A stretch of 56,796 nucleotides of DNA from an uncultured Bacteroidales bacterium (lineage in GTDB: Bacteria; Bacteroidota; Bacteroidia; Bacteroidales; Bacteroidaceae): positions 1 through 56,796 of the forward strand of contig CACWTU010000014.1 in assembly GCA_902763885.1 (NCBI GenBank). Reading direction: 5' to 3'. A program made the translations under genes and the position numbers. The notes under the pieces were generated by a model that was given only the letters and a program-made list of their open reading frames with translations, made no database searches and was not told the origin of the DNA. Of the stretch, positions 1 through 56,796 are shown one piece after another (positions within the stretch are counted from its first letter, which is position 1; every line of letters starts with the position of its first letter).

Positions 1-1557
1 ATCTACATATGATACAGTGTAATCATCATCACTGTAGGCACTCTCACTCATATAACCATTGATAACAGAGTTATATGAAGAGTACTCCCTGATTGTCTCG
101 TTTGTGATAGGAATGATTACAGGGATGTACTTCTCTATTCCGTCAACATCAACCAGGATATAGGCTTCACCGCCACCTACAGCTGTAACCAATCCTTCAT
201 CGCTAACAGTTACTATATCGGTACTTGTTGACTTGAAAGATATCTTGGAATATGAAGCATCATCGGGGTATGGTGCAACCTGAATCTTATGAGTGCCACC
301 TGTCTCAAGTTTAATTGTATCAACATCTGTGTTGAAACCGCCCAAGATTGAGTAACCTGTCAGATATTTTACGAGGAATGCCAAATCCTCCGGAGATATC
401 TTAGTACCATTCACACCTTCCTTAAGATGGTTGTAAACCTTTCTCTGGAAAGTTCCGCCCGGGAATGACTTGATTTTTGCAACCATATCTGAGAATCTGT
501 AACTTTCAGGGCTGGAGCATTGGTCCAGACGTCCAACGCCTGTTCTCTGGCGAACCAATATCTCCCAAGTACCACGATCTGCCTCATTATCTACAGAGTC
601 TCCTGAGAATGAAGTAAGCTCAAACTCTCTGGCCAGGGCATCCTCACTCATACCGCAGAGTGCACCTACCAGATATGCGACCGTACCGGTACGGTCAGCA
701 CCGACAGAGCAGTGCAGATAAACAGGCTTATCCTGTTTGAACCATGCAATCATTTGCTTGATGCCCTGAATACTCTGGGGGGCATTGGCAAATGTTGCGA
801 TACGGCTGTTATAAGCACCGTCAATATTAACTATCGGAATATCATCACCCAGATATGAGTGTCGTGCACCGCCACCTTCCATAGGAGCGTTACTCTGGTC
901 TCTCATATCCAGTTCCGCCTTGATTCCCAGTCTGCGCAACTCTTCAATTCCTTCCGGAGTGATTATCTTTTGAGTGCTGCTATTGACGTTCAATCTGGAA
1001 CCTCTGATAATCTTGCCGTATTTGATAGGATTACCGCCCAATCCGATCCAGCCACCCATATCACGTACATTGAATATGCCGTCAATCTTGAGCATACGGA
1101 CATGACCGGTGGTCTTGAACTTACCTGTTTCTACCACCTCAACAGGGCCGCCTGGCTGCTGAATCTCAACTTTCCAGTTATAGGTCCTGTTGGGAATGAG
1201 GTTATATACGTCTATGGAAGTATCACCCGGAGCAACCGTCAGCTCCAAAGCATCGGCATAATCTTCATACTCGCTCACTGAAAGCGTACCGTATTCGCTC
1301 AGAGCGTTCTGCAGGATTACCTTTGCCGGCAGAGGCTGATCCAGTCTTTCACCTTTACCGTAATTTTTCCAGTTCCATGGAAGAGGCCAACAGTAATCCA
1401 AGATATAAGTGTACGAGTAATCATCGGGATTATACTCCGGTGTACTGAAATAACCCGCAACTTTCTCATTATCCAGACAATACACAGGAATTTCATCCTG
1501 GGCGAAAGCCGGCAAAGAAATTAAACCAAGAAGAAATAAAGTGTAGAATTTTCTCAT
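1..1557 (-). CDS. Secreted tyrosine-protein phosphatase-like protein (partial, 3' end off the left edge)
   Basis: One frame stays open on the minus strand from ATG at 1557 to base 1 without a stop, so the gene leaves the window. An in-frame ATG at 1563 is an alternative start. The product begins with a signal peptide (MRKFYTLFLLGLISLPAFAQ, cleavage after AQ). A fibronectin-like N-terminal part is followed by the dual-specificity/tyrosine phosphatase signature HCSVGADRT, with the nucleophile near residue C283 and its arginine at R289. The upstream DMRD motif (about residue 222) fits the general-acid loop of the bacterial Y_phosphatase3 (PF13350) type. A C-terminal Ig-like (BIG2-type) segment is present where the sequence is cut. 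It probably dephosphorylates tyrosine or phosphoinositide substrates in the periplasm or outside the cell; the substrate is unknown. A REP pair lies upstream. Confidence 0.85.
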   Translation of the reverse strand, partial: MRKFYTLFLLGLISLPAFAQDEIPVYCLDNEKVAGYFSTPEYNPDDYSYTYILDYCWPLPWNWKNYGKGERLDQPLPAKVILQNALSEYGTLSVSEYEDYADALELTVAPGDTSIDVYNLIPNRTYNWKVEIQQPGGPVEVVETGKFKTTGHVRMLKIDGIFNVRDMGGWIGLGGNPIKYGKIIRGSRLNVNSSTQKIITPEGIEELRRLGIKAELDMRDQSNAPMEGGGARHSYLGDDIPIVNIDGAYNSRIATFANAPQSIQGIKQMIAWFKQDKPVYLHCSVGADRTGTVAYLVGALCGMSEDALAREFELTSFSGDSVDNEADRGTWEILVRQRTGVGRLDQCSSPESYRFSDMVAKIKSFPGGTFQRKVYNHLKEGVNGTKISPEDLAFLVKYLTGYSILGGFNTDVDTIKLETGGTHKIQVAPYPDDASYSKISFKSTSTDIVTVSDEGLVTAVGGGEAYILVDVDGIEKYIPVIIPITNETIREYSSYNSVINGYMSESAYSDDDYTVSYVD

Positions 1558-1649
1558 AAGCATGTGTGTTATTATTAATAATTCAAAATTGGTGTAAAGG
1601 TAATGCAAAGAATCTTTACCACAAAATCTACATGAATAAAATGAGAGGA

Positions 1650-1775
1650 GGGGCACAAAGGGGACGGTTCTTTTTGTGCCCCTAAAAAAGAGCAATTGGG
1701 GTCAGAGCAATTGGGGTCAGACCCCTTTTGCACTAAAAAAGAGGGGCACAAAAAGAACCGTCCCCTTTGTGCCCC
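1650..1775. repeat. REPIN 1 (inverted pair of 33-bp REP units)
   Basis: Units at 1650-1682 and 1743-1775 are mutual inverted copies. Each has arms GGGGCACAAA and TTTGTGCCCC around a 13-base core GGGGACGGTTCTT. The 60-bp spacer carries a direct duplication of AGCAATTGGGGTCAG and a second hairpin type, GGGGT-CAG-ACCCC. The pair lies between the starts of the phosphatase gene and the end of dnaK, 26 bp from the dnaK stop. Confidence 0.95.
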
Positions 1776-1801
1776 TCTAAAAACTGCGCGCTTTTGCTCG
1801 C

Positions 1802-3745
1802 TTATTTCACTTCCTCAAAGTCTGCGTCCTGAACGTTGTCCGATGAACTGCTGGTGTTGCTCTGTGAGCCACCGTTCTGAGGACCGCTCTGAGCGCCGCC
1901 GTTGAAGCCTGCACCTGCACCGGGCTGACCCTGTGCACCGCTCTGCTGGTACATCTGGGCGCTGGCTGCCTGGAAGGCGGTGTTGAGCTCGGCCATTGCC
2001 TTGTCGATGGCTGCCAGATCCTGAGCCTTGTGAGCATCTTTCAGTGCATTCAGAGCTGATTCGATAGGAGCCTTCTTGTCGGCGGGGATCTTGTCGCCCA
2101 GATCCTGCAGCTGCTGCTCGGTCTGGAAGATCATTGAGTCAGCCTGGTTGAGCTTGTCAACCTTCTCACGCTCCTTCTTATCGGCATCGGCATTTGCTTC
2201 GGCCTCGGCCTTCATACGCTCAATCTCCTCCTTGCTCAAGCCTGAGCTTGCCTCGATACGGATAGCCTGCTCCTTGCCTGTAGCCTTATCCTTGGCAGAT
2301 ACCTTAAGGATACCGTTGGCGTCGATATCGAATGTAACCTCAATCTGAGGTACGCCACGACGTGCGGGTGCTATGCCCTCCAGGTTGAACTGGCCGATGG
2401 ACTTGTTCTGGCTTGCCATAGGACGCTCGCCCTGCAGCACGTGTATTGTTACGGCTGTCTGGTTATCGGCAGCTGTTGAGAAAATTTCACTCTTCTTGCA
2501 CGGGATTGTGGTGTTGGCGTCGATCAGTTTGGTCATTACGCCACCCATGGTCTCGATACCCATTGTCAGCGGGGTTACATCCAGAAGTACGATGTCACCT
2601 ACACCACCCTCCTTGTTCAGGATGGCACCCTGGATTGAAGCACCTACGGCTACAACCTCATCGGGATTTACGCCCTTTGAAGGAACCTTGCCAAAGAAAT
2701 CCTCAACCAGCTTCTGCACAGCGGGGATACGGCTTGAACCACCTACCAGGATCACCTCGTCGATATCGGCATTGGTAAGACCTGCGTCTGACATAGCCTT
2801 ACGGCAGGGCTCCAGACAAGCCTGAATCAGGCCGTTAGCTAGCTGCTCAAACTTAGCACGTGTAAGAGTTTTTACAAGGTGACGCGGAACACCGGCTACC
2901 GGCATGATGTACGGCAGGTTGATCTCGGTGCTGGTTGATGATGACAGCTCAATCTTGGCCTTCTCGGCAGCCTCCTTAAGACGCTGCAGTGCCATAGGAT
3001 CGGCAGTCAGATCGGCACCCTCGTCCTTCTTGAACTCCTCTACCAACCAGTTGATGATTACCTGGTCAAAGTCATCACCGCCCAGGTGGGTATCACCGTT
3101 GGTGGCCAGAACCTCGAATACGCCGCCGCCGAACTCCAGGATGGAGATATCGAATGTACCGCCACCCAGGTCGAATACGGCAATCTTCATATCCTTGTTA
3201 GCCTTGTCAACACCGTATGCCAAAGCGGCAGCGGTAGGCTCGTTCACGATACGTTTTACATCCAGACCGGCAATCTGACCGGCCTCCTTGGTGGCCTGAC
3301 GCTGTGAGTCGCTGAAGTAAGCAGGCACTGTGATGACAGCCTCTGTCACCTCCTGACCCAGATAATCCTCGGCGGTCTTCTTCATTTTCTGAAGAATCAT
3401 GGCGCTGATCTCCTGAGCGGTGTACAGACGTCCGTCAATATCCACACGCGGCATATTGTTGTCACCCTTGACTACCTTATAAGGTACACGGGCAACCTCT
3501 TTCTGCACCTGATCCCAGTTCTCACCCATGAAACGCTTGATTGAGAACACGGTACGCTGCGGGTTTGTGATAGCCTGACGCTTAGCCGGATCACCTATCT
3601 TACGCTCGCCGCCGTCAACGAATGCAACGATAGAAGGTGTTGTACGCTTACCCTCTGAGTTGGCAATTACGACGGGCTCATTTCCTTCAAATACTGAAAC
3701 GCACGAGTTTGTGGTTCCAAGGTCAATTCCAATAATCTTTCCCAT
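1802..3745 (-). CDS. dnaK: Molecular chaperone DnaK (Hsp70)
   Basis: This 647-residue protein is full length for DnaK. The N-terminal nucleotide-binding domain starts with [13 protein letters not shown] and holds the phosphate-binding motifs DLGGGTFD and [10 protein letters not shown]. The linker and substrate-binding domain begin around [11 protein letters not shown], then comes a helical lid and a Gly/Gln/Ser-rich tail ending in DADFEEVK. It is the cytosolic ATP-dependent chaperone working with DnaJ and GrpE, neither of which is in the window, so dnaK stands alone here. The start is the only ATG that gives [10 protein letters not shown]. No CIRCE element is visible; a TGTGAC/GTCACA inverted repeat lies 76 bp upstream of the start codon. 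Confidence 0.99.
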
Positions 3746-3820
3746 AGTTGTATGTTTTTATTTGTTTGAACTCAAAATTTGACACCCAACTATGTACAAA
3801 TCCGATGCCATACTGACAAA

Positions 3821-3837
3821 TGTGACGTTTTGTCACA
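3821..3837. promoter_or_regulatory. Inverted repeat upstream of dnaK (possible operator)
   Basis: TGTGAC and GTCACA form 6-bp inverted arms separated by 5 bases, immediately before the REP pair. The position suits a regulator of the dnaK promoter, but no known heat-shock operator has this sequence and the function is inferred from position only. Confidence 0.3.
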
Positions 3838-3839
3838 GA

Positions 3840-4186
3840 GGGGCACAAAGGGGACGGTTCTTTTTGTGCCCCTATGAAGATAATCCAAGGTGCGCAGAAC
3901 TTTTGGGGTATCGGTATCGGAAACCATGGCCGCCCGTGGGCTTGTGAACCGACGAAGGAAGCGAGAGTAGAGAAAGCTTGTTTTCTATACCGAGCGACGA
4001 GGAGGAAAAACGTAGTTTAACGGGAGGGGCCCGTGCCTAAGAAAATGCTCTGGAAGGTAGGAGTTTACTCATGCCTTTCAGAGCGTCTTATTAGGGATGG
4101 GAGGGATAGCGCGAAGCGCGTAGTTTCAGATACTGATACCCCAAAAGTTCTCCTCAAAAAGAGGGGCACAAAAAGAACCGTCCCCT
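3840..4186. repeat. REPIN 2 with a 290-bp insert bearing its own terminal inverted repeats
   Basis: The left unit is intact (3840-3872). The right unit (4163-4186) lacks its outer arm, where recA coding sequence takes over. The 290-bp interior is bounded by inverted termini at 3896-3918 and 4129-4151 (AGAACTTTTGGGGTATC then R-GTATC). The same termini, with about 15-25 further matching bases on each side, bound the interior of the pair at 31054-31413, while the central sequences differ. The centre shows hairpin potential (for example GCTCTGGAAGG with CCTTTCAGAGC). No convincing gene lies in it. This fills the whole dnaK-recA intergenic region. Confidence 0.85.
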
Positions 4187-5253
4187 ATTTCGGAGTCATC
4201 ATCCGGCTCCGGAGCCTGCGGACTGCCAAGGATGGCAGCCATGATTTTCTGCTCCAGCTCCTCCGCCAGTTCAGGATTATCCTGCATAACCTGCTTGGCA
4301 GCATCGCGTCCCTGTGCCAGACGCGTATCGCCATAACTGAACCATGAGCCGCTCTTCTTGATGATGCCGTACTCCACACCCAGGTCAACAATCTCGCCGG
4401 ATTTAGAGATGCCCTCGCCGAACATGATATCGAACTCAGCCTTGCGGAAAGGAGGCGCCACCTTATTCTTAACAACCTTGACGCGAACCTGGTTACCAAC
4501 CACCTCATCGCCGTCCTTGAGAGATGTTACACGGCGGATATCCAGACGGACCGATGCGTAGAACTTGAGCGCATTACCACCAGTTGTGGTCTCAGGATTG
4601 CCGAACATCACGCCAATCTTTTCACGCAACTGGTTGATAAAGATGCAGGTAGTGTTTGTCTTGTTGATAGTCGATGTAAGTTTGCGCAGAGCCTGGCTCA
4701 TCAGACGTGCCTGCAGACCTACCTTGTTGTCACCCATATCGCCTTCAATCTCAGCCTTAGGGGTAAGCGCTGCCACACTGTCTATCACAATGATATCGAT
4801 GGCGCTTGAACGGATAAGCTGCTCAGCAATCTCCAGAGCCTGCTCACCGTTATCGGGCTGTGAAATCCAAAGGTTATCAATATCCACGCCCAATTTTGAA
4901 GCGTAGAATCGGTCAAAAGCATGCTCAGCATCAATGAAAGCCGCAATGCCGCCATTCTTCTGAGCCTCAGCAATGGCATGAATGGCAAGAGTGGTCTTAC
5001 CTGATGATTCGGGACCGTAGATCTCAATTATACGTCCGCGCGGGTATCCGCCCACGCCAAGCGCGGCATTAAGGCCGATGGAACCGGTTGAGATGACATC
5101 GACATTCTCAATGTTCTCATCACCCAGTTTCATGATTGAACCTTTACCGAAACTTTTCTCAATTTTGTCAGTTGCTGCCTGCAGGGCCTTGAGTTTTTCG
5201 CTAAGCCCGGCATTCTGAAGGCCTGACCCGCCCTCAATCTCTTTTTTTGCCAT
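4126..5253 (-). CDS. recA: Recombinase RecA with a repeat-derived C-terminal tail
   Basis: RecA is the DNA-dependent ATPase for strand exchange and SOS coprotease activity. The core is complete: Walker [10 protein letters not shown] at residues 80-88, Walker [11 protein letters not shown], loop L2 around [22 protein letters not shown]. The native acidic tail reads ...PEPDDDSEI, then the frame runs into the right unit of the adjacent REP pair (GDGSFCAP) and its inverted terminus ([11 protein letters not shown]) before stopping. The last 19 residues (357-375) are therefore mobile-element sequence, which makes the protein about 375 residues instead of the usual 345 or so. The tail of RecA is regulatory and tolerant of change, so the protein is probably active. 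The SOS operator was not recognised upstream. Confidence 0.98.
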
Positions 5254-5357
5254 AAGTATTAATGGTTTAAATTATCAAATCCCGAAGAGTGTTCTTCACA
5301 GTATCTCTCCAGCAGAGCACCACTTTGATGCTCCAATCGCAAAGATAAGAAAAAACA

Positions 5358-5391
5358 AATTGAAAATTGAGAATTGAAAATTGAAAATTTT
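5358..5391. repeat. AATTGAAAATTGA-type repeat
   Basis: An imperfect tandem of AATTGAAA and AATTGAGA units between the divergent recA and tex genes. The same motif recurs at 17956-17990, 18031-18061, 42186-42209 and 42279-42317, in inverted pairs at the last two loci. Confidence 0.75.
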
Positions 5392-5392
5392 T

Positions 5393-5421
5393 GGCACATT
5401 AGGGACAGTCCCCTTTGTGCC
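5393..5421. repeat. Variant REP hairpin (GGCAC-type arms)
   Basis: GGCACATTAGGGACAG followed by TCCCCTTTGTGCC forms a near-palindrome. It shares the GGGAC..GTCCC core with the main REP family but has different arms, and occurs singly upstream of tex. Confidence 0.75.
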
Positions 5422-5429
5422 ATTTTGAT

Positions 5430-5437
5430 TAAATTTG
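5430..5437 (+). promoter_or_regulatory. -7 box (TAAATTTG) of tex
   Basis: Exact match to the Bacteroidetes TAnnTTTG -7 element, ending 5 bases before the chosen tex ATG, so the message would be almost leaderless. No TTG lies at the preferred -33 spacing. Confidence 0.45.
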
Positions 5438-5442
5438 CAAAT

Positions 5443-7581
5443 ATGAATAAGGAATACATTTCGATTATTGTCCGTGAGACCGGCCTCAAAGAGCATCAGG
5501 TGGAGAACACCCTGAAATTGCTGGAGAACGGCGCCACTATACCTTTTATAAGCCGTTACCGCAAGGAATCAACCGGCGGCATGGATGAGGTGCAGGTTAC
5601 AGAGGTGAGCAATGCGCTGGAGCGTCTGGATGCGCTAGCCAAGCGTAAGGAGACCGTGCTGAGCACCATCGAGGGGCTGGACAAGCTTACTCCGGAGCTT
5701 AAGGAGCGCATAGAGCACTGCTGGGACGCCACAGAACTTGAGGACATATACGCCCCCTACAAACCGCACCGCAAAACCCGCGCCGATGCCGCCCGCGAGC
5801 GTGGTCTGGAGCCACTGGCCGAGTTCGTGATGAAACAGAATGCATACGTTCCGCTGGACCGCGAGGCCAAGAAATACGTAAGCAAGGAGAAAGGCGTGGA
5901 GAGCGTTGACGATGCGCTCCAGGGAGCGATGGACATCATTGCCGAGCAGGTCTCACTTGATGAAGGCACGCGCAATCAGGTCCGCAACGCCTACCGCCGC
6001 ACCGCCCGCATATACAGCAAGCTCGTCCGCGGTAAGGAGGCCGATGCCCAGAAATACCGCGACTGGTTTGATTTCAATGAGCCTCTGAACCGATGCGCAT
6101 CGCACCGTCTGCTGGCCATGCGCCGCGGTGAGACTGAAGGGATGCTCCGTGTATCGATAGAGATTGATGATGACAAGACGGTCGATTCACTGTCACGCCA
6201 TTATGTACGCGGCAAGTCAGAGGCATCGGAACTGGTTGATGAGGCAGTGCAGGATTCATACTACCGCCTGCTGCAACCATCTATTGAAAATGAGTTCGCC
6301 GCATCGTCGAAGAACGCAGCTGACATGGAGGCGATACGGATATTCGCCCGTAATCTGGAGCAGTTGCTGATGGCATCGCCATTGGGCCAGAAGGCTGTAA
6401 TGGGCATCGACCCCGGCTTCAGGACCGGCTGCAAGGTGGTATGCCTGGACCAGCAGGGCACGCTCCTGCACAACGAGACCATCTACCCCCACCCGCCCCA
6501 CAACGAGGCACGCCAATCGGCCGCAAAGATACAGGCACTCGTAGAGCAATACAAGATTGAAGCCATAGCCATCGGAAACGGCACTGCAGGCCGCGAGACC
6601 AAGGATTTCATAGAGCACCTGCGTCTGCCGGCAAGCGTACAGATTTTCAGCGTGAATGAGGATGGAGCCTCTATCTACTCCGCCTCCAAGACTGCCCGCG
6701 ACGAGTTCCCTGACTATGACGTCACGGTGCGCGGAGCCGTGTCTATCGGACGACGTCTGATGGACCCGTTGGCAGAGCTGGTCAAGATTGACCCGTCATC
6801 AATAGGTGTAGGCCAGTATCAGAAGGATGTGAATCAGACTGAACTCAAGCACTCGCTTGACCAGACAGTGATAAGCTGCGTGAACCGCGTGGGAGTGAAC
6901 GTGAATACCGCCAGCACCCACCTTCTTACATATATAAGCGGACTGGGACCTCAGCTGGCGCAGAATATTGTGGATTACCGCACCGAGAACGGCCCGTTCC
7001 AGTCCCGCAAGGAGCTGATGAAGGTGCCGCGCATGGGAGCCAAAGCCTTTGAGCAGTCAGCGGGATTCCTGCGCGTGCCGGGCGGCAAGCAACCCCTTGA
7101 CAACTCAGCCGTTCACCCGGAGAGCTATCCCATCGTTGAGCAGATGGCAAAAGACCTGGGCTGCAAGGTTGAGGACCTGATGAAAAGCCCCGAGCTCCGC
7201 GCCAGGATTGACATAAACCGATATGTGACTGACAAGGTTGGACTCCCCACCCTGACTGACATAATGCAGGAACTGGAGAAACCGGGACGTGACCCGCGCG
7301 GCCCGCTGAAGAAGTTCGAGTTCTCCAATGAGGTCCACACCATTGAGGATGTCAAGGCCGGCATGGTTCTCCCCGGAATAGTAAGCAACATCACAAACTT
7401 TGGAGCCTTTGTAGACATAGGCGTGCACGTAAAAGGCCTCATCCACGTCTCCCAGCTGGCTCCCGGCAAGTTCATCAAAGACCCCACCCAGGTAGTCTCC
7501 CTCCAGCAGCAGGTAATGGTAAAAGTCCTGAGCGTGGACTTGGAACGCCAGCGCATCAGCCTCACCCTCACCCTAGAATAG
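5443..7581 (+). CDS. tex: Tex-family RNA-binding protein (S1 domain)
   Basis: A 712-residue Tex homologue. An N-terminal Tex domain is followed by the YqgF/RNase H-like fold (MGIDPGFRTGCKVV around residue 345), helix-hairpin-helix motifs (ISGLGPQLAQNIVDYR and the KVPRMGAKAFEQSAGFLR stretch) and a C-terminal S1 domain (GMVLPGIVSNITNFGAFVDIGV) that binds RNA. Tex proteins take part in transcription and RNA metabolism; the exact role in Bacteroidales is not established. The frame is open upstream to 5374, but those codons translate repeat sequence, so MNKEYISIIVRETGLKE at 5443 is taken as the start. The stop TAG uses the first G of the following REP unit as its last base. Confidence 0.96.
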   Translation: MNKEYISIIVRETGLKEHQVENTLKLLENGATIPFISRYRKESTGGMDEVQVTEVSNALERLDALAKRKETVLSTIEGLDKLTPELKERIEHCWDATELEDIYAPYKPHRKTRADAARERGLEPLAEFVMKQNAYVPLDREAKKYVSKEKGVESVDDALQGAMDIIAEQVSLDEGTRNQVRNAYRRTARIYSKLVRGKEADAQKYRDWFDFNEPLNRCASHRLLAMRRGETEGMLRVSIEIDDDKTVDSLSRHYVRGKSEASELVDEAVQDSYYRLLQPSIENEFAASSKNAADMEAIRIFARNLEQLLMASPLGQKAVMGIDPGFRTGCKVVCLDQQGTLLHNETIYPHPPHNEARQSAAKIQALVEQYKIEAIAIGNGTAGRETKDFIEHLRLPASVQIFSVNEDGASIYSASKTARDEFPDYDVTVRGAVSIGRRLMDPLAELVKIDPSSIGVGQYQKDVNQTELKHSLDQTVISCVNRVGVNVNTASTHLLTYISGLGPQLAQNIVDYRTENGPFQSRKELMKVPRMGAKAFEQSAGFLRVPGGKQPLDNSAVHPESYPIVEQMAKDLGCKVEDLMKSPELRARIDINRYVTDKVGLPTLTDIMQELEKPGRDPRGPLKKFEFSNEVHTIEDVKAGMVLPGIVSNITNFGAFVDIGVHVKGLIHVSQLAPGKFIKDPTQVVSLQQQVMVKVLSVDLERQRISLTLTLE

Positions 7582-7687
7582 GGGCACAAAGGGGACGGTT
7601 CTTTTTGTGCCCCTCTATAGAGACTCTCGATAACCGTACTTGAATAAAAAAACAGGGGCACAAAAAGAACCGTCCCCTTTGTGCCCT
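7581..7687. repeat. REPIN 3, upstream of the RAYT gene
   Basis: Units at 7581-7613 and 7655-7687 with a 41-bp spacer. The first G is also the last base of the tex stop codon. The right unit ends in T instead of C. The spacer (AGAG...ACTTGAATAAAA) is homologous to that of the pair at 10192-10296, so the pair plus spacer was copied as one element. Confidence 0.95.
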
Positions 7688-7744
7688 TTGTTTTTCAACT
7701 TTTTTATGTAACTTGCGAATCTAATTTGAAAAACAGATAAATCT

Positions 7745-8536
7745 ATGCCCAGACAATCTAGAATTACCAGTCAGTCCGGATTATACCATGTTATGCTCAG
7801 AGGTATAAACAAGCAGGACATTTTTGAGAGTAAAGATGATTATTGGAAGTTTATCAAACTGATGTACCATATGTGTCATCCGCTTGATGAAACCGATAGT
7901 CCGGTTCCACCCCATTGTTGCTTATACGCATATTGCCTGATGCCGAATCATGTGCACCTTTTAATTAAGGATTATGACGGAAGCTTGGCAGAATTAATTA
8001 AAAGCCTGGCAATTCCATATGCACATTATTTCAACAAGAAATATGAAAGGATAGGACACTTTTTTCAGGACAGATTCAGAAGTGAACCGGTCAATGATTG
8101 GGAGTACTTTGTAACATTACTCCGATACATCCATCAGAATCCCGTGGCGGCTAATCTGGTATCGGACATTAACGATTATACGTGGAGTAGTTGGCGTGAA
8201 TACGTAAATCCAAGCCGATGCTCCCTGCCTGTATGCGCCACTCAATCGGTTCTGACTAAACTTCCGATTGATGAACTGAAGGCCCTTGTTGCCGAACCTT
8301 TACCTAAAGCTCAGAGAATCCTTGAAATCAACAACACTAATTCCCGTATCGATGACGATATGGTGCTGAATTATATAGTTTACATATGCGGGGCCGATTA
8401 CATTGAAGTAATTAATCATTATCAGTTGTATGAAAAAAGAGAATTGATTAGAAAGATTCTGGAATTCGGCGCCAGCATGAGACAGATATCACGACTGACC
8501 GGCCTAAGCGTCAAAACAATTCGCCTCGCTCAATGA
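7745..8536 (+). CDS. REP-associated tyrosine transposase (RAYT, IS200/IS605-like Y1 family)
   Basis: A 263-residue single-strand DNA transposase-like protein. The N-terminal signature is SGLYHVMLRGINKQDIF. The metal-binding HUH motif is seen as MPNHVHLL (about residues 74-81), and the catalytic tyrosine is expected in the helix YAHYFNKKYERIGHFFQDRF. The stretch LLRYIHQNPVAANLV is also typical. The C-terminus ends in a helix-turn-helix (MRQISRLTGLSVKTIRLAQ). RAYTs lack IS ends and act on REP sequences; here the gene is flanked 57 bp upstream and 17 bp downstream by REP pairs, and no other transposase is in the window. The start at 7745 gives the expected N-terminus. Whether it is still active cannot be told from sequence. 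Confidence 0.93.
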   Translation: MPRQSRITSQSGLYHVMLRGINKQDIFESKDDYWKFIKLMYHMCHPLDETDSPVPPHCCLYAYCLMPNHVHLLIKDYDGSLAELIKSLAIPYAHYFNKKYERIGHFFQDRFRSEPVNDWEYFVTLLRYIHQNPVAANLVSDINDYTWSSWREYVNPSRCSLPVCATQSVLTKLPIDELKALVAEPLPKAQRILEINNTNSRIDDDMVLNYIVYICGADYIEVINHYQLYEKRELIRKILEFGASMRQISRLTGLSVKTIRLAQ

Positions 8537-8553
8537 TCTTGAGGGGCACTTGA

Positions 8554-8691
8554 GGGGCACAAAGGGGACGGTTCTTTTTGTGCCCCTATAAAAAATCTCC
8601 ACTTCCGCGCAAAAACGTGTAAAAGGGGACTGTCCCCAATTACACATTAAAAAAAACAGGGGCACAAAAAGAACCGTCCCCTTTGTGCCCC
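8554..8691. repeat. REPIN 4, downstream of the RAYT gene
   Basis: Units at 8554-8586 and 8659-8691. The left flank has an 11-bp tandem copy (TTGAGGGGCAC at 8539-8549 and 8550-8560). The 72-bp spacer holds another palindrome at about 8612-8643 (GTGTAA arm, core AAGGGGACTGTCCCCAA, arm TTACAC), a further arm variant of the same core. The right flank CCCCTCAACCTCGCTGC is nearly identical to the right flank of the pair at 10192-10296. Confidence 0.93.
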
Positions 8692-8711
8692 TCAACCTCG
8701 CTGCTTTTGAT

Positions 8712-8719
8712 TAATTTTG
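8712..8719 (+). promoter_or_regulatory. -7 box (TAATTTTG) of pgeF
   Basis: Matches TAnnTTTG and ends 4 bases before the ATG. No -33 TTG at the right spacing; the transcript would be leaderless if this box is used. Confidence 0.4.
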
Positions 8720-8723
8720 CGGT

Positions 8724-9413
8724 ATGAGCGACAGGCTTCTCAAATATGATATGGGGGCAGGCGTGGAGGCGTTCAGCACGGAGCGGGACGCTGAACTGCC
8801 TTACTATGTGGTGCAGCCTCATCAGGTACACGGGTGTGAAATACGGGAAGTTACTGACCCGATGACTACGCGCGCACAACTGGAAGGGGTGGATGCTCTC
8901 ATTACCAATGTGCCGGACGTGGCGATATCGGTCCGAACGGCCGATTGCATTCCGGTGCTGCTTTATGATGCTGTGCATAAGGCTGTTGCGGCGGTACATG
9001 CGGGCTGGCGCGGTACCGTGCAGCATATTTCTCAAAAGACGATAGAGGTGATGCACCAATTGTACGGGACCGATGCGAAAGATCTATGCGCGGTTATCGG
9101 ACCGGGTATCGGCCCTGAGAGTTTTCAGGTGGGGCCGGAGGTTGCGGATGAGTTCCTCAAAGCCGGTTTTCCAATGGGTGAGATTCTAGAGGATTGCGGC
9201 CCTAAGGCTCCGACAAAGCATAATCCGATGCGGGGAGGCTTGCATATCGATCTTTGGCAGGCAAACCGATGGCTTTTGGAACAAGCAGGAGTACAATCTA
9301 CAAACATTCAGGTGGCTGGAATCTGCACCTATAAGAATAACGACCGCTTTTATTCTGCCAGGCGTGAGGGACTTAAGTGCGGCCGCATAATCAATTGCAT
9401 CAAACTGTTATAA
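8724..9413 (+). CDS. pgeF: Peptidoglycan editing factor / laccase-domain purine nucleoside phosphorylase
   Basis: A 229-residue protein of the YfiH/PgeF (Cu-oxidase_4, DUF152) family. The metal-site residues lie in VQPHQVHG, RTADCIPVLLYD and AAVHAGWRGT, that is the conserved His, Cys and His, followed by CAVIGPGIGPESFQVG. Members act in the cytosol as purine nucleoside phosphorylase/adenosine deaminase enzymes and, in E. coli, keep L-Ser out of peptidoglycan precursors. The start is supported by the common N-terminal pattern LLKYDM...EAFST. A rho-independent terminator follows, so it looks monocistronic. Confidence 0.93.
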   Translation: MSDRLLKYDMGAGVEAFSTERDAELPYYVVQPHQVHGCEIREVTDPMTTRAQLEGVDALITNVPDVAISVRTADCIPVLLYDAVHKAVAAVHAGWRGTVQHISQKTIEVMHQLYGTDAKDLCAVIGPGIGPESFQVGPEVADEFLKAGFPMGEILEDCGPKAPTKHNPMRGGLHIDLWQANRWLLEQAGVQSTNIQVAGICTYKNNDRFYSARREGLKCGRIINCIKLL

Positions 9414-9419
9414 ACAAAC

Positions 9420-9456
9420 AAAGTCCGACGGTAATCCATCGGACTTTGTTTTGTTT
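9420..9456 (+). terminator. Rho-independent terminator of pgeF
   Basis: AAAGTCCGA and TCGGACTTT form a 9-bp stem, followed by GTTTTGTTT, 6 bases after the pgeF stop. Confidence 0.85.
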
Positions 9457-9465
9457 AGAAAAAAA

Positions 9466-10131
9466 TTACTTCTCGCAGTCTGAGCCGATCATCTTCCAGA
9501 GGCCGGCAGCAAGTGCACCGCCGCACAGAGGAGCTACGATGAATATCCAGAGCTGGCTCAGGGCAGCACCGCCTGCAAAGATGGCGGGACCGATTGAGCG
9601 GGCCGGGTTGACTGATGTTCCGGTGTAACGGATGCAGACCAGATGAACCAGAACCAGTGACAGACCTATTGCCAGACCTGCAAAATTACCTGCGCCCTTC
9701 TTGGCATCGGTAGTACCAAGAACAACCAGTACAAATACGCAGGTGAATACCAACTCGGCAATAAAGCCTACGCCTGTGCTAATGCCCTCCTGGCATGCGT
9801 TCTCACCAAGTCCGCCCGGGGTGATGGCGAATAGGATTGCAGCACCGATAATAGCACCGATAACCTGGAAAATCATGTACATTATGGCATCCTTGCCGCT
9901 CATACGGCCTGAGAGCCAAACGCCCAGTGTGATTGCTGGATTGATGTGGCAGCCCGAAATGCCGCCAATGGCATATGCCATTGCTACAACGGCAAGACCA
10001 AATGCAAGAGCAGTTCCAACTACGCCGGGAACGCCTACGCCGGCAGGTGTGCAACCCAGGCTGACGGCTGCGCCGCAACCCATGAGAACCAGAACCATAG
10101 TTCCGATCATCTCAGCTAAGTACTTCTTCAT
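9466..10131 (-). CDS. aqpZ: Aquaporin Z (MIP family water channel)
   Basis: A 221-residue channel with six membrane segments and the two half-helix NPA motifs (HINPAITLG and SVNPARSIGPA). The His before the first NPA region and the Arg after the second fit the narrow, water-selective filter of AqpZ. It acts in the inner membrane in osmotic water flux. The frame is open for 16 more codons upstream, but MKKYLAEMIGTMVLVLMG at 10131 is the standard N-terminus. It is transcribed convergently with pgeF. Confidence 0.96.
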   Translation of the reverse strand: MKKYLAEMIGTMVLVLMGCGAAVSLGCTPAGVGVPGVVGTALAFGLAVVAMAYAIGGISGCHINPAITLGVWLSGRMSGKDAIMYMIFQVIGAIIGAAILFAITPGGLGENACQEGISTGVGFIAELVFTCVFVLVVLGTTDAKKGAGNFAGLAIGLSLVLVHLVCIRYTGTSVNPARSIGPAIFAGGAALSQLWIFIVAPLCGGALAAGLWKMIGSDCEK

Positions 10132-10191
10132 AAATATCGTTTTAGTTAGTAAATAGGTTAAACTAGCGCTAAGATACACTTTTTTTTACAA

Positions 10192-10296
10192 AGGGCACAA
10201 AAGGGACGGTTCTTTTTGTGCCCCTAATAGAGAGTCTTGCTAACCAAACTTGAATAAAACACAGGGGCACAAAAAGAACCGTCCCCTTTGTGCCCC
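10192..10296. repeat. REPIN 5
   Basis: Units at 10192-10224 (left arm degenerate: AGGGCACAAAA) and 10264-10296, spacer 39 bp. The spacer AATAGAGAGTC...ACTTGAATAAAA matches that of the pair at 7581-7687. It lies between the aqpZ start and the terminator of the SIS gene. Confidence 0.93.
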
Positions 10297-10309
10297 TCAA
10301 ACTCGCTGC

Positions 10310-10345
10310 AAAAAAAAGAAAGGCCGGCTAACACAAGCCGACCTT
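10310..10345 (-). terminator. Terminator of the SIS-domain gene
   Basis: On the minus strand AAGGTCGGCT and AGCCGGCCTT pair (one G-U) and are followed by TCTTTTTTTT; about 30 bp after the stop codon. Confidence 0.8.
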
Positions 10346-10375
10346 CCCAGGAATCAAAAACTTTAAAAATTATAT

Positions 10376-11392
10376 TCAGAGTTGAATCTCGTTACCAACC
10401 TTGCGGGCACGATTAGGATGATCCAGATCCATACCGGTAGCGATACCGATCTCAACCAGCACATTCCAACCTGCGCACAGATAAACGTAAGGATTGAAAT
10501 CACCGGCAGCGGGAGTCTTGATGGTGGGGAACGGAGTGTCGTGATCGGCAATAGCCACAACCTTCACGCCGGCACCCTTGATGAGGCAGTCCTGAATCTT
10601 CTGATACTCATCGGCAATAGGATCAACCCAGAAGATGATGTCACCCTCCTTCATAACCTCCTCAATTCCGTGAAGAGCGTATGTGCCCTCCAGGAAATCG
10701 CTCTTGCGGCGGGTAATCTCATTGGTCTTAAGGGTAAGTTCCTCAGCAACACCGTCATTGTAACCGGCAAAGTAGATTGTCTCAGCCTTCTTGACCCACT
10801 CTACGATCTCAGCAGGAACCTGAAGCGTGAGAGCCTTCTCAATCTGAGCAGGAAGAGCAGCCAGACCGGCCTTTACGTCCTTGCCAGCGATATTCCACAG
10901 AACTGACTCATAGTAGAGAGCCTGCTCCACAACGCTCTTGGTAGCGGCTACAGCCTGCTCCCAACCGCAGTTGAGTACATGTGTATTGGCGCAGAAAGTA
11001 GAGAGGATGGTGCCCTCATTGGCGGTCAGGCCAAAACGGAGAGGATTGCCCTCCTCCATCAGCTTCTTGGCCAGCAGTGTAACCTCCTTGGTACGGCCGG
11101 AGTTCGATGCCAAGAATACGGCAAACTTGCTCAGGTCATACTCACGTGACTGCCATGAACCATCGGTCTGGGCATTAAGGTCGATACCCCAACGCTTGGT
11201 CTTGCGCAGAGCGTTCTTGGCGGGGAAAATACGGCTTGAACCCTCACCGGTAAAATAAGCCTTGCCGGCCTTCTTAACCTGTTCAGCAATCTGCTTGGTG
11301 CAAGCGGGATCAAACTTCTTTACAGTCTCTACTGTGTCCATCATCTCCTGTACGAGTGCGTACTGAGAATACTTTTTGTCTGTAAGATTCAT
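10376..11392 (-). CDS. SIS-domain sugar-phosphate-binding protein
   Basis: A 338-residue protein with two SIS (sugar isomerase) folds, as in the isomerase half of GlmS and in AgaS-type proteins. The first has GEGSSRIFPAKNA and FLASNSGRTKEV, typical of the phosphosugar-binding loop; the second covers about residues 195-330. There is no glutaminase domain, so it is not GlmS itself. A role in phosphosugar isomerisation or deamination in the cytosol is likely, but the substrate is not visible. It follows the DUF4954 gene on the same strand with 153 bp between, which includes a REP pair, so the two may be co-transcribed. Confidence 0.85.
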   Translation of the reverse strand: MNLTDKKYSQYALVQEMMDTVETVKKFDPACTKQIAEQVKKAGKAYFTGEGSSRIFPAKNALRKTKRWGIDLNAQTDGSWQSREYDLSKFAVFLASNSGRTKEVTLLAKKLMEEGNPLRFGLTANEGTILSTFCANTHVLNCGWEQAVAATKSVVEQALYYESVLWNIAGKDVKAGLAALPAQIEKALTLQVPAEIVEWVKKAETIYFAGYNDGVAEELTLKTNEITRRKSDFLEGTYALHGIEEVMKEGDIIFWVDPIADEYQKIQDCLIKGAGVKVVAIADHDTPFPTIKTPAAGDFNPYVYLCAGWNVLVEIGIATGMDLDHPNRARKVGNEIQL

Positions 11393-11433
11393 ATTATAAT
11401 TGTTATAAGTTGTTGTTCATTCTTTAAAACGGA

Positions 11434-11533
11434 GGGGCACAAAGGGGACGGTTCTTTTTGTGCCCCTACCCTAAATAACGCCAATTGGATTCTGCACTCA
11501 GGGGCACAAAAAGAACCGTCCCCTTTGTGCCCC
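11434..11533. repeat. REPIN 6
   Basis: Units at 11434-11466 and 11501-11533, spacer 34 bp. The spacer (TAAATAACGCCAATTGG...ACTCAGG) is homologous to that of the pair at 50061-50165. It lies 12 bp past the DUF4954 stop codon. Confidence 0.95.
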
Positions 11534-11545
11534 AATCCAATTGTA

Positions 11546-13759
11546 TCATTTTGGAAGGAGGCGCTTGCGGATGTTCTGAACGCGCTCGGTAAACTCCTTG
11601 AGCTCCTTGCGCTGATTCAGGATAAAGCTGTTCTCATCCAGCTTGCCCCATGCTGCCAGCATCTCATCCTCGCTCAGGAACGTAGCCTGACGGAACTTGT
11701 TCTCATAGTCCTTCTTGCGAGTAGTATATACCTGATCGAATATGTACTGCTGCATGTCAATACCCTTATTGAGAGCGTTGTTCCAATCATCGACCGTAAG
11801 TGTCTCAACACCAAGCATATGCTTGAGCGACATATATGCGTGACGCAATTTATCAATAGGATATTTCTTCCAAATCTCATTATAGCGATGGTGTATCTCC
11901 TTCCATGTGTTCAGGGTGCCGTCCTTGATATCGGAACGGAGCTGGTCAACATCCTCCATTGACATGAGCTGACCTCCCAGATTGAACCAAACGCGTGCAC
12001 GGTCACCGTCAAAACGCTTGCTGATGCTCTGGAACGTCTCGTCCTCATGCTCCTCCAGATATGCCACGATGTTCCTGACAGCATAATAGGTAAGCATGTC
12101 ACCGTATGCATGATATGCCTTATACGGATGCAGAATGACCACCTTACGCTTGGATTTCTCCATATTCTCACCCAGCACCTCAAGATCCTTTATCTTATTG
12201 GGATCGCCGTTCAGGAGATTATGGCCCATCTCAATCAGAGCCTCATCGGTCATACTGTCAGGATTCTTGCCCTCCTTGCGGAGCATAGCCTTGGCTGTCC
12301 ACTTGTCAAGGAGCTTGCGTGCCTCAATGGCCTCCTCCATCGAATCAGGTGCGTATGCATCAAACTCAATGTTCTGAATCTTGAATACGCGGGTATCGCG
12401 GGTAGCATACTTCCAGTTGTTACGCGCCATGGCGAACATATTGTACATCCATGAGAATGCCGGCATAACGTGCAGTTCACCGTTCTTTTCATCATTACTG
12501 ATAAGCGCGAACGGGAACGGGTTGATCATCTCAGCAGGATAAGCGCCCTTGGCCAGCATCGTGAAGCTTGCGAACTTGCAGGAGTGCTTTACGCTCACGC
12601 ACAGACCCGGCCAGAAACCACGTCCGGCCTCAATCTCATTGTCATTGGTACGTGAGTTATGGTTTGAGCCGATGGTCGCGCCGGCAGCCAGGTTTGACTG
12701 ACCCTTGACCACGCTGGCAATCAGGAACGAGTTGTTGTGATGCTGCTCGTGAGCCGGGAAAATGAGGTTATGAAGCACCTCACAGCAAGAAATGGTAGAG
12801 TTGTCACCCATGAATGAGTTCATGAGTCGGGCACCGTATTTAAGGTTTGAATGGCTGCCCAGTACAAAACGTACAGCAATGACAGAATAGAACAGACGGC
12901 AACCGTAACCGATGATACCATTCACCAGCACCACGTTCTCACCTATCTGTGTGGGATCCATCTCTGAAGAGTTGATGGTCAGGTTCTTAAGCTTACTGGC
13001 ACCTTTAATGTAGCAGCTGTTGCCAATCTTTACATCCTTGATAATCCAGCAGTTCTTTATCACATTACCATGGCCGATAGTTCCGTAGAAACCGCGACGG
13101 CTGTCAAAAGTATTCTGGGTTATGATCTTGAGACGGTCCTGCAGGCGCTTATCGTCAATGAACTTGGCCCACATGTAGGCATCGGCAGCAATCATACCGT
13201 CAAACGGGAGCACTCTGCGGCAGCCGGTCTCGTTCATGAGCTCCAGCCAGACGCGGACATCCTCATCCTCACCCTCCTTGACGATACCGTTACCGAACTT
13301 GGCATGGTCAGTGCAGGACATCTCCTGAATGTTGAAGAGCATGCAGCGGTCACCTATTATATAATGTGACAGGTAGTGCACGTTATGTATTGCACAGTCA
13401 TCACCTATGTCGCAAGAGTGTATTGAACTGTTGGAGATTCCGCACGGGAGCCTTAAATCATGGAACTGAAGTCCGTTTGATGTTACGCGTCCGATGCGCA
13501 CGAATCCGTAAAACTTGTTATTCTTGATCATCATGGGATCAAACTCATCAGTAACCATGATGTTATCCCAGCTCATGGCCGTATTGTCATTCTTGACAAG
13601 AGCCTCAATCTCAGAACTTGTCAGATGACGCCATCCGCCCTTAGGTGCACACACCTGGGTGTTACGGAGATAATACTTGGTCTGACCTGCGGGAATATAC
13701 TTGGGATCAAGGAAGCTGTTGAAAAGCTGATCCGATGAAAGCACTGTTACTTTTTCCAT
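11546..13759 (-). CDS. DUF4954 family protein with left-handed beta-helix repeats
   Basis: A 737-residue protein matching the Bacteroidetes/spirochaete DUF4954 family. From about residue 95 to 360 it has hexapeptide-like repeats (for example DIGDDCAIHNVHYLSHYIIGDRC, IKNCWIIKDVKIGNSC), the mark of a left-handed parallel beta-helix as in acyl- and nucleotidyltransferases such as GlmU. The rest is helical with no recognised motif. No signal peptide, so cytosolic. A link to sugar-nucleotide or phosphosugar metabolism is suggested only by the fold and by the SIS-domain gene next to it. The start ATG at 13759 sits 33 bases after a good promoter. Confidence 0.85.
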   Translation of the reverse strand: MEKVTVLSSDQLFNSFLDPKYIPAGQTKYYLRNTQVCAPKGGWRHLTSSEIEALVKNDNTAMSWDNIMVTDEFDPMMIKNNKFYGFVRIGRVTSNGLQFHDLRLPCGISNSSIHSCDIGDDCAIHNVHYLSHYIIGDRCMLFNIQEMSCTDHAKFGNGIVKEGEDEDVRVWLELMNETGCRRVLPFDGMIAADAYMWAKFIDDKRLQDRLKIITQNTFDSRRGFYGTIGHGNVIKNCWIIKDVKIGNSCYIKGASKLKNLTINSSEMDPTQIGENVVLVNGIIGYGCRLFYSVIAVRFVLGSHSNLKYGARLMNSFMGDNSTISCCEVLHNLIFPAHEQHHNNSFLIASVVKGQSNLAAGATIGSNHNSRTNDNEIEAGRGFWPGLCVSVKHSCKFASFTMLAKGAYPAEMINPFPFALISNDEKNGELHVMPAFSWMYNMFAMARNNWKYATRDTRVFKIQNIEFDAYAPDSMEEAIEARKLLDKWTAKAMLRKEGKNPDSMTDEALIEMGHNLLNGDPNKIKDLEVLGENMEKSKRKVVILHPYKAYHAYGDMLTYYAVRNIVAYLEEHEDETFQSISKRFDGDRARVWFNLGGQLMSMEDVDQLRSDIKDGTLNTWKEIHHRYNEIWKKYPIDKLRHAYMSLKHMLGVETLTVDDWNNALNKGIDMQQYIFDQVYTTRKKDYENKFRQATFLSEDEMLAAWGKLDENSFILNQRKELKEFTERVQNIRKRLLPK

Positions 13760-13792
13760 ATTGATTGTCCTTTAAATTAGGAGTCGTGCCTG

Positions 13793-13823
13793 CAAAGTTA
13801 AAACATTTTAACGGAACCACCAA
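13793..13823 (-). promoter_or_regulatory. Promoter of the DUF4954 gene
   Basis: On the minus strand TTG (13823-13821) is followed by exactly 20 bases and TAACTTTG (13800-13793), an exact fit to the Bacteroidetes primary sigma consensus. Confidence 0.75.
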
Positions 13824-13915
13824 GAAAAACCGCATATAAAATATTATTTTATATGAACTCCAAATACTGCGTTATTTCCGATAAAATCCGACCCAAATCC
13901 GCAGCTCCGCTCCCA

Positions 13916-13973
13916 GGGGCACAAAGGGGCACAAAAAGAACCGTCCCTTTTGTGCCCCTCCAATTTGTGCCCC
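13916..13973. repeat. REP unit nested inside another REP unit
   Basis: A complete unit (13926-13958) sits between a left arm GGGGCACAAA (13916-13925) and a right arm TTTGTGCCCC (13964-13973). The outer arms are the correct halves of a second unit whose core is replaced by the inner unit plus CTCCAA-like sequence. It lies just past the DUF5606 stop codon. Confidence 0.85.
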
Positions 13974-13996
13974 GCGGAAACGCAGGTGCTTTGGTT

Positions 13997-14425
13997 TTAT
14001 TCTGCAGTTTTTTCCTCTGCTTCTGGTTGCGGTTCGGAGAAATCATTCTCACCGTACTTGACCAGGAGGTCGTACCAGCCGGCGATTTTCTTGATGTGGC
14101 TGGGATATACGCGCTCGCGGTCAAAATCAGGTACGATGCCTGCAAAGAACTTGAGCAGTTCATCATTTGAAGCCTTCTTCCAGTTAAACTCAATCTCCTT
14201 CTTGCCAAGTTTCTCCTCAATAGCCAGGAACACTTCACGCAGAGGCATCTCCTTCTCATCAGTAAAGATTGAAATATCACCCAGTGAAACCACCTTGTCA
14301 GTTCCCTGAATGGGGAAACGCTTCTTGGTCTCATCAATGTTTTCAACGATAAGGGCGCCACGGCCACGGGTTAGGAGTTTATACAGGCTTGGTTTGCCTG
14401 AAATAGTCAGAATCTCGTTAAGCAT
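13997..14425 (-). CDS. DUF5606 family protein
   Basis: A 142-residue protein whose N-terminus (MLNEILTISGKPSLYKLL) and length fit the Bacteroidetes DUF5606 family, function unknown. It has no membrane segment or signal peptide. The C-terminal 15 residues are acidic and low in complexity (EPQPEAEEKTAE). It is the last gene of the nusB-yajC-ybbR-coaE operon, 9 bases after coaE, a placement kept across Bacteroidales. Confidence 0.8.
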   Translation of the reverse strand: MLNEILTISGKPSLYKLLTRGRGALIVENIDETKKRFPIQGTDKVVSLGDISIFTDEKEMPLREVFLAIEEKLGKKEIEFNWKKASNDELLKFFAGIVPDFDRERVYPSHIKKIAGWYDLLVKYGENDFSEPQPEAEEKTAE

Positions 14426-14434
14426 AATAGTATG

Positions 14435-15037
14435 TTATTTGTTTAAAGTTTTCTTACATTTTTCAAGAAGTGCATCTATCTGCGGCTCAAGAGCCTGCAC
14501 TCCGTCATTCACAATCACAAAATCAGCCTTGGTGCATTTCTCAACCTGGTCCATCTGGTTGTTGATGCGCTCCAAAACAGCTTCACGGGTGGTCTTGTCC
14601 CGTTCCATGCAGCGCCGTATCCTGAGTTCCAGCGGAGCATCAACACACACCTTGAAATCAACCTCCCCGTCAAATCCGGACTCAAACAATATGGCCGATT
14701 CCAATATGCAGAAATCCTTACCTTTCTGCTCATCGGCCCACTGCCTGAAATCCTCTTTTACGCGAGGATGAATGATAGCGTTTACCTTGGACAGATTATC
14801 AGGATTCCCAAAAATGAATTTGGCCAGCACCTCCTTCTGCATCACGCCGCAACCGCACTGGCAGTACAGCGTGGGGCCTACCAGGCGCGTAAGCTCCATC
14901 TTTATCACGGGATTGGTAGCGGTAATCAGCTTGGCGCGCGTATCGGAATCATATACCGGTATGCCACGCAGACGCATCTTGGCCGATACGTAACTCTTGC
15001 CGCAACCTATTCCGCCTGTAATCCCTATAGTGAGCAT
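14435..15037 (-). CDS. coaE: Dephospho-CoA kinase
   Basis: A 200-residue P-loop kinase that phosphorylates the 3'-OH of dephospho-CoA, the last step of coenzyme A synthesis. Walker A is GITGGIGCGKS (residues 5-15), followed by the conserved YDSD in the CoA-binding region and HPRV before the lid (RIRRCMERDK). Its length is normal. It starts 1 base after the ybbR stop, consistent with translational coupling. Confidence 0.96.
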   Translation of the reverse strand: MLTIGITGGIGCGKSYVSAKMRLRGIPVYDSDTRAKLITATNPVIKMELTRLVGPTLYCQCGCGVMQKEVLAKFIFGNPDNLSKVNAIIHPRVKEDFRQWADEQKGKDFCILESAILFESGFDGEVDFKVCVDAPLELRIRRCMERDKTTREAVLERINNQMDQVEKCTKADFVIVNDGVQALEPQIDALLEKCKKTLNK

Positions 15038-15038
15038 A

Positions 15039-16040
15039 TCAGAACAGTTTTCTCTCCATCAGATAATCTACAGTGCGCGTCTGAAGCCTCACGTTACGCA
15101 CATTGGCAGGCTGAGAGAAGATACGCAGTACAGCCTTGGAACCGTCACGCCCGGCCACGTCATTGTAGTCAACCACCACCTGGAAATCTTTTGCGCTCAC
15201 CTTGTCATACTCTGACATCTTGACCCAGACCAGCACCACAGCCTTTGAGGGAAACGATTTCAGAGACAGATGCTCCGGGAAATTCACGCCCGTGATGGGC
15301 ACCTCTATGCTCTTTTCAGTGTATTGTTGTGCGATGACGGTCATCCGCACATCAGACGTACCGAGCAGCACTCCCGGCACAGGCTTGACAGGAACCGTCA
15401 GCACTGTGGTATCGGAAGAAATGGATATGTTGCCGATATCGGCAAGCACGCGATGAGCCACCGTATCGGAGAGCAGCACCTTGGCCTCAATTCTTTCCGG
15501 CTGGAACTCAATACGCTCCAGGAAGAACTGATCCTGACTCTCAGTAGTGCCGTCAAAAACCACGGGCAGCATGACGCTGCGCTGCAAAGCATACTGGAAC
15601 ACTAAAGAGTCCGGTTCAATATCCCTTATTAAAACATTTGCTGGCAAAAGCGCAGATACAGAATCCCTGAGTCTCTGCGTTGAAAGGGAAGCATGTCCCT
15701 GCAACATATTGAAAGAACTGCTGTGCACCTGGAGGGTATGCTTTCCGCCTCTCCTGCCCGATTTCCTTAAAGCCGATCCCTTACCGCTCAACGATACGGA
15801 AATCTGGCTCTCAGCAGGCATGGTAACACGGACGTCATCGGGCACGCCGGTAACCTGGACCGGCAGTTTCATCACCGTATCATAATCCTGGCTCATGGTC
15901 TGTGACCACCAGAAAAAGAAGGTGATGCCTAAGAAAAGCAGAAAAACCAGGAAATCCCCTCTGAACAGCTTCAGAAGGGAATCTCCGATTTTCTTCAATG
16001 ATTCTGCAAATCGGGATTTGGACAAACCTGAGTCCCGCAC
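15039..16040 (-). CDS. YbbR-like domain protein (CdaR-like)
   Basis: A 333-residue membrane-anchored protein: one N-terminal membrane segment (FLVFLLFLGITFFFW, about residues 30-45), then two or more YbbR-like beta domains (LPVQVTGVPDDVRVTMP... and LPVVFDGT...). In Firmicutes YbbR (CdaR) modulates the c-di-AMP cyclase; no cyclase gene is nearby here, so that role is not assured. The only start codon between the upstream in-frame stop and the membrane segment is GTG at 16040, which is used. Confidence 0.85.
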   Translation of the reverse strand: MRDSGLSKSRFAESLKKIGDSLLKLFRGDFLVFLLFLGITFFFWWSQTMSQDYDTVMKLPVQVTGVPDDVRVTMPAESQISVSLSGKGSALRKSGRRGGKHTLQVHSSSFNMLQGHASLSTQRLRDSVSALLPANVLIRDIEPDSLVFQYALQRSVMLPVVFDGTTESQDQFFLERIEFQPERIEAKVLLSDTVAHRVLADIGNISISSDTTVLTVPVKPVPGVLLGTSDVRMTVIAQQYTEKSIEVPITGVNFPEHLSLKSFPSKAVVLVWVKMSEYDKVSAKDFQVVVDYNDVAGRDGSKAVLRIFSQPANVRNVRLQTRTVDYLMERKLF

Positions 16041-16052
16041 AGTCTTATTGTT

Positions 16053-16508
16053 TTATGCTTTCTCGTCCTTGCTGGGATCCTTCTTTCTGCGTGAAGGCTT
16101 TTCAGCTTTTACAGGCTGAGGTGTCGGAACAGGATTGACGTAACGCTTGTCAACCTTGATCTTCATACCCTGGGCAATCTCAAGGGTTACAGAAACCTCA
16201 TCTATATCCTTGATCTTTCCGAAAATACCGGAACTGATTACAACATCCTGCTCTTTCTGCAGTGCGTTGCGGAACTTCTCACCCTCCTTGTCCTGACGGG
16301 GACGCATGAATACGAACATCATAACAAGCAGAAGGAGCAGCATCCAAATCATGCTTCCGCCCATGGCGCCGCCCTGACCGGCTGCACCGCTCTGTGATGA
16401 AGATGCAGGAGCACTCAGGTCAACATCCTGGACAAAATTAACTGTGTTCTGTACGTTCACCTCCTGATATGTCATCTGGAGGGGGTTAAGTAAAAGCATC
16501 TGTGACAT
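16053..16508 (-). CDS. yajC: Preprotein translocase subunit YajC
   Basis: A 151-residue protein, longer than the E. coli one because of N- and C-terminal extensions. The single membrane helix is MIWMLLLLLVMMFVFMRPRQDKE and the following YajC domain has VVISSGIFGKIKDIDEVSVTLEI. YajC associates with SecDF in the inner membrane. The charged tail KPSRRKKDPSKDEKA is an extension. Second gene of the operon, 19 bases after nusB. Confidence 0.95.
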   Translation of the reverse strand: MSQMLLLNPLQMTYQEVNVQNTVNFVQDVDLSAPASSSQSGAAGQGGAMGGSMIWMLLLLLVMMFVFMRPRQDKEGEKFRNALQKEQDVVISSGIFGKIKDIDEVSVTLEIAQGMKIKVDKRYVNPVPTPQPVKAEKPSRRKKDPSKDEKA

Positions 16509-16527
16509 AATATCTGTATTTTATTGA

Positions 16528-17451
16528 TTAAATTTCCTTGTTAAGCTTGCCTTGAGCGGCTAAATCTTTAGCAATGGTATCAAGCATACCGTTTACGAAA
16601 CTGCCACTGGCCGGGGTACTCAGAAGTTTGGCCAGTTCCACATACTCATTCATTGTAACCCTGACAGGTATGCCCGGAAAATGCATCATCTCCGCCATTG
16701 CCACCTGGATGATTATCACATCCAGGAATGCCAGGCGGCTCGGATCCCAGCGACGACAGTTGGCAGCCACCACCTTCTCACGCTCAGAAGCCATATCAAG
16801 TCCGTAATGCAACAGGTCTATTGCAAACTGGCGGTCCTCCTCATCCTTAAACTCACTCTTGAGAGGCTGCTCAGTGGCATTGCCGTCAGTAAATGAACGG
16901 ATGGTCTTTAGTACGAATGAATCAATCAGCTCCTTGTCACCGTTCCAGTAGATATTCTGTTCCTCAAGCAAGGCATCCAGATCATCGTTTTCCTCAACAA
17001 ACTCCTTGTAGAGCTTACGGCACAGCTCCTTATCGGCCTCAAAATCAAATTTCTCACCCTGGATATACTCTTCAAGGGCATCGGACTCAAGCATCTTGGC
17101 GCAAGTATCCTTAAGCCAGTCTGAATCAAACAGCCAGTCCATGTCATTGCTCTGCACGAATGAATCAAGCTCATTGTTTGTCTCCAACTGCGCGATAAAC
17201 CTGTTTTCTGCCAGCAGAATCTCCTTGCGTGAAATATGGGGAGCGTTCATACGTCTCTGCTTGGCCACGGATTTGCCAATCTGACGGGCCCAAGCCACAG
17301 GAATAAACAATAAGGTTTTGTAAAGAGAGTAAGCGCTGTCAATGCTCTGGGCAAGTTCACGATCGGCCATAGCCGTCTTCTGCCCGCCGTTCTGGTAGTA
17401 TGCGTAGATTACCTGAACTACTTTCAGTCTGATGAGAACTCTGTTTATCAT
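16528..17451 (-). CDS. nusB: Transcription antitermination factor NusB (long Bacteroidetes form)
   Basis: A 307-residue protein; the all-helical NusB domain is in the C-terminal half (VDLAKLLSTPASGSFVNGMLDTIA-like region: the motif EYVELAKLLSTPASGSFVNG is visible), and the N-terminal half is the extension found in Bacteroidetes. NusB with NusE binds boxA RNA in rRNA antitermination. The frame includes TTG ACA CAA before ATG; MINRVLIRLKVVQVIYAYY at 17451 is the conserved start. First gene of the operon; a TAnnTTTG box (TACTTTTG on the minus strand, 17485-17478) lies 26 bases upstream. Confidence 0.94.
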   Translation of the reverse strand: MINRVLIRLKVVQVIYAYYQNGGQKTAMADRELAQSIDSAYSLYKTLLFIPVAWARQIGKSVAKQRRMNAPHISRKEILLAENRFIAQLETNNELDSFVQSNDMDWLFDSDWLKDTCAKMLESDALEEYIQGEKFDFEADKELCRKLYKEFVEENDDLDALLEEQNIYWNGDKELIDSFVLKTIRSFTDGNATEQPLKSEFKDEEDRQFAIDLLHYGLDMASEREKVVAANCRRWDPSRLAFLDVIIIQVAMAEMMHFPGIPVRVTMNEYVELAKLLSTPASGSFVNGMLDTIAKDLAAQGKLNKEI

Positions 17452-17581
17452 TTGTGTCAAAACCGTAAATCGGTCTGCAAAAGTACTAATTTTTTCGGCA
17501 CAAAGCCCATTTAGCCCTCCTATTTCTTGGCGATATCAAATCAATTCACCAAATTTGTGAAAATTTAAAATGTGTCGCGTT

Positions 17582-17953
17582 ATGGAGGAATACAGGAAGA
17601 AGACAGCCGATGAGATGGAGAAGGATGTGATTTTCTCACACGCCATCAAGGCAGGAAAACGCATCTATTACATGGATGTACGTAAGACACGCAAGGACGA
17701 GATGTATCTCTCAATCACTGAGAGCAAGAAAATCGTCAGCGGTGAGGGTGATGGCCAGCAGGTCAGTTTTGAGAAGCATAAGATATTCCTCTACCGCGAG
17801 GATTTCAGCAATTTCATAGACGGCCTCACCAAGACCATCAAATTCATACACGAGGCCGAGAAGGACAGCGGGGCCGATGTGCCCGCAGCTGAGGCTCTGG
17901 CTCAGGAGGAAACCGAGGCTAAAACTTCTGAAGACTTCAAAATCGAATTCTGA
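17582..17953 (+). CDS. PUR-alpha-like DUF3276 family protein
   Basis: A small protein of 123 residues with the DUF3276/PUR fold signature (EKDVIFSHAIKAGKRIYYMDVR, then RKDEMYLSITESKK). Bacterial members (for example Borrelia BpuR) bind single-stranded nucleic acid. The C-terminal 25 residues are acidic. ATG at 17570 is also in frame, but MEEYRKKT at 17582 matches family N-termini. The stop codon is followed directly by an AATTGAAAATTG repeat. Confidence 0.85.
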   Translation: MEEYRKKTADEMEKDVIFSHAIKAGKRIYYMDVRKTRKDEMYLSITESKKIVSGEGDGQQVSFEKHKIFLYREDFSNFIDGLTKTIKFIHEAEKDSGADVPAAEALAQEETEAKTSEDFKIEF

Positions 17954-17955
17954 CA

Positions 17956-18061
17956 AATTGAAAATTGAAAATTGAGAATTGAAAATTATTACCAAGAACC
18001 TGCGTGAGAAAAATCACGCACCGGATGGTAAAATTCAATTTTCAATTTTCAATTTTCAATT
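17956..18061. repeat. Inverted pair of AATTGAAAATTGA repeats around a hairpin
   Basis: A run of AATTGAAA/AATTGAGA units (17956-17990) and its inverted copy (18031-18061) flank CCTGCGTGA...TCACGCACC, which can form a stem. It begins 2 bases after the DUF3276 stop. The pair at 42186-42317 has the same plan. Confidence 0.8.
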
Positions 18062-18068
18062 TTTTTTG

Positions 18069-18076
18069 TACCTTTG
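18069..18076 (+). promoter_or_regulatory. -7 box (TACCTTTG) of the rplY operon
   Basis: Exact TAnnTTTG match about 90 bases before rplY; a clear -33 TTG is not present at normal spacing. Confidence 0.5.
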
Positions 18077-18165
18077 CCGCGCTTTTACGTAAAGCCCGCC
18101 CCAAAAAGCGGTGTTTTGTGTGATGGTGAATTGAGTATTAACAATTTAGAGTAACACGTTTTAAA

Positions 18166-18786
18166 ATGAAATCAATTGACGTAAAGGGCACAGCCCGCAA
18201 CGAGTTCGGTAAGAAAGGTGCCAAGGCACTCCGTAAGCAGAACCTTATCCCCTGCAACCTGTACGGTGTAGAGCGTGATGAGAAAGGTCTTCCAGTAGCC
18301 AAGGCTTTCAGCGTAACATTTGAAGAAGTTCGCAATCTGGTTTATTCACCCGATATTTTCTCAGTTAACCTGACCATCGACGGCAACACCGTTCTGGCAG
18401 TTATGCGTGAGATCCAGTTCCACCCTGTAAAGGACAACATCCTGCACATCGACTTCTATCAGGTAACTCCTGAGAAGCCCATCGTTATGGCTGTTCCCGT
18501 TAAGCTGAACGGTCTGGCAGCCGGTGTCAAGGCTGGTGGTAAGCTGGAGCAGATCCTGCGCCGCGTTAAGGCTAAGGCTCTCTACACTGCAATACCTGAA
18601 AAGATTGAGATTGATGTTACACCTCTTACCATCGGTAAGTCATTCAAGGTTGGTGACCTTAAGGTTGACGGCATTGAGTTCACAAGCCCCAAGGATGCTG
18701 TGATATGCACAGTATTGTCAACACGTTCAGCTGCCGCTGCTGAGGCTACAGAAGAGGCTCCTGCTGAGGCTCCCGCTGCAGAATAA
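18166..18786 (+). CDS. rplY: 50S ribosomal protein L25 (CTC form)
   Basis: A 206-residue L25/general stress protein Ctc. The N-terminal L25 domain binds 5S rRNA (GTARNEFGKKGAKALRKQNLIPCNLYG); the C-terminal TL5 beta domain covers about residues 95-185, and the tail is Ala/Glu-rich (AAEATEEAPAEAPAAE). It is the first gene of a set with pth and an S4-domain protein (8- and 28-base gaps), a common Bacteroidales cluster for translation quality control. Confidence 0.97.
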   Translation: MKSIDVKGTARNEFGKKGAKALRKQNLIPCNLYGVERDEKGLPVAKAFSVTFEEVRNLVYSPDIFSVNLTIDGNTVLAVMREIQFHPVKDNILHIDFYQVTPEKPIVMAVPVKLNGLAAGVKAGGKLEQILRRVKAKALYTAIPEKIEIDVTPLTIGKSFKVGDLKVDGIEFTSPKDAVICTVLSTRSAAAAEATEEAPAEAPAAE

Positions 18787-18794
18787 TATAAGGA

Positions 18795-19358
18795 ATGAAA
18801 TATCTGATTGTGGGGCTGGGTAACCCGGGCGACGAATACCAAGATACCCGCCACAACATAGGATTTATGGTATTGGATGCCCTTGCAAAGGCATCCGATA
18901 CTGTTTTTGAGGACAGGCGATACGGTTTTGTGGCCAATATGCGCATCAAGAACCGTGAGCTTGTGCTCCTCAAGCCCACAACCTTCATGAACCTGAGCGG
19001 CAATGCCGTGCGCTACTGGATGAACAAGGAGAATATCCAGCCCGAGAACCTTCTGGTTGTGGCCGATGACCTTGCCCTGCCCCTTGGCAAGATACGTCTC
19101 CGCAAGCAAGGCAGCGGCGGCGGGCACAACGGCATCGGAAACATCATCCAAGTGCTTTGCTCCGAGCAGTTCAGCCGCCTGCGTTTTGGCATCGGCAATG
19201 ATTACCCGATGGGGGCCCAGATAAAGTTCGTGCTGGATCCCTTCAATGAGGATGAGCGCAAGATTCTTGACGAGCGCATCCCCGTAGCCGTTGAGGCTGT
19301 CAGGAACTTCTGCCTGGCCGGCATTGACGACACCATGTGCAAGTTTAATAACAAATAA
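18795..19358 (+). CDS. pth: Peptidyl-tRNA hydrolase
   Basis: A 187-residue Pth that releases peptides from prematurely dropped peptidyl-tRNA. Conserved residues are visible: N of LGNPGDEY (residue 10), catalytic H in TRHNIGF (about residue 20), KPTTFMNLSG with its Asn, and DDLALPLGKIRLRKQGSGGGHNGI with the Asp and His. Its length is normal. It is the second gene of the rplY cluster. Confidence 0.97.
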   Translation: MKYLIVGLGNPGDEYQDTRHNIGFMVLDALAKASDTVFEDRRYGFVANMRIKNRELVLLKPTTFMNLSGNAVRYWMNKENIQPENLLVVADDLALPLGKIRLRKQGSGGGHNGIGNIIQVLCSEQFSRLRFGIGNDYPMGAQIKFVLDPFNEDERKILDERIPVAVEAVRNFCLAGIDDTMCKFNNK

Positions 19359-19386
19359 CTTTGGCTATTGGCAGTTGGATTGACTT

Positions 19387-19800
19387 ATGGAAGCTAGGAT
19401 TGACAAGTGGTTATGGTCAGTGCGTATCTTCAAGACCCGCACCATTGCCGCCGAGGCCTGCAAGAAGGGCCGCATCCAGATAAACGGCGTACAGTGCAAG
19501 CCATCCAAAACCGTCAAGGAAGGCGATACGGTTTCAGTCCGCAAGGCTCCCGTAACCTACACCTTCAAGGTTCTGCAAGCCATTGAGAACCGCGTAGGCG
19601 CCAAGCTCGTCCCCGAGATGATGGAGAACATCACCCCCAAGGAACAATATGACATCCTTGAAATGAACCGCATAGGAGGATTCGTAAAACGAGCCGCTGG
19701 CCTGGGACGTCCCACCAAAAAGGACCGCCGCGACATGGAAGACTTCCTCTCCGACGCTCCCTTCGACCTCCCCGACGAGGAATTCGATTTCGACGAGTAA
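19387..19800 (+). CDS. S4-domain RNA-binding protein (Hsp15/HslR-like)
   Basis: A 137-residue protein. The S4 fold is at the N-terminus (RIDKWLWSVRIFKTRTIAAEACKKGRIQINGVQ), as in Hsp15, which binds 50S subunits carrying stuck nascent chains. The rest is basic, with an acidic end (DLPDEEFDFDE). Its placement after pth supports a ribosome-rescue role. The stop codon lies 4 bases before a GAGTACC-type hairpin. Confidence 0.88.
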   Translation: MEARIDKWLWSVRIFKTRTIAAEACKKGRIQINGVQCKPSKTVKEGDTVSVRKAPVTYTFKVLQAIENRVGAKLVPEMMENITPKEQYDILEMNRIGGFVKRAAGLGRPTKKDRRDMEDFLSDAPFDLPDEEFDFDE

Positions 19801-19804
19801 AAAA

Positions 19805-19880
19805 GAGTACCAAAGGGGACAGACCCCAATGGTACTCTTTTCAAAAAAGGTACCATTGGGGTCTGTCCCCTTTGGTACTC
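19805..19880. repeat. Inverted pair of GAGTACC-arm hairpins
   Basis: Units at 19805-19837 and 19848-19880. Each has arms GAGTACCA / TGGTACTC around AAGGGGACAGACCCCAA; the second is inverted. The second has GGTACC at its left end. The core resembles that of the main REP family while the arms are unrelated. The same pair occurs at 27531-27606. Confidence 0.9.
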
Positions 19881-19908
19881 TTTGGTACAAGGTTTCCAGT
19901 TGCACCAA

Positions 19909-19955
19909 GTAAAACGTAGCCCTGACAGCAAAGCGTTGTCAGGGTTACGTTTTAC
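19909..19955. repeat. Long hairpin with 19-bp arms
   Basis: GTAAAACGTAGCCCTGACA and TGTCAGGGTTACGTTTTAC pair along 19 bases with one G-A difference, which is a G-U pair in RNA. The 9-base loop is GCAAAGCGT. No T-run follows, so it is not a simple terminator. Confidence 0.7.
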
Positions 19956-20126
19956 CCGGCCTGGAAGGCCGGCAAGCGACTGAAAGGAGCGCGTTTCCAG
20001 AAGGAAACTAAAAAAAGGTTGTATCTAATACGCAGATAGGATTCCAGCTAACGACTTTTGAGGCCGTAGGCCCAAAAAGTCAAAAAACGCCCGAGCGGCG
20101 AAGCCGCGAGCACCCCGCCGGATGGC
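19956..20126. other. Hairpin-rich intergenic region between the S4-protein gene and pepT
   Basis: No ORF is supported. It holds CCGGCC...GGCCGG, then GTTTCC-AGAA-GGAAAC followed by TAAAAAAAGGTT (19993-20020), a GACTTTT/AAAAAGTC stem, and on the minus strand GCGGC-TTC-GCCGC followed by TCGGGCGTTTTTT, a plausible terminator for pepT. The GTTTCC hairpin and its tail recur at 27660-27687. Confidence 0.6.
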
Positions 20127-21356
20127 TCACCAATTACGCATCCCCACCAGCTCCACGATTCTCACTACTGTCCACATAGCCCGCTCCATGCTCTGAATAG
20201 GAACCCACTCATACCGCCCATGGAAATTCATCCCCCCGGCAAAGAGATTGGGACAAGGCAACCCCATAAACGACAGCTGAGCACCGTCAGTGCCGCCACG
20301 GATAGGAACCTTAACGGGAGTAACGCCAGCCATCTTCATTGCCTCGCAGGCTATGTCAACCACATACGGCACCTTGTCAATCTGCTCCTTCATATTGTAG
20401 TACTGGTCACTGACCTCCGCCACGACGGTCCCTTCACCGTATTTGGCATTCATCCGTGCAGCCACACTCCGGGCAAACTCCTTACGGGCCTCAAACCTGG
20501 CGCGGTCATGGTCACGAATAATAAATGTGACCGATGCATGATCAACCTCACCTGAAAGACCTACTATGTGATAGAAGCCCTCATACCCTTCAGTAGTAGC
20601 AGGAGTTTCACTGGCAGGAAACATCTCTATAAGTTCTGCGGCAAGCAGTGATGCATTTACCATCTTGCCCTTGGCATAACCCGGATGTACCTCAAGACCC
20701 TGAATCCTGAACACGGCCTTGGCGGCATTGAAGTTCTCATACTCCATCTCTCCCACCTCACCGCCGTCAACGGTATAACCAAACTCACAGCCAAAACGCT
20801 CCACATCAAAATGAGCGGCACCCATACCTATCTCCTCATCGGGATTGAAGCCCACACGTACCTTGCCGTGCTTGATCTCAGGATGCTGCTGCAGATACTC
20901 TATAGCAGTGATTATCTCTGCAATACCCGCTTTGTCATCGGCCCCAAGAAGCGTGGTGCCATCAGTCACAATCAGGTCCTCACCCTTGTGCGCAAGCAGC
21001 TCGGGGAAAAGGCTCGGCGACAGAACGATGTTCTGCTCTTTATTGAGTACTATATCCCCACCGTCATATTTCTCAACTATGCGCGGTTTTACGTCCTTGC
21101 CGCTCATGGAGGGGCTGGTGTCCATATGTGATATAAAGCCGATAACGGGAATCTTCTTGTCTGTATTGGCCGGGAGCGATGCATAGACGTATCCCATATC
21201 ATCCATATAAACCTCTTCAAGCCCCATACTCTCCAGCTCAGCCTTAAGCTGGCGTGCCAGATTCAACTGCTTGGCGGTACTGGGAACTGTCTCGGAGTTC
21301 TCATCGGACTGCGTATCGACAGCGGTATAACTCAAAAATCTTTTAATCAAATCCAT
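20127..21356 (-). CDS. pepT: Peptidase T (aminotripeptidase)
   Basis: A 409-residue M20B metallopeptidase that removes the N-terminal residue from tripeptides in the cytosol. Zinc ligands and catalytic residues are visible in [11 protein letters not shown] (His, Asp), [11 protein letters not shown] (bridging Asp), [15 protein letters not shown] (Glu pair) and [19 protein letters not shown]. Its length matches PepT. It starts 36 bases after the antiporter gene on the same strand, so the two may share a transcript. Confidence 0.97.
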
Positions 21357-21392
21357 ATTATCCGTTTTATTTCTGAAAAAAGGAATCGCTAC

Positions 21393-22988
21393 CTATTTTG
21401 CTTTTAAGATCACAAGATTATCGCCGGCCTGAAGTACCGTGCTGCCGTTAGGAATTATCTCCTTGTCACCACGGCGCACCAGCAGCACAAGGCCTTCATC
21501 AGAGAACTCACCTATGGTGTGACCCTCACGCTTACTGCCGGGTTTGATGGTCTTTTCCATAAGGTAAGTATCAGTATCAACGTATGTTTTTGTCACTACT
21601 ATGGCTTTGTCACCGGGGCAGAGTTTGGTATCTCCGCGGGCAATGATACGCTCCTGACCGCGTATGACAAGGGCAATCAGCATATTCTTGGGCAGCCCCA
21701 GTTCCATAATCTGCTTGCCGGCCCAGGCACTGCGTGGCCCTATGCCTATCTGACTGAACTGCATCTCAGAGTTCTCAGTATAGTCATTGAAGGTCTTCAT
21801 GACATTGGCGTTCGCATCAATCATGTCAAGTTTCCGCGACACCCATGGAATAAGCGTACCCTGTATCGATATGGAAATGAGCACAATACAGAACACCGTA
21901 TTGAACAGGTCAGTCTGCAGTGAATCAACACCGGTAATGGCCATTATGGCAAACACTATCGATGCCGCTCCCCTCAAACCCACAAATGAAATCAGTTCCT
22001 GCTGATTTGAGGAGTATTTCCTGAACGGTGTCAAAATGCTGAAAACCGCCACCGGACGAGCCACTAAAAGCATGAAAGCCGATATTGCAAGCGCAGGCAG
22101 AATGGCCTTGTGCAACAGCGCCGGACGCGCCAACAAACCAAGCAGGAAGAATATCAGCACCTGCATCAGGCCGGTCAGCCCGTCAAAGAAACCCACCATT
22201 GAACGCTTTCCGCTGAACTCCTCATTGCCCAGGATTACGCCTACCAGATAGCAGCTGAGATAGCCGTTCCCGCCAAAGACATCGGGAATAGCGTATGCGG
22301 CTATGGCCACCGCAAAGAGAAAGAGCGTATCAAACCCCTCAGTAGTGATTTTGATGCGTTGCAGCACGATTGATGCCAGCTTGGCTATCAGCAAGCCTAT
22401 TCCGGCGCCAAAGACAATCTGTGAAAAGATCATCCATAAAACCGATCCGCCCGATGCCGTTCCGTTCACCACCGATATCATTATGGCCGTAAGCATATAG
22501 GCACAAGGGTCATTACTTCCGCTCTCCACCTCAAGCATGGGAGCGGTATGGTTCTTAAGACCCAGTTTCCTGAAACGCAGAATTGAGAAGACCGATGCCG
22601 CATCAGTGGAACTGACCACCGCTCCTAACAGCAAGCTCTCCGCCCAGCCCCACGAAAGGACGATCCGGCAGAACAGTCCTGTAAGAAAAGCCGTTATCAG
22701 AACGCCCACCGATGCAAGCAGCACTGACTCCCTCAGTACGGGCTTGACAGTCTCCCAACGCGTGCCGAATCCGCCATAGAACATTATGAAGATGAGCGCT
22801 ATGGTACATACATCCATAGCAAACGGGCGGTTATCCAGATGAACGGGTATTGCTCCCACATTACCATAAACGATACCAAGCAAGATGAATGCGAGCAATG
22901 TGGGCACACCTATGCGTGAAGAGATGTGATTCAACCATATACAGGTAATGATCACCACCACAATGAGTATAAGAAACGGCGTTACCAT
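21393..22988 (-). CDS. CPA1 potassium/proton antiporter (NhaP2/CvrA-like)
   Basis: A 531-residue inner-membrane antiporter with about 12 membrane segments (residues 1-380). The sequence GAVVSSTDAASVFSILR carries the paired-Asp-type transport motif and LEVESGSNDPCAYML the conserved EXXSXXNDP. The cytoplasmic C-terminus contains a TrkA_C domain (about residues 405-531, ending GDNLVILKAK), which marks the K+/H+ NhaP2 subgroup. It likely exports K+ or Na+ in exchange for H+. Confidence 0.92.
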   Translation of the reverse strand: MVTPFLILIVVVIITCIWLNHISSRIGVPTLLAFILLGIVYGNVGAIPVHLDNRPFAMDVCTIALIFIMFYGGFGTRWETVKPVLRESVLLASVGVLITAFLTGLFCRIVLSWGWAESLLLGAVVSSTDAASVFSILRFRKLGLKNHTAPMLEVESGSNDPCAYMLTAIMISVVNGTASGGSVLWMIFSQIVFGAGIGLLIAKLASIVLQRIKITTEGFDTLFLFAVAIAAYAIPDVFGGNGYLSCYLVGVILGNEEFSGKRSMVGFFDGLTGLMQVLIFFLLGLLARPALLHKAILPALAISAFMLLVARPVAVFSILTPFRKYSSNQQELISFVGLRGAASIVFAIMAITGVDSLQTDLFNTVFCIVLISISIQGTLIPWVSRKLDMIDANANVMKTFNDYTENSEMQFSQIGIGPRSAWAGKQIMELGLPKNMLIALVIRGQERIIARGDTKLCPGDKAIVVTKTYVDTDTYLMEKTIKPGSKREGHTIGEFSDEGLVLLVRRGDKEIIPNGSTVLQAGDNLVILKAK

Positions 22989-23095
22989 ATTACCTACAAA
23001 CTTATAAAATTATTGTAAGATTGTTTTAATCTGAAAACACAAACTATCATCTTTTCATTGTAACTTTACCACCTGAACTGATTATCCGTCAATTA

Positions 23096-24298
23096 ATGAG
23101 AGGACTTAAAATACTGACTGCCATAGTACTATGCATGCTATCCGCATCGGGGATCATGGCCCAGACTGACAGCATTAAGCCGGGCTTTATCAAGGCGTTT
23201 GGAAACAGGCTTGACACAAAGGCCCTTACCAAATATGACCCCCTATATATTGAGGTACCCGAACGTCCCTGGCGCATCATTCTGCGTACCAAATTTGACG
23301 AGGTCATTACGGATTTTACCAACGATGCCACTCTCCGGTATGAAGACGAGAGTCTGGACAGTCATCTGGATATGAAACTTGATTCAAAAATCAATAAATC
23401 AGTCGGACTATGGGTTGGCTACCGTGGACTTGGAATAGGCTATTATTACAAGCTGGGCAAGAAACCTGACATTAACATATCCGTTAGCGCTGCGGCAGCA
23501 AAATTTGGTCTAAATTTCAGGGTTCGAAGCCAAAAATATGACAAACTACACGCCAAATTGGATTATCTGGATCCTGACACCACGATAATTGATGATGACG
23601 CCAGTTTTTGGACGCCCATAGATGTCATTTCATTCTACTTTAACGGATACTACGTGTTTAACGGTAAGCACTATTCGCAGGGAGCAGCCTACAATCAGGT
23701 GGTTGTTCAGAAAAAATCTGCCGGATCACTCCTGATAGGCGCCACGATTTATGCATCGGGCATAAATATGGCCTATAAAGAAAACGCCAGCCTCATATCT
23801 TTTTGTGATTCTGTAGGCAATATTACACTAGGAAAAATAACCTTGGGTGTTGGATACGGATACAACTGGGTTCCCGCACGGGGATGGACCATCAATGCAA
23901 TGGCAATGCCCAACATAAGTATCCACGACAATGTTATCCGCCACAAATACGATTGTAACTACAGTATGATTGCGAGTGAAGAAAAAGAGGAGTACGGCAA
24001 ATGGGACAGCAATAACCGCATTTGGGAGAATGGCAAAACCCATAAGGAGCAATACTATAAAGATATGCCCGAAGATGGAAGTGCGCCCGATGACATAGAG
24101 ATTTGGGAAACCAGAGCCATACGCCAAAGGACATGCATGTCTTTCAATCTGGATCTGCGCCTGGGCATAGCGTACTGTTGGAAACGCTACTTTGTGAGCG
24201 CAAACGCCATATTCAACCACTTTGAATACGGCAGTAGCCGTAACAACGTCAGTTTAATGGACTGGTACGCCACCGCATCATTAGGCATCAGACTATAA
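23096..24298 (+). CDS. DUF4421 family outer-envelope protein
   Basis: A 400-residue protein with a signal peptide (MRGLKILTAIVLCMLSASGIMAQ). The remainder is rich in alternating aromatic/polar beta strands (VGLWVGYRGLGIGYYYKLG, YYVFNGKHYSQGAAYNQ, LGVGYGYNWVPARG) and ends in a strand (ATASLGIRL), consistent with an outer-membrane barrel, as proposed for DUF4421. Function is unknown. It precedes the ZIP transporter gene by 13 bases and the patatin gene follows 6 bases later, so all three are likely one transcript. Confidence 0.82.
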   Translation: MRGLKILTAIVLCMLSASGIMAQTDSIKPGFIKAFGNRLDTKALTKYDPLYIEVPERPWRIILRTKFDEVITDFTNDATLRYEDESLDSHLDMKLDSKINKSVGLWVGYRGLGIGYYYKLGKKPDINISVSAAAAKFGLNFRVRSQKYDKLHAKLDYLDPDTTIIDDDASFWTPIDVISFYFNGYYVFNGKHYSQGAAYNQVVVQKKSAGSLLIGATIYASGINMAYKENASLISFCDSVGNITLGKITLGVGYGYNWVPARGWTINAMAMPNISIHDNVIRHKYDCNYSMIASEEKEEYGKWDSNNRIWENGKTHKEQYYKDMPEDGSAPDDIEIWETRAIRQRTCMSFNLDLRLGIAYCWKRYFVSANAIFNHFEYGSSRNNVSLMDWYATASLGIRL

Positions 24299-24311
24299 AA
24301 GAATAAGGATT

Positions 24312-25070
24312 ATGAAGAATACCCTCATGATACTTTTGATTCCGTTTTTTGGAACTGCGCTTGGATCAGCGTTTGTGTTCTTTATGCGGAAAGAGATGCC
24401 GGCTCTGCTTCAGAAAATCCTGCTTGGATTTGCATCGGGCGTAATGGTGTCAGCATCATTCTGGTCACTGATTATCCCGGGAATGGACATGGGCGGCATA
24501 AAGCCATCAACGATAGGCCTGCTGGCTGGTTTTGCATTCCTGCTGCTTATAGACCGCATAACCCCTCACCTGCACCCTACCGGAAGCGCCGAGGGCCCCA
24601 AAAGCAAACTGTCCAGAACAGCCATGCTGGCTCTGGCTGTAACGATACACAACTTCCCTGAGGGAATGGCCGTGGGCGTAGGCCTGGCCGGAGCAATGAG
24701 CAGCGGCGTCAATATGACAGGTTCCGCAGCGTTTGCACTTGCACTCGGTATTGCCATTCAGAACATCCCCGAGGGAGCAATCATATCAATGCCCCTGCGC
24801 GCAGCAGGCAACAGCCGTCTTAAATCATTCTGGATAGGTGCTCTGAGCGGAATAGTTGAACCCATAGGCGCTATTCTGGTGATACTGCTTGCTGCATTCT
24901 TTACACCCATAATGCCGTTCATGCTCACATTTGCGGCAGGTGCAATGCTGTATGTAGTCGTTGAGGAGCTTATTCCGGAGGCATCAGAGGGTGAACATTC
25001 CAATATAGGTACCATAGGTTTTGCGCTTGGTTTTGCGCTTATGATGGTGCTTGACGTTGTTTTAGGATAA
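24312..25070 (+). CDS. ZIP family metal transporter
   Basis: A 252-residue inner-membrane protein with eight predicted segments. The metal-pathway motifs of ZIP proteins are seen in segment 4 (HNFPEGMAVGVG) and segment 5 (QNIPEGAIISMPL), plus EELIPEASEGEHS near the end. It should import Zn2+ or another divalent cation. There is no long His-rich loop, only HLHPTG. It is ZupT-like but substrate range cannot be read from sequence. Confidence 0.93.
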   Translation: MKNTLMILLIPFFGTALGSAFVFFMRKEMPALLQKILLGFASGVMVSASFWSLIIPGMDMGGIKPSTIGLLAGFAFLLLIDRITPHLHPTGSAEGPKSKLSRTAMLALAVTIHNFPEGMAVGVGLAGAMSSGVNMTGSAAFALALGIAIQNIPEGAIISMPLRAAGNSRLKSFWIGALSGIVEPIGAILVILLAAFFTPIMPFMLTFAAGAMLYVVVEELIPEASEGEHSNIGTIGFALGFALMMVLDVVLG

Positions 25071-25076
25071 TATTTT

Positions 25077-27527
25077 ATGAAACATTTTAGTTGCTTTTCC
25101 ATAATCATAGCGTTGTTGCTGTCAGGAGTTACACAGGCACAGATTATCCCCAGCGCTAACCCTAAGGCTGACTCCGTTGCATTTGCCAAGGTCCGTGCAA
25201 GAATGGATTCAATACGTCAATACCGCCCTACCGTAGGTCTGGTCCTGGCCGGCGGCGGTGCGCGTGGAATGGCACATTTAGGAGTAATAAAGTACATTGA
25301 AGAGTTGGGAATCCCGGTTGATGTGGTAACCGGCACCAGCATGGGTGGTCTGTTGGGCGGTCTGTATGCATTGGGATACAGGCATGACCAGCTGGATTCA
25401 CTGGTACGTGATATAAACTGGCCCGTGATGATGTCAGACAATGTGCCCGATGAATATGTTTCATACAAGATGAAGACATATCAGGAACAGTACCTGATCC
25501 GCATTCCTTTCCATTATAAGAACAAAGACCTGGCACAGAGTCAGGAACTGGAACGTGTGGCAGAGATAATGGCTGAGGAGGCTGGCCTGAGTTCAACCGA
25601 TATGCTTCATGAGTCAATTTCCAGAATGGGACTGGGATTGCCTGACGGCGTCCTGTACGGACTCAACGTCCGTAATCTGCTCAGTTCAGTGAGCGTAGGT
25701 TACCAGGACAGCATAAGTTTTGCCGATCTGCCTATACCGTTTGCATGCGTAGCTACTGACCTTTATACCCTGACGCCTAAATACTGGACAAGCGGCAACA
25801 TAACGACGGCATTACGCTCCACAATGGCCATTCCATTCTATTTCAGGGCCGTGCGTGACAAAGGAACTGTTCTGCTGGACGGCGGCATGCGTAACAACTT
25901 CCCGGTTGACCTGGCCCGTGAGATGGGCGCCGACATTATCATCGGCTCGGATATGACCATCCACCGTAAGCTGAACGAGCTGAACTCACCGGCATCTTTC
26001 CTGATGCAGACAATCGTCCTGCTGGCATCCACCGCAATGGGCCCCGCAATGGAAATGCTTGACCTTAACGTACATCATGAACTTCCAGGCTATACCATGC
26101 TTTCATTTGATGACAAAAGTGTTGATGACATAATTGACCAAGGCTATCGTAATGCATTACAGCACAAGGAGTTCTTTGAAAGCATTGCCTCTAAGGTATC
26201 AGGCAAGGGAGAGCCTAAGGTATCACATCCGGCGCCTTCAGTGAACCTGGCACAACAGAAAGTACGGGTGAGCCAGGTGCTTTTTACCGGAATCCGCCAG
26301 GACGAAAAGGAGAATATCCTGCACAAAAGCGCCTATCCGGAAGACAGCCTGTATGACAAAACCATTGTGGAGAAAATGCTGCACAGCATTTATGGTACAA
26401 ATGCATTTGAATCAGTAACATACCATCTGGAAGGTAAAACTGAACCATATACCCTGGTATTTGACTGCCAGAAAGGTCAGATAAATGATTTTGCCCTTGG
26501 TTTAAGGGCCGATACAGATGAGGCTGTTGAGGCAGCTTTATACTTAGGGCTTGGAACACGCCAGCTGTCAGGCCCGCGTCTGGCTGTCAACCTTGTACTG
26601 GGCGTTGACCCGTCGCTGACATTGGAAGGATCCCTTAAGCCCAAGATAGGACTCCCCTCCATAGGGATATCGGCCCAAGCCAAGCTTATCAATACATCAA
26701 TGGGATACATGTTTGATACCAATGAAAAGCTCTTCTCCACAAAATATGACGTATATTTTGAGGATTCCAGAATGACATACGGATCTTTCAGAATAGGACT
26801 CACAGCTGAGATGAATCCGTATGAACGTTATCTGAATGAATTTGAATTCCGCGACAGATGGGATTGGAAGAGTTACTGGCTCTCAACCTTTGCTGCTCTG
26901 AAGTTCAGCACCTTTGATGACTGTTATTTCCCTCAGCGTGGCATCCGTGGCTCCATAAAAGGCCGATATGTCTTTAAAGGATATTACAACACAGGACTGT
27001 CAGAACTGGACCAGGACATATATCACCTGCTTGGTGAATATGCCGCAGACTTCGGTTCTGTTACGCCATACGGAGTAGTATCTGCGAGCCTTGAAGCGGC
27101 ATTGTCACCTGGAAAGCGTCTCACCTTTCTACCGAGCATCTATGTAGGGTGGTATTTTGACGATAATTCGGTTTATATGAATCCCAAGCATATCCCTGCA
27201 TCTGGTGGCTTCATGGCTGAAAGGTTTGTTGAGAACCAGATGCCGTTCTTTGGATTCCCCTCAGGATTCCGCTATTGCTGGCCATTGAGTACGACAGCCC
27301 AAATAGATACGCGTTATCGTTTTTACGGTAAGAATTATCTGACTGTGCGTGCCGGAATGTTCAAAGACGGAAACACCGTAGATGATTTGCTTAAATTTGA
27401 CCCCATTTACGCTTATGGCGCTGAGTATTCACGCCAGACTATAGTAGGTCCGCTCAAGATTGCCGCCCAATGGAGCAATTTTTATCCGGGCTTCAGCGTC
27501 TATGCCTCCATCGGCTTCGATTTCTAA
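25077..27527 (+). CDS. Patatin-like phospholipase fused to an outer-membrane barrel
   Basis: An 816-residue protein. A signal peptide (to about residue 22) precedes a patatin domain with oxyanion motif GGGARGMAH, nucleophile elbow GTSMG (S88) and catalytic Asp in LLDGGMRNNFPVD. Residues about 395-475 look like a POTRA unit (VSQVLFTGIRQDEKENIL...), and the last 300 or so residues are strand-rich and end in YASIGFDF, as in Omp85/type Vd barrels (PlpD-like). The likely product is a surface-exposed or periplasmic lipase held by its own barrel. The gene stop is followed by a GAGTACC hairpin pair. Confidence 0.93.
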   Translation: MKHFSCFSIIIALLLSGVTQAQIIPSANPKADSVAFAKVRARMDSIRQYRPTVGLVLAGGGARGMAHLGVIKYIEELGIPVDVVTGTSMGGLLGGLYALGYRHDQLDSLVRDINWPVMMSDNVPDEYVSYKMKTYQEQYLIRIPFHYKNKDLAQSQELERVAEIMAEEAGLSSTDMLHESISRMGLGLPDGVLYGLNVRNLLSSVSVGYQDSISFADLPIPFACVATDLYTLTPKYWTSGNITTALRSTMAIPFYFRAVRDKGTVLLDGGMRNNFPVDLAREMGADIIIGSDMTIHRKLNELNSPASFLMQTIVLLASTAMGPAMEMLDLNVHHELPGYTMLSFDDKSVDDIIDQGYRNALQHKEFFESIASKVSGKGEPKVSHPAPSVNLAQQKVRVSQVLFTGIRQDEKENILHKSAYPEDSLYDKTIVEKMLHSIYGTNAFESVTYHLEGKTEPYTLVFDCQKGQINDFALGLRADTDEAVEAALYLGLGTRQLSGPRLAVNLVLGVDPSLTLEGSLKPKIGLPSIGISAQAKLINTSMGYMFDTNEKLFSTKYDVYFEDSRMTYGSFRIGLTAEMNPYERYLNEFEFRDRWDWKSYWLSTFAALKFSTFDDCYFPQRGIRGSIKGRYVFKGYYNTGLSELDQDIYHLLGEYAADFGSVTPYGVVSASLEAALSPGKRLTFLPSIYVGWYFDDNSVYMNPKHIPASGGFMAERFVENQMPFFGFPSGFRYCWPLSTTAQIDTRYRFYGKNYLTVRAGMFKDGNTVDDLLKFDPIYAYGAEYSRQTIVGPLKIAAQWSNFYPGFSVYASIGFDF

Positions 27528-27530
27528 AAA

Positions 27531-27606
27531 GAGTACCATTGGGGTCTGTCCCCTTTGGTATCATTTTCAAAAAGAGTACCAAAGGGGACAGACCCCAATG
27601 GTACTC
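27531..27606. repeat. Inverted pair of GAGTACC-arm hairpins (second copy)
   Basis: Units at 27531-27563 and 27574-27606, in the opposite order to those at 19805-19880. The first begins 3 bases after the patatin gene stop; its right arm is degenerate (TGGTATCA). Confidence 0.9.
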
Positions 27607-27714
27607 TTTTTTCAAAAAATGACAAGGTATGCGAATGTTTCCCGGCCGGAGGCCGGCCCGTTTCCGTTAGGAAACTAAAAAAAGGTTTGGATGCTGACCG
27701 CTTATCCATCCTAC
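27607..27714. other. Intergenic region with a hairpin shared with 19956-20126
   Basis: CCCGGCCGGAGGCCGG is followed by GTTTCC-GTTA-GGAAAC and TAAAAAAAGGTT (27660-27687). Apart from these I see no gene. It lies between the patatin gene and the SRP RNA terminator. Confidence 0.6.
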
Positions 27715-27742
27715 AAAGAAAAGGAGGCCCAATGAGGCCTCC
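27715..27742 (-). terminator. Terminator of the SRP RNA gene
   Basis: Minus strand: GGAGGCC and GGGCCTCC form a stem with loop TCATT or so, followed by TTTTCTTT. It starts 10 bases after the 3' closing stem of the SRP RNA. Confidence 0.88.
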
Positions 27743-27751
27743 TTGTAGGAT

Positions 27752-27848
27752 GGGTAAGCTGACTGCATCGCGCCGCTACAACCGACGTACCTTTGCTGCC
27801 GTCAAGCCCTGGAGGGTTGGAAGGGAGCTGGCCGTGTAGGACTTACCC
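27752..27848 (-). ncRNA. ffs: Signal recognition particle RNA (4.5S-like, small type)
   Basis: Read on the minus strand, GGGUAAG (27848-27842) pairs with CUUACCC (27758-27752), enclosing a 97-nt hairpin RNA. The apical SRP domain is CCAGGGCUUGACGGCAGCAAAGG: the symmetric-loop strands CAGG and AGCAA flank a short stem GCU/GGC closed by a UGAC tetraloop. UGAC is a known substitute for the usual GGAA loop at the Ffh-binding site. The 3' side (GUCGGUUGUAGCGGCGCGAUGCAGUC) follows the conserved SRP pattern. A promoter and a rho-independent terminator in the right places fix the strand. The RNA binds Ffh and targets membrane proteins to the Sec translocon. Confidence 0.9.
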
Positions 27849-27852
27849 GCTG

Positions 27853-27882
27853 CGAAGATACTGCTTTTATTTGAAACTGCAA
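27853..27882 (-). promoter_or_regulatory. Promoter of the SRP RNA gene
   Basis: Minus strand TTG (27882-27880), 19 bases, then TATCTTCG (27860-27853), one base off TAnnTTTG. The expected start is at the GGGUAAG that begins the RNA. Confidence 0.75.
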
Positions 27883-27931
27883 TCCACATTCAAAAGAAAT
27901 GACTAAATTTGCATTTCTGAAAAGAAAAGAG

Positions 27932-28525
27932 ATGGAAGAGCAGAACGGAAACAAGGTAATAAGAATCAACCTGATGCAGGTGTCCATGACACTGGGCACA
28001 TATCTCGGGCTATACATTATCCTGGCGTATGCCTTCACTTTGCTCTCCGTAAAGTTCAGCGCACTCTCAGCAGTTGCCATGATACTTATGCTTGGCATTC
28101 CCGTGATTGCTTTCTTTCTCATCAAACGCTTCCGTGATGCCAACTGCAAGCCTTTCTTCCCTTTCCCGGTATCGTGGATGATATCTATCCTTACCTTCCT
28201 GTTCGCTACGATGCTCTCCTGCATGGCCGCATATCTTTACCTGCGTTTCATTGACAACGGAGCATTTGCAGCAGGCTTGATGGAACGCATGGACATGATT
28301 ATGTTGGCATCAGGCTCTGCAGCCCAGGAGTTTACAGATCCCGCTCAGGCAGAACAGTACAACTCAACAATGGAACTGCTCAAACAGACCATAACATGGT
28401 TCTGTTCACTCCCGGCATCGGGTATGACCAAGCAGCTTGTACAGACATCGCTCATGTGGGGCAATATCCTGTCACTTGTCATAGCAATCATTACCACAAA
28501 AAGGATCAGACTCAAACAAGAATAA
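27932..28525 (+). CDS. DUF4199 family membrane protein
   Basis: A 197-residue inner-membrane protein with about four membrane segments (LGTYLGLYIILAYAFTLL, ALSAVAMILMLGIPVIAFFL, PVSWMISILTFLFATMLSCM, and NILSLVIAIITT), typical of Bacteroidetes DUF4199 proteins found just before a GT2 glycosyltransferase. Its function is unknown. An in-frame ATG at 27899 exists, but a TAAATTTG -7 box (27904-27911) lies between the two ATGs, which favours MEEQNGNK at 27932. Four bases separate it from the glycosyltransferase gene. Confidence 0.8.
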   Translation: MEEQNGNKVIRINLMQVSMTLGTYLGLYIILAYAFTLLSVKFSALSAVAMILMLGIPVIAFFLIKRFRDANCKPFFPFPVSWMISILTFLFATMLSCMAAYLYLRFIDNGAFAAGLMERMDMIMLASGSAAQEFTDPAQAEQYNSTMELLKQTITWFCSLPASGMTKQLVQTSLMWGNILSLVIAIITTKRIRLKQE

Positions 28526-28528
28526 AAT

Positions 28529-29485
28529 ATGGACCTTTCTATCATAGTACCGCTTCTGAATGAGGCCGAATCAATTCCTGAGCTTTACGCCTGGATATCA
28601 AGAGTCATGACTGAGAACAAATTCAGCTATGAGGTGATTTTTGTTGATGACGGCAGTACCGATGGCTCTTGGGATATCATCGAAGGCCTTAAAGCCGATA
28701 ACCCCGACATCGTAAAAGGCATCAAGTTCCGCCGCAACTACGGTAAGTCCCCTGCCCTGTTCTGCGGATTCGATATGGCTCAGGGTGATATCGTGGTTAC
28801 TATGGATGCAGATCTTCAGGACAGCCCTGAGGAGGTGCCTGAGATGGTTCGCATGATTCGTGAAGATGGCTTTGACCTAGTATCGGGCTGGAAAAAGAAA
28901 CGCTATGACGGAAAGTTGAGCAAGAACATCCCGTCCAAGATATATAACTGGACCGCACGTAAGGTTACAGGATTGAGTCTGCATGACATGAACTGCGGTC
29001 TCAAGGCATACCGCCGTGACGTAGTCAAGAACATTGAGGTTTATGGTGAGATGCACCGTTACATACCGTTCCTGGCCAAGAATGCCGGATTCAGCAAGAT
29101 CGGCGAGAAGGTGGTTCACCACCAGGCACGAAAGTACGGCACAACCAAGTTTGGACTTGACCGCTTTGTAAACGGCTATCTGGACCTTATGTCACTCTGG
29201 TTCCTGAACCGCTTTGGCAAGCAGCCCATGCATTTCTTCGGTCTGTGGGGATCAGTAATGTTTGTGCTGTGTTTCATTGCCATAATCGTAATAGGCGCAT
29301 CCAAGCTATATGCAATATCACACGGGGTGCGAGCTGCTCTGATAACCAGCAATCCCTACTTCTATTTGGCTCTTACAGGTATGATTATGGGCACTCTCAT
29401 GTTCCTGGTTGGATTCCTGGCTGAGCTTGTGAGCCGCAGTTCACAGAACCGCAACGACTACAAGATTGAGAAGGAGCTCAAATAA
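28529..29485 (+). CDS. GT2 glycosyltransferase with C-terminal membrane segments (polyprenyl-phosphate type)
   Basis: A 318-residue protein. The GT-A domain begins LSIIVPLLNEAESIPEL, has DDGSTDGSWDII and the metal-binding DADLQDSPEEV. Two C-terminal hydrophobic hairpin segments (FGLWGSVMFVLCFIAIIVIGA and YFYLALTGMIMGTLMFLVGFLAEL) anchor it, as in DPG/ArnC/GtrB-like enzymes that load a sugar on undecaprenyl phosphate. The sugar is not deducible. It probably works with the DUF4199 protein encoded just upstream; mntP follows after 9 bases. Confidence 0.92.
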   Translation: MDLSIIVPLLNEAESIPELYAWISRVMTENKFSYEVIFVDDGSTDGSWDIIEGLKADNPDIVKGIKFRRNYGKSPALFCGFDMAQGDIVVTMDADLQDSPEEVPEMVRMIREDGFDLVSGWKKKRYDGKLSKNIPSKIYNWTARKVTGLSLHDMNCGLKAYRRDVVKNIEVYGEMHRYIPFLAKNAGFSKIGEKVVHHQARKYGTTKFGLDRFVNGYLDLMSLWFLNRFGKQPMHFFGLWGSVMFVLCFIAIIVIGASKLYAISHGVRAALITSNPYFYLALTGMIMGTLMFLVGFLAELVSRSSQNRNDYKIEKELK

Positions 29486-29494
29486 CCACTTGAT

Positions 29495-30070
29495 ATGTTG
29501 ATTGTTGAATTGATACTGCTCTCCATCGCATTGGCTATGGACTGCTTTACCGTATCAATCACATGCGGACTCATACAGCGTCGTCTGGTTACAAAGACCA
29601 TGCTCATAACCGCCCTGATGTTCGGTCTGTTCCAGGGCCTCATGCCGCTTATCGGATGGGCAGGCATCAGTTTCTTTAGCGATGCACTTGAACGCTGGGA
29701 TCATTGGATTGCATTCGGACTGCTTGGTTTTCTGGGCATACGCATGATTATCGGCGGCCTAAAGTCTGATGAAAAACAGAAGCCTTTTGACCCCACCAAG
29801 TTCTCTACGACCCTTACGATGGCCATAGCCACAAGCATTGACGCTCTGGCCGTAGGTCTTTCATTCGGTTGTACAGGATACGATACATTATCAAGCATTA
29901 TTCTGCCTATCACAATTATTGCCGTAGGCTCATTCCTGTTTTCCGCATTCGGGTTTGTTATCGGTGCCTATGTAGGCAGAAAGATCAGTTTCCCTGTAGA
30001 AATTCTGGCTGGTGTCATCCTGATTGTAATCGGCACCAAAATCCTTATAGAACACCTCACGGCTTTATGA
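29495..30070 (+). CDS. mntP: Manganese efflux pump MntP
   Basis: A 191-residue protein with six membrane segments in two homologous halves. Each half has the acidic motif of the family: LSIALAMDCFTVSI and IATSIDALAVGLSF. MntP exports Mn2+ to limit toxicity. No yybP-ykoY riboswitch is seen in the 9-bp gap upstream, so regulation would be with the upstream genes. The stop overlaps the apbE start (ATGA). Confidence 0.95.
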   Translation: MLIVELILLSIALAMDCFTVSITCGLIQRRLVTKTMLITALMFGLFQGLMPLIGWAGISFFSDALERWDHWIAFGLLGFLGIRMIIGGLKSDEKQKPFDPTKFSTTLTMAIATSIDALAVGLSFGCTGYDTLSSIILPITIIAVGSFLFSAFGFVIGAYVGRKISFPVEILAGVILIVIGTKILIEHLTAL

Positions 30071-31050
30071 AAAAGTGGCACTACCCATTCCTGGCTTTTC
30101 TGATAATCGGGACAATATTAATCCTTTCCAAAAGCAAGCAGACTGCGAATCCTGAGTATAGAAGTGCCCAAGGATTGGTATTCGGCACGCGATATAACAT
30201 AACATACCTTTATAATGACGACCTGAAGCCGGATATTGAAAAGACTCTGGCGCGCGTAGATAACGCCCTCTCCATGTTCAATCCGGAGTCAACCATATCT
30301 CGGGTAAATAATTATGAGGTAGTGCTGGTTAGTGACCCTCTCTTTCTGAAGGTGTTCCACCGCGCGATGGAAATATCGGAATGGACAAACGGCGCTTTCG
30401 ATATAACCGTAGCTCCTGCCGTCAATGCATGGGGGTTCGGATTCAAGCATGCTGAGAACATAAAGCAGTCCACTATTGACAGCCTGATGGAGATTACGGG
30501 GTATTGGAAGATTCATGAACTTGATGGCATGATTGAGAAGGATGATCCGCGCATCATGCTGGATTGCAGCGCCATAGCCAAGGGATTCGGCAGTGATATG
30601 GTGGCCGATATGCTCCGCTCCAAGGGCATTGATGACTTCATGGTGGAGATTGGCGGCGAGATTGTGGTATCGGGCCATAATCCCAAAGGCAAGCTCTGGA
30701 ACATAGGCATCAGCAAGCCGGTTGATGACTCACTCTCCGTAAACAATGAACTGCAGACCGTGATACCGGTTACAGACATAGCTATTGCCACATCAGGCAA
30801 CTACCGCAACTTCTACGTGAAGGACGGCCGCAAATACGCTCACACCATTGACCCGCACACCTGCATGCCGGTAAGCCACAGCCTGCTGTCAGCCACAGTC
30901 TTTGCCTCCGATTGCGCCACTGCCGACGCCCTGGCCACCTCAATGATGGTGATGGGCCTTGACAGCGCCCAGGCCCTCTGCGCCCGCCATCCCGAAATCC
31001 GCGCCTACTTCATCTACGAGGCTCCCGATGGCACAATAATGGCACAATAG
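30067..31050 (+). CDS. apbE: FAD:protein FMN transferase (ApbE)
   Basis: A 327-residue protein with one N-terminal membrane anchor/signal (YPFLAFLIIGTILIL). ApbE attaches FMN through a phosphoester bond to Thr in flavoproteins such as RnfG/NqrC. Visible motifs: FGTRYNITY, DNALSMFNPESTISRVN, GAFDITVAPAVNAWGFG, LDCSAIAKGFGSDMVAD, EIGGEIVVSG, and the C-terminal THTIDP-like YAHTIDPHTCMPV and ATADALATSMMVMG with the metal-binding Asp/Thr pair. The start at 30067 overlaps mntP by 4 bases. The REP pair begins 3 bases after the stop. Confidence 0.95.
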   Translation: MKKWHYPFLAFLIIGTILILSKSKQTANPEYRSAQGLVFGTRYNITYLYNDDLKPDIEKTLARVDNALSMFNPESTISRVNNYEVVLVSDPLFLKVFHRAMEISEWTNGAFDITVAPAVNAWGFGFKHAENIKQSTIDSLMEITGYWKIHELDGMIEKDDPRIMLDCSAIAKGFGSDMVADMLRSKGIDDFMVEIGGEIVVSGHNPKGKLWNIGISKPVDDSLSVNNELQTVIPVTDIAIATSGNYRNFYVKDGRKYAHTIDPHTCMPVSHSLLSATVFASDCATADALATSMMVMGLDSAQALCARHPEIRAYFIYEAPDGTIMAQ

Positions 31051-31053
31051 TGA

Positions 31054-31413
31054 GGGGCACAAAGGGGACGGTTCTTTTTGTGCCCCTATTTCTTGGAGAA
31101 CTTTTTGGGTATCAGTATCTGAAACTACGCAGAACTATCAGTTTGGGGAGACAACACCTCCAGGCTACTACGAACCCCTCCAGACCCTAAACGTCGAACT
31201 CGTCCTCATCGCCCCCTACGGGGTCGAACGTTCCTCAAACATGCGCCGTTCTTAACGGGATCTTCCGTGGGTTCTCCGCTTACGCCTTCCGGTAATGCTC
31301 CCCAAACTGATAGTTCTGCTTCTGCAAATAGGAAACTCCGATACCCCAAAAGTTCTGTGCACCTTGGATTATTATCAGAAGGGGCACAAAAAGAACCGTC
31401 CCCTTTGTGCCCC
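31054..31413. repeat. REPIN 7 with a 294-bp insert bearing nested inverted repeats
   Basis: Units at 31054-31086 and 31381-31413. The interior begins with the terminus AGAACTTTTTGGGTATC (31097-31113) and ends with its inverted copy (31340-31356). Inside that, GCAGAACTATCAGTTTGGGG and its perfect complement (31129-31150 and 31298-31319, 22 bp) form a second nested pair. Outer parts match the insert at 3873-4162 in inverted orientation, including GTATCTGAAACTACGC and CACCTTGGATTAT; the middle 140 or so bases do not. The centre has short hairpins (CCCCTACGGGG). No protein-coding signal is convincing in this 378-base gene-free stretch. Confidence 0.88.
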
Positions 31414-31428
31414 TTTGCTCGCTCGGAA

Positions 31429-31968
31429 TCAGTAGTTCTCCTTGTGGACTTCAAAGTAGGCCTGCGGATGCTGGCAAACGGGGCAGATTTGCGGAGCCTT
31501 GGTGCCCACTACGATGTGACCGCAGTTGCGGCATTCCCAAACCTTTACCTCTGATTTCTCAAACACCTTAGCAGTCTCAACGTTCTTGAGCAGTGCGCGG
31601 TAACGCTCCTCGTGAGTCTTCTCAATGGCGGCAACCATACGGAAACGTGCAGCCAGAACGGGGAATCCCTCCTGCTCTGCAGTCTTGGCAAAGCCCTCGT
31701 ACATATCGGTCCACTCATAGTTCTCACCATCGGCTGCAGCGCCCAGATTCTGAGCGGTATCGCCTATGCCCTCCAACTCCTTGAACCAAAGTTTGGCGTG
31801 CTCCTTCTCATTGTTTGCTGTCTCCTCAAAGATTGCAGCTATCTGCTCAAAGCCCTCCTTCTTGGCCTTCGATGCAAAATAGGTGTACTTGTTACGAGCC
31901 ATAGACTCACCGGCAAATGCTGCCTCCAGATTCTTCTCCGTCTGGGTTCCTGCATACTTGTTACTCAT
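31429..31968 (-). CDS. rbr: Rubrerythrin
   Basis: A 179-residue peroxide-reducing protein of anaerobes. The N-terminal di-iron four-helix domain has ligands in [29 protein letters not shown] and [14 protein letters not shown]; the C-terminal rubredoxin-like domain has [10 protein letters not shown] and [11 protein letters not shown] (four Cys). It reduces H2O2 in the cytosol with electrons from rubredoxin. The frame extends 24 codons further upstream, but [14 protein letters not shown] at 31968 is the normal start. Confidence 0.97.
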
Positions 31969-32041
31969 ATTCGTGATGTTTATAAGGTTAATAGTCTTCT
32001 TTCCGACAAATATACTAAAAAAGAAGTGCAATAGTGGCACA

Positions 32042-32164
32042 GGGGCACAAAAGGGACGGTTCTTTTTGTGCCCCTATTTTACTAATCCACTATAATACAG
32101 TAACTTTGACTCAATTTGATTGATTCCTACAGGGGCACAAAAAGAACCGTCCCTTTTGTGCCCC
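32042..32164. repeat. REPIN 8
   Basis: Units at 32042-32074 and 32132-32164, both with one G fewer in the core arm (AAAAGGGACGG). The 57-bp spacer is unlike the others. The last C (32164) supplies the last base of the mfd stop codon TAG on the minus strand. Confidence 0.94.
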
Positions 32165-35100
32165 TATTGAATGATTGTGGTGAGAAGGGTGATGGCGTGC
32201 TCTACGTCGGGGACGTCGGATATGAGGAGGCTGCGTTTGGTGCCTTCCTCGCGCAGACGGCACAGCATGGGGTTCTGGGCGGCGTAGGCCAGGATGGCTC
32301 CGAATGCCTCGCTCTCGTAGTAGGGACTGTCGGGGTTGGCCACAAAGAACAGGCTCATGCGGCCGGCCTTGAGGTAGATTTTCTCTATGCCCAGCTCGCG
32401 GCCTATGCGGCGCAGGGTCACTAAGCGGATAAGCTCCAGAGCTTGCTGCGGAATCTTACCGAAACGGTCCTGCAGGCGGTCACGGAAGCGCTGGATATCC
32501 TGCTCTCGCTCCATGCTGTCAAGCTCGCGGTACAGCAGGATTCTCTCACTGCCGTCGGGCACGAATGAATCCGGGAAACAGAGGTCCAGATCAGTCTCAA
32601 CGGTGCACTCGTCAACAAAACGGGATGCATCCATCGGAGTGCTTCCAACAGCGCCCTCACCGGTACCTGCACCACTACCCTTCTCCTTGGCCTCCTGCTC
32701 GCGGAACAGATCCTGGAACTCATCGTTCTTGAGTTCGCGGACGGCCTCCTTAAGTATCTTCTGATATGTCTCGTAGCCCAGGTCAGCAATGAATCCGCTC
32801 TGCTCGGCACCCAGCAGGTTACCGGCGCCACGGATGTCAAGGTCCTGAAGAGCAAGTTGTATGCCGCTGCCCAGATCGCTGAAACTCTCAATGGCCTGCA
32901 GGCGGCGGCGTGACTCATCGGAGAGCGATGCCAGAGGCGGTGCCAGCAGGTAGCAGAACGCCTTGCGGTTGCTTCGGCCCACGCGTCCGCGCATCTGATG
33001 CAGGTCACTCAGGCCAAAGTTCTGCGCCTGGTTCACTATTATTGTATTGGCATTGGGTATGTCAATTCCGTTTTCGATGATTGACGTAGCCACCAGCACA
33101 TCATAATCATAGTTGATGAATCCGGTAAGTATCTTCTCAAGCTCATCGGGGTCCATCTGTCCATGTCCGATGGCCACACGGGCATCGGGCACCTCACGCT
33201 GGACGGTCTGAGCCAGGTCTGGCAGGGACGATATGCGGTTGCTCACTATGAAGAGCTGTCCGTTGCGGCTCATCTCAAAGTTCACGGCCTCGCGGATGAT
33301 ATCGGGACTGAACACATGGAGCTCAGTCTGGATGGGATAGCGGTTGGGCGGCGGGGTCTGGATGACCGACAGGTCACGGGCTCCCATGAGCGAGAACTGC
33401 AGGGTACGCGGTATGGGTGTGGCGGTCATGGTGAGCACATCCACGTTGGCACGCAGCTGCTTGAGCTTCTCCTTTACCGATACGCCGAACTTCTGCTCCT
33501 CATCAATAATGAGCAGGCCCAGGTCCTTAAACTTTACCTGCTTGCCGATGAGCTTGTGCGTACCTATTACTATATCTATCTTGCCGTTCTTGAGGTCCTC
33601 CAGGATGGCTGTGGTCTGAGCTGCGCTACGGGCGCGTGACAGATACTCCACACGACACGGGAACTCCTTCAGGCGGTCACGGAATGTCTGATAGTGCTGG
33701 AATGCCAGGATTGTGGTTGGCACCAGAACTGCCACCTGCTTGTTATCGGCCACAGCCTTGAAGGCGGCGCGTATGGCAACCTCAGTCTTACCGAATCCCA
33801 CATCACCGCAGATGAGGCGGTCCATGGGGCGGCTGCTCTCCATATCCTGCTTAACGTCCTGGGTGGCCTTGAGCTGATCGGGCGTATCCTCATACATGAA
33901 GCTGGCCTCCAGCTCATTCTGCAGGTAACTGTCTGGACTGTAGGCAAATCCCTTCTCCTCCAATCGCTTGGCGTACAGTTTGATAAGGTCACGCGCAATG
34001 TCCTTGATCTTGCCCTTGGTACGCTCCTTAAGGTTCTCCCAGGCACCTGTACCCAGCTTGTTTATATGCGGCTCCTCACCCTCCTTGCCCTTGTACTTGG
34101 ATACCTTGTGCAGGGCGTGAATGGATACAAACACCACATCATCATTCTTGTAGATGATTTTTATCTTCTCCTGATAACCGCCCCCCTGCGGCACACGCAC
34201 AAGTCCGCCGAACTTGCCCACGCCGTGGTCCATATGCACCACATAATCACCAATCTGGAACTCCTGCAGCTCTTTCAAAGTAAGAGCAACTTTTCCGTTA
34301 CGGGCACGCTCACTGCGCAGGTTATACTTGTGGTAGCGGTCAAATATCTGGTGGTCGGTAAAAAAGCAGCACTTGAGCAGTCCGTCAGCGAAACCCTCAT
34401 GAAGCGTTTTGCCGATGGTCGTGAACTGTATGTTCTCACCACGCTCAGTGAAAATGTCATGCAAACGGTCGCCCTGCTTGGGGTTATCGGTCAGGATATA
34501 TATCTTGTAACCCTGCACTATGTAGTCTGTCAGGGTCTTGGATACAAGTTCAAAGTTCTTGTGGAACAGCGGCTGCGGAGTGGTATCGAAAGTAATGGTG
34601 GCCGATGCCACGCCCGTGGGTTTGTTGCCGAACTCCACTACTCGGAACTGGGTGGTCTTGCGCAGGAAATCCTCTGATGTTAGCAATGACGGCATTTCTA
34701 CGTTGGCAGTGGCCTCAGCACTTGCATTGGCTTCAGCTATGCGCATGCGGGCTGCCAGACTCTCGTTATCGGCCACCTCATTGGCTACAGTGGTCATGCG
34801 GTCAGCGGTAAGCAGCAGGTCCTTAACAGCCATCACGGTATCCTGAGGCAGGAAATCCATGAGTGACACCTGCGCGCCCTCCACCTTGTCCATATCGGGC
34901 ACAATCACCACGCTCTCTTTCTTATCGGTAGAGAGCTGTGTATCAACTGAGAACTGGCGGATGCTGTCTATGTCATCGCCAAAGAAATCCAGCCTGAAAG
35001 GATATTCCGATGAGAACGAGAACACATCCAGGATGCTGCCGCGCAGGGCGAACTGCCCAGGCTCATAGACGTAATCCACGCGGTTGAATCCCAGCTCCAG

Positions 35101-35595
35101 CAGCAGGTTCTGCAGCTCCTCGCGGTCAAGGGTCTCACCGGTATGCACCTGAATGGACTTGTCCTCAAGGCTGGATTTAGAAACCACCTTCTCAGCCAGC
35201 GCATCGGCCGATGTGACAATCACAAGTGTGGCATTGCCGGGCTCAATTGTGGTAAGGCGGCTCAGCACCTCAGTACGCAGTATCTCGCTGGCATCATCCT
35301 TCTGTCCGTACTTGACTGCGCGACGGTAGGCTGACGGGAAATAGAGCACATCTGCATCACCCATGGTCTGCACCATGTCATGATAGAAGTAGGCGGCCTC
35401 TTCCTGGTCATTGAGTATCACTAGCAGGCAGGGCTTACCACTCTTCTGAGCCAGTGCAGAGAAGAGCAGCGGAGCCGAAGACGCACGCAAACCCTGCAGA
35501 AAAACGTTTCCTCCGCGTTTTCCCGCAAGCTCCTTTATCAGCGCCTTGGTCTGTGCCAGGCCTCCGTAAAGGCCACAAAGATCAGCCAATGTCAT
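32164..35595 (-). CDS. mfd: Transcription-repair coupling factor Mfd
   Basis: A 1143-residue SF2 translocase that removes stalled RNA polymerase and recruits UvrA. Order of domains: UvrB-like N-terminal part, the RNA polymerase-interacting CarD-like domain (IGDYVVHMDHGVGKFGGL), the helicase core with Walker A CGDVGFGKTEVA and DEEQ box in LLIIDEEQKFGVSVK, motif III LTMTATPIPRTL, motif VI QMRGRVGRSNRKAFCYLL, and the C-terminal TRCF domain. The frame is open 80 codons further upstream, but those codons are mostly translated REP sequence, so MTLADLCGLYGGL at 35595 is taken. Confidence 0.98.
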   Translation of the reverse strand: MTLADLCGLYGGLAQTKALIKELAGKRGGNVFLQGLRASSAPLLFSALAQKSGKPCLLVILNDQEEAAYFYHDMVQTMGDADVLYFPSAYRRAVKYGQKDDASEILRTEVLSRLTTIEPGNATLVIVTSADALAEKVVSKSSLEDKSIQVHTGETLDREELQNLLLELGFNRVDYVYEPGQFALRGSILDVFSFSSEYPFRLDFFGDDIDSIRQFSVDTQLSTDKKESVVIVPDMDKVEGAQVSLMDFLPQDTVMAVKDLLLTADRMTTVANEVADNESLAARMRIAEANASAEATANVEMPSLLTSEDFLRKTTQFRVVEFGNKPTGVASATITFDTTPQPLFHKNFELVSKTLTDYIVQGYKIYILTDNPKQGDRLHDIFTERGENIQFTTIGKTLHEGFADGLLKCCFFTDHQIFDRYHKYNLRSERARNGKVALTLKELQEFQIGDYVVHMDHGVGKFGGLVRVPQGGGYQEKIKIIYKNDDVVFVSIHALHKVSKYKGKEGEEPHINKLGTGAWENLKERTKGKIKDIARDLIKLYAKRLEEKGFAYSPDSYLQNELEASFMYEDTPDQLKATQDVKQDMESSRPMDRLICGDVGFGKTEVAIRAAFKAVADNKQVAVLVPTTILAFQHYQTFRDRLKEFPCRVEYLSRARSAAQTTAILEDLKNGKIDIVIGTHKLIGKQVKFKDLGLLIIDEEQKFGVSVKEKLKQLRANVDVLTMTATPIPRTLQFSLMGARDLSVIQTPPPNRYPIQTELHVFSPDIIREAVNFEMSRNGQLFIVSNRISSLPDLAQTVQREVPDARVAIGHGQMDPDELEKILTGFINYDYDVLVATSIIENGIDIPNANTIIVNQAQNFGLSDLHQMRGRVGRSNRKAFCYLLAPPLASLSDESRRRLQAIESFSDLGSGIQLALQDLDIRGAGNLLGAEQSGFIADLGYETYQKILKEAVRELKNDEFQDLFREQEAKEKGSGAGTGEGAVGSTPMDASRFVDECTVETDLDLCFPDSFVPDGSERILLYRELDSMEREQDIQRFRDRLQDRFGKIPQQALELIRLVTLRRIGRELGIEKIYLKAGRMSLFFVANPDSPYYESEAFGAILAYAAQNPMLCRLREEGTKRSLLISDVPDVEHAITLLTTIIQ

Positions 35596-35617
35596 TGCAG
35601 GTGCAAAGATACAAAAA

Positions 35618-35648
35618 GGTACCATTGGGGACGGTTCCGTTTGGCACC
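35618..35648. repeat. Hybrid REP hairpin
   Basis: GGTACCATTGGGGACGG followed by TTCCGTTTGGCACC: the arm is of the GGTACC type while the core GGGGACGGTTC is of the main type. It lies between mfd and REPIN 9. Confidence 0.7.
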
Positions 35649-35674
35649 TTTTTTCCAAGAGAACTTTTGGAAGA

Positions 35675-35774
35675 GGGGCACAAAGGGGACGGTTCTTTTT
35701 GTGCCCCTCCTTCCAGGAGAACTTTTGGGGTATTATCAAAAGGGGCACAAAAAGAACCGTCCCCTTTGTGCCCC
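35675..35774. repeat. REPIN 9 (deletion form of the large insert type)
   Basis: Units at 35675-35707 and 35742-35774. The 34-bp spacer joins GGAGAACTTTTGGGGTAT directly to TTATCAAAA, that is, the two outermost parts of the 294-bp insert at 31087-31380 with everything between missing. A GAGAACTTTTGG copy also lies just outside on the left. Confidence 0.9.
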
Positions 35775-35795
35775 AGAAAAAAAATATTAGCTTTG
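35766..35795 (+). promoter_or_regulatory. Promoter of the GT2-pyrC-plsC genes, -33 box inside a REP
   Basis: TTG (35766-35768) lies in the right arm of the REP unit, then 19 bases, then TAGCTTTG (35788-35795). Both elements and the spacing fit the Bacteroidetes consensus. Confidence 0.65.
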
Positions 35796-35815
35796 CATAT
35801 TCAAATACTGACCTG

Positions 35816-36568
35816 ATGAAAAAGAGTGAGAGCATAGTTATAATACCTACTTATAACGAGAAGGAGAACATCGAGAACATCATACGCGCCGTAATGGCAC
35901 TTGAGGACCACTTCAACATACTGATAATTGATGACGGCTCTCCTGACGGCACTGCCGCCATTGTAAAAGGACTGATAGAGACCGATTTCAAGGACCGCCT
36001 CTTCATTGTAGAGCGCTCAGGAAAGCTTGGGCTTGGCACAGCATATATTACCGGATTCAAATGGTGCATAGAGCATGGATATGACTACATCTTTGAGATG
36101 GATGCCGATTTCTCACACGCACCCGCAGACCTGCCCCGCCTGCTCAGCGCCTGCCGCGATGAAGGCTATGACGTAGCAATAGGCTCCCGATATGTAAGCG
36201 GCGTAAACGTGGTCAACTGGCCTATGGGCCGCGTGCTGATGTCATACTTTGCCTCCAAATACGTACATATCGTGACCGGCCTGCCCATCCATGACACTAC
36301 CGCCGGATTCAAATGCTACCGCCGTGAGGTTCTGGAGACCATTGAGCTTGACAAAATACACTTCAAGGGTTACGCCTTCCAGATAGAGATGAAATTCACC
36401 GCATACAAGTGCGGATTCAAGATAAAGGAGGTCCCGGTTATATTCGTGAACCGCGAGCTTGGAACATCAAAGATGAGCGGAGGCATATTCAGCGAGGCAT
36501 TCTTTGGCGTAATCCGCCTTAAGGTATCCAGCTGGTTCCGTAAGTTTCCGCAAAAGAAAACAGCCTGA
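35816..36568 (+). CDS. Polyprenol monophosphomannose synthase-like GT2 glycosyltransferase
   Basis: A 250-residue DPM1-like enzyme without membrane segments. Signature: VIIPTYNEKENIENIIRAV, DDGSPDGTAAIVKG, and EMDADFSHAPADLPRLL with the metal-binding DAD; then FKGYAFQIEMK and GTSKMSGGI. It transfers a sugar (mannose in characterised relatives) from a nucleotide sugar to a polyprenyl phosphate. Earlier in-frame codons to 35699 are REP sequence. It leads a set with dihydroorotase (5-base gap) and plsC (4-base overlap). Confidence 0.9.
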   Translation: MKKSESIVIIPTYNEKENIENIIRAVMALEDHFNILIIDDGSPDGTAAIVKGLIETDFKDRLFIVERSGKLGLGTAYITGFKWCIEHGYDYIFEMDADFSHAPADLPRLLSACRDEGYDVAIGSRYVSGVNVVNWPMGRVLMSYFASKYVHIVTGLPIHDTTAGFKCYRREVLETIELDKIHFKGYAFQIEMKFTAYKCGFKIKEVPVIFVNRELGTSKMSGGIFSEAFFGVIRLKVSSWFRKFPQKKTA

Positions 36569-36573
36569 ACCTA

Positions 36574-37911
36574 ATGAGCCGGACACTCATCAAAGACGCT
36601 ATGGTGGTAAATGAAGGGCTGGTGCAGCGCGCATCGGTCCTCATTGAAAATGAGACTATAGCCGGTATCTTTGAGTCTGATGCTCCTCAGGCCGATACCG
36701 TAATTGATGCCGCAGGAAAGTGGCTCCTGCCCGGCGTTATTGATGACCACGTGCATTTCCGTGATCCCGGTCTTACACATAAGGCCGATATGGCATCGGA
36801 GAGCCTCGCTGCAGCAGCGGGCGGAGTGACCACGGTGTTCGATATGCCCAACTGTATTCCGCAGACCGTCACTATCGATGCCCTGAATGACAAATTCAGT
36901 CATGCCGCAGAGACCTGCATAGTAAACCACAGTTTCTACCTGGGTGCCACCCACAACAACATAGACCAGATTGAGAAGATTGACCCCAATCACGTTTGTG
37001 GAGTCAAGCTCTTTATGGGCTCCAGCACAGGCGGAATGCTGCTTGATGACCGTGATTCACTCAAGGCCCTGTTCAACGCCGCCCCCGTGCCTGTGGCCGT
37101 TCATTGTGAGGAGACCTCAATCATTAACGCAAACATGGAGCGCTACACCACCCAGTACGGCAGTGAGCCTCCCGTAAAATACCATCCGCTCATACGCAGC
37201 GAGGAGGCGTGCTATGCATCCACCTCAAAGGCTCTTGATGTTGCGGCAGGCACAAACGTGCACCTGCACATACTGCATCTCACCACCGCACATGAACTGG
37301 AGCTTTTCAGCAACGGTCCGCTGCAAGGCAAGCAGTTCACCGCAGAGGCATGCCCCGCACACCTGTGGTTTACTGATGCTGATTACAGCACCAAGGGCAC
37401 CCGCATCAAATGCAACCCCGCCATCAAGACCGCCGCTGACCGCGATGCCCTGCGTCTGGCCCTCACTGACGGACACATTGACGTGATAGGTACTGACCAC
37501 GCCCCGCACCTGCTCTCTGAGAAGCAGGGAGGATGCCGCACGGCAGCATCGGGAATGCCTGTACTGCCCTACTCCCTGCCCGCAATGCTTGAGCTGATGG
37601 AGGATGGCGTATTGAAAATGACGGATGTGGTAAGGCTCATGTGCCATAACCCCGCACAGATATTCAGCATAAAGGAACGCGGATACATACGCCAGGGATA
37701 CAAGGCAGACCTAACACTCGTATCACGCACAGACCAAAGCTATATGGTAAGTGATGCCGATGTTCCCAATAAATGCGGCTGGACTCCGTTTGACGGCGAT
37801 GAATTCCATTGGAGAGTATGTGCCACATGGGTAAACGGACATACCGTCTATGACAACGGACAATTTGATACATCCATCAAAGGACAACCTGTAAAATTCA
37901 ACAGACTATGA
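36574..37911 (+). CDS. pyrC: Dihydroorotase (class I)
   Basis: A 445-residue amidohydrolase for the third step of pyrimidine synthesis. Zinc ligands lie in IDDHVHFRDPG (HxH), and later His residues in LHILHLTTAHE and the catalytic Asp in VIGTDHAPH. Substrate loop residues are seen in GGCRTAASGMP. The length fits the PyrC/AllB-like class I group; allantoinase is the main alternative, but the FRDPG and GTDHAPH context and absence of allantoin genes favour dihydroorotase. The stop overlaps the plsC start. Confidence 0.92.
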   Translation: MSRTLIKDAMVVNEGLVQRASVLIENETIAGIFESDAPQADTVIDAAGKWLLPGVIDDHVHFRDPGLTHKADMASESLAAAAGGVTTVFDMPNCIPQTVTIDALNDKFSHAAETCIVNHSFYLGATHNNIDQIEKIDPNHVCGVKLFMGSSTGGMLLDDRDSLKALFNAAPVPVAVHCEETSIINANMERYTTQYGSEPPVKYHPLIRSEEACYASTSKALDVAAGTNVHLHILHLTTAHELELFSNGPLQGKQFTAEACPAHLWFTDADYSTKGTRIKCNPAIKTAADRDALRLALTDGHIDVIGTDHAPHLLSEKQGGCRTAASGMPVLPYSLPAMLELMEDGVLKMTDVVRLMCHNPAQIFSIKERGYIRQGYKADLTLVSRTDQSYMVSDADVPNKCGWTPFDGDEFHWRVCATWVNGHTVYDNGQFDTSIKGQPVKFNRL

Positions 37912-38654
37912 TAAGAGCATTATACCTTTTATATCAGATCTTCATTGCGCTGCCCATAATGATTGTAGTTACGATTCTGGTAGCGCTGTTCACAATGATA
38001 GGCTCCATCTTCAATGACCGATTCTGGGGTTATTGGCCCGGTATGATATGGGGACGTCTGTTCTATCTGGTCTTCATGATTCCCGTCAAGATAGACGGAC
38101 TTGAGAACATCCAGAAAGGCCAGTCATACATCATTGCACCCAACCACCAGAGTTACTGGGACGCATTCCTGGTATATGGATACATAGGCATCAAGTTCAA
38201 GTGGATGATGAAGAAGGAACTGGGCCGCATACCGTTTGTAGGCTGGGCATGCTATATGGCAGGCTGCATATTCATAGACCGCAGTTCAAGAGGCAGCGGT
38301 ATGGAGAGCATACGCAAGGCTGAATCCAAACTCAGAAACGGAATGTCTGTAGTGATATTCCCTGAGGGCACACGCTCACATGACGGCCAGATAGGCAAGT
38401 TCAAACGCGGCGCATTCCTCATCTCAGAGGAGCTCAAGCTCCCTATCCTGCCTGTAACCATTGACGGCAACTATGATGTAATGTCACGTCACGCATGGAA
38501 CGTAACCTGGCATCCCGTACACATGACCGTGCATCCGCCTGTATGGCCCCGCAGCAATGAGAACACCACAGAGGCTGAACTCAAGAACATAATGAGTCAA
38601 ACCTCAGCTGAGGTATTCAGCACCATCAACAAAACACTTATAAAGGGAAATTAG
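37908..38654 (+). CDS. plsC: 1-acyl-sn-glycerol-3-phosphate acyltransferase
   Basis: A 248-residue membrane acyltransferase that makes phosphatidic acid. One or two N-terminal membrane segments precede acceptor-site motif NHQSYWDAF (HX4D), then IFIDRSSRGSG, FPEGTRSHDGQIGKFKRGAF and LPILPVTIDG. Its stop codon overlaps the stop of the convergent DUF4369 lipoprotein gene by 4 bases. Confidence 0.95.
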   Translation: MIRALYLLYQIFIALPIMIVVTILVALFTMIGSIFNDRFWGYWPGMIWGRLFYLVFMIPVKIDGLENIQKGQSYIIAPNHQSYWDAFLVYGYIGIKFKWMMKKELGRIPFVGWACYMAGCIFIDRSSRGSGMESIRKAESKLRNGMSVVIFPEGTRSHDGQIGKFKRGAFLISEELKLPILPVTIDGNYDVMSRHAWNVTWHPVHMTVHPPVWPRSNENTTEAELKNIMSQTSAEVFSTINKTLIKGN

Positions 38655-39346
38655 TTCCTGTCATAACCTACGCGGTGAGCATAGCCGCTTACGTATGACT
38701 GGGCGAGGAAATCATCAGGAGCAGCATCAAGAATTCTCTTGATCAGTGAAGAAATCTCATCGGTGGGTGAAACACTGAGCATCATGAATACGCCTATTGC
38801 GGCAGGCTCCTTGTAGTTAGCCTCCATGAATGAGCATATCATCTCCTCGCATTCATTGACGATTATTCTGAGTGAATCCTGAATCAACTCCATCTTTCTG
38901 AGATCGATGCCTGAACGTGACATGGAGATACGTTTTTGTGACATCTCCTCAAAACGGTTGTCAATATCAATCTTCTTCTTGAGGAAGCTGTAGAAAAGAT
39001 CATTCTGACGTGTACCTGAAGCCGTCATCTCTGTAGGAAGCAGGCGGACATCGGTACGTCCCTTCTCCAGATACAAAGGAATTATAGGCCTGTTGTCCTT
39101 GCAGAGGAACACAAGACGTGTAGTATCAACACGGCCTTTCATATGGAACTTGCCGTGACTGACAATGCATGAATCTATTCTGGTGGTACGGAACGGAAGA
39201 AACTCCACAAGTGACAGCTCACGACCTTCATATCCGAAAGTCTCCACAACACCGTCAATCTTATAGCAGTGTGTACATGAAACCATAGCAAGCATCAAGC
39301 CTACAACTGCCAAGACCTTCTTAAAATGTTGCACAAGCATATCCAT
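38651..39346 (-). CDS. DUF4369-type lipoprotein
   Basis: A 231-residue lipoprotein: signal peptide with lipobox LAMVSC (cysteine at about residue 24), then an N-terminal beta domain (KIDGVVETFGYEGRELSLVEF) like the DUF4369 module that often precedes thioredoxin domains in Bacteroidetes. Here no thioredoxin part follows; the C-terminal half is helical. Function is unknown; it would sit on the inner face of the outer membrane or on the surface. Starts at 39346 or the next Met at 39340 are both possible. Confidence 0.72.
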   Translation of the reverse strand: MDMLVQHFKKVLAVVGLMLAMVSCTHCYKIDGVVETFGYEGRELSLVEFLPFRTTRIDSCIVSHGKFHMKGRVDTTRLVFLCKDNRPIIPLYLEKGRTDVRLLPTEMTASGTRQNDLFYSFLKKKIDIDNRFEEMSQKRISMSRSGIDLRKMELIQDSLRIIVNECEEMICSFMEANYKEPAAIGVFMMLSVSPTDEISSLIKRILDAAPDDFLAQSYVSGYAHRVGYDRN

Positions 39347-39509
39347 ATCCTTTTCGGATTGCAAAAATACAACACAGAAACAAACCAAATCCGGTTTTAT
39401 TATTCTTTAATGTAAAGGAGCCCGTAAGCGGCTAAAAGTTGTTAAAAGCATTAGATTCTATTTAGAATCTATTCACTTTGAAAAAAAATGGACGTAAAAG
39501 AAACAAAAA

Positions 39510-39926
39510 CTACTCCTTGGAGATGTGGTCCAGCCTGAATGAAGAATAGAGTTCAAATACCGCACCGATTGAAAGAGTCACTATCCAGTTGTTCTTACGA
39601 GTAAGGCCTAGCAGGAACGAACGCAAGCCCGGAGACATCGTATTATCCGTAAGTAACATGGAATGTATGCCGTCAGCAAACATCAGCGCTGCTGTAAGAA
39701 GCAGGAAACAGGCACCCAGTATCTGCTGGAAGCGCAAGCGCTTGATAATTTTGTCATCACCCGTGTATCGGTCAGCAAACTGTCCAGAGGCAAACATCAC
39801 TGAACCTGCCAGATATATGAAAGGAGCATAATCCCATCCGGTAATGAATACGGCGGCACCGAACAGCAGCAGCACGCCGCCCACTGTAGTAAATGATTCT
39901 ATCAGACGATTCTCTCTGTTGTCCAT
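39510..39926 (-). CDS. Conserved small membrane protein
   Basis: A 138-residue protein with four hydrophobic segments (VGGVLLLFGAAVFITGW, FIYLAGSVMFASGQF, ILGACFLLLTAALMF, WIVTLSIGAVFELYSSF). I do not recognise a characterised family. It starts 3 bases after the FtsB-like gene and is probably co-transcribed with it. Confidence 0.75.
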   Translation of the reverse strand: MDNRENRLIESFTTVGGVLLLFGAAVFITGWDYAPFIYLAGSVMFASGQFADRYTGDDKIIKRLRFQQILGACFLLLTAALMFADGIHSMLLTDNTMSPGLRSFLLGLTRKNNWIVTLSIGAVFELYSSFRLDHISKE

Positions 39927-39929
39927 ACG

Positions 39930-40226
39930 CTAACGTTCCAGGAATATCTCCTCATCCTCACGGTGCATGTTGTATCTCTCTCTGGCTATGCGGTCTATAA
40001 CCATGCTGTCATTCAGATCATTAAGCATAAGCTCATTCTGGCGTTTCTGCTCAGCGCTCTCACGCAGCTGCTCCTGGAGGGCCCTTATCTCACGTTTCTG
40101 TACCACCCTCTTTACAAGACTGTTGTCACTGGCCACAAGTATGACCATGAGAAACAGCGCAAATACTATCCAGTACTTGTGCCTGCCAATAAAAGCCTTG
40201 AGTTTAGGTAAGAATCCGTTATCCAT
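39930..40226 (-). CDS. Septum formation initiator (FtsB/DivIC-like)
   Basis: A 98-residue bitopic protein. One membrane helix (YWIVFALFLMVILVA, about residues 18-33) is followed by a periplasmic coiled coil (KREIRALQEQLRESAEQKRQNELML) and a short conserved end (IDRIARERYNMHREDEEIFL), the pattern of FtsB/DivIC, which bridges FtsL and FtsQ in the divisome. Confidence 0.9.
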   Translation of the reverse strand: MDNGFLPKLKAFIGRHKYWIVFALFLMVILVASDNSLVKRVVQKREIRALQEQLRESAEQKRQNELMLNDLNDSMVIDRIARERYNMHREDEEIFLER

Positions 40227-40237
40227 TATATGTCTCT

Positions 40238-40316
40238 TTTCCCCTCTGTTTTCATCGTTCCTCAGTCAAAATGGACCTCCATTATTCCCTCAAAACGGTA
40301 AAAACAGAGGGAAAAA
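40238..40316. repeat. Spaced inverted repeat between the FtsB-like gene and dnaX
   Basis: TTTTCCCCTCTGTTTT (from 40237) and AAAACAGAGGGAAAA (40301-40315) are inverted copies with one unpaired C, about 48 bases apart. Meaning unknown. Confidence 0.5.
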
Positions 40317-40423
40317 TAGCCAATAATCATCCTAATGGAACAGATTCAAACAGATTCTTGTCTGATGCAAAAATAGTTCAAAATTCTTGACTGGCAATTG
40401 GGGAGTTGCCCGAAAAAAAACAA

Positions 40424-40431
40424 TATCTTTG
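40424..40431 (+). promoter_or_regulatory. -7 box (TATCTTTG) of dnaX
   Basis: Exact TAnnTTTG match ending 6 bases before the dnaX ATG; possible TTG at 40398-40400 gives a long 23-base spacer. Confidence 0.45.
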
Positions 40432-40437
40432 TGTCAT

Positions 40438-42186
40438 ATGGAAGACTATATAGTATCAGCCCGTAAATACCGTCCGGTGACGTTTGACAGCGTGGTAGGC
40501 CAGAAAGCCTTAGTAGCTACGCTCAAGAATGCCATAAATTCCGGCAAGCTGGCCAACACCTATCTTTTCTGTGGTCCCAGAGGTGTGGGTAAGACCACCT
40601 GTGCCCGCATATTTGCCAAGACCATCAACTGCACCAACCGCGGTGCTGACGGCGAGGCATGCGGCGAGTGCGAGTCATGCAAGAGCTTCAATGAAGAGCT
40701 GCGCTCATACAACGTGTTTGAGCTCGATGCCGCCAGCAACAACTCAGTAGATGACATCCGTAACCTGACCGAGCAGGTGCGCATACCGCCCATGAACGGC
40801 AAGTATAAGGTGTATATAATCGATGAGGTACACATGCTCTCACAGGCCGCCTTCAACGCATTCCTCAAGACTCTTGAGGAGCCGCCCAAGTACGCCATAT
40901 TCATACTGGCCACAACAGAGAAGCATAAGATCATACCCACCATACTGTCCCGATGCCAGATCTATGATTTCAGCCGCATCAGCAACAAGGATATCGTTGA
41001 ACACCTGCAGTCTGTAGCTCAGAAAGAGGGTGTCACCGCTGAGCGTGCCGCACTTGAGATCATTGCAGAGAAATCAGACGGCGGAATGCGTGACGCGCTC
41101 TCCATATTTGACCAGGTGGTAAGCTTTACCGGAGGTCAGGTAACATATCAGAAGACAATAGAGAACTTGAACGTAATAGACTATGAGCATTACTTCAACC
41201 TCACTGATATGTTCCTTGAGAAACGTATCCCGGAATCACTGCTGCTCTTGAGCAACATACTTGCCAAAGGATTTGACGGCAGCCATCTCATAAGTGGCCT
41301 CATGCTGCACCTGCGTAACCTGCTGGTGAGCCGCGATGCCTGCACCCTGCCCCTGCTTGAGGTGAGTGATGAGATGCGTGAGCGCTACAAGACGCAAGCT
41401 GCCAAATGCCAGCCCAAGTTCCTGTATCGGGCCCTTAAGATTTGCAATGAATGTGATCTCAATTACCGCATCAGCAAGAACAAGCGTCTGCTTGTGGAGC
41501 TCACCCTGATAAGGATAGCCCAGGCCGATGAGGATGATGACAGCAGTGGGCGCAAGCCCAAGAGATTACACCCCATATTCAAAACGATAGCTGCCACAGC
41601 TAAGGCAGCTCCGGCAGCGGCAGCGCCTCAGGCCACCGCCAAGCCGGTCACAGCACAGACCATAGAGCAACCCGCTCCACAGCCTGTGCGTAAGAATGTC
41701 ATACCCACGCTTAAGGGCTCAAGCATATTCACATCCATATACGGCAACAAACCTGCCGGACGTCCGGACCAGCCTCATGGCCGCCAGACCGTCCAGGTCA
41801 TTGACCAGGAGCAGCATCCCGCCAAGCCCCTCACGCAGGAGAGACTGCAGGACAGCTGGAACAACTTTGCCGCCACCCTGCCCCGCCAGGATACGCCGCT
41901 CAAGAACCGCATGATCAACTGCCATCCGGCCGTCATATCTGACAACGCATTCAAGGTTGTGGCCGGTAATCCAATGATGGCCGATGAGATACGCCTGGCT
42001 CAGGACCGTATCATCAACTACATCCGCGGTGAGTTCAACAACCCCTCAATCAGCATGGAGATTGAGATTGACCAATCCCGCAATGTGGAGCATCTGCTTA
42101 CCCGCGATGAGCAGTATGCTAAGATGAAAAAAGAGAATCCGGCGCTTGTGGAGCTTGAGGCGGTATTTGGCCTCGAACTGAGGTAA
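40438..42186 (+). CDS. dnaX: DNA polymerase III subunit gamma/tau
   Basis: A 582-residue clamp-loader ATPase. N-terminus SARKYRPVTFDSVVGQ, Walker A GPRGVGKTT, zinc module with CTNRGADGEACGECESC, Walker B YIIDEVHMLS, sensor 1 LATTEKHKI. A collar domain is followed by an Ala/Pro/Gln-rich linker (about residues 385-480) and a C-terminal part that may serve tau-like binding to the polymerase. The in-frame region upstream of MEDYIVSARKYRP is not conserved, so 40438 is used. No A-rich slippage site was evident. Confidence 0.97.
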   Translation: MEDYIVSARKYRPVTFDSVVGQKALVATLKNAINSGKLANTYLFCGPRGVGKTTCARIFAKTINCTNRGADGEACGECESCKSFNEELRSYNVFELDAASNNSVDDIRNLTEQVRIPPMNGKYKVYIIDEVHMLSQAAFNAFLKTLEEPPKYAIFILATTEKHKIIPTILSRCQIYDFSRISNKDIVEHLQSVAQKEGVTAERAALEIIAEKSDGGMRDALSIFDQVVSFTGGQVTYQKTIENLNVIDYEHYFNLTDMFLEKRIPESLLLLSNILAKGFDGSHLISGLMLHLRNLLVSRDACTLPLLEVSDEMRERYKTQAAKCQPKFLYRALKICNECDLNYRISKNKRLLVELTLIRIAQADEDDDSSGRKPKRLHPIFKTIAATAKAAPAAAAPQATAKPVTAQTIEQPAPQPVRKNVIPTLKGSSIFTSIYGNKPAGRPDQPHGRQTVQVIDQEQHPAKPLTQERLQDSWNNFAATLPRQDTPLKNRMINCHPAVISDNAFKVVAGNPMMADEIRLAQDRIINYIRGEFNNPSISMEIEIDQSRNVEHLLTRDEQYAKMKKENPALVELEAVFGLELR

Positions 42187-42317
42187 TTGAGAATTGAAAA
42201 TTGAAAATTATAAAAAGCCTTCGAAATTTCATTCGAAGGCTTTTTAATGTCGCGGGTTTTACGCAGGTTCTGCGTATTAATTTTCAATTTTCAATTTTCA
42301 ATTCTCAATTTTTCAAT
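42186..42317. repeat. Inverted AATTGAAAATTGA repeats spanning the dnaX and eda ends
   Basis: The left copy starts right at the dnaX stop and the right copy (42279-42317) covers the last codons and stop of eda (KLKN then TGA are read from it). Between them are a bidirectional terminator and a CGCAGGTTCTGCG hairpin. Same plan as 17956-18061. Confidence 0.8.
42211..42245. terminator. Bidirectional terminator of dnaX and eda
   Basis: AAAAAGCCTTCGAA and TTCGAAGGCTTTTT form a strong stem with an A-run on one side and a T-run on the other, so it can serve both convergent genes. Confidence 0.88.
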
Positions 42318-42976
42318 TTCTCAACAAATTGGATGCATTCCCTTACCTTGGTTTCAATGAAGTTGAAATCTCCGTTTGCAATAACGTCCTTGGGGGTGAG
42401 CTGAGAGCCCAGACCTACGCAAGCGACGCCTGCTTTGAACCAGGCCTCAAGACTGGCGGGATCAGGTGATACGCCACCTGAGGGCATTATCTCTGTCCAG
42501 GGGCAAGGACCCTTGATGGCCTTCACAAATGACGGGCCACCCACCTCAGTACCCGGGAATATCTTCACTATCTCACAGCCAAGCTCCTCGGCAGTGTTGA
42601 TCTCAGTCAGAGTACCGCAACCGGGAATCCAGGCAATCTTGCGGCGGTTGCAGATTTTGGCCATATCAGGATTCAGGCTTGGTGAAACTATAAAGCCTGC
42701 ACCAAGCTGAATGTAAAGTGCTGCGGTAGCGGGATCAGATACAGAACCCACACCCATAATCATCTCCGGGCACTCCTTGGCGCACCATTTGTTAACCTCA
42801 GCAAACACCTCATGGGCATAGTCACCGCGGTTGGTGAACTCAAATACGCGGGCACCGCCGTTATAGCATGCCTTAACCACATTCTTGACCAGCTCCGCAT
42901 CCTTATTGTAGAACAGCGGTACTATTCCGGTGCTGACAAAGGTGTTAAGCACCTGTAATCTCTTGAATCTGCTCAT
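42305..42976 (-). CDS. eda: KDPG/KHG aldolase
   Basis: A 223-residue class I aldolase that cleaves 2-keto-3-deoxy-6-phosphogluconate to pyruvate and glyceraldehyde 3-phosphate. The expected barrel motifs are FEFTNRG, MIMGVGSVSDP, GAGFIVSPSLNPDM (the family's Schiff-base lysine region reads differently here: the usual FxVSP is present), IPGCGTLTEINTAEELG and KIFPGTEVGGPSFVKAI with the K of KIFP. It is 13 bases after kdgK, forming the hexuronate/KDG catabolic pair. The last residues derive from a repeat. Confidence 0.93.
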   Translation of the reverse strand: MSRFKRLQVLNTFVSTGIVPLFYNKDAELVKNVVKACYNGGARVFEFTNRGDYAHEVFAEVNKWCAKECPEMIMGVGSVSDPATAALYIQLGAGFIVSPSLNPDMAKICNRRKIAWIPGCGTLTEINTAEELGCEIVKIFPGTEVGGPSFVKAIKGPCPWTEIMPSGGVSPDPASLEAWFKAGVACVGLGSQLTPKDVIANGDFNFIETKVRECIQFVEKLKN

Positions 42977-42989
42977 ATCGGTCTTGTTT

Positions 42990-44021
42990 TTAACGGGCTA
43001 CACGTCCAGAGGCATCGCCGCCCATTAGTTTCTCTACTTCACTTACCGTAACACGGTTGTAGTCACCATAGATGGTATGCTTGAGGCATGATGCAGCAAC
43101 GGCAAAGTCAAGTGCCTTCTGGTCATCATCATACACGCGCAGGCCATAGATGAGGCCACCCATGAATGAATCACCACCACCTACTCTATCTACAATATGT
43201 GTTATATCATACTCTCTTGACTTAAACAGCGTATTGCCGTCATACAGCACGCCGGCCCACTTGTTATGATTGGCATTGATTGATGTGCGCAGAGTGGTTA
43301 TCACCTTACGGCAACGCGGGAATCGATCCATAATCTGCTTAGACACTGACAGATAAGCATCGGCATCAACCTTACCGGCCGATACATCCACGCCCTCCGG
43401 AACAATACCCAGAGCCATCTGTGCATCCTCCTCATTACCCAGCACCACATCAGTGCAGGCCACCAGGTCAGGCATTACTTCCGATGCCTTCTTGCCCCAC
43501 TTCCACAGGTTCTTGCGATAATTGAGGTCACATGATACTATTATGCCCTTCTCGTTGCACTTCTTCACGGCCTCCAGGCATACCTTGGCTGCACCTTCCG
43601 ATATAGCCGGAGTGATACCCGTCCAATGGAACCAACCGGCATCATCCAGCACCTTGTCCCAGTCAATCATACCGGGCTCAATCTGAGCTATTGCCGATCC
43701 GGCACGGTCATAGATAACCTTGCTGCCGCGGCTCACGGCACCAGTCTCAAGGAAATAAATGCCCAGACGGTTACCGCCCAACACCACATCATTCACATCT
43801 ACGCCAAACCCGCGTAGCTCACGCAGGCAGGCTGCAGCAATATCATTATCAGGAACACGGGTCACGAATGATACGGGCAATCCATAATTGGCAAGTGATA
43901 CAGCCACGTTGGCCTCACCTCCGCCAAATGTCGCACTCAGCATATTACCCTGACCAAAACGCTCATATCCGGGTGTAGCCAGACGGAGCATCACTTCACC
44001 AAATGTTACGGTCTTCTTCAT
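42990..44021 (-). CDS. kdgK: 2-keto-3-deoxygluconate kinase (PfkB family)
   Basis: A 343-residue sugar kinase. N-terminal GEVMLRLATPGYERFGQG and FGGGEANVAVSLANYGLPVSFVTRV match KdgK; the C-terminal PfkB signature with catalytic Asp is DRVGGGDSFMGGLIYGL. It makes KDPG, the substrate of the eda product next to it. The gene lies downstream, on the same strand, of a cobalamin riboswitch and a small ORF with a terminator-like hairpin between, so read-through control by B12 is possible but not shown. Confidence 0.93.
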   Translation of the reverse strand: MKKTVTFGEVMLRLATPGYERFGQGNMLSATFGGGEANVAVSLANYGLPVSFVTRVPDNDIAAACLRELRGFGVDVNDVVLGGNRLGIYFLETGAVSRGSKVIYDRAGSAIAQIEPGMIDWDKVLDDAGWFHWTGITPAISEGAAKVCLEAVKKCNEKGIIVSCDLNYRKNLWKWGKKASEVMPDLVACTDVVLGNEEDAQMALGIVPEGVDVSAGKVDADAYLSVSKQIMDRFPRCRKVITTLRTSINANHNKWAGVLYDGNTLFKSREYDITHIVDRVGGGDSFMGGLIYGLRVYDDDQKALDFAVAASCLKHTIYGDYNRVTVSEVEKLMGGDASGRVAR

Positions 44022-44059
44022 TTAGAATCTGTTTAAGTAAGTTTTCTGACTGCAAATAT

Positions 44060-44086
44060 ACACATTAGGGACGGTTCTATCTGTGT
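44060..44086. repeat. Variant REP hairpin upstream of kdgK
   Basis: ACACATTAGGGACGG...CTATCTGTGT, a degenerate single unit with the GGGACGGTTCT core and ACAC-type arms. Confidence 0.6.
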
Positions 44087-44110
44087 CATTTAATTAATTT
44101 TAATGTGTAG

Positions 44111-44140
44111 CAAGAAAGGGAGGCCTCCCGGTCTCCCTTG
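44111..44140 (-). terminator. Terminator-like hairpin after the riboswitch-controlled small ORF
   Basis: Minus strand CAAGGGAG...GGGAGGCCTCCC followed by TTTCTTG: GGGAGG pairs with CCTCCC or AAGGGAG with CTCCCTT. The T-run is short, so termination may be incomplete. Confidence 0.6.
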
Positions 44141-44216
44141 CCCAAACAAGAACCTTTGTTACGGATTCCTGTTGCTTCATCTTATGAAGCTGTCAAACAA
44201 GTAATGTCAATAGTCT

Positions 44217-44321
44217 TTATATCTTGAGGATACAGCAATCACTGCCGTATGCAAATACTGCAACGGAACCGTGGACTGCTAATCCACACTGGCTAATTTT
44301 GTCACCAATTATGTCTGACAT
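44217..44321 (-). CDS. Small ORF (34 codons) directly under the cobalamin riboswitch
   Basis: ATG at 44321 opens a 34-residue frame that begins MSDIIGDKISQCGLAVHG and ends with SDCCILKI before TAA. The middle (GLAVHGSVAVFAYG) is hydrophobic and there are three cysteines. The frame is open further upstream through the riboswitch end, with GTG and TTG codons as other starts. It is the only frame between the riboswitch and the terminator-like hairpin. I do not recognise a family. It may be a real small protein, a leader peptide, or the remains of a B12-controlled gene. Confidence 0.45.
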   Translation of the reverse strand: MSDIIGDKISQCGLAVHGSVAVFAYGSDCCILKI

Positions 44322-44373
44322 CGGTTGTTCTGTCGTACCGGCCCTATCCACGGGGCTCAAGTAAAACTTTGAA

Positions 44374-44560
44374 TCTGAGGCAGGTATTCTGACTTATCTC
44401 AGGAGTCCGGAACCTTCCCGATCCACGCGGATCAGTGGCGTTTCTTGCAGCCATGGGAGCAGCTGCTCATCCGAATCCTTAACTGAGAAATACAGCAGCG
44501 GGACTGTCCGGGAATCTCACCCGTGTTCCCTTTTGAAACTGATTTGACAGTTACCTCAAT
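44374..44560 (-). promoter_or_regulatory. Cobalamin riboswitch
   Basis: On the minus strand the aptamer core is complete: GGGAACACGGGUGAGAUUCC, CGGACAGUCCCGCUGCUGU, GCCACUG, CGGGAAGG, and the B12 box AGUCAGAAUACCUGCC near 44395-44380. It binds adenosyl- or other cobalamins and normally shuts off B12 uptake or B12-linked genes. Just downstream, CCGUGGA can pair with UCCACGG inside the small ORF, or that UCCAC can pair with a nearer GUGGA, a possible on/off switch. No btuB or cob gene follows, which is unusual. Confidence 0.96.
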
Positions 44561-44568
44561 TCCAAACG

Positions 44569-44576
44569 CAAATATA
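44569..44576 (-). promoter_or_regulatory. -7 box (TATATTTG) of the riboswitch transcript
   Basis: Exact TAnnTTTG match on the minus strand, 9 bases before the aptamer. No clear -33 TTG. Confidence 0.55.
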
Positions 44577-44642
44577 CACAAAAGAAGTTTCTCAGGTTAT
44601 CAGAAAGGCATATTTTTTCAAAAAATTTCAATTGAGACGGTC

Positions 44643-44888
44643 TTACTCCTTCAATTTATCATTATCCGTATCATCAGGTTTACTGTTTTTATTCTTTTCA
44701 ATCATATAAAGTACCACAGGAAGTATAAAAAGAGTCAGCATGGCAACCACCGTGATACCATAATATACAGTAGGAGACACATCAAAAAACATGGAAAAAA
44801 TAACCTGCAGAATCTCAGACAACGCAACGCACATGATAATGCTTACAATAGGTCTTTCCTTAAGAATTTTCAACAAACTACGCCACAT
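44643..44888 (-). CDS. Small membrane protein
   Basis: An 81-residue protein with two hydrophobic segments (PIVSIIMCVALSEILQVIFSMFF and YYGITVVAMLTLFILPVVLYMI) and a charged C-terminal tail. No family is recognised. It is a lone gene upstream of the riboswitch on the same strand; composition fits neighbours. Confidence 0.6.
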   Translation of the reverse strand: MWRSLLKILKERPIVSIIMCVALSEILQVIFSMFFDVSPTVYYGITVVAMLTLFILPVVLYMIEKNKNSKPDDTDNDKLKE

Positions 44889-44992
44889 AATTATCTACTC
44901 CTTTTTTCATATTTGGTTAATCAGAAAAGGATTCTCTTACGCAAATAAAAGAAAAATCAACGGATTATCCAAAACTTTACACCGAAAAAAAG

Positions 44993-45023
44993 TGACACAA
45001 AGGGGACAGTCCCCTTTGTGCCA
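44993..45023. repeat. Variant REP hairpin (TGACACA/TGTGCCA arms)
   Basis: TGACACAAAGGGGACAG and TCCCCTTTGTGCCA form a near-palindrome. Its last base abuts the stop codon of the adjacent lipoprotein gene. Confidence 0.8.
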
Positions 45024-46133
45024 TTACTGTGCTAATATTTTAGAGAGGTCAAAGCTGACGATGTGGTCATTCTCTCTGTCCACGCCGTAAAGAATCCGCG
45101 TTTTTTCATCAAACGCAATCCTGTACATCATGGTATCCAATATTACTGACCGGATGAAATTGCCATCCCAGTCAAAGATCATGAGCTCAGGTTTCACGTC
45201 CTTTGATTCCGATGCACCCTTGTTGATATCACCGGCATAATAGAGAACCATAAAATATGATTCTGTACATACTGCACTACCAAAGTGAGTTCTTGTGAAA
45301 TCAACACGGGGAAGCTGGTCATCAAAAGAGAGTGAGCCTTGCTGATGTATTGCCGATATCCTGTCATTGTCCACGTCAATCATAAATATGTAATCAATGT
45401 AATTCAGCGGGAAGATGACCAGGTTACGGCTGGGATGTTTGAACAGATCTCCATGTATGAATTTGAACTGTTCCTCATCAAACAGGCTCAGAGTGTTGAC
45501 ACTTCTTACTACAGTTGTATCATTCATGACAGCATAATAAGGATCAATACGGACAGTTCCGTTCATAAGCATCGGCCTGCACCATTCAAACTGATGCCTT
45601 ATGTCATTGTCTATGAACACGAATTTTATATCGTTTCTGGCAGTTACAGTGCCAAACTCCTCCTCTATCACAGCTTCCTTGTAGGGCTTGTAGCGGCTCT
45701 CGTTAGAGATTATAGTCCTACCCGCCTCCAATGACCGCGGCAAATCCACAACCCTGACACACTCCAAGCCATCTATGAGCGGAATCAGAGCATGCCCATC
45801 CTTGCCTCTGAGAATCTGTCCCGATACCATTGATGGATCATGGAGGAACTCATTACCGGCCCTACCGATAAAGCAGAACCTGCCCAGATAATTCCAATCA
45901 GATGAATAGACACTCATACGCGCCTCATCATCATGGCACATTACCACCAGAAAAGAATCACATACGGCAATATCCCTTATGTCCAGAGGCAGCTCCACGC
46001 CAACCGGAACGCCCTTAATGGTCTCTTCTGACTTATTTACACAATCCACCTCATGCACATCATACGCAGAAGGGCTGTTTTTACACGAAACCGCCAGGAG
46101 GATTGTTGCAAGGAGAATTAATATCTGTTTCAT
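45024..46133 (-). CDS. BF3164-like six-bladed beta-propeller lipoprotein
   Basis: A 369-residue lipoprotein with signal peptide and lipobox LLAVSC (cysteine about residue 17). The body has repeated strand patterns such as LVVMCHDDEARMSVYSSDWNYLGRF, FIFMIDVDNDRIS-like segments and LMIFDWDGNFIRSV, as in the TolB-like/6-bladed propeller lipoproteins common in Bacteroides. Role unknown; the protein would be attached to the outer membrane. It is divergent from the S9 peptidase gene. Confidence 0.82.
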   Translation of the reverse strand: MKQILILLATILLAVSCKNSPSAYDVHEVDCVNKSEETIKGVPVGVELPLDIRDIAVCDSFLVVMCHDDEARMSVYSSDWNYLGRFCFIGRAGNEFLHDPSMVSGQILRGKDGHALIPLIDGLECVRVVDLPRSLEAGRTIISNESRYKPYKEAVIEEEFGTVTARNDIKFVFIDNDIRHQFEWCRPMLMNGTVRIDPYYAVMNDTTVVRSVNTLSLFDEEQFKFIHGDLFKHPSRNLVIFPLNYIDYIFMIDVDNDRISAIHQQGSLSFDDQLPRVDFTRTHFGSAVCTESYFMVLYYAGDINKGASESKDVKPELMIFDWDGNFIRSVILDTMMYRIAFDEKTRILYGVDRENDHIVSFDLSKILAQ

Positions 46134-46224
46134 AAGTTGTTTGTTTATTATTGATTAGGACTATTGAGGCAAAATTACCGATAATATCCCAAAAAACAAA
46201 GTCTGTCATGATTGGACTGATGAG

Positions 46225-46255
46225 TTGAATAATAGCGCGGATTCTTATAATTTTG
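46225..46255 (+). promoter_or_regulatory. Promoter of the S9 peptidase gene
   Basis: TTG (46225-46227), 20 bases, TAATTTTG (46248-46255), a full match to the Bacteroidetes consensus, 15 bases before the ATG. Confidence 0.75.
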
Positions 46256-46270
46256 CAAAAAAGAATCCTC

Positions 46271-48364
46271 ATGAAGAAATACGGAATAATACTATCCATT
46301 TTATTACTGACAGCTAGCTCCGTAACAGTTGTCAAGGCACAACAGGAAGACCCCTTTGAGCAGTTGTACAAGCAGGCTACTGACAATGTCTATAAATACC
46401 TTTATAAAGACAAATACGGTCCTGTAACGCCACAGTGGAGAGGTACTGATGCATTCTGTTACCAGACCACGGGTAAGGACAGCACTGAATATTACAAGGT
46501 TGACCTTAAAACACTCACCAGGACACAGGTGAGCCGTGATACCCTGGATGCTTTCCGTACTCCTGAACGTCAGCGGGGCGGATGGGGCGGATTCGGAGGC
46601 GGTTACGCAGGCGGTTTTGGAGGTTTTCCGGGCAGGGCAGAAACCGGAACACGCTCACCTGACGGCAACTGGGAGTGCCTGATTCGTGACAATAACATCT
46701 GGGTACGCAACATAGAGAGCAGAGAACTTACTCAGCTGAGTTTTGACGGAAATGAGCAGGATGGGTATCAGCAGCCTTTCTGGTCGCCTGACTCCAAGTA
46801 CATATCGGCCCTGCGCAAGCAGGAGCACAAGCAGCGCCAGATACTGCTGCGTGAATCACGCCCTGATGACCAGGTACAGCCCAAATACCGTTGGATAGAC
46901 TATGACAAGCCGGGCGATCCCCTGCCCCAGGCTGTACCAGCCCTGTTTGATGTGACTACACTCAAGCAGGTTCCCATAGATGCTACACCCTGGCAGAACC
47001 AGTATGACCTGACCTTGGGCCGATGGTCACCGGACTCCCGTTTCTTCACCTTTGAATACAACCAGCGCGGACATCAGCTTTACCAGTTTGTAGCCATAAG
47101 CACAGACGGCACAGCCCGCATCCTGGCAGAGGAAAAGTCAGAAACATTTGTCAATTACAATGACCTTTATCGCCATTGGATGGATGACGGGCGGCATATC
47201 CTGTGGGTGTCGGAGCGTGATGACTGGCGTCACCTCTATTTGATAGATGCTGCCGACGGCTCTATCCGCCAGCTCACCAAGGGCTCCTGGAACGTGCGTG
47301 AGATACAGCGCATTGATGAGGAGCAGGGTTACATTCTATTCTATGCCAACGGCTACAGGGCATCAAAGGGTGAAGACCCCTACAACAAGCATCTGCTGCG
47401 TCTTGACATAAAGAGCGGCAAGGTGACAGACCTCACTCCCGATGACGGCAACCATCAGGTGCATCCCAACCGTGACTGGACTGCGTTTGTGGATAATTGG
47501 TCACGCCCGGACAAACCGTATGAAAGTGTGGTGCGCAGCGCAACAGACGGAAAAGTTCTGCTCAGACTCCAGCAGCAGGACATAACCGGTATGCTTGACG
47601 CAGGCTACATACTGCCTGAGGTTTTTCACGCCAAAGGTCGCGACGGCAAGACTGACATATGGGGCAACATATACCGCCCCATGAATCTGGATCCTAGTAA
47701 GAAATATCCGGTTGTGGAGTATATCTACTCCGGGCCGCATGACTCATTCGTAACAAAGGACTTCAGCACCTATGAGCGGTTCAGCCACCTGGTTGAGATG
47801 GGATTCATTGTGGTAACCATAGACGGTATGGGTACCGATAACCGCTCCAAGAGCTTCCAGGACGTAGCCTACCGTAACCTCAAGGATGCCGGATTCCCCG
47901 ACCGCATACTCTGGATCAAGGCAGCCCAGAAGAAATACCCGTATATGGACACATCAAACATGGGTATTTACGGCTATTCAGCCGGCGGCCAGAACGCCCT
48001 ATCGGCACTGCTGTTCTTCAATGACTTCTACAAGGTATCAGTAGCGCTTTGCGGCTGTCATGATAACCGCATGGACAAGATCTGGTGGAACGAGCAGTGG
48101 ATGGGATGGCCCATCGGACCCTGGTACTCTGAGAACTCAAACGTTGACAACGCCTGGCGTATGGAGGGTAAACTGTTTCTGATAAACGGTGAGATGGATG
48201 ACAACGTGGATCCCGCCTCAACGCTCCAGGTTGTTGCGGAACTTGTAAAGCACAACAAGGATTTTGAGCAGCTCTATCTGCCCGGCCACACCCATGACCT
48301 GGGCAGTGAGTACCTTAAGAAACGTACCTTCCGCTTCTTTTACCGCAACTGCCTGAATTATTGA
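46271..48364 (+). CDS. S9 family dipeptidyl/prolyl peptidase (DPP IV-like)
   Basis: A 697-residue exported serine peptidase. A signal peptide ends at VVKAQ (about residue 24); an eight-bladed propeller (DPPIV_N) spans to about residue 450; the alpha/beta hydrolase follows. The nucleophile elbow is GYSAGG instead of the DPP IV GWSYGG; the acid is in NGEMDDNVDP and the His in PGHTHDLG. A Gly/Phe-rich insert at residues 102-121 is unusual. It trims X-Pro or similar dipeptides in the periplasm. Codons before 46271 include only a TTG. The stop overlaps the convergent downstream gene. Confidence 0.92.
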   Translation: MKKYGIILSILLLTASSVTVVKAQQEDPFEQLYKQATDNVYKYLYKDKYGPVTPQWRGTDAFCYQTTGKDSTEYYKVDLKTLTRTQVSRDTLDAFRTPERQRGGWGGFGGGYAGGFGGFPGRAETGTRSPDGNWECLIRDNNIWVRNIESRELTQLSFDGNEQDGYQQPFWSPDSKYISALRKQEHKQRQILLRESRPDDQVQPKYRWIDYDKPGDPLPQAVPALFDVTTLKQVPIDATPWQNQYDLTLGRWSPDSRFFTFEYNQRGHQLYQFVAISTDGTARILAEEKSETFVNYNDLYRHWMDDGRHILWVSERDDWRHLYLIDAADGSIRQLTKGSWNVREIQRIDEEQGYILFYANGYRASKGEDPYNKHLLRLDIKSGKVTDLTPDDGNHQVHPNRDWTAFVDNWSRPDKPYESVVRSATDGKVLLRLQQQDITGMLDAGYILPEVFHAKGRDGKTDIWGNIYRPMNLDPSKKYPVVEYIYSGPHDSFVTKDFSTYERFSHLVEMGFIVVTIDGMGTDNRSKSFQDVAYRNLKDAGFPDRILWIKAAQKKYPYMDTSNMGIYGYSAGGQNALSALLFFNDFYKVSVALCGCHDNRMDKIWWNEQWMGWPIGPWYSENSNVDNAWRMEGKLFLINGEMDDNVDPASTLQVVAELVKHNKDFEQLYLPGHTHDLGSEYLKKRTFRFFYRNCLNY

Positions 48365-48888
48365 GCTTGGTCAGAAGAAAACGGGGTGAGAATAGGCTTG
48401 CCATTTACGGTAGCGTGGCCGTCCTTGTCAATCTCCACTCCGGGAAGTTTGCGGACCACATCTTCAAGAGACTCTCCTTCAGGCAATCTATATGGAGAAA
48501 GTAAAGAATCAGGAAGCAGTTCACGGTCATCTATATGAGCTATGACAGGCTCAACTGGTTTGTTGTTTTCATTAACCCTTCGGGTTATCTCTTCCAAAAG
48601 CCGAGCAGGGTCAGTTATGGTATCTTCATCACTATAGACTACCTTGCCGTTTACAACCATTTGATGTACTTCCCTGCCGTGCAGCATCAAGACACCATTA
48701 TCATTGAACTTAATGGCATCAGGATTGCGACGAATGACTTCCTCGGCCGATGCAGTTTCATCAAAATATGCGCGATTAAAACCGGGTGGTATTGCATCGG
48801 CAGAACCCTGGGGCTGCTGGGCCTCCATTTGAACACAGATTGACATCAGCATGGATGTCAATGCAAACGATAGGACATTCTTTCTCAT
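48358..48888 (-). CDS. Exported protein with TonB-receptor plug-like C-terminus
   Basis: A 176-residue exported protein (signal peptide to about MEAQ, residue 23). The C-terminal stretch LEDVVRKLPGVEIDKDGHAT followed by VNGKPI is the pattern seen in plug domains of Bacteroidetes outer-membrane beta-barrel proteins, but no barrel follows. It could be a truncated receptor or a stand-alone accessory protein. Another similar phrase, MVVNGKVVYSDEDT, occurs mid-protein. Converges with and overlaps the S9 peptidase gene end by 7 bases. Confidence 0.7.
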   Translation of the reverse strand: MRKNVLSFALTSMLMSICVQMEAQQPQGSADAIPPGFNRAYFDETASAEEVIRRNPDAIKFNDNGVLMLHGREVHQMVVNGKVVYSDEDTITDPARLLEEITRRVNENNKPVEPVIAHIDDRELLPDSLLSPYRLPEGESLEDVVRKLPGVEIDKDGHATVNGKPILTPFSSDQAQ

Positions 48889-48971
48889 AATGCAGTTTTT
48901 TTAGTTGTTTGCTATCTAAACTGATTTATCTGAAAAATGCGTCCTCCGTAAAACAAAAAATTTCACAATAA

Positions 48972-49002
48972 TGGCACATTAGGGACAGTCCCTTTTGTGT
49001 CA
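48972..49002. repeat. Variant REP hairpin (TGGCACA/TGTGTCA arms)
   Basis: TGGCACATTAGGGACAG and TCCCTTTTGTGTCA, a single unit, 5 bases from the stop codon of the 66-residue membrane protein gene. Confidence 0.78.
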
Positions 49003-49007
49003 TGCAA

Positions 49008-49208
49008 TTACTCTTGAGGCTGTTTATCGGCCCTGTTTCTTTTACTGAGCCTGCCGGAAATGAAACAGATCACAGCCAAGACGCCGGCCACAATGGCTTT
49101 TGCCGTATTATTTGATGAAAGGACTACTGTCAGAATAGCGGCAACGACAACGCCCAGCACTATTGCAGCTCCTATCCATCTGCCTTTTGATGATTTCTTA
49201 GGTTCCAT
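49008..49208 (-). CDS. Small two-helix membrane protein
   Basis: A 66-residue protein: basic N-terminus, hydrophobic segments WIGAAIVLGVVVAAILTVVL and AIVAGVLAVICFISG, and a charged tail RLSKRNRADKQPQE. No family recognised. Divergent from the MBL-fold hydrolase gene. Confidence 0.6.
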   Translation of the reverse strand: MEPKKSSKGRWIGAAIVLGVVVAAILTVVLSSNNTAKAIVAGVLAVICFISGRLSKRNRADKQPQE

Positions 49209-49278
49209 AGTTTCTTATGCGGTTAAGGTTGTTAGTTGATTAGGACTAATGAGGCAAATATATTGATAATATTTCAGA

Positions 49279-49295
49279 TTGCAACCGGGTTGCAA
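49279..49295. promoter_or_regulatory. Perfect 17-bp palindrome upstream of the MBL hydrolase gene
   Basis: TTGCAACC-G-GGTTGCAA, centred 20 bases before a TAnnTTTG box and between two divergent genes. This is the layout of an operator for a dimeric regulator; which one is unknown. Confidence 0.55.
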
Positions 49296-49306
49296 GTGGA
49301 TAGGTG

Positions 49307-49314
49307 TACTTTTG
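49307..49314 (+). promoter_or_regulatory. -7 box (TACTTTTG) of the MBL hydrolase gene
   Basis: Exact TAnnTTTG match. It puts the transcript start near 49318-49322, which favours the ATG at 49345 over that at 49324. Confidence 0.6.
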
Positions 49315-49344
49315 CATCGGTATATGATTAATAAAGGTGCAGAT

Positions 49345-50061
49345 ATGATTTACAATCTGGGGAACAGAGTGGTAAACAATTACCTGGTCTGTTTGGATGG
49401 CGGCGGATATGTACTGATTGATACAGGGTATGCTGAGTATTATGAGGCTTTCAGAAAGAGGTTGAAGAAGGTTGGCGTTGAACCTGCTGAGATTAAATAT
49501 GTGTTCCTGACTCATGCACACGATGACCATGACGGATTCCTGAATGATGTACTGGCCATTACCGATGCCAAGGTCATACTGCACCCTAAAGCTATTGAGG
49601 GATTGATTAAAGGTCAAAACTCATTTGAGGGCGGATGTTCAAGCCGATTGGCCTGGCTGTTCTGCCAAGTTCTGGCGCTGCTGGGCAAAGGTGAGCATAA
49701 GTATCCCCCACTCCGGGAGCAATATACGGGCAGGCTCATCACCATAGATTCTACAGAATTCAAGGCCATGAAGCTGCCGTTCAGCGTGATTGAGACTCCA
49801 GGCCATACAGCCGATCATATAGCAATGCTTATGGACGGCATTCTGTTTTGCGGTGACGCTGCCATGAACAACTTTCCCAGCATAAAGCGCACAATCATCT
49901 GGATCGAGAATCCGGCACAGTACCGGGAGTCATGGAAGAAAATGATTGCCCTGAATCCCCGGATGATGTACCCCGCACACGGAAAACCATTCCCCGCCAG
50001 TGACCTAAAAAAATTTGAGTCACATCTGGAAAAAATCAGACTGTTTCCCTTAGCACAATAG
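49345..50061 (+). CDS. MBL-fold metallo-hydrolase
   Basis: A 238-residue cytosolic hydrolase. Metal ligands are in THAHDDHDG (HxHxDH), TPGHTADH, the Asp in FCGDAAM and the last His in YPAHGKPF. The family covers glyoxalase II, quinolone-response and lactonase types; the substrate is not evident. In-frame ATGs at 49324 and 49345 are possible; the latter is used because of the promoter position and because MIYNLGNRVVNNYLV is the usual start. The last base of the stop codon is the first G of a REP pair. Confidence 0.9.
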   Translation: MIYNLGNRVVNNYLVCLDGGGYVLIDTGYAEYYEAFRKRLKKVGVEPAEIKYVFLTHAHDDHDGFLNDVLAITDAKVILHPKAIEGLIKGQNSFEGGCSSRLAWLFCQVLALLGKGEHKYPPLREQYTGRLITIDSTEFKAMKLPFSVIETPGHTADHIAMLMDGILFCGDAAMNNFPSIKRTIIWIENPAQYRESWKKMIALNPRMMYPAHGKPFPASDLKKFESHLEKIRLFPLAQ

Positions 50062-50165
50062 GGGCACAAAGGGGACGGTTCTTTTTGTGCCCCTATTTTT
50101 TCTTAATAACGCCGTTGGGGGCTCTGTTCTCAGGGGCACAAAAAGAACCGTCCCCTTTGTGCCCC
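50061..50165. repeat. REPIN 10
   Basis: Units at 50061-50093 and 50133-50165, spacer 39 bp (TTAATAACGCCGTTGG...TCTCAGG) homologous to that at 11467-11500. The first G doubles as the last base of the stop codon of the MBL gene. Confidence 0.95.
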
Positions 50166-50195
50166 TCTTTTTCATTTTTTTTGAAAAAAATCCGG

Positions 50196-50203
50196 TAATT
50201 TTG
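50196..50203 (+). promoter_or_regulatory. -7 box (TAATTTTG) of the ECF sigma gene
   Basis: Exact TAnnTTTG match 27 bases before the ATG; no TTG at the usual spacing, so it may be read by another sigma factor or need an activator. Confidence 0.45.
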
Positions 50204-50230
50204 AAAGGAATCTGAGAAATCGTAGTCTAA

Positions 50231-50737
50231 ATGTACAAACGATTGATTTCCGGACAGATGAAAGATTTAGAACTAGAATTCACTAAAATGGTCAGAGAGT
50301 ACCGCAGTACCATATACTCGGTATGCTATTTCTTCTCTGACAATCCGACAGAAGTCGATGACCTTTTCCAAGAGGTGTTGGTTAATCTATGGAAGGGATT
50401 TCCCGATTTCAGAAATGAGAGCAGCTTAAAGACGTGGATATGGCGTATCAGCCTTAACACCTGCTGCTCCATCCAGAAAAGGGAAAGACGGAATGTACCA
50501 ACCGTCCCGCTGCTTATCGACAAGGATCTGTTCAGTGAGTCCGAGCAGGCAGGCCGCCAGGTAAAGATGCTGTATGACAGGATCAACAAACTGGAGGTGT
50601 TTGACCGCGCAATCATTCTTCTGTGGCTGGAAAGCATGAGTTATGATGAGATTGGGGCTATTGTGGGTATATCCACATCGGCCGTAACAAGCAGACTGTT
50701 CCGCATCAAGGAGCAGCTCAAATCAATGAACAATTAA
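50231..50737 (+). CDS. ECF-type RNA polymerase sigma factor
   Basis: A 168-residue sigma-70 family protein with region 2 (VREYRSTIYSVCYFFSDNPTEVDDLFQEVLVNLWKGF; core DDLFQEV) and region 4 (LWLESMSYDEIGAIVGISTSAVTSRLFRIKEQL, a helix-turn-helix). There is no region 3 or long tail. Start at 50231 or MKDLELEF at 50258. Six bases downstream is a gene for a membrane protein that could hold it in check. Confidence 0.93.
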   Translation: MYKRLISGQMKDLELEFTKMVREYRSTIYSVCYFFSDNPTEVDDLFQEVLVNLWKGFPDFRNESSLKTWIWRISLNTCCSIQKRERRNVPTVPLLIDKDLFSESEQAGRQVKMLYDRINKLEVFDRAIILLWLESMSYDEIGAIVGISTSAVTSRLFRIKEQLKSMNN

Positions 50738-50743
50738 AACATT

Positions 50744-51700
50744 ATGACTATGAAAGAAGAAATGATAAACCTGAGCGAACTTGAGCAACTCAAGGAGAGC
50801 TATCAGATAATGAATGAGAAGCTGGAGAGTCAGGAGATAATCACCCCTGATCAGATTCGCGCCGCAACAGAGCAGAAAGTGGAATATCTTGAGACAGAGC
50901 TTAAGACTATCCTGATATGGGGCTTTATTATTGCCTTCCCGCTTCTGATCCTGTTCTTCCATATTACCCGCGGGCTCTCAACATGTGCCTTGATAACATC
51001 CGGCACATACTGCCTGGTGAACGCAGCGGTAAGCGCATTCATACTGCGCAGGGTAAGACGCAAGGACCTGGTTAAGCTTGACCTTAACACCCTTATGGCA
51101 AGGGAGAAAAAGTACAGAAAGACTTTCCTCATCATGCTGCTTTTATCAGAGGTGTTCTGGGTAGCATTTGCGTTCATTTTCATGACAAACTCCATGGGTA
51201 TCATCCTGTTGGTTATCCTTGTGCTGATGACTATACCCAGATACTACCACAGCTTTGTCAAAGCCTATAAGGAAGGGCTGCAGGGTAAGATTGAGGAACA
51301 ACCCTCACTGCTGGGCCGCATAGGAAAGATTGTAGGATTTACAGTACTGGGCGTTATGATACTGGCATTGGTAGCCTTTTCAGTGCTTTATATCATTGCT
51401 TTCTTCAAGACATATCAGGAGATAGGTTTCAAGGACTATGCGTGGGTTAACTACCTGTACGGTTTCATCGTATTAGGATTTACAGTATCCCTCATAACCA
51501 TTCTGTTTGAGACCACCGGAAAGAACAAGGGACACAGGCCAAGCACCTTTACAAAAGTACTGTTCTCTGTAAGTATTGCCCTGTACGTTGCAACATACCT
51601 GCTTGATTATATCAGGACCGGTGCCTTTGACAAGAGCGGCATATTCATGATAGTGGTATCAATAATTATCATCTCAAACTTTATAAAAAGAAAAGAATGA
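50744..51700 (+). CDS. Multi-pass membrane protein, possible anti-sigma partner
   Basis: A 318-residue protein: about 55 cytosolic N-terminal residues (SELEQLKESYQIMNEKLESQEII..., helical) followed by eight or so membrane segments (IWGFIIAFPLLILFF through FMIVVSIIIISNFI). Position directly after an ECF sigma gene suggests that the N-terminal helices bind the sigma factor, but the sequence does not show the ZAS zinc motif or the FecR domain usual for anti-sigma factors in this phylum. Confidence 0.75.
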   Translation: MTMKEEMINLSELEQLKESYQIMNEKLESQEIITPDQIRAATEQKVEYLETELKTILIWGFIIAFPLLILFFHITRGLSTCALITSGTYCLVNAAVSAFILRRVRRKDLVKLDLNTLMAREKKYRKTFLIMLLLSEVFWVAFAFIFMTNSMGIILLVILVLMTIPRYYHSFVKAYKEGLQGKIEEQPSLLGRIGKIVGFTVLGVMILALVAFSVLYIIAFFKTYQEIGFKDYAWVNYLYGFIVLGFTVSLITILFETTGKNKGHRPSTFTKVLFSVSIALYVATYLLDYIRTGAFDKSGIFMIVVSIIIISNFIKRKE

Positions 51701-51748
51701 TGCACAATTGAGTAAAAATATATATCTTTGCTATCGCAAACAAGGAAA

Positions 51749-51792
51749 GCGGAGCCCTAGTTGTGAAACTGGGACTCCGCGTTATTTTTACG
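51749..51792 (+). terminator. Rho-independent terminator after the sigma/membrane-protein pair
   Basis: GCGGAGCCCTAGTT and AACTGGGACTCCGC pair with one mismatch, loop GTGA, followed by GTTATTTTTACG. A TATCTTTG box at 51723-51730 precedes it, so a short RNA of about 55 bases could also be made here. Confidence 0.8.
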
Positions 51793-51804
51793 TTAAGGAC
51801 CGCA

Positions 51805-53604
51805 TTATTTCTCAAGCGCCTTATCTATCTCAGTCTGAATCTTTTCCAGGCCGCCCCAGCCCACCTGCTTGTATGACAGCTTGCCGTTCTTATCGTAGAT
51901 GGCGTACTTGGGAACTGATTCGGTGCCCCATACCTGCTTTGACAGATGTCTGTTCTGTTCCTCAGTAAGATAGAAGTGTATGCCCGATACGCTGTTGGTA
52001 TATTGTATCCATTCATCAAACGGTGAACTGGGTGAAGCGATATTGAGGAACACCACATCCTTGTACTTGACATCCTCTTTCATAGGTGCCATCTCCTGAT
52101 GCCCTTTCATGCACCAGCCGCACCATGTCTCTGACATGTCAATCACTATGGTCTTGCCCTTATATCTGTCAACGATAGCCCTAAGAATATCCCGTGGAGC
52201 AACGGTGCCCATATCAAGATAATGCACATTGGCATTAAAGGCACGTTGCATGTTCTTACGCATCTGCTCAGCTATGTTGCCCGATACCCGGTCATACAGG
52301 TTTGACAGGTATGGATCTCCTATATACGGTTTCTCAACCTGCTTTCCGCTACCAGACTGCTCAAGGCCATAAAAGTAACGGCACATATCCGGCCCGATAC
52401 CTTCCACATCAGTATCGGCAAACAGATGGGATACGAACCCATATTCTAAATTAGGTATAATATCGTCACCAAAGAAACAGGCGGGACGCGTACGCAGGAT
52501 ATAATCCAGGAACTCCTGGCTGCGGAACAGTGAATCCTGATATTCAGCAATCAGACCGAAATACCTCAGTTCATAGTCAAAGAAATGCCGGGCCTCCCTA
52601 TCAGAATAACCCACCTTGTCATTGTATGCCTTGAATGATTTCATTACAGAATCATGACCGGCAATAATATCAGATACTGTCTTGGCGTTCTTAGTTGTCC
52701 ATAATGCCAGCGATGTCTCAGAATCATCAGAACAATACATCAGGTTATTCATGTATTTCTGATCCTGCATGGATGTCTTAGCCATATAACCCTTTAGGCC
52801 CACAAAGCAGTCATGGATGGAATCAGGGTCCACATTCATGTCAATGAGTATTGTCAGTTCCTCACCGGGAGCCATCACGGGGTATATGAATGATGCAAAT
52901 CCCGGCTGTGCCGGAGGCAGAGCCACACTGAGCTGCTGAGGGTAATATATCTTGGTGGTGTAATCATAATTGCCGCTGGCATTAAGGATAACCCTGTCAT
53001 GCTTTCCGTGGGACATAGGATCCATGACATCAAAAAATGATATCTCCAGGCGTGGCCTCATTCCACTCTTGAAATTCAGAGTCTCGAAATGAATGGTTAT
53101 GGGTTCCTCACTATACTTCATCTCAGGCCAGATGTCCTTTTCAGGGTATCTTGCCCTATACTCAGAAGGTACTTTTGCCACAGGAAGCTTCACGCCACGC
53201 TGACGCACATTGAATAAGTTATACGCATTGTCAAAAAAGCCCTCTATCACGTCAAACACCTTGGTACTAAGCGGCAACGGCTCAAAAGTAAGGGTAAAAT
53301 CCATTGACCATGTATCAGGGTCAGTATGGACATAATCGCCCAACTCAAATTTGTCACAACCCCTTATGAGATACTGTTTATTCCAAGCAGAAATGAATGT
53401 CTTCTTACCGAATGTGAAGGTACCCGATGCCGGATAATCTATGTGCATATAAAGCGTGGTCTCCTCTTTTGTTATAACCACCTTCTTTACGCTGATGTAA
53501 TCAAACTGGGTATTACCGATTATGGGATCATCCCATACTTTTTCACTCTCTCGGCAGGACAACAAGGCAACTATTGCCACGAAAAGGATCATTGAACGTT
53601 TCAT
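51805..53604 (-). CDS. Thioredoxin-fold lipoprotein (TlpA-like)
   Basis: A 599-residue lipoprotein with lipobox AIVALLSC (about residue 17). The N-terminal 400 residues include beta-rich parts and no recognised motif; the C-terminal thioredoxin domain (about 450-599) has the redox motif ETWCGWCMKGH (CxxC), and the cis-Pro region SVPKYAIYD. It should act in the periplasm in disulfide reduction or isomerisation. The frame is open 53 codons upstream, mostly REP sequence, so MKRSMILFVAIVALLSC at 53604 is the start. Confidence 0.87.
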   Translation of the reverse strand: MKRSMILFVAIVALLSCRESEKVWDDPIIGNTQFDYISVKKVVITKEETTLYMHIDYPASGTFTFGKKTFISAWNKQYLIRGCDKFELGDYVHTDPDTWSMDFTLTFEPLPLSTKVFDVIEGFFDNAYNLFNVRQRGVKLPVAKVPSEYRARYPEKDIWPEMKYSEEPITIHFETLNFKSGMRPRLEISFFDVMDPMSHGKHDRVILNASGNYDYTTKIYYPQQLSVALPPAQPGFASFIYPVMAPGEELTILIDMNVDPDSIHDCFVGLKGYMAKTSMQDQKYMNNLMYCSDDSETSLALWTTKNAKTVSDIIAGHDSVMKSFKAYNDKVGYSDREARHFFDYELRYFGLIAEYQDSLFRSQEFLDYILRTRPACFFGDDIIPNLEYGFVSHLFADTDVEGIGPDMCRYFYGLEQSGSGKQVEKPYIGDPYLSNLYDRVSGNIAEQMRKNMQRAFNANVHYLDMGTVAPRDILRAIVDRYKGKTIVIDMSETWCGWCMKGHQEMAPMKEDVKYKDVVFLNIASPSSPFDEWIQYTNSVSGIHFYLTEEQNRHLSKQVWGTESVPKYAIYDKNGKLSYKQVGWGGLEKIQTEIDKALEK

Positions 53605-53659
53605 AACAAGGTTTAAATTAGGTTTGTTGATGGCAAATATAAACAATAAACTTATTAAA

Positions 53660-53760
53660 GGGGCACAAAGGGGACGGTTCTTTTTGTGCCCCTGTGATTC
53701 ATTAAAGTCTGTCCCCAATGCCTTATTTTTAGGGCACAAAAAGAACCGTCCCCTTTGCGT
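53660..53760. repeat. REPIN 11, merged with the 3' end of the C10 peptidase gene
   Basis: Units at 53660-53692 and 53731-53760; the second has lost its outer arm (CCTTTGCGTC) where the peptidase coding sequence begins, and it supplies the peptidase stop codon. The 38-bp spacer includes a GTCTGTCCCCAATG fragment of another hairpin type. Confidence 0.88.
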
Positions 53761-55738
53761 CAATCATAAGCCCTTTTGAACCGGGCTTTGCTTCACGGCC
53801 CTGGAGGTCATAATAACGGGGGTTATCATATGCGTCTTCAACTGAGAATGGCACCACGGTAGGATCATTGTCAGCAACTATTTCATACGCGCTCCATACA
53901 TCATCGGCCTTGTAATCACTGAGAGCTGATTCCTTGACATGAATGGTACAACCGTCAGGGATAGAGCCTTGGGGCATAAAGGGAGGAGTACAGGCATCAA
54001 TAAAGACATCTGCAAGTTTACCGCATTCGCTAAAAACCCTCTCTCCTATCCTGTTTATGCCACCGCCCATATATACGATTTCAAGATTGGAACAATTGGC
54101 AAATGCATCATCCTCAATCTGACTGATACAATCCGGCAGTCTGACTATGGTCAAACTGTCAAAACCTTCAAAAGAGCTCTTTCCTATTGCATTCACGCCC
54201 TCTGAGGGTATGACAGAGTAATTGCAGCCCTGAACAAGACGTCCGGTACTTGTCTCAATAATAACATTACTACCTTCGGGAGAGTAAAAGAACGTGTTTT
54301 TTTCACTTACAGTTATCTTTTTAAGACTGTTTGCCTTACCAAAAGCCCCATATTCTATTTTCTTTACGGATGCCGGGATGTATATGTCTGACAAACACTG
54401 GCAACCATAGAAAGCCGCAGAACCTATAGTTTCAACTGTTTCAGGAATAGTTAAGCCACTACAGAATTTGTCATTCATACAAAAGGCTTCGTCAGCTATC
54501 TTTTTTACAGGATATACAACACCGTCAATCACTGTACTGTCAGGTATGATTATATCGATAGAATCAGTTGACCTGACAAAATCATACAAGACAGCGCATC
54601 CCTCAGCATCAAGCCGGCAGATAACATCACCGTCCCTGCACTTGTCATCGTAATCCGGATAAATACCTATAATTGCTTCCTGTTGGCTGTTAAAGCTGTA
54701 AAGGCCCTCTACACAGACAGCATCGGTAAGATAGAACCCATTACCGTATCCACTCCATCCCATATTGAAATGAAAATAACCTTCACTGTCATAACCGTCA
54801 CAGACAAACCCATGACCTCCCAAGTCACCTATGCCACCATATAGAACAGGACGCTCTGCATCCAGTTCGGCAGCTATTACACTGTCCCAGTTCTCTGTCA
54901 ATTTTTTTTCTATCCTTCTTGCCTGAGACGAGTAATTGAAATAGGCCATAAGGGCTGGAGAAATCAAACAAGTAATTGCTGCGCCGATAGGATAATTCAT
55001 ATCTACCGACATTCCACAATCATACATCAGTTTACTGACAGCATCAATCTTAACCTGAGGACTGTCGGCAGTATAAGTAAGCGCCATATTGGCCCAGTCA
55101 TATACTGATTCATTGAAATCAACATACAGGGTATTGTCATACGCGTTGCGGTGTGAGCCGTCACCTCTCTCAGGCCAGCGCCAATAGTTCATTATCTGAG
55201 CCATCGCGCATGCCGCACATCCGGCATAAGTCTTACGTCCGTCTACTGTGGGACACAACCTGTTGTATGGCTCATCCTGATTCCATTTGGTCTTTATCAT
55301 AGGCTCCACAATCACGGTTCCCACAGGACTGCTGTTCTTAAGCACATATCCTGAAGGAGCCATATTCTTACGAGCATAATCTATCTGCTGCCGGTATCCG
55401 GAGAGTATATCTTCCTGTGCGGGAGACATGTTGTCTGCGTCAAAACTGCCTTCATATGAGTAGGCAAGGACAGGCTTTACGGTACGTTCATCGGCCGAGA
55501 CTATAACAAAACCGCCACCATGACGGTTAAAGACATAGAAGTCATTATCAGAACCGGTCTGTGCCGTATAGGCAATATCAAGTGTCTGCACTCCTCTGGA
55601 CGCAGCTTTCATGGAACTGCCACTACCTGAAAGGAACTGTAGGGCAATACTGCCGGCCTGCTCCTCACTCACGGGTTGCGCAATACATACCACCGCAACT
55701 GACAGCATTGATGCGAGCAACAAGAGTCCTGTTTTCAT
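53729..55738 (-). CDS. C10 family (streptopain-like) peptidase with BspA-type leucine-rich repeats
   Basis: A 669-residue secreted cysteine peptidase. Signal peptide to about residue 21 (VVCIAQ), inhibitor-like propeptide, then the catalytic Cys in YAGCAACAMAQIMNYW and the His in GGHGFVCDGYDSEGYFHFNMGWSG. LRR_5 repeats (TIPETVETIGSAAFYGCQCL, YIPASVKKIEYGAFGKAN) follow from about residue 440. The end DLQGREAKPGSKGLMI looks like the usual secretion-type C-terminal motif, but the final KGTVLFVP and stop come from a REP unit. Start MKTGLLLLASML at 55738; codons before it are not conserved. Confidence 0.9.
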   Translation of the reverse strand: MKTGLLLLASMLSVAVVCIAQPVSEEQAGSIALQFLSGSGSSMKAASRGVQTLDIAYTAQTGSDNDFYVFNRHGGGFVIVSADERTVKPVLAYSYEGSFDADNMSPAQEDILSGYRQQIDYARKNMAPSGYVLKNSSPVGTVIVEPMIKTKWNQDEPYNRLCPTVDGRKTYAGCAACAMAQIMNYWRWPERGDGSHRNAYDNTLYVDFNESVYDWANMALTYTADSPQVKIDAVSKLMYDCGMSVDMNYPIGAAITCLISPALMAYFNYSSQARRIEKKLTENWDSVIAAELDAERPVLYGGIGDLGGHGFVCDGYDSEGYFHFNMGWSGYGNGFYLTDAVCVEGLYSFNSQQEAIIGIYPDYDDKCRDGDVICRLDAEGCAVLYDFVRSTDSIDIIIPDSTVIDGVVYPVKKIADEAFCMNDKFCSGLTIPETVETIGSAAFYGCQCLSDIYIPASVKKIEYGAFGKANSLKKITVSEKNTFFYSPEGSNVIIETSTGRLVQGCNYSVIPSEGVNAIGKSSFEGFDSLTIVRLPDCISQIEDDAFANCSNLEIVYMGGGINRIGERVFSECGKLADVFIDACTPPFMPQGSIPDGCTIHVKESALSDYKADDVWSAYEIVADNDPTVVPFSVEDAYDNPRYYDLQGREAKPGSKGLMIDAKGTVLFVP

Positions 55739-55798
55739 AACGGTTAGAAAAAGAATTGTTTCTGCAAAATAAGAGATTATCCCTGGTTTTTGCAAGAG

Positions 55799-55829
55799 TG
55801 ACACAAAGGGGACAGTCCCTACTGTGCCA
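55799..55829. repeat. Variant REP hairpin (TGACACA/TGTGCCA arms)
   Basis: TGACACAAAGGGGACAG and TCCCTACTGTGCCA, a single unit between the C10 gene start and the end of the next gene. Confidence 0.78.
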
Positions 55830-55843
55830 TTTTGCTTCTAATT

Positions 55844-56796
55844 CTACGGGCAGACGGGACGGATGGCAAGGCCAAAACTACGTTGGTTCTCAAGGTTAAT
55901 CCAAATCTCAAGATTGTACATATCCCATATAAAGAAAGCATAGCTGCTACATGGCCCGGGATTATAAGAGCCTTGTCTATCGGTCAGGTTCGTTGTGCTG
56001 GACCAATAGTAGCCATCAGCTGTACCGACTCCGTCCGTACGCTTTCTTGTTGTAGACAGGAAAATGAAACGGTCTGTATAACCCGGTTTATTGCTTACAA
56101 TCAGGCAACCCTCAGTTCCGTTCAATGTGGACCAGATAAAAGTGCAGTTATTTGCCAATTCCTGGAACTCCTGAGCAGTAGGAATGCGCCACTTTCCGCC
56201 CCAAATTACATGTGCAGCATCATCTTCCGGCTCAAGCACCTCACGCATGTCAACAGGTCCCAACTTGCTGTCTGAATTGTATTTGAACAGTTTTACATCC
56301 CAATAACCTTCACCCCCGTTGTTGAAACGGTAGTTCTGCCAGGTGTAGTCAGACTTTGTAGAAACCTCACCCCAGGCATATTTGCCACCAGTCTTTTCCG
56401 GACTCTCTGCGCCTATGTTACAGGTTGCCCATTTGACGCTGAGTCCCAAGTCAACATACCCATGACCATTCTCAACATCAGTATAGTATTGTTCCGGCAA
56501 CTGAACTATCTGTCTTGAGCCATTATTGTCAACTTTAAACTCAACACCAGGTATATCAATATTTAACGGATCATGCGGCATTACTTTTGAGGACCTGTAC
56601 ATATCAATATCATAATGTTTGGGAGCAACATAATCTGCAAATGCCATTTCTTCATTAAAAATCAAAACCGAGTCTGCTATTTTTCCAACAAGCACTTCAT
56701 CAACGGGCGTTATACCAAGTCCTTCAAAATCTGATATATCAACAATTATCGGATTCTTTGTATTAAAAGTGGTTTCTCTTAACTCAACTTGGGGCA
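55844..56796 (-). CDS. Fib_succ_major-domain surface protein (partial, 5' end off the right edge)
   Basis: The frame is open from the right edge to the stop at 55844; a GTG at 56695 lies inside it but upstream codons (PQVELRETTFNTKNPIIVD) continue the protein, so the true start is outside. The C-terminal domain starts with GYVDLGLSVKWATCNIGAES, then YAWGEVSTKSDYTW, WRIPTAQEFQELANNC, GYYWSSTT and FGLAIRPVCP, the pattern of TIGR02145/Fib_succ_major. Such domains end large secreted or surface proteins of Bacteroidales; function is unknown. Same strand as the C10 gene. Confidence 0.85.
   Translation of the reverse strand, partial: PQVELRETTFNTKNPIIVDISDFEGLGITPVDEVLVGKIADSVLIFNEEMAFADYVAPKHYDIDMYRSSKVMPHDPLNIDIPGVEFKVDNNGSRQIVQLPEQYYTDVENGHGYVDLGLSVKWATCNIGAESPEKTGGKYAWGEVSTKSDYTWQNYRFNNGGEGYWDVKLFKYNSDSKLGPVDMREVLEPEDDAAHVIWGGKWRIPTAQEFQELANNCTFIWSTLNGTEGCLIVSNKPGYTDRFIFLSTTRKRTDGVGTADGYYWSSTTNLTDRQGSYNPGPCSSYAFFIWDMYNLEIWINLENQRSFGLAIRPVCP

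Follow-up and report, generated by a model that had tools for sequence, protein, structure and literature searches.

Two structured modules as probable exchangeable cargo of long REPINs in an uncultured Bacteroidales bacterium

REPINs consist of two inverted REP hairpins and probably move as single-stranded DNA, assisted by a RAYT transposase. In the usual view they are minimal replicators whose spacer is inert. Two pairs of inverted REPs in the window (the whole stretch of 56,796 nucleotides analyzed here) raise the question of what a REPIN can hold between its arms. At site 1 the arms pair perfectly over 25 nt (3849-3873/4162-4186) with 288 nt between them, and the outer TTTGTGCCCC is absent from the right REP; at site 2 they pair perfectly over 35 nt (31053-31087/31380-31414) with 292 nt between them. 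Both are inverted REP doublets able to form a hairpin, as in a REPIN. The initial annotation had proposed either a non-autonomous element whose conserved ends enclose exchangeable cargo or a structured RNA whose middle is hypervariable. From sequence comparison, we consider it likely that these are REPINs with exchangeable structured modules, A and B, that are gained, swapped and lost, and that they are mobilized by a RAYT-like transposase (Table 1). What the sequences themselves show is two families, common ends, covariation, copies without REPs, orthologous sites with and without the unit, and short REPINs that look like deletions.

Table 1. Features of the window that bear on the two long REPINs
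Feature	Position	Strand	Basis
Left REP, site 1	3839..3873	+	25 nt pair perfectly with 4162-4186
Right REP, site 1 (outer part missing)	4162..4186	-	perfect pairing with left REP; sequence
S1 inner stem, left arm, site 1	3896..3918	+	inverted-repeat analysis; copy comparison
S1 inner stem, right arm, site 1	4128..4151	+	inverted-repeat analysis; copy comparison
Cargo A, structured element with loop-to-strand pseudoknot	3919..4127	+ (RNA-like strand taken as +)	48 distinct match sequences; covariation
Optional module within A	3950..4019	+	present at site 1 and in a minority of copies; compared by eye
RAYT-like Y1 transposase, 263 aa	7745..8536	+	same-family REPINs on both sides (7590-7678, 8563-8682)
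Left REP, site 2	31053..31087	+	perfect 35-nt arm
S1 inner stem, arm, site 2	31097..31113	+	inverted-repeat analysis
Cargo B, rod-like structured element	31129..31319	-	22-nt nested repeat is the closing stem of B
S1 inner stem, other arm, site 2	31340..31356	+	inverted-repeat analysis
Right REP, site 2	31380..31414	-	perfect 35-nt complement of left REP
Short REPIN retaining a single S1 arm as a remnant (35718-35734)	35684..35765	+	read as deletion derivative

The near-equal interiors with common inverted ends are real. When the two sites were compared with site 2 reversed and 200 shuffles for each end, 34 of 35 nt proved identical at the left ends (score 65; best shuffle 21) and 35 of 36 nt at the right ends (score 67; best shuffle 20), or 97% identity on each side. 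The centres, which had been described as different, score 16, where shuffles average 16.9 and reach 27 at best, or 18 with one of them reversed. Because these scores are no better than those of shuffles, the centres are not recognizable copies of one sequence, and the possibility that they are merely diverged from each other finds no support in the alignment. Nor is the end similarity absent elsewhere: the end sequences have matches in 16 of 61 genomes (source genome included), all of one genus. Allowing up to three mismatches, the AGAACTTTTGGGGTATC pattern is found 5 times in the window, where 0.13 matches are expected; genome-wide it is found 45 times and its reversed form 12 times. The inner inverted ends (34 nt at 88%, 3891-3924/4123-4156, at site 1; 17 nt at 94%, 31097-31113/31340-31356, at site 2) belong to an inner stem, S1, of about 23-29 bp, and the second, perfect 22-nt nested repeat was found at 31129-31150/31298-31319. 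Inner units do not all lie near 260 bp, as the 13 paired ones in the genome measure between 131 and 268 bp from one end to the other.

On the comparative evidence, A and B are separate families of predicted non-coding elements, each with a fold conserved by compensatory change. For B, 96.8% of cells are paired and 41 of 58 pairs are changed on both sides; doubly changed cells number 292, whereas shuffles give 74 and slid controls no more than 50. For A, represented by 48 distinct match sequences among the fetched loci (partial ones included), 98.9% of cells are paired within the genus and 5 of 25 pairs are doubly changed, a number that rises to 19 of 25 in a model-fitted alignment with other families added. 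These pair counts were made on the same sequences from which the structures were derived, and the window copy of B is itself among the sequences of the covariance model that it matches (31151-31298, minus strand, 158.1 bits). In the pseudoknot of A, the one free pair reads G-C, T-A or A-T in all but one of 20 distinct types; this variable pair is the only free test, as the pattern fixes most of the pseudoknot and the comparison is biased by having kept only matches with at least three of four hairpin pairs. A hand-written structure for A, with 66.0% of its cells paired and double changes in 3 of 30 pairs, gave no support and was dropped, as its helices were out of register with the alignment. 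The middles are two distinct and internally well conserved families, each with its own covarying fold, which is at odds with the idea of one structured RNA whose middle is hypervariable.

The balance of wobble pairs to A-C cells, tallied for the given strand over those columns whose most frequent pair is Watson-Crick, indicates which strand might act as RNA. The ratio is 53 to 13 for B and 22 to 2 for its closing stem. Folding the reverse strand gives 16 G-U to 54 A-C cells for B and 40 to 25 for A, and the strand call for A is weaker than that for B. The bias of S1 is slight (14 wobble to 9 A-C cells), which suggests that S1 may be kept as a DNA palindrome. Searches of Rfam 15 gave no match at gathering score over A or B, in the window or at 14 other loci; relaxed E-values gave 6 and 2 matches, none of them anywhere near its gathering score (best E 0.012). 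As structured families that Rfam 15 does not match, A and B are new material for the annotation of Bacteroidales RNAs.

The same REP family is widespread in the genome, where matches to its core number 66 in forward and 65 in reverse orientation. Among 100 matches listed, at least 44 inverted pairs are found and 12 matches are unpaired. Of these 44 listed pairs, 12 exceed 200 bp, and all 12 hold A (9) or B (3); the remaining 32 span 52-120 bp. S1 was matched on both flanks, as required for a copy to be counted, in 32 of 40 copies of A and 13 of 48 copies of B, and in none of 4400 shuffled flanks. At locus L124, an extra insert is mirrored in both REP arms, which suggests arm-to-arm copying.

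A candidate vehicle is encoded in the window. The predicted product of the gene at 7745-8536 matches PF01797 (40.2 bits; cut-off 23) and contains NHVH and YIHQNP, the HUH and Y motifs, which fit those tabulated for subclass 2.6. The gene is flanked by the same REPs, as expected of a RAYT gene, and the two other Y1 genes of the genome appear by eye to be flanked by other repeats. We call the protein RAYT-like because its score for NCBIfam REP_Tyr_transpos, 55.1 bits, is below the cut-off of 80. This transposase probably mobilizes the long REPINs in trans.

Related species provide apparent intermediates. Of 20 orthologous sites fetched, 18 could be interpreted: 8 have no REP, A or B, 3 a single REP, 4 a short REPIN, 2 B without REP, and 1 a REPIN with A whose REP arms are altered and still complementary. 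Orthologous sites can also hold another REP family, and at site 2 the same insert lies at the same place in genomes G000 and G020. The same REP and S1 enclose either A or B, and orthologous sites vary in content; this agrees well with a non-autonomous element that keeps its ends and changes its cargo. In some cases an occupied site differs from its empty counterpart in more than the insert, and no target duplication was seen by eye at the sites compared. We postulate that the REPIN loop took up a second layer, in which S1 closes over A or B, so that the modules inside REPINs would travel as cargo. A could then be exchanged for B on the same stem, presumably by recombination or by insertion at the stem. 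Different elements at one site in several species could also mean repeated insertion at a favored site, and not cargo exchange. Some short REPINs are readable as deletions of long ones, and cargo might be lost when the sequence between short direct repeats is deleted, which would leave a short REPIN or a single REP. Given that sites in related species have no unit, a single REP, a short REPIN, or A or B, the gain, exchange and loss of cargo should be directly testable in a RAYT system.

These units resemble described REPIN/RAYT (TnpA-REP) systems (Bertels and Rainey 2011, PMC3116915; PMC6006769) in their inverted REP doublets that form hairpins, in a transposase gene with the same REP family on both sides, and in single REPs that are remnants of doublets. 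In those descriptions, the commonest spacings are 71 and 110 bp, and the spacer is described as typically short and less conserved than the REPs. In contrast, the inner stem and structured module found here give, among the matches listed, 12 units of 211-350 bp from REP core to REP core. The spacer here appears to consist of conserved, exchangeable RNA-like structures that are also found outside REPINs. We found no description of REPINs with such cargo among the titles and abstract openings retrieved from a library with few subscription journals.

Both modules occur without REP, and the long stems that flank them differ in sequence between genomes. In other families of the Bacteroidales, model searches found B in at least 7 and A in at least 4 of 294 other genomes (about 9-11 candidates scored per genome), and the core pattern of B has 38 matches in G007. 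Phylum-wide model searches (345 genomes for each module, again about 9-11 candidates scored per genome) found a match only in G000. Absence in these searches is weak evidence, since so few candidates were scored per genome and since in G000 the B model has 10 matches and the pattern 14. We tentatively suggest that A and B are uncatalogued, transcribed, folded RNA families native to the Bacteroidales, which would ride as passengers at the apex of long DNA hairpins, including REPINs, and be swapped between stems, with the RAYT system as the vehicle.

Alternatively, A and B might be DNA elements of a MITE-like kind, bounded by long terminal repeats and lying in REPIN loops by chance, with a fold that matters only as DNA and perfect stems kept by arm-to-arm correction. 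We consider this reading less likely than not; it overlaps with our preferred account except for the RNA part, so the two are not exclusive. The many dispersed copies, the variable flanking stems, the near-even tandem orientation to genes, the weak strand bias of S1 and the mirrored insert at L124 all agree with it, whereas compensatory change extends to small internal helices and the pseudoknot, and the wobble pairs of B are one-sided. Like MITEs (e.g., that of Porphyromonas gingivalis, PMC4596501), A and B are small, non-coding and dispersed with terminal inverted repeats; unlike them, the internal fold covaries strongly and the terminal stem varies in sequence between genomes. The 12 largest groups of open reading frames around 80 loci also include no recurrent partner gene and no matching autonomous element: the two largest are the element read through, and the rest look like orthologous neighbors or one place fetched twice. 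Pneumococcal BOX elements offer a parallel in general organization, as they too are dispersed repeats built of modules, some inner ones optional, and can form stem-loops. Here, however, the modules are enclosed by REPs and lie on shared stems.

A role for A and B as cis-acting RNAs in the untranslated regions of neighboring genes (as terminators or stabilizers), duplicated with REPINs, is improbable. Such a role would agree with the 32 of 83 scored copies that lie between convergent genes and with median gene distances of 51-154 bp, but among copies in tandem with genes the predicted RNA strand is sense 20 times and antisense 17 times, and close relatives are without the unit at several sites.

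HEARO RNA, the omega RNA of IscB, is a multi-copy structured RNA without an open reading frame that lies within a mobile element, and SINEs are likewise dispersed in many structured copies without open reading frames. By description, A and B are similar to HEARO RNA in being multi-copy, structured and without open reading frames. A guide RNA of a TnpB/IscB-type element, or a bacterial SINE copied by reverse transcriptase, is nonetheless very unlikely. Although the source genome has two reverse transcriptase domain matches (1.6e-11 and 3.9e-9) and the copies are many and dispersed, no such match was found in G007, G002-G006 or G008-G012. A TnpB-domain gene exceeds the cut-off in none of 21 genomes (G000 and G007 included), with one match below it, in G009; the drafts in both searches are 62-97% complete. 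The missing Rfam match at gathering score also sets A and B apart from HEARO RNA and argues against this origin.

In other drafts, several copies contain runs of N or are found at the ends of contigs, yet a binning or assembly artefact is the least credible explanation, given that the inner ends are present in MAGs of several collections (RUG, UBA, RGIG, Reindeer) and that G000 and G020 share the site 2 insert. Relatives of the source bacterium live in ruminant guts.

The window carries two long REPINs (two REPs, short hairpin repeats, in inverted orientation) of the kind that the initial annotation described: their paired arms are 288 and 292 nt apart, the ends common to both are 35-36 nt per side, the centres are unrelated, and the nested 22-nt repeat in the second is perfect. 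The centres belong to two structured families, cargo A at site 1 and cargo B at site 2. REP core matches with up to 3 mismatches number 66 forward and 65 reverse in the 2.71 Mb draft genome (G000), of which the window is one entire contig, C14. Among 100 listed of these 131 matches there are 44 inverted pairs and 12 unpaired REPs; the remaining 31 could raise the number of pairs. Spans among the matches listed are 52-120 bp in 32 pairs and 211-350 bp in 12, and all 12 long pairs contain cargo (A in nine, B in three). An extra A copy (C13:13253) is, by eye, flanked by REPs of variant sequence. We conclude that this is a REPIN/RAYT system (RAYT, REP-associated tyrosine transposase) in which exchangeable RNA-like modules, independent in origin, occupy the loop, a reading whose parts are well supported.

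Features of the window
Feature	Position	Strand	Length	Remark
Long REPIN with A (site 1)	3839-4186			
Long REPIN with B (site 2)	31053-31414			
Short REPIN	1659-1766			Smaller nested palindrome, GGGGTCAGACCCC-like
Short REPIN	8563-8682			Smaller nested palindrome, GGGGACTGTCCCC-like
Short REPIN	35684-35765			One S1 arm kept
Y1 transposase	7745-8536		263 aa	Pfam Y1_Tnp 40.2 bits, cut-off 23
Bacteroidales small SRP RNA	within window			Rfam search
Cobalamin riboswitch	44362-44573	minus		Rfam RF00174

The covariation check on the inserts found compensatory change in both families. B folds into a rod, with a closing stem of ~20 bp that varies in sequence among copies, followed by conserved internal loops. 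In 36 sequences 96.8% of cells are paired and 41 of 58 pairs have changed on both sides; doubly changed cells number 292, compared with 74 after shuffling and no more than 50 in slid controls. A is branched and has a hairpin of four pairs, the loop of which forms a pseudoknot with a strand further downstream. Across 20 distinct A types, pairing is 96% (hairpin) and 99% (pseudoknot) for arms of one type, versus 65% and 85% when arms of different types are combined, in a test where the hairpin also served as selection criterion and the pattern fixes most of the pseudoknot; in 19 of the 20 the one free pair of the pseudoknot is G-C, T-A or A-T. Within the genus 5 of 25 A model pairs are doubly changed; in a model-fitted alignment with other families added, 19 of 25 are. 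For 29 A sequences RNAalifold gave 42 pairs, 19 of them changed on both sides. A first hand-written A structure was out of register and unsupported.

An inner stem, S1, is present on both flanks of 32 of 40 A copies and of 13 of 48 B copies, against 0 of 4400 shuffled flanks; thus, the same stem can enclose A or B. A second stem type occurs on two B copies and, by eye, one A copy (L057, 372-539). One internal B stem is lengthened by a recurrent insert, CTTTTGCGTAGCAAAATAAAA...GCGTAGC, in loci L167, L168, L173, L185, L190, L202 and L214, and L194 and L209 have a different large B module.

Whether these folds may act as RNA or as DNA was assessed from wobble versus A-C pairs, tallied on the given strand in columns whose commonest pair is Watson-Crick. 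The ratio is 53:13 in B (22:2 in the closing stem) and 20:10 in A (14:9 in S1, 6:1 in the core). Folded singly, all 29 A and all 36 B sequences are more stable on the given strand; reverse-strand folds have G-U:A-C cells of 16:54 in B, but 40:25 in A. Given the symmetry of a REPIN, RNA accounts more readily for a one-sided signal than selection on the DNA of a transposon does, an inference drawn from B more than from A or S1. A cis-acting role for the adjoining gene appears disfavoured by the orientations of 83 scored copies, with some excess at convergent ends: 32 lie between convergent and 14 between divergent genes, and 20 are sense and 17 antisense in tandem (short matches dropped; the copies kept have at least 650 bp on either side and a 90-codon ORF within 600 bp on both).

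From the matches to the flanks of the 12 occupied sites, 20 orthologous regions were compared, covering 10 sites; L305 and L308 had no left-flank match and were set aside, leaving 18. These show that the contents of one site vary among related species.

Contents of 18 orthologous regions (C numbers and W1, sites in G000 and the window; G numbers, other genomes)
Content	Regions	Site and genome
Empty site	4	C6b, C4, C2 in G020; C10 in G009
Short unrelated sequence	4	W1 in G021; C13b in G020; C4 in G022; C6a in G002
Single REP	3	C19 in G020; C7 in G009; C8 in G013
Short REPIN	4	W1, C2 in G013; with other REP families, C2 in G008, C7 in G020
B without REP	2	C2 in G022; C19 in G008
REPIN with A, arms altered but complementary	1	C8 in G006

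In the match table, C2 matches from five further genomes (G009, G021, G002, G011, G006) span the junction, with 204-206 bp for 209-211 query bases. At site 2, G020 has the same insert. The varying contents may reflect cargo exchange or a favoured site that took up insertions repeatedly; target duplication was not seen at the compared sites. Some short REPINs read as the outcome of cargo loss: one S1 arm is kept in 4 of 30 distinct short-REPIN interiors among fetched loci. By eye, the interiors of a further three, L026, L004 and L012, read as a left end fused to a right end (junction TTGG in the latter two), and that of L030 as B minus its core. Single REPs have been described by Bertels and Rainey as doublet remnants (PMC3116915), a statement with which the sites compared here agree. 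At G006:C28 (L122/L307) the REP arms have gone from GTGCCC to GCGCCC type with the partner arm changed to match, and the G000 site is also a REPIN with A. REP arms with an additional insert occur in L124 (G005:C2:65335-66522), L118 and L126; both arms of L124 have it, as mirror images, a sign that one arm may have been copied to the other.

REPINs of the family described here stand on either side of the Y1 gene of the window, whereas different repeats flank two other Y1 genes in G000. The product of the window gene scores 55.1 bits against NCBIfam REP_Tyr_transpos, below the cut-off of 80, and its NHVH and YIHQNP match motifs tabulated for RAYT subclass 2.6, described there as mostly from Bacteroidetes, with atypical secondary structures at the flanks and copies elsewhere (PMC6006769). 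Transcription of A and B, and mobilization of the long REPINs in trans, are predicted. TnpB was over cut-off in 0 of 21 genomes (one weaker match, G009), and 6 of the 21 have a reverse transcriptase (RT) domain, including G000 (two matches) and G001, but G007, the genome with most listed B matches, gave none. The nested palindromes of the two short REPINs at 1659-1766 and 8563-8682 are of other kinds and resemble repeats beside the two other Y1 genes, so other REPs may insert into the loops of REPINs.

The nhmmer matches among fetched loci, partial ones included, amount to 48 distinct sequences for A and 63 for B. The B core pattern (38 matches in G007, 14 in G000) is found in 23 of 61 genomes, all of the genus of G000. 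Within the genus, A (e.g., L091, L098, L101, L102) and B are also found without REPs, B as a stand-alone element. Inner ends are also present in MAGs (including RUG476, RUG12511, UBA1182 and RGIG7532) titled Bacteroidales, Bacteroidaceae or Prevotellaceae, several ruminant-derived by title. Rfam searches gave no family for the cargo at gathering score, and relaxed searches of both window copies only sub-threshold matches. The model searches scored a capped number of candidates per genome, which makes a lack of matches weak evidence. In 344 other genomes from the phylum they gave none. Among 294 other genomes of the order, B matched 7 at E-values of up to 0.001 and A matched 4 at up to 0.01, the E-values being rough; all of these belong to other families, and both models matched G214 and G244. 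By eye, A lies there within long outer stems of genome-specific sequence, with no REP visible. B relatives in other families (L216, L217, L220, L225) adjoin long hairpins, e.g., TTACTTTTTTGACC...GCAAAAAAGTAA in L216; a reduced apex, TGTTTGAGCGTAGCGAGTT or a near copy of it, is seen in L220 and L225.
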